From NCBI RefSeq assembly GCF_032854445.1, contig NC_088302.1, forward strand, positions 35,342,191-35,406,190: a stretch of DNA of 64,000 bases, in the 5' to 3' direction. Of the stretch, positions 1-64,000 are shown piece by piece. Source of the DNA: Liolophura sinensis. Lineage: Eukaryota; Mollusca; Polyplacophora; Chitonida; Chitonidae. The first letter of the stretch is position 1; each line of letters begins with the position of its first letter. The position numbers and the translations under genes were made by a program. Under the pieces are notes generated by a model. It saw only the letters and a program-made list of their open reading frames with translations. It had not been told where the DNA came from and made no database searches.

Positions 1-39
1 ATAGCAGTAATTAATCTGGGGGAAATACATGTACCCTGT

Positions 40-260
40 ACTGTAATTCTTCAACCTTTTCCCATGTTTGCAAGATGTTTAATGAAACATATTCTGAAGG
101 CATTATTCTATGTAGATTGATCATACTTTTTATGAAGCCTTGAAATTGGCCAACCCAACCAGTGTAGTTTTATCTCCAAATTGAGAATGAGCATAAAAGG
201 TGCTGAAAGTTGCTCTTTATGTGAAAAAAGTTTAAGGAAATTGGGTAATGTAAATCAGAT
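40..260. repeat. Dispersed repeat copy A (pairs with 16773-16990)
   Basis: The segment beginning TAATTCTTCAACCTTTT is repeated with moderate divergence at 16773-16990. Both copies share, in the same order, a TGTTTGCAAG block, a GAAGCC-TGAAATT block and a GCTGAAAGTTGCTCTTT-like block. Both lie in STIM introns. No terminal inverted repeats or coding capacity seen; class unknown. Confidence 0.7.
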
Positions 261-1439
261 GTCCTGGGGTTCATCTGCTGTTGTAATAAGTGTGATGTAT
301 GCTAATGTAGATGGCGCTAACAACAGTCTGGCATCGGGGCAGATACCCACACCAGCCCATTTTCACAAAACTGTCTCTGTCACTGTTTGTTACATTTGTC
401 ATATATTATATTATCACTTGCAAAGAAGAGTATTCATCGTTTAAATTGGATCGAGAAATTTTGTGAAAGTGGTTGTTGTTTTGTTATTATTAGCTTCTTC
501 AGTTAGTAAAGTCCAGTTTTCTGGATCATAGATGTCACAGAATTGTTAAGTCTTATGTCACTTCAACTTTTCCCAAAACAACTAAATTACATGAATTCCA
601 GTTTTAGAGCCATCCAGCCAGTGTATTGACTGGTATAGCCATGGTAGCTCTGGTCATGTGATTGTGTTTAAGTACCCTATTTCCTCTAAAATGTGAGGAC
701 ACCTGGTCTGCTTATTTTAGGCAATATATATTTGATTATATCAGGAATATTGAGTTCCTTTTTTCTCACATGGTTAGACAACACTACTAATATCTGTCCC
801 AAATTTTAGAAGAATTATGGTAAATAAATAACCACCTTGGTGGCCAAGTGACTTGATACATTCATCAAATGGAGGCTGGCATGTTACAGATGTATTCTCT
901 GTGGTATCCATAATGCTACATGTAACCCAGGTCATCTCAATTCTGAGACACTCCATGTCATATGCTTTTGGATGCATCTTTATTAAAGAAGTATGTGAAG
1001 TATTCTGAAATACCTGTAGTGTGGATATAATAGTGGCAGCTATAGGGTAGTACTCAGAATCGGTTCTCTTAGGCATTCCTTGCTCTTGGGTGCTGTATAT
1101 CATAGACTTTAACAGATGATCTGTAAGAAACACAGTGGCACATATGAATGGGGCTGCAGCAAATTCAGTGGACATTGTCACACAGATATACTATTCATAG
1201 CTACTGCGGGTAAGCAGAAGATACAGCCAGCTACTTGAACATAAAAATCTGACTTACACCAGAAAGTGATTTTATACATACAGTGTAGGTTGAAAATTTT
1301 TTTTTTAAAATTTGTATTGCTTTGTCTTCTTGTGTCAACAGTTTTTATTCTTACGATTTAAAACGTAGTGTCCATGTTTAGCTGAAGTGAAAAAATTGTT
1401 TTGTGAAATCAGCCTTATATGTTTTTTTTTTCTTTTTGG

Positions 1440-1640
1440 CTTGCCCATCCTGGTATAGGAGCACAGTTCTCACCATAACCAATTTTACTGTGACCAGTGA
1501 GGTCACTTGTTCAAATCTAACCATTGCAGCTTTGAGTTAGGAAAATGTACATGTACGTTTTGAGGGTGTGTGGTTTTGTATGAGTTTGCATGGTTTATAT
1601 CTCCGTAAGCCCACCCTACTTTTCTTGTTAAAATCTTATT
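1440..1640 (+). repeat. tRNA-SINE-like segment, diverged
   Basis: A B-box-like TTGTTCAAATCTAACC is followed by a CTTTGAGTTAGGAAAATGTA block. Almost the same order recurs at 21540-21640 (TTGTTTGAATCCAGTT, then ACTTTAAGTTAGGAGA). Likely an old tRNA-derived SINE family; ends are not clear. Confidence 0.4.
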
Positions 1641-2593
1641 TTCAATGGATTGTATAAACATAAAAACAAAACTTGAAAATCATCTAATTTGTGGAAAATG
1701 TGGACTATCCCAGCAATTTCTCCTGTTGAAGACATATTTACATAATCGGAAAATCAAAATCAGACAATATGAAAACTGAATTTTCAGTTTTATTTTTTTT
1801 ACTTTTTCTTTTTTTTACTTTTTTAGTTTTGGCTCGACTGTAAGACACAAAATAAAATTGGTGTCACCTTGTAAATGCAAATTTTGTAATACCAGTTATT
1901 ACCTGTTTGCGCATTGCATAGATTTATAACATGTATTTATAGCAGTGCAGGTAGGAACAAAATATGGCCTGTAGGCACACCTGTGACTTCACTTTGCTTG
2001 TTTACTGTCTAAAGAGTGTCGTGAAGAAATTTGAGCATCCTGCTTTCCATTGTCATGTTTACTGCACCTGAGCGTCGTCGTCTCTCTGATGGTAATCCCT
2101 GTTAGTGCCAATACGATCAACCACTCTAGTGAGAATGGTTGAAACCTTCAACAATCATTTCATTATCTTTTGATGCTCAGCCATGGTATACAAGATCACC
2201 ATTAACATTTGTTTTCTTTCTGTCTTGCTTTGTGATTTTTCTGGGGGGTTTTTTGTTGTTTTTTTTTTCTTTACTGTGACAAACAGCTCCATCGGTCACT
2301 TGGTCTGTTGATCTGTAAAATGTTTGACATTCTGTCTTTTAACATGGGCCATTGACCAGAAGCTTAACTGCATGACCACATCAAGTTTTTGCAGGACGTT
2401 GCATTCAACTATTGCATACATATATGTGCAGTTGAGTCCCTGTAAAAGGATCATTTAAATATATTCATGTATTTACATGTTTATTGCATTATTGCTTTTC
2501 AGAAAACCAGTTTCTATGTTCGTTTGAAAAGTATGCTAGTTTATTTGTAATACAAGGTTAGAAAATAACTTTAGTCTCTTTTTGCTATTTCAG

Positions 2594-5500
2594 ACTTGCC
2601 ACGAACACCCATCATTATATCAGTGGAGTTCTGGGGATTAAGAACCCTGTGCACAAACAGAAGCTGTCTGTCAAAGCTATGGATGTTGTTTTGTTCGGGC
2701 CTCCAAAAAGTAAGACCCACGTGTTTTTGTTTTTTTTTCTGATGCGTGTCTTGTCTTCAACACTACTGACAGCATTGATGTGACTATGTTCATTATGTAT
2801 TGTGCATGGGTATGTTAAGATTCGAATTTGGTGCACTCTGTCTAAGCAAAATATGGTATGTTTAACAGGTAAGATACATTATTAGGGCTGAAGATGAATT
2901 GAGTGCCAGCTGATCTACACAAGGTTTTACATCAATTTCTGTCTAATGTGGGACTTGGTGATTTTTTTTTTTTTTTTTTTTTTTTTCTGCAGAAGCGCAC
3001 AGTTACATAAAGGACGTGGCTGTAGTGGCGTCTCTAGTCATAGCGTTAGGGGGTTGCTGGTTTGCCTACGCTCAACACAAATACTCGCAAAACAACGTCA
3101 AGCGCATGATGAAGGATATGGAGTCACTACAGAAGGCTGAGGAGTCACTCATTGAGATGCAAAACAAGTAAGTGTCAATTTGTCAAAAAATAGGTAAATG
3201 TGGTGTTGCATGTGATTGAAGACGTCAAGCCAGGATTGCCGATACAATGGCATGTCATTTAAAACTGACATTTGGTCATGCTTTGGACACATAGTAATGC
3301 AGATATGAAAAGTTTAGAGCAGGAATGAATGTGCTCCCCGATTACCAAATCTTGCTCTGCCACGCTGTACGGTAGATATCAAACCAAGGCAGTGTGCCAG
3401 CTTGAATGCTTTACCTGGATGCCATGTTGTCCTGCTTGGTCAGAGAATAACATAGACATGAAGCCAAAAGGGGTATAACCAAGTATACATCTCCTTTACA
3501 TTGTCAGGCTTCATGTCCAGGAAAGATGTTCATGTAACTCCAGTACAGATGCTGAAGGGAAAACATTTCCTGATCGTAATGTTGCCTTGCATGACCACAC
3601 AGAAAGACAGTGCCGAGCCCTCCACCCATAAAACTGGCCAATGTTGTACTTCGGGTTTCATTGGACAGTAACGGCTATATATTCCCATATCCTACAGTTG
3701 ATACTATATGCACCTGTTGACTAGATTATCTCTGTTTGTTCAGCTGTGAAAACAGATCTTGATGTCATTTATTGGTATCAAATGTTTCTTTCCCAATTCA
3801 TCATGATGACATCACATTAAAGGCAGTATGACTATACAATTGAAACTGATACATTGTAACAGTGTAGACGTTACACTACAATCCATTCCTGATGTTACGC
3901 TATAATCAATTCCTCACGTAACAATGGCTCAATGTTCTGCTTCTCACTAGTGCCCCCTCACGGGTTTAAAAAATTTTTCCGCCTCCCCATTGATGAGTTT
4001 ATTGCTAGTTTTTTAGATTGAGTGCAATAGGAAGGTTCTGACCACGTATATTTCCGTGTCCTTTCACTGAGTAAACTTGTAACTGATATTATCAAGCATA
4101 GGTACTGCTTACCAATTTATGTGGTAAAGTTGTTGATAGGATTGTAATATAGACATCTGTGTGATAGAATTCATTGTTATTATGAGAGCATAGTGTCAGT
4201 GCAACTGTACTGGGTTGACCCAGTCTGTATTGATCAGATATTTATCATAGTGACAATGGATGAGTTCAAGTGACAAAGCTTTCTCCTGCCCTCTAGTGCC
4301 TTTTGGAGTAGTGAAAACAGAAACAAAATGTTAGTCATAATGGAAATAGTAAGTGCATATACCAGTCAGTGCAGCTGTGTTCTCAGCTCTTTGAATTAGT
4401 AGCATTTGTAAAGGCAACTAGTGTATTTGCCCAGTGTAGTGTACTGGGCACATAATGGTCAGAAAATGTTAATTTTATTGCTGACTATATTTCTCCACTG
4501 GTTGAGATATCACCTTATATGTACCTTGGAAATAATCCATCTTGCTGAGATTAAATGAATTCTCTTATCGGGCAAAATGAGTAACTTACATGGAATGATG
4601 GACGGAGTTTTGGGTCATATACAGTAAATCCTAATGTAGTACTGAAATACTCTAAATGACCTTACATTTCGCCCCTGACAAACGTGTGCATTTTCCTTGG
4701 TCCTGAGAGTTTTGTTGAGTTTAGAAAGGCATTTTGAGGTTTGCTTGCAACATGGGATGCTATTCCAGTGGAAAATTGTAAGTTTCAGCACCAAAAATAA
4801 TATTTTGTGACATTTATTTGCTTCTAAAAATGCACTTTTGTGGATGAAATTTTTAGGGTCATTTAGGATATTTGTGTGTATTAAGATATCCAAGAATTAT
4901 ACATGAATGTGTTCTCATCAAGTCATTTTCAGTTAGTCTGATAATACAGCTCCACTGCTTAACTATTGTTTATTATCATGAAGTACAAAATGACTGTATT
5001 AATTATGCCAGAGTAAATAGGTTTTGTATAGGGAATCATGTGGGAAGTTTACAAATTAGATCCCAATGATGATTTCACCATTATTACCAGTGTATATCTG
5101 GTCCTCGATGAATTGATTGCCAGAGATGATTAAACCCTTGTGGCACACCTTCTATCCGAAGGCTTATTACCTGGTCTCTCCCTGTACATCCTCACTAATT
5201 TGCTTCAGGCTTATTTGTTTGCTGGCACCCCAGGAGATGGGTCCCCCCCCCCCCCCACATCCATGTACCTATCATACGTGCCTTGCTGAGTCGAGTCTCA
5301 CAATTGATTTCATACCCGTCTACAGTTGTTGGATGAACATACCCTGTATACATACAGATGTATTACGTGTATGTACACGTGTACATGTAGAATGTGTACA
5401 TTTGTAGTGTACATGTAGAATGTGTACGTGCACATGTAGAATGTGTACATGTACATGTAGAATGTGTACATGTAGAATGTGTACAATTGGGTAGTTTATA

Positions 5501-8500
5501 CACAAGAAATTCTAGTACATGTAGGTCATGTAAGACAATGGGGAACTGGTAAAACTCCTTCTCGCCTGTGTCAAGACAGCTGTGCGCTTATTTGTTCTTT
5601 CCTTTAGTACGTCACAACTATCGGCATTTTATGTGCTCATAAAACATACATCAAGTGCACAGGCATTGCAACATTACAGAAGAAAATGCTGCATTCTACA
5701 GTCATTTGGACCATCTGTGTGGCTCGCCCTCTAGTCTCCCATTGTGATGAATTCTGGTGCTGTTGAAAGATACAGTGCGAGATACATGTACATGTACAGT
5801 GTGTTCACATGGGGACCCAAATACATGCATACATGTTTGATTGTTACCTCTAGCCCAAATTTGTCTACAAGAATTGTCAAAGCCATCGCAGTCTGTCTGT
5901 CCCACTGTCCGTAATAATATCCTTTACAAACACTCTCTTTCAATCCCTTTTGAACATTGGTGCACCAGGTAGACAACCAACTTCTGGCAATTTATACTAA
6001 CAAACTTTCCTAAGTGTGACCTATAGATGTGCACACCATAAAGCTATGGAAGACAAGTGGCCTCTATTAGCCCTTCTGACAGTGAGAGTAAATTTAGACA
6101 TACAGTATAAGATATATTATTGGAATGTTGCTGACAAAAGTTAACAGCATGTTCGTTGGATCAGTCAAACAGTATGCACAAATCGTTTATATTGTAATGG
6201 AAATCTTCTTGGACAGTTGCAATGTTTTCCTTTGATTTGCAGGCTGGAAAAAGCAGAACAAGAACAGCTATCTGTGAGCCGAGAAAAGAAAAACCTGGAG
6301 GAAAAATACAGAGATGAGATAGAGGCAGCTAAAGTAAGTCTCAGATAATGAATTAGGCTCAGGTGAATTAGGCTTTAAGAATTTTAAAACTCTGGTTATC
6401 GTGGGAGTACATTCGTCTTTAATTTGATCAATTTTCACTGTGCTGGTAAATTGAAAGAAAGGTAGATACCAACACGTGCCGGCTTCCAATAAATGTCGCA
6501 TTGATACGTGCTATCACATTGGCTGTGTCTTTCCTGTGGGCCAATGAGTGAGGCTCTAACAAATTGTGAACTGTATACAAGAACGCATTGGCCATTAGAC
6601 AGCTATGTCATTCATCAAGAATTAATGACTGGCTCCGATAATGGTGAATTTATATGTTTTGCATTAAGTGAGTGAGTGCTTGGGGTTTAACATGGTATGT
6701 TTTGCATTGATCTGCTCAAAAGGTGACAGGCCACTTAGCCAGTTCATTAAAAGTACTCATCATTGCGAGAACTAACTTAGTGGCATCTTGTGTCTTCGAG
6801 TACTGCTCATGGTAGGTGGTGAAATAATGCTCTTACATAGTTATAATCATCCCCCATTGTTTTAATCTCTGATCCAAATTACTTAGAGTAACGACATCAC
6901 AGGAAACAGAAAAGGATTAAAGCCACCCTTGATTATACCTGGTGGACGTGCTTGAGTTATTTAAGCCATATAGGAAAATTAAACAGTTTCCGCGAATAAT
7001 GGGTACCATAGTGCATGTGTTAAGTTCTTAGATAATATACAGGGATAGGATAGAAGCAGCATTAACATTAAGCTTGAGGGTACAAGAACGAACTAATATT
7101 ACAGTGCTTTGTTTTGATTTGTTTTCCTCACATCAGATCCGTTAGATCAGTGTGGACCCAGTAGGGAGACTGATAATAGGTACAAGCAGATCTTAGATGG
7201 TGTTTAGGAGTGGGACATAGAAACAGCAGTATTGAGTCTTTAGACATTGTACAGAAAAGAGGCTTTTGATCAGTATAACAGCAGTAACAGTAAATCTGAG
7301 GTTTATCACTATGGTAATAACTGTAACAGTAAGCCTGAGGTTTATCACAGTGACAAAGGTGTAATGGTACATCTGGGGTTTGTCACTGATAAAAGCTGTC
7401 ACTTACAGTTTTACTGAAACGAAACCGCTGAAGGAACCATACAGCATGCAAATCTCAGTCCCAGCATTCCCAGCATTCCCAGTTAGATGTGTTCTTAGCC
7501 TATCCATGATGTTGATCACCAAGCAGAGTGGAAGATCACCAGTTTTATAGGCTTGAGCTTGACCTTACTTGGGATTGAACCCCTGCCTAGACTTACAAGA
7601 CCCCTGAGCTGTTGACCACAATGTGTGGTGATAAAAGCATGTTTAGGTATTGTAGGTGGAGTTTTGCGACTGCCCGAAGACCTTCTAGATGTGATTAAAG
7701 ACTATGGTACATTTGTTTGAATGCAGATTTGAGGTAATTAATTCCTGGATACAGATGATGAGATAAATTAATCAGGTGTATTGTAGAAATCTTTAGTTAG
7801 AAGGATTGTTGGTATTTCAGGCTGAAGCAGAGCGGTTAAAAAATGCTAGAGAAGGAAGTCTAGAAGAAATGTCGCGGTTAAAGTTGGCGGAAGAAGAACT
7901 AAAACAGGTAAATTTTATTTGTGTAAACCTTATGATTTACAATAAAACATTATGATGTTCAAGGTTTGCCTGTTTACATGATTATTTCATTGTTTGCTTA
8001 TTTTTTTGTTTCTTTGTGAACACAATTTCCAGTAGTGTATGAGTTCTCAACACTATAGAGTGCCTAAAGTACACTTTACATGTATATTGTCTAAATTCTT
8101 TGGGATAGAACATTTTGGACTTTATTATCACCAGTGCAGCGGCCGATTCCTCAAAGCTTATTATTCGTCTTTAGAAAGTAAAAAGTTTGTCCCCACATCA
8201 ATGTTATCTTAAGACAAATATTTCCAAATTTCAACTTCCTGTTCCAAAAACTAAGTTTTGTGATGAGATTTTGTGTGTTTCAAATTTTGACTTCAGTCAG
8301 AAATGGCATTGTTGACTTGTTATAGTATCATGTACATCTACTCAGGTGATGATGTGATGACAGATGTTGGGGAATAAAAGAAAAAGATGCAATCAATAAT
8401 TCCATTTGTTCAGTTAGCTACGTGTACTAGCATTTCTAATAATTACAGCAGCTGAAGCTCATTTATTTTTGATCATTTAATAAAAACCACTGTTTTGTTT

Positions 8501-11500
8501 TGGTTTGTATATTTGCTGTGAGAATTATTTATACCGAATTGCCTCCAGGTGCGATCAGCCTTAAAACGAGCAGAGAAGGAAATAGAGTCACGAGAGGCAG
8601 GAGCCCCGTCGGAACTTCAACCATACTTACAATTAACCCACGAGATAGAACTAATGCATTACCATGCCAAGCGCCATGCAGCAGAACGCCAGCTCATATC
8701 AGCCAGAGAGGAGGTAACTCATGTAGGGCCATCATGTTAACACGTAACTCATTGAAATATACCTTAAATTGTTTTTTTATTTTTATTCAGAAATAAGTTT
8801 GCTTTGATCGTCAACCTCTATTATTGAGTAATTATTCAATCCCAGGACATGTTCAAGTGTAAATTCAGTGAGATAAACAGGTAAACAACAGTTTTTACAC
8901 AATCTTAATTTGTGTGCAGATAAAAAGGAATTTGGAAATTTCAAATTTGTTTGGTCCTTGATTGAAACATTGCTATGTGGCATACATACATACATGTATA
9001 ATAGTTTTGGTTATGGTATATTAAGAAATGTTTAGTGTTGTTTGGTATATTTATCCACCAGTGTGAGCGAATTCGTAAGAAGAGAAACACAGTGATGGGA
9101 GCGATGAGAATGGCGCACAGTAACTCCATGGATGAAATTGATCAGAGGATAGCCAATGCGAGGTAAGGATGCAGTTACCATGGCAACCAGGCAGAGATAA
9201 GAGAGATGAGTTTCCAGATCCCTGTGATAGTTGTCCAGCTAACTGAAAAATGTTGTTGAAAATAGAAACCTTCAGGTGGCATCACAGTTGGATTTATCAT
9301 AGATTTATGCACTTGGTATTGATCATCTCTGATGAGGAACCACTTGTCATTATTGGAAACTTGTGGGCGCGGTTTCTACACACCTTCAAGCTTCCCATGC
9401 CTGTTTTGATTCTCCTTGACTCCAAACTGCCCACTGTATTTGACCTAAAATTTCTACAGTGGCTTAAGTGACTTATTTTGCCAGTGTTTAAGTGACTCAT
9501 TTTTGCCTGATTCTGAGAATTCTTAAAGGATTAAGTGTCCAGATTGGTTATTTATTCATAATTAGCTACCCCTGTATATATTGTTAAGTTGAGTGTAAAA
9601 AAAAATATTGAAAAAGGTACATGAAGCAGACAGAAGGAAAGAATAGTAAATATTAAATCTGATATATGCACGAAATTTAGGCGTTAAAGCTATAGCTTAC
9701 CAGCCCACATTGTCATTGAAGTAGCTAAATCTGGATTCTTTTATAATATATGTTTAGTATGTTTGGAAGATAGAGTGATATCCTGCTAGAAAAATATGAG
9801 TTTCATTTTCAAAAGATTTTAAAGACAAATACACTTTAGTCAAGGGAAGTTATATATCAGGTAATTTTTTTCACATAATAGGTCACATAAGGGTCATAAA
9901 GCTGTGGTGGTGTAGTGGATAGAGTGTCTGCCTGATGAATGCTAGATCTAGAGTTCAATCCAGAATCAAGTCGCATGCAAGATTTTAAAATAGATATTCG
10001 TGGTACTACCGTGCTTGGAATTCAGCACAAGAAGAATGGGCAAAGAACTGGACGGCCGGTGTCGACATTCTTTTTTAGAACATTGAATTTTCTCTGGTTC
10101 GCTTAGCTATTGTGGAAGGAAAGAGATTTTTTATAGCAATATAACATTCCAGTGTAATTTCTTCTAATGATGTCTGTAGCATCTGGCTTTATCACGTGAT
10201 AATACTGCAGGAATTCATGTTTGTGAAACTTGCAGCCAACAAGAAAAGTAACAAACTACAATTTCATTCAATTAACTACTGAGAAACAAAAAACACAAAC
10301 CCAAAAACATAATGGGCCAGGAATAATAATGATGTCTAATTTCCAAGACTGGACTTGTATGCACGGTGCCAATTATGTAAAACTGTTTGTAATGCTAGTA
10401 AACCTAATGTCAGTACTTTCCATGACGTGCCAGCAGTTTCTCTTTGCCATGTATTTAGAACAGGTGGTATTTATCTGTGCCCAGTGGTTGAATGATAATT
10501 TTGTCTACCTAGCCATTAGCACCTGCTTCCACATGCCAGTATTAACAAGGGTCTTTTCTCACTGTTGTCCAGGATACTGATTTGAAACTGTATGCTGAGG
10601 CAATTTATTTATTTGATTGGTGCTTTACACCATACTCAAGAATATTTCCCTCATACAAAGGCGGCCAGCATTATGGTGGGAGGAAACCGGGCAGAGCCCA
10701 GAGACAATACATGTACTCTTAATTCTTCAGACTTTTCAACCGCCTCCATGACCTATATTTTGAAACATTCTGAGAGAACTATGGGGTGTAGAGAAATAAT
10801 TTGCACAGTTCCCTGGAGCTTGTATCTTTAGTGACACAAGCAAATCATTTTAGTGTCATTTTCATAATAAGTGTGTGAATAAATTTCCACTGCAAAAGGT
10901 GCTATAGAGGTTGAAAAGATGAAAGATTTGCCGTATGTACAATACAGTTTGTATTACAAAACCTCTGTCTGAGCGTTCATCTGTGTACCATTCCCTATGT
11001 GTACATGTACTGCTGGGATATGAATGGCTTGTTTGTTTTGACACCTGTGTAAACACAAACACCCATTCTGATTCCCATGTCAGCAATTAGCACAGGTTTA
11101 TTAGAGGTGCTTATCACTCGGAAAAGGCAGTACATGTAGTTGATTTGATGCCACATATTCAAAACAACCTGTTGTTGTTGTGTTATATACATGTAGATAC
11201 ATATGTGTATATGTACACACAAATTATATTTGTATAAATGAAGATTTAGGGGAAAAAACTGGTTTTCTTTTCATGAAATTAGCGTAACACCTTTATGTCT
11301 ATCTACGCAACACCTAAAGTGGTATACACCTATATGCATTAAGACAGTTTTAACTGTCAAGTTTCAAAAAACAATGGTGTGATTTGTTCTATCTTACTTG
11401 TAGTCTCCTCCAAACATTAGGTTTTTTTTCCAGGGAATTTTTTTTTTCGCTGTCTAGTAGCTGTATAATGTATCGCATTAATGTGCCCTGTACATATATC

Positions 11501-14500
11501 TACTTTTAGAATTCCATATTTTTGCTAATGAGTAGAATTTAGTCTATGGTAAAAGAATGCTTGCCAACATTTGAGTTCATCCCATGTCACATGTATAGTG
11601 TTATTTAACCATATCATCTACACTTTTCATTTTCGCATGTGTTCTTTGATGCCTATCTGAGTGAGTTTTGGAGGTGTATTCATTGTTCATTGTTCAACTG
11701 TTTGTTTGTTTTTCTTTCTTTTTTTTTTTTTCCAAAAACCTGTCCAAATCTTCAACAGGAAGCCATTTGCGCAGATTTTTGTATGTGGAATCATAACTTG
11801 ACAAATGTATGTTACACGTACAGTTTGTGATACTACTAAATGTTTCAAATTATTCTGTTTTTATGTTTTGTTTTTATAAAGAACTTCGATGTAGACATAT
11901 GTATACATGTATAAATTGATGGAAAGATCATGTAGTATACCGTACTCGGAAACTGGAGTTACCCTCACCCTTCACCTGGTACTTGAACTAACTAATTTAC
12001 ATAACCTAATGCCATGTTTACTTTACTGAGTGAACATTGATTTATTTCTAATTATCAGTGTTGTGAAGGGACTGGTAGATACTGGTAGGTAGAAGTCCTG
12101 AAAGTTTCACTTCCGTATTCTTTCAGAAAATGTGTCAAGTCCTTCTGTCTGTGTGTGTCTGAACCTTATACCTGTACATCATACATGAGATTAACTCTTA
12201 TCTGCTTTACTCTGGCACTGGATAATGTCAAGCCACTTCACTACACAGGTGGTAACTAGTGGAGTACACCAGTGACCTGTCTAATGTAGGGTCTTCTGTC
12301 ACTGATGGGGCTGTTGTTCTTACCTTACAGCTCTATATAAAGCCAGCTAGGTTAGAGTCTCAGTCAAAATTACACATGTAGCTGTTGCATTAACTTTGTG
12401 AAATACATGGTTCTATTTTTCTAGTACAAACTGTAGTAAAAATCACTGCTAACATGTACATGTACTTCGAAATAAGAACTTTTTTTTAAGGCTATCAGTG
12501 AAAATTTTATAAGAAAAAATTCCCTGGGATGGCCAGTTTTTGGTTTTGGTGTAACGTTCAGGAATGTAAACTCCAATGATCTCCTGTTTTTCAAAAGCAT
12601 ATCTACAATTTGTATGTTTCATGATTATTATTCTTTTTAGAGAGTTAGTTTTGGGAAATTCCAGAAAGTGAACAAATTTGGAATATTGTCTTGAAGGAAA
12701 CAGTTGAAAACAGTTGTCAAATTCAGGATAGATTGCTGGAAAGTACTTTCCAGCCTGCATGGACCTTGCTGTTTTCCCCTCAGATATAAATACAAGTCAC
12801 AAATCCATTTCAGAACAAGAAAAATTGGCAGTTGTGTAGGATTTCGTCTCTTTTCCATTTGATATGTGAATGAACGATGTTTAAAAATTAAGCCCATGTA
12901 AAAAAAGAGGATGTCCAAAACTGTGGTAGACCATCAGACAGAAAGTACAAACCACTAAATAGAGATGCAGCAAAGCAGCTAGGCAACCAATTTATTTCTT
13001 TGATTGGTAACTAGCAATCAAAACTGCACATATGTACATGTCTGCCTGTCAAGTACATGTATGCTGAACATTCAGTTAACCTGTGCCATTCATGTTGGTA
13101 CATCTTAATAGGTGTGCACTTTATATTCTGTTCACTGTTCATCATGATTTGTGCGTTCATCTTGAGAAAGTCTAAATCACCTTACAGGAGAGGGTGATAA
13201 TGATGTATGTGATGTGAATACAATGATGATCATCATCATGATCATGATCTGTGCGTTCGTGTTCACAGGGTAGTCCATGAGAAAGTCTAAATCACCTTAC
13301 AGGAGAGGTGATAATGATGTATGTGATGTGAATATAATGATGGTGATCATCATCATGATCTGTGCGTTCGTGTTCACAGGTCAGCCTTGAGAAAGTCTGA
13401 ATCACCTTACAGGAGAGGTGATGATGATGTATGTGATATGAAGATAAATGATGATGATCATCATCATGATCTGTGCGTTCGTGTTCACAGGTCAGCCCTT
13501 GAGAAAGTCTAAATCACCTTACAGGAGAGGTGATGATGATGTATGTGATGTGAATACAATGATGATGATCATCATCATGTTCTGTGCGTTCGTGTTCACA
13601 GGTCAGCCCTTGAGAAAGTCTGAATCACCTTACAGGGAGAGGTGATGATGATGTATATGATGTGGAATACCAATGATCATGATCATCATCATGATCTGTG
13701 AGTTCAGTGTTCATAGGTCAGCCCTTGAGAAAGTCTAAATCAACTTACAGGAGAGGTGATGATGATGTATGTGATGTGAATACAATGATGATGATCATTA
13801 TCATGATCTGTGCGTTCGTGTTCACAGGGCAGCCCTTGAGAATGTCTAAATCACCTTACAGGAGAGGTTGATAATGATGTATGTGATGTGAATACAATGA
13901 TGATGATCATCATCATGATCTGTGCGTTCGTGTTCACAGGGCAGCCCTTGAGAAAGTCTAAATCACCTTACAGGAGAGGTGATGATGATGTATGTGATGT
14001 GAATACAATGATGATCATCATCATGATCCGTGCGTTCGTGTTCACAGGTCAGCCCTTGAGAAAGTCTAAATCACCTTACAGGAGAGGTGATAATGATGTA
14101 TGTGATGTGAATACAATGATAATGATCATGTTCTATTTGTTTGTGTTCACAGGGCAGCCCTTGAGGAAGTTAGAATCACATTACAGGAGCGATTGCACCG
14201 CTGGGGCTTCCTATAGAACACCTCTGTGGCTTCTCCATCGTAACAAACCCAGGGCTATCCGCTCTCTGTGGCCTGTTACAGAGAAGTGTCACCCCGTCAG
14301 GCACTGTAGCCTATGGTAAGGGCAAGGAGCTTTCACAGAGTTAACTCCCTGTATATTAGTGTGTACAGTATTTTGTGTTTTCATTGGAAACGATTTTCAT
14401 GTTTCTCTGTGTGTAGAAGTCATCATGTAAACTGCCCTCATGTGAAGTTATTGTTGCTTTATGTCGTAATTATCATCCACTCATCACCACAACGTGTGTG

Positions 14501-17500
14501 CCAGGGGCAAATGTCACACAGCAAGTTTTGATCTACGAAGTTGGCATTTGAAATTTAAATGCTGAATATTCTTAGACCATTGGAGTTGAAACTGAGAAAC
14601 ATGTTAATAACTAGTTTTGCTTTAGGACAAATATACAAGAAGTTTGTATCAGTGAGATGCTATGAACTGCAAATTAGTCTAAATTTGTTTTGTGGAATTT
14701 GTCCCAACTCATAAAATAGCTTGATTGTAAGCTTTAAAGAGGCTTTACCAGAGATTCTTTGCAAAAAATCAATCAGCGCAAATCCAGTGAAATTTTGGCT
14801 ATTATTTTAGAATACCCCAAATAATTACCTTTTGCCAACGTCAGCCTCGTCTGCGCATGTCTTATTATTCCAAAGTGCTTAAAATGTTCAGATTGGGTCA
14901 AATTGTAACTTTTTTCAAATTTAGAATCATTTTAACAGTATAAATAGTGCAGGGTACAAGTCTGACATTTACCGAAAGGCAATACTATGTGCTGATCTTG
15001 GTAAGTACAGAAAAATTATATACAGGCAATATTAATTTTTTGCCAAAAATCTCTGGTATACCCCTCTAAACCTTCCCTAGTCATATTGAGAAGAATAGGA
15101 TCATGTACATCATTCTAGTTGATTATTTCTCTGTTGTGTTGATTATAATTTTTGGCAACTTGTTGAAAAAAACATATCACGTTTGTTACGTATAAAAGAC
15201 CTTTTTAGTATGTTTTAGTCATTTTTAGTCATCAGATTAATGGGATGCAGAATGGACACTGATTGGCTGATAGTGGAGAGAGGGTTTCTGGAGTTAAATC
15301 TTGCAGCCTTGGTCATCCTTGAATAAATCTACCATACTAAAGAGTTCAGTTTAGGATAGGCGTAGCCTTGACTTGCCTATCTATCACATCAACCAATCAG
15401 AATCATGTATCGCTTTAAGAAATATGGTATACATTGTATATAGATGTGCATAATGTCCACAATTGAGCATGAGTCCCTGTCTGACATTTGCCACCAGTGA
15501 TAAGTGTAGTTTACATAGATTATCTGTTGTTCTGTACTTGTCTTATCAACAACTCAATCACACCTGACCATTCTCACCTCAGTGGGTAGGTGTGCTTCAG
15601 AACCATTTATGGAATATAATGTCTGTATCATTGTCATGTCATCTCAGTGTTGGCCTCATTTAATAACAAATATCACACATGCCCTGGTACTCCGAAGGGC
15701 ATGGTGGATAGGTGTCAATTTGCATTACCATATTTCACCTGAAGAGTGTATGTAAAAATCCACTTTCAGAAGCAGATAAGGGCCTTATTATTATACTTTT
15801 GATGCCAAACTGTAAGTTTTTATTGCTATGTGTAAGAAAATTAATTAGACTTTACAAGAAACTCTTAAGAAAGCAGAAATATAGCCCTAAACTTTAGGTG
15901 ATGTAAGGTAACTCAGAAACAGGGCAGAGATACTTAAGGTTCAAGTGGTCGGTTTTAGGGTCAGAATTATCAAATTTGGATGTTACACAATTCAAACCCC
16001 CTATGCTAGAGGTGACGTGATCTAGATTACTGTAAACAAGGAGTGGTTGTTTTTTTGTGGTTATATGCAGTATTCAGTGTTGAAATGCAAGTTTGTGCAG
16101 GAGTTAATAACATGTAAAGCATACATGTATACTGTTTTGTATTCTGACATGAGCATGCATCAAGAAACTGTTGGGTTTTACTTTATGTTTTAAAAGTAAC
16201 ATTAGCTTTGTGCTCACTGTATGAACAAATTTGTCAACATAAACACAGTTCTCCTGACTTGTTTATGCATTAGACTGGATTTGATTCTGATGGACAGTAA
16301 AAGTGATGCAATAATTGGTAAAATTTAGCATAACTCCAAATGTTTTTAAGCTATTTTCCGTCTGTGTGATGTTTAGATCACAGCCCTTTGTCTGTCAGTC
16401 TTGTGTACATGGAGGTCATGGACAAGAGCATTTCACATTTATGTATTTCTTGTATATAACAAAGAAGAGTCTTTGTTTTACTAAATGGCAACAACATGTA
16501 TGTTTGGTTTTACCTGTATTATAGCTGTATTTGTTAATAGATTGTGTTTGGATTCAAGGCGTGATGTTGTCTTGGTTCAAACAGTCTTTAATGCCTTTGA
16601 TTTCTGACTTATGTTACAAGACTGAGAGTATGAAAAAATCACTGACACTTTCACATGGATGTTATACCCGTGCAACTTCTGATTTTACAAAATTTGTGTT
16701 TAGCAGACAAGTTGTTATAAATCTTTCTGACACAGATTTTCTTACTCTCTTTCACTTGGTATGGTTCAGTTAATGTAATTCTTCAACCTTTTTGCATGTT
16801 TGCAAGCTGTTTAAGCATATCCTGAGGGCATTAGTCTGTGTAGACTGATAAAATTATACTTTTTGTGAAGCCCTGAAATTTGCCAATTCAACCAATATAG
16901 TTTTGTCTTCAAAATCAATGCAAAAGGTTAAATTATACTAAATTATACTGAAAGTTGCTCTTTTGTATGCGAAAAATGTTGAGGAATTAGGCAGATAAGT
17001 GCCAGTTTTGTTTGTTTTGCTACTGCACACTATATACCTGCTGATACCGGTACACTGCCAAAAGATGTGTCTGTCACTGGAAATCACTTATGTATGTTAA
17101 TCCTTTTGTGTAGGTTCATATACCATAATTAGGGTATCTGGGAGAGTACAAAAAAAAACAAAAAAACTTTTTGTTATTGAAGTTGGAACTCTTACTCTTA
17201 CTTTTGAAAGTGTTCACCATATATTGTACTTCAATGTACACAGTCTTGACTCAGTAAGTTTCATCAAAGCTCACTTCAGCACAACTTGTACACACTGGAC
17301 AGGACAGCTTTGACTCACTTGTCACATATTGGTATTCCTGTGCACAGTCTTGACTCAGTATGCACAGAAAGTGTGTTCCGTCAAAGCTTACTTCAGCACA
17401 ACTTGTACACAGTGGACAGGACAGCTTTGACTCACTTGTCAAACATTGGTATTCCCTGTGAACATCCTGGACTCAGTATGCCACAGAAGTGTGTTCCGTC

Positions 17501-20500
17501 AAAGCTCACTTCACCACAACTTGTACACACTGGACAGGACAGCTTTGACTCACTTGTCACACATTGGTAATTCCTGTGCACAGTCTTGACTCAGTATGCA
17601 CAGAAGTGTGTTCCGTCAAAGCTCACTTCACCACAACTTGCACACACTGGACAGGACAGGTTTGACTCACTTGTCACACATTGGTATTCCTGTGCACAGC
17701 CTGGGACTCAGTATGCACAGAAGTGTGTTCCGTCAAAGCTCACTTCAGCACAACTTGCACACACTGGACAGGACAGGTTTGACTCACTTGTCACACATTG
17801 GTATTCTTGTGCACAGTCTTGACTCAGTATGCACAGAAGTGTGTTCCGTCAAAGCTTACTTCAACACAACTTGTACACAATAGACAGGACAGCTTTGACT
17901 CACTTGTCACACATTGGAATTCCTGTACACAGCCTGGACTCAGTATGCACAGAAGTGTATTCCTTCGAAGCTTACTTCAACACACAACTTGTACACACTG
18001 GACAGGACAGCTTTGACTCACTTGTCACATATTGGTTTTCCTGTGCAAGTCTTGACTCAGTATGCACAGAAGTGTGTTCCGTCAAAGCTTACTTCAAACG
18101 CAACTTGTACACACTGGACAGGATAGCTTTGACTCACTTGTCACACATTGGTATTCCTGTGCACAGCCTGGACTCAGTATGCACAGAAGTGTGTTCCGTC
18201 AAAGCTCACTTCACCACAACTTGTACACACTGTACAGGACAGCTTTGACTCACTTGTCACACATTGTATTCCTGGACTCAGTATGCACAGAAGTGTGTTC
18301 CGTCAAAGCTTACTTTAACACAACTTGTACACACTGTACAGGACAGCTTTGATTCACTTGTCACACATTGGTATTCCTGCACTTAGTATGCACAGAAGTG
18401 TGTTCCGTCAAAGCTTACTCACCATAACTTATACACACTGGACAGGACAGCTTTGACTCACTTGTCACACATTGGAATTCCTGTACACAGCCTGGACTCA
18501 GTATGCACAGAAGTGTGCTCCACCATAAATCACTTCAACAAAAAATTAAAACATTGAACAGGACTGCTTTAGCTCACTTATCCAACCTTGGGACTTCGCT
18601 CCTGGTGCACAGAAGGGTGCACTAAAATGGCTCACTTCGGTAAAAATGCATAGATTATTGTGACCTGCAAATAATTCATTTCATGTTTGTTAAATGTTCA
18701 TTTCACTTTATCACACTCATGGTAGCACGCCTTATTTTATGTATAAGCTGTATACACATAAGTATTTGGTCATGATAATTATGATTAATAAATGATAATT
18801 AATGCAGATAGACTTTGCTACTTCTCCCCTCCCCTCACATCAAAGTCAGGTCAGCCAGCCTACTGTTGGTCAAACCTGTGTTAACTCTTCCGCCATGCCT
18901 GTGTTACCTTTAGGAGCTGCGCGGGTCGCTCTGCCTGTCCCCTTGCTGGGTCCAGTTAATCTAGATGATGCTGATGAGGATCTGCCCCCATCTTACACCA
19001 GCGCTACAGGTACATTGTCAAACTAGCCCTGGGGTGATGGTCACACAGATTCACTGTCAGAATCTCTGTGAATATGAATCTGATCAAACTCTGCTCATGG
19101 CCATTATTGTCAACAGTAATGTAGAGACTAACTGATGGAAAGGTCAGTCCGAGAAAAGAAATTTTGTTCATGTTCAAATACATGGGACCAGATGTCATTA
19201 AAAGTTCTTAACAGATTAAGGGCCACATTATTAAAAGGATGACACAGACTTGAAGACCTTTATGTTAAGGTTTTATATTGCTTTTTACATTCCTTTTATA
19301 CAGGAGATACTGAAATAAGCCAAGCAAATTTCATTTATCATCATAGAAAATCAGTTTTTAAACCTTATTTTCTGGATTTGAGGTTAGGGAAAATTCAATA
19401 GTTTATTTTGAGGACATTATGTCACTGTTGACCAAATGGCCTGTAGAGCAGTCTTTGGATTGTGTGTTTTCTGTGTAGCAGGCTTGGTTTGCTTTTGTCC
19501 AGTTTTGGAAATGGTATAGTCTCTTGGGTTCTTTTATATTTTGGCACTGGTGTTGTTTTTCCTACACTTGTTTTAGATGCACACATTCACACTGACACTT
19601 CTGTTTCTTGGGTGTTTTTCTGTTGAATGTTAATTAAGTCTTTAATATAAACTTTTAATAAAATTTTGACAAGACTCTTTTGATTTAAATTTCTTTTGAA
19701 AGATCTGGATATGAATTCACTCCATTACACTTTTTTTCTGAAAACGAAATCAGTGACGATAATAAAAAATGTTACAGGATATTCTGCGCGTATATATTTT
19801 TATTGGGTCAAAGTTTGAAATCAAGTAAATGAATACTTTTCTATTAAATCCATGTAACCGTTTTCTCTACTATTCTTGCTTTGATTAGAAATTCAGAGGT
19901 GACAAGTGGTCTCTGCTTGCAACTAAATATGTAAACATAACTGCATGAAAATAATTGGAGGAATTACCGTAGATAAAAGAGTAAGGAAACATTACACATG
20001 CTGCGAAAATTTTGACATTCCTGAGAAAACTGCACTCAGTAAAATGCTTTGGCAAATTGCATATTGTTAAGAAAATATGATTTAATATGGTAACTTGAGT
20101 AGAAGCTTGTTTTTTGTGTCTTTATTCACGTATCATGTTGGGCTGTGGCATAGATATGATGTAAACATTTTAAGAACCTTGAATTTTCTTTGTTTTCATT
20201 TTAATAAAGGGTATAAATTTGAAGGGGCAAATGAAAATTCAAGATTTAACTAACCATTCGAGAGACTGTTGAAAACTGTACCTTAATTTATACACTTCTG
20301 TACTTTTGCTTAATTTTTTTACCTTTTATGTTCTTAAATTGAATAGTCAAATATATTTACATTGGCATTTAAGAAGTCCAAGTCATTTCTCTTCCCCCAT
20401 TTGTATTTTGATTTAATGTTTAAATACTGTTTTTGAAGTTATGGCACTTTTCTTTTTTTATAATGCTTTGAGTTGAAAATCAAATAATGTTTTGTTGAGT

Positions 20501-23500
20501 GTTCGGTGTGAAGGTATTATTTTTTGCAGTTTCTTTAACATACTTTAGTTGTTTTGTGCGTGCAGTGTACCAGTTTTTCATTATTATTTGATATATGTTT
20601 TGTGCACCTTTTCCAACCTGGCCAATCAGGTTTTCACATTTCCTGTCGATAGAGTGAACTGTGAATTTTTTTCTGATATTTAGGTTATTAGTATGTTATT
20701 AGAACTGTATACACATATGTGTGCAAACTGTTTCACGTTGTCCATGTCACTTTAGGAGGTTCCGTAATAGTGTCCTCACATTTTTGTTTCAGCTACTTTG
20801 TACAACTCTGCTTATATTAATGGTTGTCTAAAATCATTTCACCCTTATTCAGGTATGGAGCATTTGAGTTGTTTTGATTTTGTAGGATGGAGCACCGTGT
20901 TGCATTTTGTACGATTGTGTTGATATATTATGGTTTTCTTGTAACTTCAGAAATGTAGAATGTTAAGGAAATCAAGCAGTATGAGTATGAGTACAGGCGT
21001 GTGCGTCTTGAGTAGATGAGTTATACACTCCTTGGTTGTTGTGAATGCAAGTATTGCTTGTTCTCTTTGATAATGCGCTTTATGCTGATTTGTTTTTAAC
21101 TCTACATGCACTTGCAACGCTTCCCTCCAAAAGGACACTTGTTACCTTGTGTTGATAGTGAAATATCTGTATCTACACAAGATCCCTTCGTGTACTCGGA
21201 AAATCAAATGGTAAAAAAAATTTCACCCTGTGGCATGAAATGAAATTGACATTCTCTTCAAGAACTCTTTCTGGCTAATTTGACATTTTACTATGAACTG
21301 TTTGTTTTCATAGTAATTTCTATTGCCCTAAAACCCTTTGATTATATTTTCTTCCAAAATATGAAAAATCTGGATATAACCTTGAGGATATAAGAACACT
21401 TCTTGACTGTCATTAAGACAGGTCATTAGGATGATAGCTGAGTATGTCAACCATATTAACTGTGATGCATAATGGGGGTACATTATACAGTACTGCTGAT
21501 TGAGGGCCTAGCTCACTTTACATAGACTGATAAAGCCCTGGTTTGCTGCAACTGTCAGGCCAATGAGGTTGCTTGTTTGAATCCAGTTGTCGCTGATCCG
21601 GATGCACTTTAAGTTAGGAGATTTGTCAAGAACTGGACGAAGAGTGAGGGTTTAATCCACATTCATCAGCACATATTCCTGACTGCCATCATGTACATGA
21701 AAAATTCTTGAGTGCCGCATTACAATAAAATAAACAGATGATACTGTCGGCACCAAAACTGCATTATGGTGACATTAGCAATACCTTAACAGCTTTCCAA
21801 TGGGGGAAGGGTGTGCAGTACCCAGCCAATAAGCCTGTGTTGTACGTTTTTTCAGTTTTCCCCCACACAGCATTTTGGTTTATTTGATTTGAAATGTAAC
21901 TTCAACTCCTTGTCCCTTGTTTGTCTGAATAATAAAAGTTCTTCTTTGCTTGTCTATCTCAGAAGTCTGCATTGCATACATGTTTGTGTTAGCTATAAGA
22001 TAATGTGTACATTCCTGACTGTTTGACAAGGTTGCTTTGTTGTCTTGTAATGGCTGCCATATCTACTTGGAGCTAAGAAGGAAGTTTCCTTGCATGTCAT
22101 ATCTGCAAAAGAAATGTTGTCGCTCTTAAAATTTGATTGAAATGCGTTGGAATACCGGAGATATTATTTTGGAAAATACTGTTGTACTTGTTATTTTCTT
22201 CAGCAATATTGTGCAAAGTAATGCTTACTATTGCAGCAAGCTCCATTAGCCCGATTCAATGACAATATATAGACATGATGCTTGTAAACATGTTCTGTCC
22301 CAAATGCATATCTTAAACTTGGTCCTGGCTTAAGGTGTGTTTGCTTCTGGACCTTTTTAAAGCTAAGGATCACTGAATAAAATCGTTTGTTGGTTGACTG
22401 GTACATTTCCTTTCATTGATGAATTTTAGTTTAAATGCTTTTTTCAGTGGAATGTATGTATTAAATACCAATACCATATGCAATTTTTATGGATTTGAAA
22501 TAAATGAAAGAGAAGACTCAATTTTATCATCGCATTAACAGTCCTTCAATTCTATAGTCACAAAGCATCAAAAGCTACTTAACGATAAAAAAAATCAGGC
22601 ATTGTTTAGTTATAAGAAGCTGTCAAAACTGGATGCCAGGATACAAGGAAACCGTTATTGTCTGTGTTTTTCCAGTTGTTAGTCCGTTGGAGACGTTGAA
22701 GAAAAAGTCCCCTTCATCAAACACATTATCCAAACGTACAACCATCAAAGATGTTCGAAGACATTCATTGGCCACCATAAGTGATTCTGAAACATCCAGA
22801 CCAGTAACTCTGTGACACCGGAGGGAAGAGTTACATTTGATCTCGGTGAAAAGTAAGTTCTTCATGTTGGTATCTGTTGTTGTTAAATGTGGAGAAAACA
22901 TAAAAATTAAAAGTTTAGTGAAAACTTAGCTGTAAAAGTTGTCTTCAATATTTTTGTTGATTTCCCATTAAAGAAGAAAAGACTTTCGAAAATAATTTTT
23001 GTATTGTGGGTTTTTTGGACCACTTCTTGATGATGTTATAAATGAGGATATAACACATGTTTAATAAATAAAACTGTACTATAATTCAGTCTTTTCAGCC
23101 AACAAATGTGTTCAGACTGAATTTTTATCATATTTATTTTTTGAAAATATCCATTATTACTATCGTAATGCAGATTAAATACATGTGTTTGGGATGCTAG
23201 CAGCAAATTTACATTCGAATGAATTTATTCGACATGCATCACATACTTATTTAGACAGTTATTATCCAAAGATGATACATACCGACAAGAGGTCCCAAAT
23301 ACCCAGCTTACAAAAATATTTTCCAAGAACATATTTGCAAAGAAGTTTTCCCACTCTTTCATCTGATTTTTGCATCATGTTTTTTTTTTCTCCTTAAAAC
23401 TTATTAACTGCATGTAATATCTAAAACTATTTGGAATCTGTAGAGATTTACTATTTTATGTTTATGTGGAAGTTTAATGGCTGACACATCAGTAACATCT

Positions 23501-24018
23501 AAAATGCAAATACTGTTGATCAGGAAATCTGTTTAATGCAACGTTTGAATAGCAGGATAGAATAAATTGTATTTAAAAATGCTGGCGGAAGTTTTGTATG
23601 AGTTTTGTTGTTTTACAGCTCTGACAGTTTGCGAGGCAAGAGTTTACCTCGTCAGTTGTATACCAATGGCATATCTGCGAGGAATGGTAAAGAAATGGTC
23701 ACTACAAGAGGCCCCTCGAAGGGTATGACAAAGTCCAAGTCCCATTTTCTGATCGATGGTCAGCAACGGGCAGAGAATGGCTGTGGGGATCTGTCTTCAC
23801 ATCATTCGGTGCCAAATCTCAGTGACCACAGACCTGGGGAGCCCAACCGGCCTAGAGTGAATTCCAACAGCTCGAACCGGTCAGCCAACGTGCAGAGGGA
23901 GGACAGCTACTCTGGCACCGAGTCCACAGATAGCACCGATAATGATCGCAAGAAAGACAAGGAGAAAAAGCGCAGGAAATTTCTGCACAATTTCCTGAAG
24001 AAAGAGAAGTCCTCCTAG
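2594..24018 (+). CDS. STIM: STIM (stromal interaction molecule), ten 3' exons, 5' end outside window
   Basis: STIM senses ER luminal calcium and opens Orai channels at ER-plasma membrane contacts. Exons seen: 2594-2709, 2993-3167, 6243-6333, 7821-7907, 8549-8713, 9062-9162, 14153-14315, 18812-19009, 22676-22852, 23619-24018 (stop). In order they encode the end of the SAM domain (AMDVVLFGPP), the transmembrane helix (LGGCWFAYAQHKYS), coiled coil 1, the Orai-activating SOAR/CAD region (LQLTHEIELMHYHAKRHAAE, KKRNTVMGAM, ERLHRW, CGFSIVTNPG), a Ser/Pro-rich linker and a polybasic tail (KKDKEKKRRKFLHNFLKK) that in vertebrate STIM binds phosphoinositides. Junction phases agree except for two one-base offsets inside exons 14153-14315 and 22676-22852. 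The acceptor at 18812 (ATAG) rather than 18808 was chosen because only it keeps the frame. Family identity is certain; the intactness of this copy is not. Confidence 0.93.
5380..5490. repeat. Short minisatellite, ACATGTAGAATGTGT unit
   Basis: About five to six head-to-tail copies of a 15-21 base unit built on ACATGTAGAATGTGT, in a STIM intron. The units create spurious antisense open frames (VHILHVH-like). A run of C occurs just upstream at about 5240-5255. Confidence 0.85.
6667..6700 (-). repeat. SINE tail fragment
   Basis: AGTGAGTGAGTGCTTGGGGT followed by TTAACA is the reverse complement of the 3' tail of the SINE at 58219-58518. Only the tail is recognisable here. Confidence 0.6.
7270..7400. 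repeat. Three-copy tandem repeat of about 43-48 bp in STIM intron
   Basis: Three consecutive units share GTAACAGTAA..CTGAGGTTTATCAC with substitutions. Not adjacent to a recognised exon. Confidence 0.7.
7540..7620 (-). repeat. tRNA-SINE head fragment (antisense)
   Basis: On the minus strand the segment reads AGCTCAGGGGTCTTGTAAGT followed by GGGGTTCAATCCC, a tRNA-like A-box region and B box. Probably a SINE fragment rather than a functional tRNA, because the acceptor-stem pairing and full cloverleaf are not seen. Confidence 0.4.
9903..10080 (+). repeat. tRNA-derived SINE
   Basis: GTAGTGGATAGAGTG (A-box-like) is followed about 35 bases later by GAGTTCAATCCAGA (B-box-like), the spacing of a tRNA promoter. 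The downstream body contains CAAAGAACTGGAC, related to CAAGAACTGGAC in the SINE at about 21630. Lies in the large STIM intron. Confidence 0.5.
10603..10710 (-). repeat. (AAAT)-tailed SINE, truncated
   Basis: Begins with TTATTTATTTGATTGG, then CATACTCAAGAATATTTC and GGCGGCCAGCATTATGGTGG, the hallmark of the commonest SINE in this window. The head is missing or diverged. The tail lies at the left, so the element is on the minus strand. Confidence 0.8.
13140..14150 (+). repeat. Minisatellite of decayed STIM 3' splice-site/exon-start copies (about 111 bp unit)
   Basis: Nine head-to-tail units (CTTGAGAAAGTCT-type motif at about 13161, 13275, 13386, 13498, 13609, 13723, 13835, 13947, 14055) lead into the real exon at 14153. 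Eight copies carry a GTGTTCACAG-type acceptor region; the first lacks it. All carry a mutated version of the first about 40 exon bases, and most end in GAGAG|GTGAT, which could act as a weak donor. At one fixed position in the exon frame every copy has TAA or TGA where the true exon has AGA. The spacer is rich in GATGATCATCATCATGAT palindromes. Confidence 0.92.
14153..14315 (+). other. STIM: STIM SOAR exon with apparent one-base frameshift
   Basis: The exon joins in phase to 9062-9162 and reads AALEEVRITLQERLHRW, matching the end of the STIM Orai-activating helix. The frame then hits TAG at 14212-14214. One extra base in the run of four G around 14203-14206 restores PIEHLCGFSIVTNPG, the conserved continuation, and also gives the exon the phase needed by the exon at 18812. 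Either a G was lost in the assembly, or this allele is truncated within SOAR. The exon is preceded by nine decayed copies of its own 5' edge (13140-14150). Confidence 0.8.
16773..16990. repeat. Dispersed repeat copy B (pairs with 40-260)
   Basis: Second copy of the repeat at 40-260, same orientation. The shared order of blocks (TAATTCTTCAACCTTTT, TGCAAGCTGTTTAA, AAGCCCTGAAATT, CTGAAAGTTGCTCTTTT) makes chance similarity unlikely. Confidence 0.7.
17240..18600. repeat. Minisatellite, about 117 bp unit, about 12 copies
   Basis: Units run from GACTCAGTATGCACAGAAGT through GGACAGGACAGCTTTGACTC to CACACATTGGTATTCCTGTG. Because the period is mostly not a multiple of three and the unit has few stops, several overlapping open frames appear (MHRSVFRQSLLQ-like); these are repeat artefacts. 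It sits in the STIM intron just before the exon at 18812, but I could not align the unit to either flanking exon edge. Confidence 0.92.
21521..21745 (+). repeat. tRNA-derived SINE in STIM intron
   Basis: A B-box-like TTGTTTGAATCCAGTTG is followed by CTTTAAGTTAGGAGA, GTCAAGAACTGGACGAAG and a terminal AAAATTCTTGAGTGCCGCAT running into AATAAAATAAA. The ending resembles the tail of the other (AAAT)-tailed SINEs here. Confidence 0.6.
22676..22852 (+). other. STIM: STIM C-terminal exon with second one-base frame offset
   Basis: Entering in phase from 19009, the exon reads SPLETLKKKSPSSNTL...RRHSLATISDSETSRPVTL and stops at TGA 22813-22815. From about 22804 a different frame reads NSVTPEGRVTFDLGE and joins in phase to the last exon at 23619 (SDSLRGKSLPRQ). 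The two halves need one base added near 22804. Alternatives are a donor at 22804 (GTAACT), which would put the last exon out of frame, or a genuine short C-terminus ending at 22815. RRHS fits a basophilic kinase site. Confidence 0.65.
22905..23400. repeat. Local duplicated segment, copy A (STIM last intron)
   Basis: About 500 bases, including AAAATAATTTTTGTAT, GATGTTATAAATGAGGATAT, CAACAAATGTGTTCA and an AATTTATT-CATGCA block, recur in the same order at 26380-26960. AT-rich, with no coding signal conserved between copies. Confidence 0.8.
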
Positions 24019-25515
24019 AAAAAAAGCCAATTGACATTGTCAGATCAGAAACCTTTCTATAAAGATACAAGGATATTTGTGATACCTTATTTATCATGTG
24101 TAAGCTGTTTTTAATTTATTGTCTATGTCTTTGACATGTTTGGTTTTATTTTTTGATGTAGAAATTACATGTATAGTTTTCTCCACTTTATACCTGTCTC
24201 CTTGAAATCTTCTCCTCTATCATAAAAGGTTAGTTTATGCTCTGTCAGGATACTGTACTTTGTACATGTCAATCGTCTTTGGGTGTTTTTTTTTTTTGTT
24301 TTTTTTTTTGTGTCAAAGTGGATTTTATTTGGAAAAGTTAAATGTTTTTGTTTTCATAACTTAAATGTAGCTCTTTGTGTAGATAGTTAATGGGGTAGTT
24401 ATTAGGACAAATTTTTGATGTTTATTATTTTCTGTCAAACTCAGTTGTTTGTTGTACAGTGTCACATGTGGTCTGTTGAAGTGTACTGAGAAATGAATAT
24501 GCATATACAATGCGTTGTCCCTAGTGTAACAAAGTCTGATATGTTTTCTGGTGCCTGAGATGTCTACTGTCCTATTTCTGTGCAGATTCCCTGTTAGTTA
24601 GTCTCTCAAAACGATGACTGTCTCGCATTATCTGGCATCCTGCAGACAGTCTTGCAACAGATGCATCACAAAGTTCAAACACACAGTTGACACATGGCTG
24701 TTCAAAATGGTATTTCCAGGCACATGAGCCCCAACCAGTACATGCTAGTGAGCAGGAACTTTATAATAGATGAACGCATATCAGACTTTAGACTGAGTCA
24801 GTTTGCTCACATCAGGTGCATGTTGTTGCTGTATGTGGGACTTTCACACAGTTCTGTTCTAGGACCGTCTCCTGGATGACAGGTAGCACAAAACAGTGAG
24901 ATTTTGTGAGACTGTACTGATTTGTGTACTTCCACTGATCTTGTAAATACTATTGACTACCTTAATGTTCGGTAAAGTGTCGTTTTCTTCTGTTCATTGA
25001 TGTAATCCATGTTTGATTTAGATTTATTTTTTGGTAGACTTTTTCTTTGAAATATTTTGATGTTGTGTCATGTTTGTATTGTGGAATTATTGTTGTCGTT
25101 GACCAGTAGAACCGAATTTGTGTTGGATGAACTATTGAGAGTTACATGTACCTATTGTAAGACATTCCTTAAGGCTCACAAAAGCCCCTTATTTCTCCCT
25201 AGCTCTAGGTGTACATATTTAACCCTGTATTGTCTGATGTGGACATGTGTTTTTGTTTTGTTTCTGATAATGGTCATTTGTAAACTACAGCAACTCAACC
25301 ATGTTCATTTTGTAATACATGTGACTATGTTTGGTGAAGAGTACAAAGATACAAGATAAACATGTGTCTGTGTCAAACCTGTTTTATTCCATGAACACAA
25401 TTCTGAAATGCAATAGTAATGAATCTTAGTGTACATTTTGAGCAACTACATGTAGACCATACAAGAGTAAACAGTCTTGTCTTCTTAATCTTCATGATTC
25501 CTGGCAAAGGGTAAC

Positions 25516-25521
25516 AATAAA
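25516..25521 (+). terminator. Possible STIM polyadenylation signal (AATAAA)
   Basis: First canonical hexamer after the STIM stop codon, about 1.5 kb downstream. Only the hexamer supports it. Confidence 0.25.
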
Positions 25522-26379
25522 CAATACCTGAACTACTGTATTTGACCCAAAATTTCTTTCGTAAGCTCCTCTTTTTGCCCTTTGTCAGAGTACTGTTCAT
25601 CTTTCGAGGTTTGAGCAGAGGGTAAGATGATATCTTAATGGAAAATGTAAGTTATACCATTCAATACCAATATTTTATAACCTTTATTTGCTTTAAAAAT
25701 ACATTTTTGGGGGGAATTATGAGGGTGAATACAGTCAGTAGTTGTACTAAGCAGTTATGTAACTAGATGTATAGCATGTATTCCTCTTCCATTGTGGCCA
25801 AACAAGGTACAGAGTGAATTTTTCTTTCTTTCATTGATGAACATCACAGTCAAGTCAAATTCAACATGAATTTATCTTTGGATAAATGAAACTGCTGCTG
25901 TTTAGTATTTAGCCTGTTTATTCCTAACATTTAGGAAGATTCTTTTTAATATGTTGACAGCTTAGGCAGAGCATGCAATTGTTGTTGATGCAATATTTAC
26001 TGTCAACACTGGTCAGTCTGGCAGTTATGTTTCAGGTTTGTTATGAGTATCTAGACATTGCGTGGGCATTTTACGAAATAGAATAAACATCAGGAGATGG
26101 AGTTAATTAGCTGATGTGAGCCTGTTTTTACTCTGACTGGACAGTGTATGTAGGATCGCTGTGGTTCATTGTGTATCTGTTTCCTCAAGCTAATAGATTG
26201 TTTGTAGTGGTGACATCTAGTAAGGTCAAATTACATTTGATGTTTCTGGTTTCAGTGATGTTATTGGGTGCAGTGCTATATCACCTGACTATATATCACT
26301 TCTGGTCACCACAGGTATATTGTATTAAAGGTGTAGAAAACAGAAAAATTACATGAAGTTCAGATGAAAGAGTGAGGAA

Positions 26380-26960
26380 AGTTAGTTGCAAATGTGGTCT
26401 TCAACTTTTTTTTCAGTTTTTCTGTAAAAAGAAAAAGACACTAGAAAATAATTTTTGTATGGTGGGTATTTGGGACCATCTTTTGGTATATATAATCCTT
26501 GTGAAATAATGTTATAAATGAAGATGTAACACATGCTTAATAAATACATTTGCGCTAGATTTTAGTTCTTTCTGCAAACAAATGTGTTCATCATGGATTT
26601 TGATCAGATTTATATTTTTATTATATTCATAAATATTATCATAATTCAGATTAAATGCATATGTTTGGATATAAACAACAAATTTGCATTCAAATAAATT
26701 TATTATATGTGCACCTTATCCTTATTTAGAACATTATTATGCAACAACCATAAATACCGAAAAGATGACCCATATATCCACCATACAAAAGATATTTTCA
26801 GATAGTATTTTCTTCTGGAAAAAAAAATTGAATCAAATATAAAAAGACCATATTTGCAAATAAGTTTTGATGATGTTTCTTCTGATTTTGGAATCAGTTT
26901 TATATTTTCTTCTTTAAGATTGTAACACAAAGAAATATATTTGCATCTTCTGAAGTCTTT
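26380..26960. repeat. Local duplicated segment, copy B (downstream of STIM)
   Basis: Second copy of the 22905-23400 segment, same orientation, about 3.4 kb downstream. Shared landmarks include AAAATAATTTTTGTAT, AATGTTATAAATGAAGATGT and CAAACAAATGTGTTCA. It may be a repeat element or a local duplication. Confidence 0.8.
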
Positions 26961-29152
26961 GTATGTTGTCGGTTAATTAAGACATAGTAGTGGATGCATG
27001 TGGACAGGTTAATCTTGATGCCTAAATAAGATATAATCTCCTTCAGAAAATGCCTGTGAGAATGTCCAGGGAACGTGGTGGGCAGATGTGATATCATCTC
27101 TGTCAAATACATTGGACACTATCACTCTCTCTGTCAAACAATGCCTGTAGCAAAGGCATTAGCTGTGATCTTTTTCAGATTAACCCGAATTCTGGATTTT
27201 AATCCACCTTTTCCAGGATTAACACAAACTTCTCCCCACCAACCATTCGCCATTTAGATCTGTAGTTAACAACTTAGTAGTATGTGTGATCAATTTTTTT
27301 GTGTGTGTGGAACTAATCATAGAAATATAATCAGAGCAATTCGTTTCGTTTCAACCAAAATTACTATGCTAAAGTACAGAATGTGTTCCGAGTCGTACTT
27401 TAAAACATATCATATTTTGTCTTAAAATGTAAAGTGACGGCTAAATTGCTCTGTATTATTGCGTGTAGGGAGTTTCTCTATGCCTTATTATTCGATTCTT
27501 ATGGCTGTTTTTAGGGTATGCAACTTTTGAATATGTTCTGTGGTATTATTTACTGTGCACATCAGCTCCTGTGATACGTCTTACAGAGTTACAGTTTTTT
27601 TTACGCTTCCAGTGTCTTTTAAAACGAGCAAACAAGTCGAATTTTATACCAGACATGTATATACATATATACAAATTAGACAAGGGCCTTAAAAGACATT
27701 ATTTGTGTCAACTCGAGGCCCACACTGAGGAAGACTTGTATTTTGGTACTGGTCATGGTACGGAACTGGAAATCTTGTCATCTTGGTAACAAAGGTGATT
27801 GTTTGAATTTGTAAATGCAGTTTTGATCACATCCTAGACCCATTCCACAAATCCAGTTTTGACTTCACTTTGTGATTTTAATTTTTGAGGAAAAATATCG
27901 CTCTGTGGAATCTATCCAGAGTTGTAGGCCTTGGTTTACGCCATGTCTGCAGCCATGTTGGAAAGTTTTGAAGGCATGACCTCATAATTTAATAGCCTGA
28001 TGTTCTTCGTTCCTGATGTTAGCAATTTTGGTGACCAATACTTTTCTTCAGGTTGGATGTATTCATTTTTTTTTAACATTAATGTCGCCATATGTGATGA
28101 TGATGATGGTTTCTCTGATACTTGTTCGTGAATGTCCTCTGCTGATGTAAAGTCCACATGTACAATTAAGCCGTTGAATGGTTGTTTATGACGCTCGTCT
28201 GTTGTACAGAAATCGAATGTGGACATATTTTTATGGCGAACGAGTGCAAATTGTTGATTGTATTTGCCCCGTTGATGATATACAGGTAAACATAAAATTG
28301 TTGATGATTAAAAACTGAAACAGAAGCTCCACGTGATTTGCCTTCTTTCATTCATTTTTTTTTATCTATTCCTGTATAGAAAGATGCTGATACCACCACA
28401 AACATTGTGACACTTTTGAACATTCTAAAGTTTATCGAATACCGATCGTCTTTCACCAGTATGACCAGCAAATCTTTTTCTGGAAAGTTCGTCTGTATGT
28501 CTAGAAAGGTGGATAATTTACCCTGATTTTCCTTTATATCTCGAACAGACTGGCGTCGTTTAATTAACATCAGATCTGGGGATCACGAAGCAAACTTGAG
28601 TCAAAGATCTGTTTTATATCAAGATTTCACACTAAAATTTAAGTTTGACTTGGTCGATATCACGGAAGGTCATGTGACTGCGAATCTTATGTTTTGGACA
28701 GAAATCTGTTTTAAATATTAAGATCGGTCTGTGGCAAACTTAAATCGATCCCGAGGACATCTGAAATACACTCACCAATTTAGGTTCCTTTAGATATGAT
28801 GCAATATTATATTGTCGTTAATGTAGCCGTTAAAAGACGATCAAATTTAATGAAAATATCTCCACTGGTTACTTCTTGCGCGGTTTCCATAATCTTTTCA
28901 CAACTTGGATCATTTGAATGCGATACACTTGCTTATAAACACTGCACTTAAAATGTGAGTTCAGATTTAAGATTTAAAAGCAAGAGTCATCAATGAACAA
29001 CCACCTGGACACTGATAAAAACTGGTATTAAAACACCTGGGCTAGTGAAAGTTTCAAGATAAGGCCTGTAAGTACCGGTGCCTGCATATACTATTGTACC
29101 TTCCACTCTTATGTTATGTGTGCACTTGGCACGTAGATTCCAGCGAATAGAC

Positions 29153-32100
29153 ATGTCCTATTTACTGCTCTTGGTTGGAGCGGTGACCTTTGGTAAGTGG
29201 TTATTCCAATCCATACAAGGTTTTGAAAAAATGTCCTTGTTCAACTAATTAATGACTTCAAAATATTCAGGCACCGTTTGTTGAGGTCTTTTCTTTTCAG
29301 GAGGCAGGTGAAGAAATTCAACAAATCGTTCAATGTAACCTACACACCCTGCTTCTGTTCTGCTCGGGACTGATTGACCATTTTGATATTGGGATGTGCA
29401 TTGTAGTTTTTCATTTAGTTTTAAACCACGGGAATATCTGACCTCTTGTACATGTGAGGATGTACTAAGGTCTAGTTATATCCCGATTAATACTAGATCT
29501 GACCCAGGCATATGTTTTACCCGTGCAACTTTTACCGGGGAATAATGAACCGAAAAATTTTTCAACGTGTGAAGAAATGTTAACGGGAATACTTGTGATT
29601 GAAACGACGATCAATGCATTTTAAGTTTCTTATGTGATCTTGTGTTGGTTTCATTTAACTGAAATATAGACGCATTGTTTGTCGGGTTTTTTGATTGAGA
29701 TATTGATCTAAGGTAAGGGAAATGCATGGAGTCGTCGAAAAGCAGAATCACAGACAAGATATCCAGAAAAATTAAACGTGAAAACAATATTGAATGCACT
29801 TGACTAGTATTGGAGTTCTGCTTTCGAGATCTTCCCTAAATGCATATTGGGACATATCAGAGGCCAAGAAAACGAGTAAATGTTCAACAGAGGAAGGGTT
29901 ATGCATTTTTTGCTCCTAAGGAAGTCTATATAAAGACCTGCTATACATTGATTTTAGCAATGGCACTGTGTGAGCACTGGTCTTTCGACGATCTTCGTAT
30001 TTATAAGCTTATAAAAGTAGTGAAATGCAATATTCTGTGAACAAATATCTTATGTGAATATGTACAGGCTTGATTGCTATAGGACACATTCTTAATAGCT
30101 TATTCTGCGATGCATGGAATCCTTTATTCATACAAGTTTTGATCATATCAGTTTTTTCAGATATTGTCTTAATAAGCCAGTGACTTTATAATTACATATA
30201 AAGAGAATGTCAGATGGAGACAACATTAGGTCTAAATTATTTAGTCCCTAATTTGGATGTTATATTTATTGTATAACATCTGACTATACATGTATATATG
30301 TGTCATGCTCAGGGCTGGCCAGCGCGCAGTTCGATCCTAACTGTGACGGAAAGCAGGTCATCGTTCACCTGTTCGAGTGGAAATGGACAGATATTGCCAA
30401 AGAATGTACGCGCTTCCTTGGGCCGATGGGGTTCTGTGGTGTGCAGGTGAGTTCAGCAAGCAACAGCCTGCCGTGTGTAATCAGTATGGTGGTCGAGAAG
30501 GACCCTCGCTGTATCCATAACTTCAACTGTATATAGTTTCTAGCATTCAACCCAATAAGTTCATTCAAACAACTGCGCCTGTATAGGAAAAGGGAAAATA
30601 TAGATGCCTCTTTTCTTTTTATCAAGTGCAACACCGTTGCCACATATGCACTCGAAGCACCTTAGCATCTAGTTGACTGTCCTCAGACATTTAGAAATAA
30701 TAAAGAAATTATGCTTTGTCAGTTACTCGTCTCTTTTATGAATTTTTCATTCACACCAAAAAGCCAATCGGTTTTGTTCGAGAAGGCTTAAATGATTATT
30801 ATATTCCTATTTATCCTTTATGACTGTCTTATCCAAATACAAGGTTATTTCAATGTAACAACAATGTAAAGAATGGACAGTCATTAAAATCGCAGGCTTT
30901 TGGAGGCCTTTTCAGAACCCATGTCTGACAAAGATCCCTGATTTTAACTTGAGTTTACGTGTACCACTAAATATAAGCAGCAGAAGAATAATGATAATCC
31001 TAACACATACAATGCCTGAATGGCTTGAACTCCTAGTAAATATATCAATAATAATCATGAATCTGGAGTTAACCATATCTGCAAAGGTTATACAGGCATA
31101 ATCTTAATACATTTTTTTTTGTTATGCCACATACTGACCCTACCAAATTCATTGCAGTTAGTCAAACTAAGCACGCACGTGGCGTGCAAACCGACCTTTT
31201 CAGACTCACCTATACATGTCATATGTACATAAGCCGGAAATCACTCCTGCTTACATAAACTACTTATGGTGGCCTATACAGTTAAGCCCTGGTGGATAAA
31301 AAGAGTTTACATAAACAAATATATGTTTCTCCTAGAATTCTGACCAAGAATTCATACTATATAATTAGCATCTTGCCACTGTTTCCAGGGGTACTGTAAG
31401 TTCAAGGGTTTTCGTGTCCATGCCCAAATACAAACATAGAAATTCCTTGGCAGTCAGAATTTTTTCACGGGAAGGATAACTAATAAAACAGAGAGAATTG
31501 TTGAAATCGATTGAAATACTTCGTAAGTCACACAGAATGAAATATCCAGTCATAAAAACGAAATGATATTTTAAATTTCCCCTTGTATAACTAGTCGTGG
31601 TACCCAACACCACGATAAATAAACTGTAATGAAATTTTAAACAATATCGATGTAAGAATCTCGGTTTGCGATAATATTTTTATTCGCAAGAGTAAAATAA
31701 GGTTATGGACTGTCCTGAATTGAATATAAAAATTATTCAGGTGTGCAAATAAACGTTGAGCTCTTTTATTGAATAGGAATGGCCATAAACAAATTGGTGA
31801 AGATTCACACTACTGGCTTAACCTGAAATTTTAGGCTGAATTAGCTTCTTCATTCTACCTGTTCACACTCAGTTGTGTGGTCATTTAAGGATATACCTTC
31901 TTTTCCACAGAACACAGTAATATAGAGAAATCGTTAATTGAAATAAATCAAATGAAGCTTCGATTCATCGCAATGTCTTCAAATAATTGAAAATTTTGCT
32001 AAACTTCTACTCCTTACTTGGTTGTCACTGGTGATGATAACCTGAAAGCCTTAGCATTGAATGGCATTACTGTTACTAATAACTATCCACACAAAGCAAC

Positions 32101-35100
32101 TACAAAAGTAACTACCCTAGCAAATTAAATATTTGAAAAATTCTAATTCACTCCTTTAGGTGTGTAATTATATGTTTGTCCGCAGATTTCCCCGCCTAAT
32201 GAACATATCATGATAACCAAGCCGGAAGCGGATAGGCCATGGTGGGAGCGCTATCAACCAATCAGCTACTAGCTGAAGAGTAGAGGCGGGACTGAGCAGC
32301 AGCTGAAGGACATGGTCGCCACCTGTAATAATGCGGGGGTTAGGTAATGCGGTTTGTTGTGATGGCAGGGTTAGGTAATGTGGTTTGTTATAATGCCAGA
32401 GTTAGGTAATGTGGTTTGTTGCAATGCGGTAGTTAGGTAAGGTGGTTTGTTGTGATGCCAGATTTAAGTAATGCGGTTTAACTTTCATAGAGAAGTTTAG
32501 GTTATGTGGTTTGTTGTAATGCCAGGTTTAGGTAATATTGTTTGTTGAACGTCAGATGTACGTAACATAATTACTGTAATGCGGAAGTTTTGTTCTTGTG
32601 GTTTGCTTTAATACTGGAGTTAGGTATGTTGTAATGCCGGATTGATTTTGTAGGATATTCGTGGACGGCGTGCTGAATCACATGGCTGGACTGAACAGAC
32701 GAGGTACCGGGATAGCCGGCAGCAGTTTTAACTCGGATGATTTCGACTTTCCAGGTGTCCCCTACAGCAAGTCCAACTTCCACTCAAGGTCCGATTGTCC
32801 TTCTGGGGACGGCAATGTGAACAATTACGGGGACCCGAAGAACGTACGGAACTGTTACCTGGTGGGACTGACGGACCTGGATCAGAGTCAGTCTTACGTC
32901 CGCCAGAAACAAGTCGCTTACCTCAACAGCCTGATTGACATCGGTGTAGCGGGGTTCAGGTTAGATGCCTCTAAACATATGTGGCCAAACGACTTAGGCG
33001 CCATCATCCACGCCACAAAGGATCTCAACAGCAAGTGGTTCAAACCGGGAGCCAGAGCCTTTTTCATGCACGAAGTCATTGACAGGAATGACGGAGCGGT
33101 GAAAACACAGGACTATGAGAATCTGGGGATTGTAACAGAGTTCCGATACTCCCAGAAACTTGCCTGGGGCACAGGGAATTTCGGCCAACTCAACGGCGTC
33201 GTCGACTACGGTTGGGGGATGGAGAAGTCGGATCGCGCGCTTGTGTTCGTAGATAACCATGACAACCAGCGTGGTCATGGTGGTGGCGGGGATGTCGTCA
33301 CGTTTAAAGACCCTCGCAAGTACAAGTTCGCCGTTGCCTTCATGTTGGCCAATGACTATGGGTTCACACGGGTGATGAGCAGTTACAATTTCAACGGCGA
33401 CTCCGACGGTCCACCCCATAACGCCGATTACTCCGCCAAGGATGTGACCATCAACGCCGACGGGAGCTGTGGCAACGGCTGGGTCTGCGAGCATCGCTGG
33501 AAACCAATCGCCAACATGGTGAAGTTCAGGAATGCGGTGGCGGGAACCGGCAAATCTCATTGGAGGAATGAAAACGACGAGGTCTCCTTTTCCAGGGGCG
33601 GGAAAGGTTTCTTCGCCATGGCAAAGAAAGGCCACATGGATGTCACGTTAAATACGGGGTTGCCACCCGGTGAATACTGTGATATCATCCATGACTGTGC
33701 AACAAAGATCAACGTGGACGGGAGCGGAATGGCCCATATTGTTATCAGCAACAATGATGAGCCTATTGCGGCATTCTACGTAGGTAAGTCTTGGACAATA
33801 TAATCGCTGTAACACTTATAGCAAAACAATTCAGTCAAACCATATGCGTTTATTGCACTGAATTACCTCCCCTGAAGTCCCTCTCCAGTTTCAAAGATGC
33901 GTTTTGACTGAAACGCATTATGTATTTGTCCCAGGTGAATTAGTGAATATGTATTAGTCCCAGGCTTTTAGGAGTAAAGTGTGCTTTGGTGTGACCTCAG
34001 CAAATGACTGACAAGTTTCGGAGTGAGCGGTGTAAGCTAGTTGAAGATTTAACATTAAGGAATGCTTTAATTTTGTTTATTTGACTCATTTGGAAAGCCC
34101 ATGATAGACGGTATGTATTTTTTCAATCCATTCGGAGGTATTTTTAAAATCCTTACCCTAATTAAACACAATAAACAGCTTCGACACATTGTTAAGCTGG
34201 AAAACATGGGCTTCATTCAAGATCTCGACATTTCTCCGACTCGTAAAGGATGATATCATGTTGTTTTTGTTTTTTTTTCACATTCTGTTTACATTCTACA
34301 TACTTTAACAGGCGAAGTCTCATAGTTTCACGCCTCAAAAATTCACGCCTCAAACATTCACGCCTCAAACATTCACGCCTCAAAAACTAATCATGCGTAC
34401 GTCATAGTCCTGTAACAAGGGAGGTTACTCCGAGACTCGAACTACATGCATGCACGTCGTGTTATCGAGGTGAGGTTTCAGAAAAATAGGTTTCCATCAG
34501 AAGTACGTCAATCGCCAGACATATGCGTACCATTTTTACTTATGGCTTATCTTTTTTGTTTCGCCGTCGTACGGCGTAAAACACAGATCAAATAAATAAA
34601 TAAATATTTTGTTGAAGGTGGGCACGGTGGGGATGGTCATACCCAGGGTCCGGTCGTCACCCAGCCTCATGTGACGTTACCCCCGGGCACCTCTGGGCCG
34701 GGCTTCACTGAAGGATGGGAGAGAACGGTGATCTTCATCTACAAACCGACCATGCCAGGCCAGGACATGTTCGTGAGAGGCGGGCTAGATCACACCAGAC
34801 GACCTGGTAAAATGTAGTAATGCGATTACGGAGCTATTGGTCATAGCAAAGCTTTTATACGTTACAACATCTATCAAAAAATAATCTGCTAAATTTAACA
34901 AAAACTCTGTTATCTGAGTGATGCTACAATGCATTCTGTTATGGCAGCAGATAATTCTACTGAATATAACACACATATTCTATTAATTCAACACAGCGAT
35001 TCTATTAGACTAAGATGATGTTATGTTGAATATGACACACTATTGTGTTATAATAACAGAATACATTCTTGCAACACTCAGACAACAGACTTTCTAAAAG

Positions 35101-36135
35101 AAGATTGTTTTTTTTTTTTTTTTAGTGATGTTTGACATTTTCATGATTGCTCTGTTAATCGTGACAAGCTACTATACCCTTAACATCAGCGATGAACTTT
35201 ATTGATCTGGGGTTTTACACCATGCATTACGTCATATTTCACTGAAATGAAGCAGAGCAGGTATACTGGTAGAAGATTACATAAACAAAGCAAAAATTGA
35301 AATACTTGATATAGTACTAGTGTGATATAGTGTGATATATTCCACACGTAGGTACACGTAACTAAGTAATGGTATACGAAATGGAGAAGAAATGTCGATC
35401 ATGTCTAATAGATAGTTTATAAATCCATCCGAATTACAGGCTGCGTTAACGACGCCACGACGAGCAAATGTGCCATTCCCATCAAACACAGACCGGAAGC
35501 CGGAACAGGAAGCTACGGTAAATTCCACGCATGGTTAAAAGGAGATAACTATTTGGATTGGTATGGTGCCGAAACTGGACAAGGTTCATACAACGGGCAA
35601 CGAGCCGAGGGAACCCCGGCGCTGTGGACAACCAACAAACCCAGTAACCCGTCATACGACCCCTTAAATAAGTACGTGTTTACCTGTGTTTCTCTAACTG
35701 GATTATGTATCTGAGATGCCCATCTGGGTGACAGATACCGGGTGGTCATGTAGATATTTGTCCATCTGTGTAACAAATACGGTGACCATCTAAGTCGATT
35801 TTCAGTTGTCCGTCAGTGTTACGGATACGGTGATAACCAATAAGCTACGTCAGTTAATCATATATATGTCAGATGTTCTTCTGTGTTACAGGTACGGTGA
35901 CCACTACTGGATGGTGGACGTGGACATGGACTGCTCACGGACCCTGGGCGGTTGGTTTGAAGTTAAAGCAGTGGTTAACGGTGGCTGGGAGGGTAGATTA
36001 TCAACAGGAGCGGCGTCATGCACCGGGACGGCTGGGGGAAGCGCACCGTTCACGTCTGCCAACCATGCGGCACGCTGCGGCTTTATTAACGTCTTGCACT
36101 TCGACAGCAACGCCTGTGAAATCAACGAATTCTGA
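29153..36135 (+). CDS. AMY: Secreted alpha-amylase (GH13) with extra C-terminal domain; internal TAG at codon 87
   Basis: Hydrolyses alpha-1,4 bonds of starch and glycogen, normally as a secreted digestive enzyme. Exons: 29153-29192, 30313-30446, 32186-32343, 32654-33783, 34618-34806, 35440-35671, 35892-36135; all junctions keep phase, giving 708 codons. Residues 1-18 form a signal peptide ([15 protein letters not shown]). [36 protein letters not shown] and [13 protein letters not shown] identify the animal family. The catalytic triad is D215, E251, D314; the chloride-site residues R213, N312 and the R of [10 protein letters not shown] are present. Residues 488-708 (last three exons) form a Gly/Pro linker and a Cys- and Trp-containing domain beginning [17 protein letters not shown], matching the optional C-terminal domain of molluscan amylases, function unknown. 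The defect is TAG at 32270-32272, where homologues have Lys or Gln, so this may be a null allele, pseudogene or readthrough gene. Confidence 0.92.
32186..32343 (+). pseudogene. AMY: Amylase exon 3 carrying the premature TAG
   Basis: Reads [20 protein letters not shown] then [31 protein letters not shown] in one frame, with correct phase at both ends, so this is a substitution-type nonsense codon, not an indel. The next base is C, the context most permissive for readthrough in many eukaryotes. The rest of the gene shows no decay, so a young pseudogene, a null allele or a sequencing error all remain possible. The donor at 32344 (GTTAG|GTAATG) is copied in tandem downstream. Confidence 0.8.
32338..32560 (+). 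repeat. Minisatellite of amylase exon 3 donor copies (about 31 bp unit)
   Basis: The exon 3 border GGGTTAG|GTAATGCGGTTT is followed by about six imperfect copies of GTTAGGTAATGTGGTTTGTT plus GTAATGCCA. Several copies preserve TTAGGTAATG, the true donor with its last exon bases. The array starts exactly at the exon border. Confidence 0.88.
34320..34390. repeat. Short tandem repeat ATTCACGCCTCAAA
   Basis: Four copies of a 14-15 base unit (TTCACGCCTCAAA) in the intron between amylase exons 4 and 5. Confidence 0.85.
34553..34606 (+). repeat. SINE 3' end abutting amylase exon 5
   Basis: CGCCGTCGTACGGCGTAAAA followed by CAGATCAAATAAATAAATAAAT is the 3' end of the (AAAT)-tailed SINE. The tail stops about a dozen bases before the acceptor of exon 5 (34618), so the SINE tail occupies the place of the usual polypyrimidine tract. 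Confidence 0.75.
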
Positions 36136-38331
36136 CCCTAAGCCTTTAACCCCTAAATATATAGCTTACGCTTTTGTTTCATACGTGTCTGAGTTTTTAA
36201 TCGACTTTTATTCTTTTTTTAATCTGACATTTTAGCTCGCCGTTACGAAGTAGGGCGAAGTATTGTAAGTGTGTGTGGTGGAGGCGGGGGGTAAGTGGGG
36301 TCGGTGTTGGTGTCGGTGTCCGAGTAAGCTTTTATGTTTGGGTCAGCTGACTAAGGTTTTATGTTTGGGTCTGCTAGTCTCACCGTTTTCACATGATCTT
36401 TATTAAACTTGGTGGGAATGATGATCATGATATAGGTGTAGGCCTATATGTAATACAGCACGGTACGTACAACGTTACCCCTACAAGATTTAGGCCGATA
36501 TGTAATACAGCACGGTACGCACAACGTTTGCTCCTACAAGGTGTAGGCCTATATGTAAGACAGCACAGTACACAAAACGTTTGCTCATACAAGGTAAAGG
36601 CCTATATATAATATAGCATAGTACGCAGATCGGTTGGTCCTTTAAGGTGTATGCCTATATGCAATGCAACACAGTACACAAAACGTTTACCCCTAGAAGG
36701 TGTAGGCCTATATGAAATACAGCACGGCACGTACAACATTTATCCCAACAAAGTGTAGGCCTATATGTAATACAGCACGGTACCCAGAACGTTTACCCCT
36801 ACAAGGTGTAGGCCTATATGTAATACAGCACGGTACGCAGAACGTTTACCTCTACAAGGTGTAGGCCTATATCTAATACAGCGCGGTACTTACAACGTCT
36901 ACCTCTACAATGTGTAGGCTTATATGTAATACAGCACAGTGCAAGGTGTAGGCCTACATATAATACAGCACAGTACACTGATCGTTTGATCCTAGAAGGT
37001 GTAGGCCTATATGTAATACAACACAGTACGCAGATTCGGTTAGTAGTCGAGAAGCTCCAATTTGTTGTTTCCATCTTTACTGAACGACCATGACACGATC
37101 ATTTTTCTATGACTGACGTAATGATTACGTTGTCAGGTTGACAATAAACTTTACTGTATTAAAGTGTCCTACACTATAAACTTAACGATCTGGTCCTTTA
37201 TGGCTTAGCTCTCACCATATCTGGATAGGCCAAGTGGTGTTAGGCCTATTGTCAGTGCAGTTCGACTGCGGAAACCGCTATGCTGTTTTTAACATGGCGT
37301 TATAGTCAGGCAGCACCATATAAATAAGGTGACAGTGGACAGGGAGACAACGTCGTGAAATGATCGAAATAATTAAGAATATTGATACATTGTTAATAAG
37401 GCAACGTGTTCGAATCTAGCTGCCGCTTGTGCTAAGACGATAATTTGTCATCTTCCAAGATCTAGCCAGGTGTTTACTCAGTTCTCAGACTCAGTCATGT
37501 GTCTTTCATCCACAAACCTTTACCGGAGTCGTATACACACCGAAATAATCTAGAGTGCAACAGGAGAGACCATCACTTCTCAAATACATAGATGATCTTC
37601 TCTGCTAGTCCAACGTTGGATCAGTGGTAGATCAAAAACAAAAGAGTTTCCCGAAACAAGTCCGCCACATTCCGTCCTGAGTTATGCACAATTAATAACA
37701 GTTCATTATACAGGTACATGCTGAGGACTAAATATTTAATGGTTTCGAAGGGAACACGCTGTAACGCCTGTCCTTATAATGCGCGAGTATACTGTTAAAC
37801 GCCTGAACGAGTTGTTCTAACGAAGACTTAGGTCCCCGTAAGAAGATTAAGATTGCACAGTTGTGACTTTTTACTCTTAAGTGAACCACTGACGACGGAA
37901 GGCGGAATAGATTAAGTTATTAACACACACAGGGGGTTTTGGATTAAGGTTAGAGCTTTGGGGAGAAGTGAAAACGAGATTTAGGAAAGCGTTCTGACAT
38001 GTATATACTGTGTTCTTGTGTTGGCTCCAGTCGACGTAACCAAGTTCGGAAATACAGTGGTGGAAACGTTTCGATGGTATAGATCGATCTGTTAACATCG
38101 AAACTGCTTGAAGAAACTTCTGTGGAATCGCAGGGAATTTTAGTTACCGGTTTTAGTGCCTATTTACCTTCTGTCAACTGAAAGACCAAAAAGCTAATTG
38201 AGTGTCAAAGATGGATTTACGTGTATAGTGTAATAGTATCGACATAGGTCTACCTGTTCGGAGGCCATCTTAGTCGTTGTTGCGGTTGGCGTTCACTTAA
38301 TTTCAACTGGTACCCGAAATACACACGGGTG
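36136..38331. other. Amylase 3' flank and intergenic region
   Basis: Contains a 53 bp minisatellite (36430-37045), an AATAAA at 37143-37148 that could serve as a late amylase polyadenylation signal, and a weak tRNA-SINE-like stretch (37380-37550, GTGTTCGAATCTAGC). No further gene seen. The last few hundred bases before 38332 presumably hold the promoter and 5' UTR of the next gene, but no TATA box is clear. Confidence 0.5.
36430..37045. repeat. Minisatellite, about 53 bp unit, about 12 copies
   Basis: Unit contains GGTGTAGGCCTATATGTAAT, then ACAGCACGGTACGCA and ACGTTTACCCCTAC. Copies diverge by substitutions and one is shortened near 36940. It begins about 300 bases after the amylase stop. 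Confidence 0.93.
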
Positions 38332-41300
38332 ATGGCGTCCATTGTGGCCAAAATACGACCGGACCGGACGAAGACTCAGCGACTGGCAAAGGGACAGTCC
38401 GGAGATCTTACCCCGGAGAAGTCCTCACCCTGTCACCCCGGTAAACAGGCTATCAGGGAAGTACTGGAACTCCTGTACAGTAACCCGGACACCGGTGATC
38501 CAAGCGACGTCCCCTCTCTCCTCTTGGAGGGGCAGTCAGCACCCAGAAGGCGGGTCACGTCCGGAGGAGTCTCCGTTCTGCCCTGGGAAATGTTCCTCCG
38601 GGACCCGGACAAACTGAGAGACATCCTCCAGCTTGGTGCGAATAACCATATCTCCTACGACCCAGACACTGTCAATGCTTTGTTCCGGGCGACCTTCATG
38701 GACAATCCGGCTTTTGGCGACATTTCAGCACAAGGAGATTCTTGGTAAGGTTACTTGTATCTGTGGACTCATGCGGCATTGTTAGTACTAATAAAGTCTT
38801 TGTTTCAGGCTCAGAGTCCATAAACAAAGGTTTCACAGAATATCTGAAGTAGTGATCTATGACACCACCAGGCCGAGCAAACAAAATCTGATTCCAGCGT
38901 TTTGTTAATCTTCACATAGAATGCACAGCAACAGCAGTAGTTGAACATTGATATATTGCATGTCTGTATTTTTGCAAGGAAAATACAGTTAGAATACTTT
39001 TTCTAATTCATAATTTTAACCGGAAGCCGTGTTTCGACGGAAAGAACTCATTGCTCTGGGTGGCGCCATAATTATTCAAAAACAAGTTGCATGATGGACA
39101 ATGCGCGTAGAGAGTAATTTGCTTTACAATAGCTGCACCAACATGCTACTATCTCGGCGAACAGACCACATCGTTTTTTATAACAAAATTTCCGAGCATC
39201 CATCTCTGAAATCAGGCTGCCGTGTGACCATGTACTACCAGAGATAAAATAAAATTCATTCATGAAGGTTATATTATACTAAAACGTGCGAATAATGTCA
39301 AATATGACAGTGTCAGAAACAGGGTTTAGACTGAGGTGGATGGTAGTTCAGGTAACTGGTGTTGCCCTTCATCAAAACGTATTGAACTCCGCTCACTATG
39401 CAGCACGCCATTGGTTTTTGAAAGTGAGCCTATGCGGTTTACATTATGAATTAGAAAAAGTGTTCCTGTTTCCATTTTCTGCGCAAGAATATGGACTTCC
39501 AGCATATCCATGTTTAAAACTTGAGTAGTTACGTGTCACTGATTAAGGGCAATTGTGGTAGCGAATTTGGTTGATTTTAAAGACAGCTGGATATAGGCGA
39601 CTGGCTAAAAGAAAGAAGCTACTGGTATAGGAACTGTTTATTGCTTGACAAGAATTGTAATTATCTTCCCAAATGGTTACCTGAATGAAGCCGAAAATTT
39701 GTATTTGAATTTCCAGGCGGTTCATAACTTTTAGGCTTTAAACCCTGCACTTTTGGCACTTTCCCGGAGAGGCAATGCTAGTGATGATTTGACCAGTGTT
39801 ACTATATAGCCACTGGGTCGGGCAATATAAATATATCATCATGAGGACATTTCTGATGAAAGGAAACAAGAATAATGAAATGGGAAAAAAATAATATTAA
39901 AAGGAACTTTGTGGGCACTAAGCAAAAGATGCACGCAAACAACATGTGTATTATTTCTCGCATGGATCAGTATATATATTTATGTATTTGTTGTTGTCGA
40001 CTGAGCACAGGGATTTTTTTTCCTATGTGACGGTGGTCAAGTTTATGACCTAACTACGTCAGATAAAACGACATGAATGGTCACCGGCCAGAGGTTTGAA
40101 CTAATACTGTGAAGATTGTCTGGAGATTTTGCATCAAAGCAAAAGTCGACATTTCAGGCCAATCAAAACGCTCAAATTTACCTAGATCAAAATTGGTCCA
40201 AACATCTTGAGTTTAAGCATTTTGCAGAAATTGTCAGAATCGTGTTTATTCCACTCTTAATTGAAATGTTGCCCAGTTGCTACTTTCCCTTTACTTGAGA
40301 TCTTAATGTTCAGGGTAATCACAGTGGAGAGTATTCGGGAACTTGGTAAACTGAGGACGTTACTGACGGGCCGGATGTCCATACTCGGGATGTCAATAGC
40401 CCGCTATACCACAAGGTGGGGCACCGCTACCAGGGGTAAGACAAAATCAATACACATATCTGTCGCATCATGTAGTATTTAAAAATATTTATATTAATAA
40501 AATTGCCATGAAATAAACTGGTACTGGTAAACACTGTGGCAAACTATGCAACCGGTCCCGATAGCACAGTTGGTAGAGCATCCGCTTCGGGAGCGGTAGA
40601 TCCAGTGTCAATCCTGGATCGAGTCACACCTAAGACCTTGGCGTCCAGCATGATCTTTGGTCACATGGACTCGCCCTGCCACAAGAAGACACAAACAGTA
40701 CATGTAGCCTTCACACACCTAATGACTCCTCGTAGTCATATGACTAAAAAATTGCTAAGCACGATGTAAAACCCCAAGCTTACATAATAACATAGATAAA
40801 GGATAGCGGTACCGTAAAACATATTTCCATCACAAATCTAGAGCATGCTGAAGAATGTCTTATCTAGATTAGAGGTGAATATGAAGACAATGAATACAAT
40901 AATTCGTATCTCGATTGGAAGATGGTAAACAATGCCTTATGGAATGGTTTATCTCACGTTTCGAGCAGGACATTATAAAGAACGCCTTGTATAAATATCT
41001 TAATCAGATGTTAAGCGCCCGACGTTATGACATACGTGTGGTAATATTAATGTAGGCCGAAGAGACATTCATTGGGTTTTGCTGAGGTCACAAGCGCTGT
41101 CTAATGGAACTGGCATTTGTAGACTTGAGCACGGTTACGTATAGGGCAGATAGCCAACACCTTGGCTTTACCGAAAGCCAGTATTACTTTGAACAGGCAA
41201 GAAACCTACGATGGCTTAACACTTACGGCATTATACTTTACGAATCGAGGCGTCAACACATATATTCTTACACTAGCCGCCAACTAAAATAGACGTTCCA

Positions 41301-44300
41301 CGCCAATAATCGCAAGGCCAATTCAACGTTCGATACAAACCAAGAAAGAACTAAGAAAGTACGACATTAAGAAAATAATTCACGCAAAGAGAAACAGTCA
41401 GCAGTTTTCAATGATCGTAGAAAAAAATCATGGGACAGGCGACACGAGCGCACGTTGATTTTAAGTTTAGGTACAAATTGCCGGTACAGCTATGGTTTGG
41501 TGAACTCCACAATATCCTGATATGTCAGTAGAGCTTTGTTACATTCCAAGTCACTTAAACCACATATAACCAGCTGCTGACGATGGAATCGGACGACGAC
41601 TCAGTCAGGGAAACCTTCGACTTATGTTACATGACTTTATGCTGTAAATGCAATGTTAACTCGCGATACAACCACCAGAACGACATGCTTTAACGCCAGT
41701 TTGCTCTGGTTTCCTCCTCAGTGCCATGCCTGCTGATGATAGATCCCGATGACGACTCAGTCAGGGAAACCTTCGATTCGGCTTTCAACGAGGCCGAACA
41801 AAGTCTGAGTACAGGCAAGAACTTCTGTCTTCAGGTATGTTTATTGTGATGATTAGAATATCATTCTGTTTATTTATGTATTATTTATTTACATTATTAT
41901 TACATTTATTATTTATTATTTATTTATTACGCCACAGTCAAGAATTTTTCAGGCCAGGTTTATGGACAGAGGGAACCGGGCAGATCCCGTGGAATACAAA
42001 CCTCCTCTTCTAGCAAATATACATTTGGCTTTACATTTAAAAGTGAAAGACTCTTTTAGAATACAGGACTTCCCCGTGGTCTGTTAATCGTACTTTGGAT
42101 CCATTGCTTCTAATGTAATTTACTCGGTTGACAAAAAGGTAAATTAATCTATTTTCATGGGCAGTGTTAAATTGTATTTCTTATGAAATATACTTTGTGT
42201 TCTTTCTGTCGTTCTTTCTGTTTAAGCTATATGCTAGCAACGTTTGCACTTTAACCAAGGAAAGCTTTTCATGTACTGAAAACCGATTCTTTAAAATCAT
42301 TTTTTGTCTCTAATTCTTGTTTGCAACTGCTACTTTTAAAATAAATACCAGGTATGAACAAAACCACTTTATTGTAAAGAATTGGCCATGCTGAAATATA
42401 AGTTCCATTTTTGAAATTGAAAAATGACCACTTTGGAAATACAAAAAGCATTTTATTCAAGACTGGTAATTTTTTTTCCGAAAGAGTAACTTTCATTGTA
42501 ATAGGTCAACTAATAATACTATTTCAAAAGTAGTCAGCAGGATTATTACAGAAGTGGTAACTTTTATTTCAAAGGCGTAACATACTTCAAAAGTGGTAAA
42601 AGTTTATTTGAAAATCGGTCCGTAACTCACAGCTGACATTTTGTTTGAAAACTGACGTTTGATTTCCTGCAAACTGTATATGGTGTGGTGTTGTTAGATT
42701 GATCTGAACGGCAGTGTTGAGGCATGGTGTCGGGCGGTCCTGGGGCCAAGGTGCGAATCTTTAGGTGCCAAACTGATCGTGACGAGCGGGGAGCCGTACC
42801 AGCCAGTCCTCTCCCGGGACCGAGTTCTCTGCTGCGTGCTGTGCCTGCCGCTTTGGGGTGTCCAGTCCTGTCTGTACCAGGTGATGTATCTGTGATATCG
42901 TAAAGGTAGGCTTGGCCCATCCTTACGTAAAACTCACTTCGAGTGAGTGAGTGAGTGCTTGGGATTTTATGTCGTACTTAACAATTTTTCAGTCATATGA
43001 CGATGAAGAAATCCTTAGAGTGCATGCAATGTGCCTCCTTGTTGCAGGACGGACTTCCACCGCTCTTTTATCCTGTGCTGCTTCACTGAGACGCCTTACC
43101 GAAGGCAAGTAAGACGTCCCACCCAAGCTATTATACTGATACGGGTCAAGCAGTCGTTGCACTATCCCCTTCATGCTGAACTCCAAGCGAGGAAGTTGCA
43201 ACTTCCTCTTTTAAGGTCTTAGGTGGGACTCGGCCCAGGATTGACCCTGGACCCTCCCGAAGCGGGCAACTCAGCTTCGATGCAACACGAGCCCGTCCTT
43301 ATATTTGGTATGCACTGATTACATAACGCATCAGAAGAGTAGACAAGGCAAAGCGTGCACCAGTAAACTATCTTTTGATAATAATCCATCCGTTTAAACT
43401 TTTGAATCGGAGTATTCGGACTAACGTCCACCATGTTTTGAATTCGAACTTTCGCGAAGTTCGGGCAGGGTAAGTGATGGCGGTTCCAAAATTCTCCGCC
43501 GAGGATTTGTATCGCATCTTTTTTCTTCCTTTAAATGTAATTGATCATTGGATTCCGAGGTTAACAGTCTCTTGCAAGGAGCCAGTCCATTTTACAGCCG
43601 TTTAAATTTTTGAATCGAAGAAGCCTCACCAACGTCCGCCGTCTTTTAATAAGAGTAAGAGCAGGCTGTTTGAATGATAAGCTATTCACCATAGAATCCA
43701 GTAGCCGGAGTCATGAAAAACAAAGCACGACGCGGAGCGCCAGTGAACTAAAATATCTGCTCTAACATAGTTGTCATTGGGCAGTTATATTTGAAACTTA
43801 TTATACTTATCTTGCGGGCGGGACGGAGGGGTGGTGCAGGAGGGGTGGGGCGGAGGGTGTCTCGGCCTAATCGTTAGACTACATAGCGCAGCACAATGAA
43901 CCAGGAGCCTCTCACCAATGTGGCTGCGGTGAGTTCAAGTCCAGTTCATGCTGTTTTTTCTCAGGTCGCACGTGAGAAGGTCTATAATCGACCTGCGGAT
44001 GGTCGTGTGCTTCAACCGGGCTCTGCCCGATTTCCTCCTAGCCGTCGCCGTATAAGTGTAACATTTTTGAGAACGGCGTAAAATATCAATCAAATAAATT
44101 TATTTATTTATTTGATTGGTGTTTTACACCATACTCAAGAATATTTCACTTATTCGACGGCGGCCAGCATTATGGTGGGGAGGGGGGGAACCCACGACCA
44201 TCCGCAGGTTGCTGCCAGACCTTCCCACGTACGGCCGCCAATCAAATAAATCAAATAAACATATACTATACCTATCTCTGTGATACCTATTTTAACAAAC

Positions 44301-46525
44301 CCGCGTATCAGTAGTTATAGGATGAATTCTTCTCACAAAAACGGCCCTTAAACTGTTTCAGATCCAAAGAAAGAGTACATACGATGACTACAACATCAGT
44401 CCTAACCTTGATGTAAGACTGCATGATGGTTGTTGGGTAAAAAAGGAACGAAGGTCAGCAAACGGTGTGTATTGAATGTCGTTTGATGCTTGTCGAAAAT
44501 AGGTATTAATTAAATCGTGATTATTTTTTTGGGAAATACGTAACATCATCCAGTTTATCCACGGACTGTTTATCAGACGGCAGCCATTTCTTGTCGACGC
44601 GGAAGTCAGTATAGATAACGTTTGAATAGATATTCGTTTCAGATTACACACATTCTTCCTTTTTTATGAACAAAAAATGTATTTAAAAAAACATCACTTT
44701 CTTATATTTTAAATTACGGTGTGGTAATTTTGAAGTTTGGTCTAAAAATACAGTCTCTAAAGTATTTATATTTATCAAAAGTAAAATATATAACGATTTC
44801 CTTTGTGTCACAGAGACATCAGATGATAGTGGATGCTCGTCCCCTAAACACAACAGACGGAAGTCAAATTGCAAACCAAAAGATGAACATGTCTCTGACA
44901 ATATAAGCGAAGTGATGCAAGGCAGTGAAACACTAGAGCAGACACGGAACACCAATGGAGGGAATAAATCACCCAGGGTTAGGAAACGAAAGGACAAAAG
45001 AACGCCTAGACTTTCCAGGCGGAATGGCGAAGACAACTCTGGTTTTGAGTTGTCCGAAAGTAGCAATACTTCCGGTAACACGCCCTCTCCTCTTTACGCC
45101 GATAATATCCGCCAGGTGGAGTCACCTGGACTGGGTTCCGGAAAGCCGAAGAACGAGCGTTCAGGACTGACCAATCGTGTTGTCACAAGTGAAATGCTTC
45201 TGACGGCTGACCCAGTAGAGTTGACAAGATTTAGTAAGATTTATGAGCGGGGCCAAGACGAAGGTCACATCCAACGCAAAGGTCACGCATACAAGGGGGG
45301 CGATGTGATATCCTTGGGGGAAGACTCATCTTCATCCTCTGGGACGACAGGCACGGACAGTCCCGCAAGTAGGTCCCCGCAGAAGACAGTAAAAGGTAAA
45401 GAAAATGGATTGAATACTCACGTGCAAAGGTTTAAAAATAAACAATTTAAGGAGCAAAGACGCTTTACCCGAAGCGAATCCGGAAGCGATTTGTCTTGTG
45501 ATACTTTGGACTCCGACTCTTCCGGTCTGACGTCGACGTCCCCGTGTGACTCTGTCGTGTCTGACGGGCAGGTTGCGTATTTTAACAAAGTTAAAAAGGA
45601 TAAACATGGAAAATTTTTAAGTAAACCGAAGAGCATTTTGAAGGAAATTCGACGGACCACGGACGGCGCGTTGAGCAGAATTATGGGGAATGGCATGGAT
45701 GAGTACGCCCGGTCGGAGGCCGCGCCACAGAGGCCCGTCACAGCCATACCCAGTCATAGACGATCAGTTCACTTTGGCGATGAAGCTCAAACCACGGGAC
45801 CGTCTAGAGCCAATAAGTCTTGGGTGGCCGAAGATGTGAAACCCAAAACTGAGCAGACAAGAAAAGCGAAACCTGACACCGTAGTGACACAGCAACCATT
45901 GGGTAGACCATTACCAAACAAATCAAACTTAGAGGACGGCAATAGTAAGAAGGCGCAGAAAAATAATGGGTCAAGTGAAAAACAAGATTCGCAGCCAACA
46001 CCCGAAAATCCTCCGGTGGCTGATGGCATGTTGACAAATGCTTGGTCGTTTGGCACTAAACTGAATCGCAAATCAAATGTGGATGTAGCAGCCACTCCAA
46101 AGTCGCCGAGCACCCCGAAAAGCTTCCTGCGCCCCAAAGCAAAAGTTGTCTTTTCAACCGACGAAGAGGATAGTGACGTGGACTGGCGGTCCAGCACCTC
46201 GCGTCTCATCGTCGTCAATGGACCGGGAAAGAGCGGGATTTTTGATTCCACGACTGAATTAGAGAAGGACACAGAAACTGACACAGAGATATCTCACTTC
46301 AGACTAGAAGACGTCGATGACCAGGAAGTGAATTATTTATCAGACAGTCATATATCAGTTCCCGCCACGCGCCGAGTTAACATATCCTCCAACAACAAAA
46401 CTAAGGGGAAAAGAAATTTAGGAAACTTTAAGAAACTGCAAGGTACGAGTCTACCCAGAAAGCGGCTGTACAACCCTAAGAAGCAGTCCCTCAGCATGTT
46501 GAGTCTGAATGTGCTGGATTTGTAG
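38332..46525 (+). CDS. Unrecognised 863-residue protein with protein phosphatase 1 docking motifs
   Basis: Six exons join in phase: 38332-38744, 40314-40435, 41722-41834, 42698-42880, 44362-44412, 44816-46525. The acceptor at 44816 is used because it alone keeps the frame. Residues 1-277 look folded (LPWEMFLRDPDKL, VNALFRATFMDNPAF, LIVTSGEPYQPVLSRDRVLC) but match no family I can name. From about 295 the chain is polar, Ser/Asp/Lys-rich and probably disordered. It contains SILK at 567-570, RSVHF at 610-614 and KVVF at 737-740 followed by STDEEDSD. SILK, [GS]IL[KR], upstream of RVxF is the known docking pair of several PP1 regulators, so a PP1-regulatory role is inferred. TPKSPSTPK (721-729) suggests proline-directed phosphorylation and VRKRKDKR a nuclear signal. 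The last 30 residues are basic then hydrophobic (SLSMLSLNVLDL). Exon structure is well supported; function is inference. Confidence 0.85.
40551..40790 (+). repeat. tRNA-derived SINE
   Basis: Head GGTCCCGATAGCACAGTTGG with TAGAGC forms an A box and TCAATCCTGGATCGAGTC a degenerate B box. The body ends with CATATGACTAAAAAATTGCT and ACGATGTAAAACCCCAAGC, the same tail as the SINE ending at 59250. It lies in the intron after exon 2 of the unrecognised gene. The CTTCGGGAG anticodon-loop region resembles tRNA-Pro, but no intact tRNA is present. Confidence 0.8.
41573..41620 (+). repeat. Upstream partial copy of exon 3 of the unrecognised gene
   Basis: An exact match of 26 bases (41595-41620 with 41751-41776, starting GACGACTCAGTCAGGGAAAC) and a similar CTGCTGACGATG stretch before it repeat the start of exon 3 about 157 bases upstream of the real one. 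It is a tandem duplication of exon edge into the preceding intron. Confidence 0.85.
41869..42005 (-). repeat. (AAAT)-tailed SINE, diverged and truncated
   Basis: An ATTTATT-rich tail leads into TTTATTACGCCACAGTCAAG, AATTTTTCAGGCC and GAACCGGGCAGATCCCG, matching the order of the commonest SINE. It lies 35 bases after exon 3 of the unrecognised gene. Confidence 0.6.
42941..43298 (-). repeat. tRNA-derived SINE, near full length
   Basis: Reverse complement of the element at 58219-58518, sharing the GAGTGAGTGAGTGCTTGGGA tail, GACGCCTTACCGAAGGCAAG body and CGTTGCACTATCCCCTT segment. The head lies at the right end (CCGAAGCGGGCAAC). It sits in the intron between exons 4 and 5 of the unrecognised gene. 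Confidence 0.85.
43855..44097 (+). repeat. (AAAT)-tailed tRNA-SINE, plus member of an inverted pair
   Basis: Head GTCTCGGCCTAATCGTTAGA and GAGTTCAAGTCC (B box), body GACCTGCGGATGGTCGTG, and end GAACGGCGTAAAATATCAAT plus CAAATAAAT. It meets the oppositely oriented copy at 44098 tail to tail. Confidence 0.85.
44098..44236 (-). repeat. (AAAT)-tailed SINE, minus member of an inverted pair, truncated
   Basis: Starts with TTTATTTATTTATTTGATTG, then CATACTCAAGAATATTTCAC and GGCGGCCAGCATTATGGTGG, and breaks off at CCCACGTACGGCCG. It is followed at once by another AAATAAATC tail remnant (44236-44260), so at least three insertions or rearrangements lie together. Confidence 0.85.
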
Positions 46526-46649
46526 TTATCTTGTAAAATTAACGGTCAGATATGGTGACCGTAAGGTGCTTGCTTTTAAAGCTATTTAACTGTTTGTAGT
46601 TCAAGTTTACTTCACTATATCTCGTACCTATATATAATACCTATATGCT

Positions 46650-46655
46650 AATAAA
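46650..46655 (+). terminator. Polyadenylation signal (AATAAA) of the unrecognised gene
   Basis: Canonical AATAAA 125 bases after the stop at 46525, followed by a T/G-containing stretch (TTATTGTGAAATG). Position and motif fit a short 3' UTR. Confidence 0.55.
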
Positions 46656-49600
46656 ATTATTGTGAAATGATCAGTTATTAAATATACATCATCTTGGAAA
46701 GAAATGAAAGTGAAGTTCACTGCAAGATGCATGAGATATGAAATACAGCCCATACGTTAAAATTAATTCTCTGGAATCATTTTTGCATCCTGTACCTGAA
46801 ATAAATAGTAACATGCTTGGTGCTGTGTTGTGTGTAAACATCTTTCTTAACTGGATAAGTATTTCTTTTATTGTTAATCTGTATTTTTATGCTATACTCT
46901 GAAACTGGCATGGGTTGCTTATGGCATTATTATATCAGATGTAGCCAACACCAGCACTTAAGATTGATCAATTTTAATAGAATACTAATATTCTGAAACT
47001 GTCCTGAATTGCCCTTTACTTTTACGATTGTATTTAGTTTGTTCCCCTGCTTTTTTGTTTAATTATTATACCTCATCATCGTAGTCAATGGTCTTCATGA
47101 TATTTAAAAGCTCACATGCGTCTTAAATAAACTGGAAATGCCAATGTTTGTTGTTTCAGTAATAATATTTTCTATATAAGCCTTATAAATACATCTTCAC
47201 TCATCAGTTAACTTCTTGTTTCTCCCCTCCCGAAAGTTTGTTACTCCAAATCTGTGAAAAATTGGGTCAAGTCAAAATTGTTTTAAATACAATATAGGTA
47301 ATTGCTCGCTTGAGGTTAATAATAAGTGAATTGGCCAAGTACTAAATGGTCCGGTGTGGGTATACTAGGATTGTTTGGGGTGTCATATCTAATGTGTCAA
47401 TTTTGATAACCAGAAACCGGTGACCAATGAAGTTAACTTCTTCGTAAGGAAAAGACCCAGGCTGAGTCCAGATATTGGTCAAATTCTGTGGACATTCTTA
47501 TTATTTCATTACTTGTGAAGGATACAGGTCTACAAGCCTAGTATTGGTCAGTACAATATTATCATACTGTGAATGTGCAGGGTGTCATGTCTGATGTCTT
47601 AAATGGCATGTCTCATGCCATAGCATTTTATTGAGGTAGCACTATATATGACTCAAACATATATATTTTGCAAAGTGGACTGGATCACTAAATTCTATTG
47701 TTATGTAAATATTGGCTAACTGACCAAGTCAATTCATATCATGATATAATGTTAATCTTACCATACATATTGTTTTCCATCGAACGGAATTCTTTTAATG
47801 AGTTTACGTTGCCACCGCAAAGGCGAAGGACTGTCATCTTCATTGGTCTAACCTTATCCACTTTATGACATCCCCCGTTTTATGGTCAGATTGAAATCGT
47901 TCAATTTGAAATATTCGATCAGAGGAATTCGGAACTCCACAAGTATACCAGATATTCTGTCAATTTTCATCCAACAGAGGTGTCACCTTGAAAAGGGACA
48001 GAAGCACGCGCAGGATAAGACGAATACAAGTTTGTAACATTGTCATCGTTTTGTTTCAGACTTACCAGGATATCGTCGTTCTACTGAAAACTTGCTCGTG
48101 AAATTCATTTCACGAACAGACCTACATGCCTGGACACGTACTTGATTATTGACGTCGCACAAATTATTTAATAAGGTATCGTTTTCTTGGACAGACATAA
48201 TGACATCATAGTTGAGAGTTGAGGCGTAAGTGAAGCCTTTTAAAATCGGTTATGTTATACAAATGGAATTTGGACTACTGATAGAGCCCGGTGTTAGATA
48301 TAAAATGGACAGGTGCTAATCTTCAGCTAGTATCTAACCTTTTCTTACTATGGGGAAAATCTTTGTGTACTTATCTATATCCCACCAAGTCATGAAAGGG
48401 CAGACGACAACACATTTGATAACATGATCAGCTAGAGTTTTCGTCTCAGTCAGTTGATGCGTTTCGGACAGGTAGGTTGGGCTTTTTTTTTAAAATCTGG
48501 TTGCAGTTATGTTACTCTCTAAGCAGTCTGAAGAATCGTTAGTTTGCAGGAAAAAGTGCTCCTTGAACGGTTTAATGATCGCAATGCCTTTCTCAACTTT
48601 CCTCGTGAAAAGTACGTGCAGCCTTACCTCGTCATGGCTTTGAGGTGCAGTTCTAGCTAGTCAACCATTCTGAAAAGTTTTCAAGACACTTTTAAGAGAT
48701 TATTATTCATTTGAATACAAAATAAGCATGAGAACTGTCAAAATATGACTTATTCCTTCACTCAAAAGACACTGGAACCCATAGTCAGAATAAATGTAAA
48801 TCTATTTTTCATAACTTTTCTTGTAAATCACCTCTTATTACCTAACCTTAATTTTTAACACTATAATTTGACTGCATGCATGTTGCATTTTCCAAGAGAT
48901 AAATCAATACCAAATTCTATAGAATAAATAACTGTTGAACAGGAAATAAACGAAAACTACTGTGAAAAGCATAATACTGTATTTCAGTTGGTTTGGTGTT
49001 GCACTGTATAAAGGATACCATATATACATTAAGCGTGTATGACTTATCATTGAGGTTAAGAACTGTGTGACTTAGCAGCTGTCCCCACCCGTGACAACTG
49101 ACCGTATACAAGATAACTTGGTTATGTATAGTCAGTGTAAACAAGGATTCAATTTACCAGAGTTTAGTTATGTGCACCATTGTCTAAGACAGCCAGAACT
49201 GACGTAACGTACAAGGCACCACCCACAAGCAGCCACTCTTTAGATACCCTAGGAGGTAGCCCTCCGTAAATGGTTTCATCGCTTCTAGACTACAGAGGTC
49301 ATTGAATATATGTCGGACTGAAACGTATACATGTGGGGAAAATTCCACAAAGCCTGTATCATAGTCTGAAACCATAATTTATTCCTAAAGAACCCCTGGC
49401 AACAAGATGGGAAATCGTCCCGCTGTCACTCAGATCTATTGCCAACCTGCTAACGGCGACATATCGTCTGTGAACTGACGCAAGGGCTTCCCCGGTATAC
49501 GATTTAAAATGTAATGTTACAGGTGTAGCCGATGAAAAAGGCCAAGCTAAACTATTCGTTGTTAACAATCTGCATAGGATAATATCTTTTTTCGTCTGAT

Positions 49601-50720
49601 GTTGGTGTTGGAAACAAGTTTTGTCTTACGAATTATACAGTGAATATATGAGAGTGTCTTTAATAAACATATATTACGAAGCTAAACTGAAAACACCCCA
49701 TTTCTCAGTGTAATTGTACGATTATTGGATTGATTGGAATAATACTACATATAATCTGTATCTATTTACAATAATATATTTAAACTTATCTAACAGGTAA
49801 CTTGACAGTATATGAAGAAATATAAAAAAAAGAATTTCTTGTGTTTTTCAATTTCAACACTCCCTCCATTATCTCACTTTGTTAAGCCCTAAAAAAAAAG
49901 CTTGTGATTATAGGAATGGAACGTGTCATCGTATTCGACAGAACGGTTTCAAAATAATCATGTCACAACTGGATCAATGCCGTTAATACGTTAAAAGCCA
50001 TAAAATATAAGGGTGAATATACGGTTCTTCTGAGCTTCCAAATTATTTCTGTTTTTTCGATGTGAAAAAATATGATTGCGTGAACCAACACGATACTTCG
50101 TTATAGCTTACTACTCCGTACCTAGACACGAAATATGTGGCAATGATTTTGGATCACGTAATCATATTGTTATTATGAAGGGAATCCCCGCAGAAAATGC
50201 CTTAAAATAGCAAAATCTGTTTTTAACCCTAGTTTTGTCTTTCGATAGAAGAAAAAGTATTTATCGCATTACTCCAATTTTTCACGAACTTCTGCTAAGA
50301 TTCTGCATGAAAAAAAAAATTACATCTCACTGCTGCACCGAAGTGGGACGATTCCCTATCTAGTTGCCAGAAGCCCTTTCTCCTCTAGGTGTTGAATATC
50401 CGATAACGCACAAAATTTAACATTTGCACAAAGCTTTTTGAACCACAAAATAAGTGTTGTATACAAACATTTTAAATTTCGATATGTCAAAAAACTGATT
50501 TGTTGTATAGATCTGCGATTTTACATCACTCTATTAGGTTATTGTGAAGTGTTTTCTAAATTCTGGAATGGTTTTGTACGAGTTGATGTTGTGTTGAAAA
50601 TCCGTATAGGACGAGACACCGCATGGGTTTGGATGTCTGACACCCTATATATGGTTGCGTTGTATTTGAAGACCATAGCCCGTTCATGAAGCGGAATATT
50701 CTGTTAAATACTATGTAGAA

Positions 50721-50988
50721 TTTATTTGTTTATTTATTGGATTGGTGTTTTACGCCATACTCAAGAATATTTCACTTGTACGACGGCGGCCAGCATTATG
50801 GTGGGAGAAAACTGGACAGAGCCCGGCGGAAACCCACGACCATCCGCAGGTTGCTGTCAGACCTTCCCACGTACGGCCGGAGAGGAAGCCAGCATGAGCT
50901 GGGCTTCAACTCACAGCGACCGCATTGATGAGAGGCTTCTGGGTCGTTACGCTGCGCTAGCGCGCTGACCAACTGAGCCACTGAGGCC
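50721..50988 (-). repeat. Full-length (AAAT)-tailed tRNA-SINE (reference copy)
   Basis: The most complete copy in the window. On the minus strand it starts GGCCTCAGTGGCTCAGTTGG (A box), has GTGAGTTGAAGCCC (B box) 70-80 bases in, continues through CCTGCGGATGGTCGTGGG and CACCATAATGCTGGCCGCCG, and ends TTGAGTATGGCGTAAAACAC with a (AAAT/AAAC)n tail. Length about 268 bases. A pol III-transcribed, LINE-mobilised element is the standard interpretation. Confidence 0.9.
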
Positions 50989-51407
50989 ACTACTGTGAAC
51001 AAAAGTATAGGTAAATGTTAACATTTTTGAGTATACATACATATAACTGTAAGTTAAATCTAGCCGTCAGGCAATTCAAACATTTCTCTGATCATATGTT
51101 GCATTAGACCTTACCAATGCTGGACTACTGTCAATATCAAGGTATCCCGCATTTTGCTATAGTATATTCCAGAAATCGCATAACCTTATACATATTTTTC
51201 CCGTAAAAAAAGTAAATATTCCATGGAGTCCCATGCACGCCCATAATTTATAATTTCCCCACCCTATGTTATGCGAGATGAAAATTTTAATTGAATACAA
51301 TTCATTTGATTGAATGACTGATTGCTGCTCAACGCAATGCTTTCTTACGTAATTCTCTCTTACTACACGATCCCTTCAAATTAAGAAAACATGTCCTTCT
51401 GTTTATT

Positions 51408-51870
51408 ATTGTTCCCTTGTGTCAGTGCATATGCGGTGATATTGTCCCCTTGTGTCAGTGCATATGCGGTGTTATTGTTCCCTTGTGTCAGTGCCTACAG
51501 GGTGATATTGTCCCCCTTGTGTCTGCATATGCGGTGATATTGTTTCCTTGTGTCAGTGCATATGCGGTGATATTGTCCCCTTGTGTCAGTGCATATGCGG
51601 TGTTATTGTTCCCTTGTGTCAGTGCCTACAGGGTGATATTGTCCCCTTGTGTCAGTGCATATGCGGTGATACTGTTTCCTTGTGTCAGTGCATATGCGGT
51701 GATATTGTTCCCTCGTGTCAGTGCATATGTGGTGATATTGTTTCCTTGTGTCAGTGCATATGTGGTGATATTGTTCCCTTGTGTCAGTGCATATGTGGTG
51801 ATATTGTTTCCTTGTGTCAGTGCATATGCGGTGATTTTGTTCCTTTTGTGTCAGTGCATATGCGGTTGTA
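51408..51870. repeat. Minisatellite, 33 bp unit, about 14 copies
   Basis: Unit CCTTGTGTCAGTGCATATGC followed by GGTGATATTGTTC; two copies carry CCTACAGGG instead of ATATGCGG. Since 33 is a multiple of three, long open frames appear on both strands (CVSAYAVILFP-like). No start context, splice sites or non-repeat coding sequence support a real protein. Confidence 0.95.
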
Positions 51871-52460
51871 TATAATGCCAACATATTAATAGTGGATACT
51901 ACCTCAGTGGAACACCGCACACGGTCACAATATTCACACAGTGCATGCACTGGGCATTGCTTACATGTGCGGAATATCAGGCGCACAAATACTGTGACTG
52001 ACTATATAAGCCTTCGGGTTGACACGACTCGACATAAACCCGGCATCTGGCTTACCAGATGTAGACTTTTTATCCCTTGGTCGCAGGTTGAGACCCAACG
52101 AATTAGAGCTGGGATTCAAGGTTAAGGGTTTAGCCTTCTTCAAGGGAATGACAGCTGAAATAATTCACACCTAGAATTCGCACATTTTGATATGGAGTTA
52201 TCAAGGATTGACGTTGACAGACGAATACACACACGTAATGTGCGTAGAGAAATGGTGGAAAGATATCAAACCTCACGATTATATATTAGCTTGCATTATG
52301 ACCGTAGCACATTTTGATGCATATAAATTCTACTTAAGTCATCTGCCCAGGGCAGCTATGGTGTATACGAGAAGGATAACTTAGACTCGACTTTTCACAG
52401 TAGAACGCATGCAACCTTGATTGAACACGATAGGCAATGAATTTGATTTTAATTTTGATT

Positions 52461-52602
52461 TTAATTGTTGTTTAACGCCATATTCAAGAATTGTTCACTT
52501 ATAAAAACGGGAGAATCTACAAATTCTCTGCTTAGGGCCGGATTTGAACCCGCACCTAGTGTGTCCCAGCGATTGTAAGATGACCACCAACCACGGCCTA
52601 AC
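52461..52602 (-). repeat. tRNA-SINE of a second subfamily
   Basis: On the minus strand GGCCGTGGTTGGTGGTCAT forms a tRNA-like head and GTGCGGGTTCAAATCCGGCC a good B box. The other end, TTTAACGCCATATTCAAGAA, is the tail shared with the common SINE. Confidence 0.75.
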
Positions 52603-52764
52603 CATTCCTGCAAGAAGGCAAAAGTGCACACCGATAATGATGACTATGTGTTTTATGTAACATATGTGGCAGTAAAATATGGCGAGTTTTGTTCAGCTGC
52701 TTCTCTTTACCTTTACTGTACCAATATTGACAACTTTATCAGCTGTGAACTGCTGATCATCTTC

Positions 52765-52812
52765 ATGACATTTATTTATTTATTTATTTATTTATTTTTT
52801 TATTTATTTATT
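52765..52812. repeat. (ATTT)n microsatellite before exchanger exon 1
   Basis: About eleven ATTT units, interrupted once by a run of T, ending some 30 bases before the exon acceptor at 52844. It may supply pyrimidines for splicing or be a SINE-tail remnant. Confidence 0.8.
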
Positions 52813-52845
52813 TTACTAATAAACAGCCTATTTTCATCCTTCAGA

Positions 52846-55800
52846 ATGGCTGACTCTGAGAAGAAGCAATCTACTTCTGCCGGGACATCAGCTCTGCCTA
52901 GTTACTGGTCGACGTCACAAGAGGAAGTCCAGTCAGATCCCTTCTCTTCTTCGTGTTCGGATATTACACCGAGACGGAGGCCAACCGAAAATGGCATAAC
53001 GAAACCCATGTCAAAGTCCGCTGGAAACCTGGAAATATACAACTCAATCGATGAAGCCGAAAACTCCATTGAGGCCCAGAAAGCAATAAACAATTATCTG
53101 GTAAGTTGGACACGTACATGCAAATAAAAGCATTCCTAAAATATTCAAAATCATAACTTTTCAGCATTTCTAGTATGTTTAAATACTTACAGACGGGTGA
53201 ATATTTCACAAAAACAGATTTTACTCAAGACATCAGTTTCATTTTTTTCCCCTGAATTTCGTTATTATTTTGGAAATATGTCATAGAAATGTTGATTTAG
53301 GTTCGCACTTTTTTCTTCGTGAACTGATGCACAGATTTCTTCTGAATCTCGAACCCAAAGTTCAGAGATGGAGAAATATAATCTATGATTGATTAATTTG
53401 AAGCGTTAAAGTTGTTTTAACACTGTTGTAATTTTTTTTAAGTTCGGCTTTAAGAAATGGAAGACTCGTTTGACACTGGATGACCAACCAGACGCCATCC
53501 AGGAACTGTACGATGACGACAGCAAGATAAAGCCTGTCACAGGTAAATGAACAAAAACGAACTGGGAATTTGAAATTATCTAGTACAGTTCTCGATTTCA
53601 AAACGCTGAGTATCATCACAGATTTATATGTTGAAATGTGATTTTATATTATAGACTTAAAAATACGCACTTGAGCTCACGACGTACCCGGTAACGCTAT
53701 GACAGATATAATCTTTAACTTCAGCGTGAGGATTTATTTATTTTGTTCTTGTTGAAAACCATGGTTGTGATTTTTTACTTATACTATTGCTGTAAGTGTT
53801 ATGTGTGGGGGAACCTGAATGTCCCCAAGGGCTCACGGACATTGACAGCCGGGGAATTCACAAATCCTCTACTCATAGCCTTGAACCCTCTCCCTCTCCG
53901 AGTGTTCTGCCAACTGAAACACTGAAAGTGTCCAATCGATTTCCACCCCGCCTCACCCAGAGTGAAGATTTTAGTTTATAAAGTACAGTCGTTCCAGAGA
54001 TGAGATTCAGTTCGTATCAACTCCGAAGTTTTGTCTTCATTCTTCAGTGTAACTATTTCACAATTGATTAATATCAATGTTTAAGCCTTCAGAATGTCTT
54101 TATTTCAGTGTCCACGATACGGCTGAGTAACCTGCTGTATGTCTTAGTGTTTGGCTGGTGGATATCTCTCGTCTATCTGATTGTCGGGGTCTTGTTGATG
54201 ATCACCATTGTGGGGAGATCTTACCGTAAGTTAACACTGGGTGATGACCACCATAATAGCAAATCTTACCCTATGTTTACACAGCCTAATGATCCATTTT
54301 TGACTGATTGATTGGTGTTCACTCAAGAATGTCCTCATGATCTACATTGTGGGGAAAGCTTACTGTGTTACCACAGGATAATGATCTACATTGTGGGGAA
54401 AGCTTTCTGTAACTTACCACATTGTGGTGAAAAGCTTTCTGTAACTTGGGAAAAGCTTAATGTCACCTAATACATTGTTGGAAAAGCTTACTGTAACTTA
54501 CCACATTGTGGTGAAAAGCTTACTGTCACTTACCACATTGTAGAAAAAGCTTACTATAACTTACTACATTGTGGGGAAAAGCTAACTGTAACTTATCACA
54601 TTGTCGAAAAAACTGTAACTTACCACATTGTGGGAGAAAGCTAACTGTAACTTATCACATTGTGGGAAAAGCTTACTGTAACTTATCACATTGTGGGAAA
54701 AGCTATATGTAATTTACCACATTGTGGGGAAAAGTTTACTGTAACTTACCACATTGTGGGGAAAAGCTTACTATCACTTACCACATTGTAGGAAAAGCTT
54801 ACTGTAACTTACCACATTATGGGGAAAAGCTTACTGTCACTTACCACGTTGTGGGAAAACCTTACTGTCACTTACCACATTGTAGGAAAAGCTTACTGTA
54901 ACTTACCACATTATGGGGAAAAGCTTACTATCACTTACCACATTGTAGGAAAAGCTTACTGTAACTTACCACATTATGGGGAAAAGCTTACTATCACTTA
55001 CCACGTTGTGGGAAAACCTTACTGTCACTTACCACATTGTAGGAAAAGCTTACTGTAACTTACCACATTATGGGGAAAAGCTTACTGTGACTTATCACAT
55101 TGTTAGAAAAGCTTACTGTAACTTACCACATTGTGGGAAAAAGCTTACTGTAACTGACCACATTGTGAGAAAAGCTTACTGTAAGTTACCACAGGATAAT
55201 GATCTACATTGTCAGAAAAAGCTTGCTGTAAATTACCACAAGACAACGATCTAGATTGTAGAGGAAGACAACAGTAATGTTACCAAAGGATAATGATCTA
55301 CACTGTGAGAAAAGCTTACTGTAAGTTACCACAGGATAATGATCTACATTGTCAGAAAAAGCTTATTGTAAATTAACACAAGACAATGATCTTCATTGTG
55401 GAGGAAGATAACAGTAATGTTACCACAGGATAATGATCTAGTTATCCCAGAATGATGGTCTACTCTGTGGGAAAAGTTTACAATAAGTTGCCGTAGATTA
55501 ACGGTCTTCGTCGGTGGTAAAGCGTACTATAAGTTGCCACAGCCTAATGATCTACATTGTGGGGAAAGCTTCCGATAACTGACCTCTGGATTATGATGTA
55601 CTGTAGAGCGTACTGTAAATTACCACAGATTAACTTAATGTATCACGGTTAAAAGCTTGACGTGACTTAAAGCTTGGTGAAGCACATTCCTTAACTGATA
55701 CAACATGTCGCTCAAATTGTACCAATACTGTTGACAGGTCCCTTCTGTTGGAAGTTGGCCAAATACTTCCTATGGCCTTTTGGGAAGTTTGTCCACCAAA

Positions 55801-58800
55801 TACATGTAAGTATGAATAATGGTAACCTTCACAGTGAACTATCTACACTCCTGTAATCATAACGAGGCCAACTGTATGCGTACTTCCACATCATATTTCG
55901 GCCAAGCTCTTGCTTGTGGACAATCACTGGATTGCATGCTTTGTCTTGGAAAAGGAATTTTCCCACCCTTATTACTCTGAGGGTCAGGGCAGGAGTAAGT
56001 TCAAGTTCAGGAATAAGACCAGAAATTAAGGTTGAGTTTGTGCAAGGCTTAAGACAACTCGGTGTAATCACGGTGTTTTGCGCATGCTTTGTCCTCAGAT
56101 CAACAACTCTCCGTCGATGTATTTGGCAGTAGTTAAGTCTCACCTGAACGGAGCGATCCCGTCAGAGGGCGCCACTCCAGCCGCCAAGGAGACGACGGCT
56201 CTGTTGACGGGCACGTGGTCTGGTTCTGAGCATGCCGCACTCAAAGATGTCACGGTTGACAAGGACTATTGGGTAAGTGACCCGTTGCATATATAATCAG
56301 GGAATACCTTTTCCTGTACAATGTGGCGACTAGGGCCCAAGCGCAATTGGTCCTTGTTCTCATGAGTCATACGTTAAACCAGCTTGCGAAAAAACAATAT
56401 TGCAAACATCGAAATTAATGAACAATTTTCTTTACACAGGTCCGAACTATTTTAGGCAAGAAAGGTTCTTCACTGACGTCCCATGTTCATTTTACGTTTT
56501 GTGCATAAAACTGTTAGCCGTCATGTAGATAAATAATTAATGAGTGCCACGTTAGACACCAATGAGATAAATATTAAATAACGAAGCAAACTTGAAACGT
56601 TTTGTAAAACTTTGCAAACATTTTCTCGTAACTTTCTTCGTTGATATCGTTTTCAGAGTTACACAGAAAACTGAATAAAAACTGAATTACAATGGTTTGT
56701 GAAAGAAGGCCGAGAAATGTGGTATGCAGGTTGTAAAATTTTAAAAAGAATTGGAAAAGTCGTGTCTGCGACAAAGATTTGAAGGCTTCACCGGGCGTTG
56801 TGAAGAAAGTTGGTGTGAGAAAGGCAGACTGTTTCAGTTCACTGCTCTCTTAGAATAAGTACATTACGATCCTAAAATTGAAATTATCATTGGTGGAATA
56901 TTAACTGAACTAAGATAATATTTTTTGCTGTTCTCAGACGAACCCCAGAACCATAGTGTGGCTGATCTTGGGTTGTCCACTGTTACTGCTGGTTCACGGG
57001 ATAACCATTTTCATAAGCTGGATACTGGTGGTCACGATACCTATTGCTAAGGTATGTTCCTGAGAAATTTATAAAAATTGGTGCAGTACCAGTAAAATAT
57101 ATGTCAGAAACCGTGTAACTGTCATTCAGCCGTATTCGAGATCCAAGGAACCTAGTTTTTTGTGTTAGACATCGTTTTACAGTCGCTTTAGACCGTTTTG
57201 TAGATCGGGAGACGTAAGTTTTGTGTACAAACCCAGCATGTCATATGCAGTGTTCATTGAAAATATTTGTGACTAAATTATTGATCTAACTTTATTGCAA
57301 AAGGTTTTTTTATGAATGTTACCATACTTTTTTGACATTTTTCCTATTCAACAATATTATCATTCACACTTATTTCACTCTCTTTCAGGTGAATGTTAAA
57401 ACTATCCAGAAGATCTTATTCCTGCCTCCAGAGGCGGTTCAAATAGAAGACACTGGAACCATACACCTGGTAATCTTAAGTTTATTTCACATGTCGGTCG
57501 TCCTCATATATTCCTGGAAAAGAGTGATAATTATTTCAATTCGTATACGTTCTTTGGAAACAGTGATACTGATTTACATGTTGATCTTTATTATATATTG
57601 CTTGGAAGAGTGATAGTTATTTCAACTATACAGATAGAAATACGGATATAGTTATTTCAACTATACAGATAGAAATACAGATTACCATGTTTCACATGGT
57701 AATCGTTCCTATATATTCATTTGATACGGTGATAATTATTTCATATTTCATGGTAGACCTCGCCCATATATATTCCTTGAGCAAGTGGTATTTATTACAT
57801 ATGGTCATCACATGTGTTATATATTATGTGCAAAGAGTAATAATAATTTCACATGCTATTCGTTCTTACACTTTCTTTGCCAAGATTATTATCCGTTAAT
57901 GCAGCGTGCGCAAAATCTGTTTCAAATTTACCCGTATGTTTCAATTGTATTCTTGATTAAGTCCCGTCAAGACAAAATAACCCTCACTCTCCTCGGACAT
58001 TGCACTTTGTAACATGCTCCTGGTACAAATACGCCCATGAATTCAGTCCCTTTGCTGCTTGCAACCATGCGTGCAAGGGACTCAGTTTCTCCGAGTGACA
58101 TTTGTTTTCCGGTCTTGTGTAAACCAAGCATCGGGCGTAACAGTTGTTCGAAAATGAAAGATCGCATATTATCTTTGACAATTATCTTAAGACCCACCTG
58201 TCATAAAAGTTCTTCAATCGGTCCCGCTAGCACAGTTGGTAGAGCGCCCGCTTGGGGAGCGGCAGATCCAGGGGCAGCTTCCTCGCCTGGCTTTCAGCAT
58301 TAAAGGGATAGTGGAACGACTGGTTGGCCCGTATCAGTATAATGGCTTGGGCGGGGCAGCTTACTTGCCTTCGGTAAGGCGTCTCAGTGAAGCAGCACGA
58401 GGAAAAAGAACGGTGGAAATTCGTCCTGCAACAAGGAGGCACATTACATACATTCTAAGGATTCCTTCGCCGACATATGACGTTGAGTACGACGTTAAAG
58501 CCCAAGCACTCACTCATTAAATGTTGTCCCAAAGCAAAGGGCTAATTTATTATCATCTTAACAATTCCCTTATATCGCATAGAGCCAACTTGATTAATTT
58601 GAAGTCATATCCAAAGAAGATTAATGCCAAAATTTCTAAAGCATTTGTTGTTAATTCTCACAACAAAACCCATCACTTCGGTAAAACTGCACGATAGATC
58701 AAGAATAAATTAGACTTGTCTCATAAAACCGATTTCAGATCTTAAATTTGTATTTACTACCACACTGTCATCAGTACTCTGGTTTTACTCTCAATGCTGT

Positions 58801-61800
58801 AGCCTTTTATATTACATGTAAATGAATTTTGTGAGAAACCCAACCCAAAGTAGATTCGAGCTGCTTCGGTTCACGGTGACATGCCCTAAGGCTAAGGTTA
58901 ACACTGAACATACTAGTACATACCCCAAATAATCACAGACAGGGTTGCGACCGCCTCGAACTCGGGACACATGGGATCAAACCCGGGTCGGGTCATACCA
59001 AAGACTTTTAAAATGGTTCTTGTTGCTGCACGGTTTGACTCTCAAGATTGACAGGTTAGAACAAAGAAACTTCTTGTCCTGGTGTCGGTACAGTGTGACT
59101 TGGTGGGGTGTCATGTTTTCGATATGATACTTCAGTGATGGCAGCACTTTGGCGGCATGGACTCGCCTTGCCACAAAATGACACAGCACTGACTCCTCGT
59201 CATCATATGACTGAAAAATTGTTTAGTACGACGTAAAACACCAAGCATATCATACAAACATACACAAGTAAGATTAATTTGTTTTATTTCAGTTTGTTTT
59301 ATTATATGCTCCTTTTATGGTTTATTTATAGCATATTGCGTGTTTTTGTAGTATTCAAGAATTGAACACAGCGAGATCATCATGTACACCCAACAGTCTG
59401 TCAATTTCTACTACTACAAGTACACAATTGATGGGATGAACATCGTCCTCGTCAGTATCCTTTGATAGCATGTCAAGATAGCATGTCAAGGCATGACGTT
59501 CCAGAGATGCGTATGCTGATGATATGACCCGGCTACACGTGACTGCTTCTGCAGGCTCTAGTACATCAAAACCCGAAATGTACCATTTCTATGCCAACTG
59601 TCGTCTTCTGAAGGTTAGACAGATAGGTCAGAAACTGCAAAAAGTATCAAATATTCTAATCTCTTAAAGCCTGTTGGACAAAATGTTGTTAAAACTAGCT
59701 TTCCGTGTTGAAAAGAAGAAAAAAAACCCCTGGTGAAACAGTTATAACAAAATAATGTTGCAATCTCTAAACATCTACCCCTGACACTCCGGTTTCTATT
59801 CTAAACTAGAAATGTACCTACTGCTTCCGTTGAGACTACTCACGATGAGTCTCGGCACTTTGGGGTCACGTAGAAAGGTGCGTGATATCTAATATCCGGT
59901 TTCCTCCACCAATAAAACTGATCACGTCATGTGAGGCATGATAAACTCTTTATCATGTTTGTGAACAACGATCAACCGATCAGTCAATGAATCAATCATC
60001 CAATCCAAATATCATTTTCCTTAGCGCGTTCAGACCTGCTTCTGTTTGTGGTGATAACCCTGGTCCTTGGTTATTCAGACAAAGAACACGAATACACGAG
60101 TGGGTTTGTCGTAAGTACACAAAAATCAATGACGTGAACACTGTGACGTCACGCTTACCACAACATTGTATTGGCGATTCATGATGGTCCAAATGTTCGT
60201 GTCAAGATAAAATTGTGGAAACGTGTAAGGCAGTGTAGAGCAATATTGACCTGTGTTTCGTTTGGTGTATATGTTAATGATTTATTTAGTTTTCGGAAGG
60301 AGATATCAAAGGTAATCAAAAATGATCTCACTAATCAGAAAAATAATAATCCCAACAATGTATTTATTACTAGTGTTAATAAAGTAAGAGCCTATTAGTA
60401 AACGGAAATATAAGTTTTAAAAAAATAGAATTTTTTGTTGCATATTTTATAATTGTTAGCCTGCAATTTATGTTATCAGAAATGCATCTTATCTCTACTG
60501 GCTATCGTTCCCCTAACCTACTACATTGGAATGGGAATAGCATGGTAAGTTAAGAGAGAAAAAATCTTCCAAGTGTAATACAAATTGACGTCATTATGCT
60601 GTTATCAGTAAGCTTGATTGCCGTGTTAAGAGGACTGCTGTTTCTAATTTGTAAAGTTAAAATGATGTTATATTGATCAGCAAAATAATATACCGTTCAC
60701 AGGATACATTAAAAATCTTCCAGATCACATAGCACTTGCGCTATAAACTGTTTCTCTATTTACTATGTCAGTTCAGAGTATACTGGCTGTAGGAGATGTC
60801 CTAGGTGCTACATTGACCACACTGTTAAACTCTTTGTTGCTTCTGTTCGAGCATTGTAGCTCAGAGTATGCTGGCTGTAGGAGCTATCCTCAATGCAACA
60901 TTTGGCCCTGCTGTTAAACTCTTTACTGCTTTTGTTCCAGCATTGCAGCTCAGAGTATACTGGCTGTAGGAGCTATCCTCAATGCAACATTTGGTTCACT
61001 TGTTGAGATCATCCTGTACGTGCTATTTCTGGCTAACGGTCTGGAAAATGCCAGTAACTGCTTCGTAGAGCTGGTGAAGTCGGCTATGGCAGGTACATCT
61101 TTGGCACCTGACAACAACAATAAAACTAACATCAGAAATACCACATTACATCAATTCCTTTGGGCACACGAGGAGCATCATTTTACATGGATCATATTTT
61201 ATGAAAGATAATGCCAGGATACCGCCCGGAGTTTGGTTACAACTTTTAGTCCGTGGCTATACCCTGCGGAGCTGTAACTTGTCTAAACCTAGTTTTTTTC
61301 ATCTAAGGCCTTGTTTTATATTCTTGATGGGCCCTTAATCCAAAGGACGCAAATTTCATCACCCAAGATCCTGATCGCCGTGGTATAAGTGAAATAGTGT
61401 AGAGTTCTGCCTTAAAATTTAATCAAATCACCGATCTAGCAAGTACTAAGTAATCACCTTTCACAATGAGTATAGTTTTCTGCTAAATAAATAAGTACAA
61501 AAAGCCCAGAATCTCTTGCGCTCTGTTCATAATTGTGTCCAGTTCCGATTATCCCGGCCTAGGGGCTATATAATCATCGTGATGAATTAGATCGCCACGT
61601 TGGATATTTGAACAGCTGCAGTCAAAGTTCAATCGAGATACATATTTCGATCGTCGATAGCTTATATACTTGCAAGGTACACGATTGGAGTACAGATTTC
61701 ATTCATTCGCCTAGAACATTCCTTACGTCTTTCCAGCTTTAAATGAAAACTGTCAACTGCTTTTCTTTGCATGATTCCGTCCTAATTTCGTACTTCACAT

Positions 61801-63556
61801 ACTTTTGAATTCTTTTTAAATTGTGCTGAACGTCGCTTTGAGAATTGGCCTAGCAATTATTGACCCGGGCCGTCCATTTTGGTTGACGGCTGATACACGA
61901 AATGTTTTGACGCAAAAATTTATAACTTCTCTGCTTGCAGGTACTTTGCTGGCTACTATGATGTTTATTCCCGTGAGTAGAATAATCCTCCAGTCCTAAG
62001 ACCTTAAAGCTTGACTTGTTTTACAATAAAAACCCTAACTAAAGTAAATATGTCGATTTGCTGTACTTCTCTTCTGATATTACTATACATTGCTTATCAC
62101 ATTCCATTGGTGATTTTCCAAGGACTTTAGGGGACAGTTTTGGTTTGTTTGTTTTTTTTTGCAGAGTGCGGTAGAGCAAGTACTAATGACGCTTATCATG
62201 CATGAGACAATGAGAGTTTGTTGATTCGCATTGCGGGGGGGGGGGGGGTCGTGATTTGACCAAACTAATGATGGAAGCGACGCAATAAATCCAAAGCAAA
62301 ACAAAATAAACTCTCATACAGTCTATTCCCACTGCGTTCAGATTGTTTGTATTTCTGGAAAGAACTTCAGACTAACTTCCATGTACTTCTGATTGCTCGG
62401 TTCGGATATAACTTTTACCATACTTTTTCTGTCTTCCCACTGCGAAGTTTTTTGCTATGTCGTTGGTAACAACTTCAGATGAATGTGTGAATGTAACTGT
62501 GAGCGGCAGCAAGCAGCTTTAAAAGTCTGTGTCTGTCTATCTGTCTGTCTGTCGATCAAGTTATTGACTCCTCTTTTTTAACATGAGACCAGTCAAACAC
62601 ATTATAGAATTCTGCGTTTTAACATGAGACATTCATTTACTGAGGGACATAAAGTGTAGGATAAGGCTGTACGGTATTTGCACGGGATGTGGCAGGTTAT
62701 TTTGGGCATGGTTCATTTGTAGGGTTTGAGCATGGTGGCTGGGGGCTTGAAGTACAGAACTCAGAGCTTCAACCCTCAATCTGCCGGCGTCAGCGCTTCG
62801 CTTCTCTTCGTATCTGTGGCAGGTATGATAAGACCACAACTTTAAAAACTTTCCACAGATGAAGTATTATTGATTGGCTGAAAAGATATGTCGAAGCATT
62901 TACGTTTAAAAATTTATTTCAAATTTCACAATTTTTCGTAACAATGCACTGTACGCTCAAATATCAGGTTTTTTCGTCGTGCCAGTATAGAATGATGTGT
63001 TCATTGTCTGACTATACAGTTGTAGAAAAGAGTCACGCATATCGAAACTGTTCATATGTATTATTTCTGTTTTTGTTACCGGTATTGAATGCTGTCGAAT
63101 ATCTAATGGTGGGGACACTTAAATGAGCTATATGCTCACTTCTGATACCTTTACCATTCAGTTTTTTTAAAAATTGTTTATATACCAAAACTGAGATCCA
63201 TCATATTAGTGTTATTTTCTGATAAGAAAATGGTATCGTTTATTAGCTAGGCTCAACTTTGTTATACAACTTTATTTTGTTTCGTTAGACTTTCTTCTAG
63301 AGGAATTCACAATTTTCGTACCAAATGTAGACACCGCGATGGAATGGGCCATTGTGTAATAGTTTCCTAATCAAGTGATTCCAAAAATTAAGTCACATTT
63401 CCTTATCTTTTCTCATCAGGGATATTTGCCCCAACGATTTTTTCCAAAGTGTATGGAACGCTACAGTGTAAAAAGTGCGAGGATTATACAACAAACAGTA
63501 CCTCAACCAACGGAACGCATGTCGGTCTTCAGTGTTCGGACTGTAGCCATTCCCTT
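52846..63556 (+). CDS. Type II (VNX1-like) cation/proton exchanger with YccF repeats, 3' end outside window
   Basis: Fourteen exons join in phase to 528 codons: 52846-53100, 53443-53542, 54109-54225, 55738-55805, 56099-56272, 56938-57051, 57389-57469, 59352-59454, 60025-60110, 60480-60544, 60941-61092, 61941-61972, 62723-62822, 63420-63556. Residues 1-85 are a polar cytosolic N-terminus. Residues 119-175 (FGWWISLVYLIVGVLLMIT, AKYFLWPFGK) and 240-300 (WLILGCPLLLLVHG, VVTIPIAKVNVKTI) are two YccF-like membrane repeats, as in fungal VNX1. NFYYYKYTIDGMN, IPLTYYIGMG-type helices and GAILNATFGSLVEIILY (N402, E410) are the first half of the CAX exchanger core; GLSMVAGGLKYR and GIFAPTIFSKVYG follow. 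The last exon has two CxxC pairs (CKKC, CSDC). Proteins of this family exchange Ca2+ or monovalent cations for H+ across organelle membranes; substrate here is unknown. The second exchanger repeat lies beyond the window. The donor at 63557 (GTAAGT) is preferred; reading through would stop at 63634. Confidence 0.93.
54226..55440 (+). repeat. Minisatellite of exchanger exon 3 donor copies (about 38-46 bp unit)
   Basis: The exon 3 border ATGATCACCATTGTGGGGAG, ATCTTACC|GTAAGTTAACAC is followed from about 54330 by some 25-30 copies of ATGATCTACATTGTGGGGAA with AGCTTACTGTAAGTTACCAC or a shortened form lacking ATGATCT. Copies near 54330-54400 and 55175-55400 keep the full unit; the middle ones keep ACATTGTGG-AAAAGCTTACTGTAACTTACC. 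The unit therefore contains the last exon codons (ITIVGRSY) and the donor. Confidence 0.92.
57470..57890 (+). repeat. Degenerate tandem repeat after exchanger exon 7
   Basis: Units of about 50-80 bases share TTTCACATGGTAATCGTTCC, TATATATTCCTT and GAGTGATAATTATTTCA. The CACATGGTAATC part resembles the exon 7 border CACCTG|GTAATC, suggesting that the donor seeded this array too. Two adjacent units (57610-57680) are nearly identical (TTATTTCAACTATACAGATA). Confidence 0.6.
58219..58518 (+). repeat. tRNA-derived SINE, near full length
   Basis: Head CGGTCCCGCTAGCACAGTTG with GTAGAGCGCCCGCTTGG (A box and anticodon region), body GCCTTCGGTAAGGCGTCTCA, and tail ACGTTAAAGCCCAAGCACTC. It lies in the intron between exchanger exons 7 and 8. 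Confidence 0.88.
58940..59250 (+). repeat. tRNA-derived SINE, second copy in same intron
   Basis: A GGGATCAAACCCGGGTCGGG B-box-like stretch, then body blocks GGCATGGACTCGCCTTGCCA and CATATGACTGAAAAATTGTT, and end ACGACGTAAAACACCAAGC, shared with the element at 40551-40790. Confidence 0.75.
60765..60940 (+). repeat. Two upstream copies of exchanger exon 11 acceptor and exon start (about 88 bp unit)
   Basis: Copies at about 60769 and 60857 repeat TCAGAGTAT-CTGGCTGTAGG with following exon bases; the nearer one also repeats AGCTATCCTCAATGCAACAT. Each is followed by CTGTTAAACTCTTT-CTGCTT and a TGTTC-AG acceptor. The nearer copy still encodes AVGAILNATFG, the exchanger signature, but using its acceptor would shift the frame and terminate. 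Confidence 0.9.
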
Positions 63557-63689
63557 GTAAGTCTCAATATGCCGCTGCCTAACTTCAGCTACTCGCCATG
63601 TAACGGGATGTGTCCTCCGTTGTCAAATGGCTAGCGTGTTAGTTCAGGGCAACGATCGATGAGTCTCTCAGCAATCCGACCCCTGTGAA

Positions 63690-63835
63690 CTCCCGTGTAG
63701 CTCCTGCTGGATTCCTCTCTGGTCATACGTGGAAAGGTCCGACAGTAAACTACAGAAGATTGTGGGTTTCCAGTGAAATTTTAAGCGGAATATTCTTGAG
63801 CACGACGTAAAATACCAATCAAATAAATAAATTAA
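63690..63835 (+). repeat. (AAAT)-tailed SINE, plus member of second inverted pair
   Basis: Body GGTCATACGTGGAAAGGTCC, GTGGGTTTCCAGTGAAAT and end TTCTTGAGCACGACGTAAAA with CAATCAAATAAATAAAT. The head is missing or diverged. The tail runs straight into the inverted copy at 63836. Confidence 0.8.
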
Positions 63836-64000
63836 TATTTATTTATTTATTTATTTATTTATTTGATTGGTGTTTTACGCCGTACTCAAGAATATTTCAC
63901 TTATACGACGGCGGCCAGCATTATGGTGGGAGGAAATCGGGCACAGCTCGGGAGAAACCCACGACCATCCGCAGGTTGCAAACAGACCTTCCCACATACG
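63836..64000 (-). repeat. (AAAT)-tailed SINE, minus member of second inverted pair, cut by window edge
   Basis: ATTTATTTATTTATTTGATT, then GTGTTTTACGCCGTACTCAA, GGCGGCCAGCATTATGGTGG and CCCACGACCATCCGCAGG. It is among the least diverged copies in the window. Confidence 0.9.

Follow-up and report, generated by a model that had tools for sequence, protein, structure and literature searches.

Minisatellite-like tandem duplications of exon/intron boundaries have been described in amphioxus under the name of 'mirages'. Two reports (PMC3087553, PMC3902484) place them in Adh3, in the globins BflGb6 and BflGb9, in troponin C and in PGBD5, and mRNA splicing is reportedly unaffected by them. Mirages, described gene by gene, are suspected in PMC3087553 to be general in cephalochordates; the paper also mentions a model of intron gain, after Rogers, through tandem duplication of AG/GT segments. 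Introns created by repeat expansion are reported for Cryptococcus (PMC2395259). Among the open-access matches listed, no title on border arrays in molluscs was found; a Conus paper mentions microsatellites in introns (PMC3862624).

The DNA analysed here is a window of 64,000 nt, the whole stretch studied, from the chiton Liolophura sinensis, whose assembly was published under the name L. japonica (14x HiFi, mean read 8.3-kb; PMC11068029). Its border arrays are amphioxus-type mirages, now in a mollusc. The original prediction, which held that such duplication is not known as a genome-wide habit, overlooks the amphioxus cases (PMC3087553, PMC3902484).

Border arrays in the window

Of the six predicted cases, four were confirmed as tandem arrays across a splice border, at STIM exon 14153, amylase exon 3 and exchanger exons 3 and 11. 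The segments concerned are the following.

13161..14189, + strand: STIM border array (TRF, 111 bp x 9.3), inside intron 9163-14152
17264..18521, + strand: minisatellite within a STIM intron, clear of all borders (TRF, 117-bp x 11), the within-window contrast
32329..32547, + strand: amylase exon 3 donor array (TRF, 31-bp x 7)
35759..35845, + strand: degenerate upstream copies at amylase acceptor 35892 (probe score 35)
41574..41620, + strand: exon bases 41730-41776 of gene 3, copied once, splice border excluded
54388..55440, + strand: exchanger exon 3 donor array (TRF, 31-bp x 26 at 54388-55193, plus higher-order copies)
60769..60994, + strand: exchanger exon 11 acceptor array (TRF, 89-bp x 2.6)

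The STIM unit contains the acceptor together with the initial ~37 bp of exon 14153, and the TRF count agrees with the about nine upstream copies that had been predicted. Eight decoy acceptors were found there, between 13269 and 14048, all 8 with the AG kept (scores 6.0-11.5 vs 13.7 for the real site) and all 8 with an in-frame stop in the extension. Seven of the 8 have AGAAAGTCT in common and the real exon start differs at this place, which indicates that a decoy, rather than the border copied over and over, was the source from which the array expanded. The identity of the gene is confirmed across the splice junction by SOAR (PF16533, 109 bits) and PDB 3teq, the STIM1 SOAR alignment crossing the junction. 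The STIM query matched its own array only, in one haploid assembly. The array at 17264..18521 ends 329 bp short of the following exon, which begins at 18850.

At amylase, the predicted run of about six downstream copies is present; the array holds the end of exon 3 (32186-32343) and the donor 32343/32344, with a border probe score of 53. Two decoy donors were scored, one equal to the real donor and the other above it. Amylase also carries a case absent from the original prediction, at acceptor 35892, where the best copy (35759-35788) and another around 35825 have both lost the AG; the shuffled 99% quantile is 20.75. The gene is identified by a PDB match (E 4.9e-107), PF00128 giving just 20.1 bits, under the cut-off of 22.

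Gene 3, whose exons were defined by reading frames and GT/AG, gave no Pfam match for a 324-aa piece. The single copy predicted upstream of its exon 3 does exist (alignment score 64; top of 400 shuffled trials 23), yet it starts 8 bp into the exon and is without the acceptor. It was rejected as a border copy, as it contains exon bases only. A tRNA scan gave no match.

The exchanger, weakly identified by PF01699 (22.7 bits, under the cut-off of 24.9) and YccF, was expected to show 25-30 copies downstream of exon 3 and two upstream of exon 11, and both arrays were recovered. The first matches the end of exon 3 (54109-54225) and the donor 54225/54226, with higher-order 47/93/140-bp copies at 55160-55440; its 15 decoys, of which 14 keep the GT, all score below the real donor. 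The second holds acceptor 60949 and the first ~46 bp of exon 11 (60949-61092), with a border probe score of 74. Exon 7, named as a possible third case, was dismissed: its best match, which is not across the border, scores 20, inside the shuffled null (95% quantile 22).

Frequency of duplicated borders

The window was compared with 29 genes (270 kb) chosen without regard to repeats. By our own grouping there were about 20 myosin-head loci, of which 9 were used, and about 38 kinesin loci, of which 20 were used. Loci were taken by hit coordinates before repeats were seen, favouring several exon hits within reach and omitting very long open frames. The gene models are imperfect, with stops in 4/20 kinesins (two of those 4 with a frameshift) and frameshifts required in 2/9 myosins. 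Better-supported borders belong to exons with an alignment score of at least 45, and a looser set to those of at least 28. Low-complexity probes were scored as not duplicated.

A tandem unit spans the exon-intron boundary at 5/71 window borders and 15/344 sampled ones. The window borders in question score at least 35 in the probe test, where 426 shuffled trials reach 22 at most; the set of 71 becomes 70 after the GT check, one STIM donor being one base off. In the 29 genes, the 15 better-supported borders duplicated nearby (4.4%) fall in 12/140 introns and comprise 6/171 acceptors and 9/173 donors, so that the pattern is widespread, as had been claimed.

Raw repeat coverage (12.5% of window intron positions; 27% in the sample) was rejected as a baseline, because each copy of one array would count as a separate origin. 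Multi-copy arrays were controlled for by weighting intron positions by 1/copies and by a collapsed-intron permutation. The duplication rate of seed-weighted intron positions is 4.2%, giving a border/intron ratio of 1.04 (gene bootstrap 0.59-1.58). The rates are 9/146 (6.2%) vs 4.6% in myosins and 6/198 (3.0%) vs 4.1% in kinesins. Exon interiors are duplicated less (13/843 probes), and therefore borders behave like intron.

The exon bases retained in the repeat unit and the position of the arrays on the intron side were both predicted and both supported. Copies lie in the same intron for 13/15 duplicated borders (score at least 45); in the looser set 4/19 are without such a copy, and none of the copies of these 19 falls in an annotated exon. 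In m1, exon 5 may represent a duplicated exon and not a minisatellite, since exon 4 and exon 5 have nearby matches to their interiors as well.

TRF arrays, counted from a period of 10 and a score of 60 upwards, occupy 19.6% of the 270-kb sample and 8.1% of the window, with a median of 6% per locus (range 0-61%). The sampled loci contain 89 arrays with a median period of 34 bp and a median copy number of 9; 53 lie within annotated introns, 43 of those away from borders.

Origin of the arrays and fate of the decoys

Exon-edge arrays are frequent in the chiton genome, and their excess over randomly placed repeats is at most slight. They are probably ordinary, randomly seeded intronic minisatellites that arose from a segment lying across an exon edge and were tolerated on the intron side. 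Duplication of an exon end with the adjoining intron start, by replication slippage or unequal exchange, would be nearly neutral, because the spliceosome is expected to pair sites across the exon, taking the acceptor or donor closest to the opposite exon end, and decoys with few tens of exon bases would be skipped. Later expansion would be mostly of decoys, free to drift from the real copy. The intron-side placement needs no mechanism, given that only the copy adjoining the exon body can act as exon end and the others are intronic by definition.

Preferential birth of minisatellites at or near splice borders, via a local process such as polypyrimidine-tract slippage or R-loop or repair-linked duplication, is a doubtful explanation that nevertheless draws on several counts. 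Within-intron permutation gives 8 border-spanning arrays vs 5.78 expected (P 0.20) once two doubtful exons, L019 exon 1 and L020 exon 1, whose entire predicted length is taken up by an array, are set aside with their introns, and 10 vs 6.1 (P 0.07) with them included; neither excess is significant, and kinesins alone give 3 vs 3.05. A uniform-density count is more favourable to it (10 vs 4.1, P 0.01; 7 vs 3.25, P 0.05, for better-supported exons), and was given less weight because the higher number of arrays per kb in short introns is uncontrolled. When arrays up to 100 bp from a border are added to the spanning ones, the count is 32 vs 23.8 expected under within-intron permutation (P 0.003), 29 vs 22.6 without the two doubtful exons (P 0.024) and 26 vs 20.1 for better-supported exons (P 0.02), which makes a mild lean of arrays toward exon neighbourhoods possible. 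In the window alone, 3 border-spanning arrays stand against 0.87 expected (P 0.024, within-intron permutation) or 0.47 (P 0.012, uniform density), an excess affected by selection, since noticing the pattern there was the reason for choosing the window.

The distance profile also leans towards border-targeted birth, since the duplication rate of seed-weighted intron positions is just 2.5-3.0% at 60-200 bp from an exon, against 8.3% beyond 1 kb; the border rate is about 1.5-1.7x that of the near neighbourhood, in a profile itself skewed because growing arrays displace copies from the border. Against it stand the probe-level ratio for the 15/344 borders and the arrays starting 25-100 bp from a border, which match the spanning ones in density (both about 0.7-0.9 per kb). 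The border itself is thus not special, though arrays that start less than 25 bp away have a lower density (0.1-0.3 per kb). The refutation originally suggested, a comparison with control intron positions, was run on the 270-kb sample and gives no clear support to a shared process targeting borders, although other counts lean that way.

Decoy splice sites are generated in bulk, as had been foreseen: the core dinucleotide (AG or GT) is kept in 134/179 decoys, and 11/21 duplicated borders include a decoy whose score equals or exceeds that of the real site. These numbers are what would favour retention of the arrays for a decoy function, whether to delay splicing, to regulate alternative splicing or to keep alternative exon ends in reserve. 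Such a function is improbable, given that none of 117 intron-side decoys with intact core, tested at 18 borders, yields an open in-frame extension; a stop occurs in 108 extensions, and every tested decoy, if used, is predicted to shift the frame or hit a stop. (Decoy scoring and the frame test omit L019 exon 1, L020 exon 1 and m4 exon 13; the frame test includes 2/5 window borders.) Unit lengths are mostly not multiples of three (2/11 border-array periods, exchanger exon 3 counted as 31 bp; 4/14 with the doubtful exons of L019, L020 and m4 exon 5 retained), and youth alone would explain the signals kept in young copies. False tandem copies from assembly are scarcely credible, despite the coverage of only 14x HiFi (PMC11068029), the STIM frame breaks and amylase stop that suggest some base-level problems, and one amphioxus mirage misassembled in a draft genome according to PMC3087553, for the border arrays (0.2-2.0 kb) are shorter than the mean read, copies diverge (the four main arrays have TRF matches of 74-91%; STIM units differ) and the amphioxus PGBD5 repeats are reported to be supported by resequencing (PMC3902484).

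Taken together, random seeding of minisatellites predicts a rate near the about 4% of borders found in this mollusc, which suggests that mirages may need no special mechanism and that any genome rich enough in minisatellites should carry border-spanning arrays. With decoy rows as strong as the real site by score, the chiton could offer a natural test bed for splice-site choice. More speculatively, and as a combination that we regard as rather unlikely, chitons would hold thousands of tandem strings of near-identical splice sites (extrapolated from the about 4% of sampled borders), exon definition alone would reject strong decoys at a distance of a few tens of bases, and the birth of minisatellites would lean mildly (about 1.3 to 1.6-fold) to exon edges, making a splice-proximal hotspot that in two distant phyla steadily supplies new intron sequence.

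Comparison with known systems

Like the amphioxus mirages, the chiton arrays consist of tandem units of about 10-160 bp lying across a splice border, at donors or acceptors of several genes, with AG/GT in many, not all, copies. Unlike those cases, they occur in a mollusc and were counted in 29 genes, with no clear border preference. They share with intron gain by duplication of AG/GT segments the tandem copies of splice-containing DNA, but what is seen here is only the lengthening of existing introns. In unit size and copy number they resemble ordinary intronic minisatellites/VNTRs, from which they differ in that the unit happens to take in the exon edge.

Border duplication in the window and in sampled genes

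Our results indicate that the duplication of splice borders is real and widespread, within the limits of a sample of 29 genes. In the window, the four main border arrays of the original prediction (STIM 14153, amylase exon 3, exchanger exons 3 and 11) were recovered by TRF. When 50 bases across each border were aligned to 1.5 kb either side, 5 of 71 window borders were flagged, with scores of 35-74 and a maximum of 22 in 426 shuffled trials. The copy proposed upstream of gene 3 exon 3 exists, but it carries exon bases only and lacks the border; the suggested exchanger exon 7 array fails the alignment test, and amylase acceptor 35892 is an additional, degenerate case that had not been foreseen. 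The genes concerned are the following, with the remaining exon ends set by open frames and GT/AG.

up to 24018, + strand: STIM (SOAR domain; alignment to PDB 3teq crossing the junction at 14153)
29153-36135, + strand: alpha-amylase (PDB chains aligned from residue 93 onward)
38332-46525, + strand: gene 3 (open frames, GT/AG; tested piece without Pfam match)
from 52845, + strand: exchanger-like gene (YccF and a sub-threshold Na_Ca_ex match only)

The joined amylase exons are open to the final stop except for a TAG in exon 3 (32270-32272), which may reflect a defective gene copy or a wrong base call. Two predicted STIM exons (14153-14315 and 22676-22852) start in one open frame and end in another, for which an assembly error, a wrong exon model or a real defect are candidate causes. 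Two similar stretches with a tRNA-like start (~40553-40780 and 58217-58520) were taken by eye for SINE copies; ARAGORN found no tRNA gene in either. A 33-bp x 14 array (51407-51866) has three frames open across 127-185 codons, probably by chance, given a unit length divisible by three.

The sample, chosen by Pfam match coordinates, took in 123.5 kb covering 9 myosin heads and 146.5 kb covering 20 kinesin motors. Exons were placed by a purpose-written spliced protein-to-DNA alignment; the query was squid myosin for the myosins and, for the kinesins, either one from C. elegans or one predicted from the chiton genome itself, according to which scored best. Among exons scoring at least 45, 15 of 344 borders (4.4%) were duplicated nearby, namely 6/171 acceptors and 9/173 donors, or 9/146 borders in myosins and 6/198 in kinesins; a looser cut-off gave 19/384. 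At least one duplicated border was found in 12/140 introns and in 11/29 genes, so that the habit extends beyond the window as predicted, and copies lay in the same intron for 13 of the 15. One myosin gene (L003/L004, C1:26636001-26651000) has two adjacent matches to one part of the model (118-152, 121-152) and exon interiors resembling sequence nearby, which we take to be the pattern expected of alternative exons in muscle myosin. In another predicted myosin exon (L008, m3 exon 12), four adjacent probes have identical or near-identical copies nearby (scores 80-100 of 100), possibly through a recent exon duplication.

Repeat load and array placement

TRF arrays with a period of at least 10 cover 8.1% of the window and 19.6% of the sampled loci, very unevenly (median 6%, range 0-61% per locus). 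The assembly, of 609.5 Mb in 632 scaffolds (PMC11068029), belongs to a species renamed Liolophura sinensis by a published correction (PMC12441733). Eight haemocyanin-domain matches inside 12 kb fit a molluscan source. Against our 19.6%, the assembly's published repeat table puts 0.08% under 'Other (simple repeat, microsatellite, RNA)', with 14.04% left unclassified (PMC11068029); given these figures, minisatellites may have been counted among the latter. TRF repeats account for 9.21% of the genome in a second chiton, Acanthochiton rubrolineatus (PMC11545220).

The original prediction suggested a common mechanism acting at borders, or selection. Probed as borders were, 27% of 5,998 intron positions in the 29 loci fell inside local repeats; because a single array contributes many positions, these were weighted by 1/copies, giving a rate of 4.2-4.4%. 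The border rate of 4.4% is 1.04 times the weighted intron rate (gene bootstrap 0.59-1.58), and 13/843 exon-interior probes were duplicated. The weighted rate climbs from 2.5% at 60-120 bp from the nearest exon to 8.3% beyond 1 kb, and being lowest close to exons it is exceeded there by the border rate; this profile is skewed, because growing arrays push copies away from the border.

Arrays were also collapsed to one unit and randomly re-placed within their own introns. Spanning arrays numbered 8 against 5.78 expected (P 0.20), 10 against 6.13 (P 0.07) when two doubtful first exons wholly covered by arrays were kept, and 7 against 5.17 (P 0.24) for exons scoring 45. A cruder uniform-density count gave 10 against 4.1 (P 0.01), and the window alone, picked for showing the pattern, 3 against 0.87 by permutation (P 0.024). 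For arrays that either span a border or lie within 100 bp of one, the count was 29 where 22.6 were expected (P 0.024); keeping the doubtful exons raised it to 32, with 23.8 expected (P 0.003). Array density was 0.73-0.86 per kb at the border versus 0.71-0.87 for starts 25-100 bp into the intron, and lower than at the border both beyond 100 bp (0.22-0.25) and within 25 bp (0.12-0.29). Taken together, the probe, permutation and density results do not clearly favour the border itself; there is some support for a mild, ~1.3-fold lean of arrays to exon neighbourhoods.

Decoy splice sites and a possible origin

Spare sites within the copies (decoys) were scored at 21 duplicated borders, 5 from the window and 16 from the sample, with weight matrices derived from borders free of duplication (164 donors, 165 acceptors). 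The core dinucleotide is intact in 134/179 decoys. The real site is stronger than the median decoy at 14/21 borders, and at 11/21 some decoy equals or exceeds it. None of 117 extensions from intron-side decoys with an intact core (18 borders) is both in frame and open: 108 contain a stop, and the length is a multiple of three in 36. This is a cost of decoy use and not selection, since intronic sequence is expected to behave likewise. At STIM, 7/8 decoys have AGAAAGTCT where the exon has AGGAAGTTA, and those decoys therefore descend from a diverged decoy.

Slippage or unequal exchange could begin repeats at any position, and a unit straddling an exon edge would be tolerated when its surplus copies fall on the intron side, presumably the sole arrangement that keeps the protein unchanged. 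Pairing across the exon would best account for use of the real site, which lies closest to the other end of the exon.

Relation to known systems

Literature searches on the topic listed no mollusc report of border-spanning arrays among their matches. The original prediction knew of no such habit; nevertheless, the closest match, the amphioxus 'mirage', has been described and proposed to be general among cephalochordates, according to the available parts of the two papers (PMC3087553, PMC3902484). Those parts contain no quantitative null of the kind given here for the chiton (PMC3087553, PMC3902484). The chiton arrays belong with the amphioxus mirages, to which our analysis adds a mollusc case and a quantitative null.
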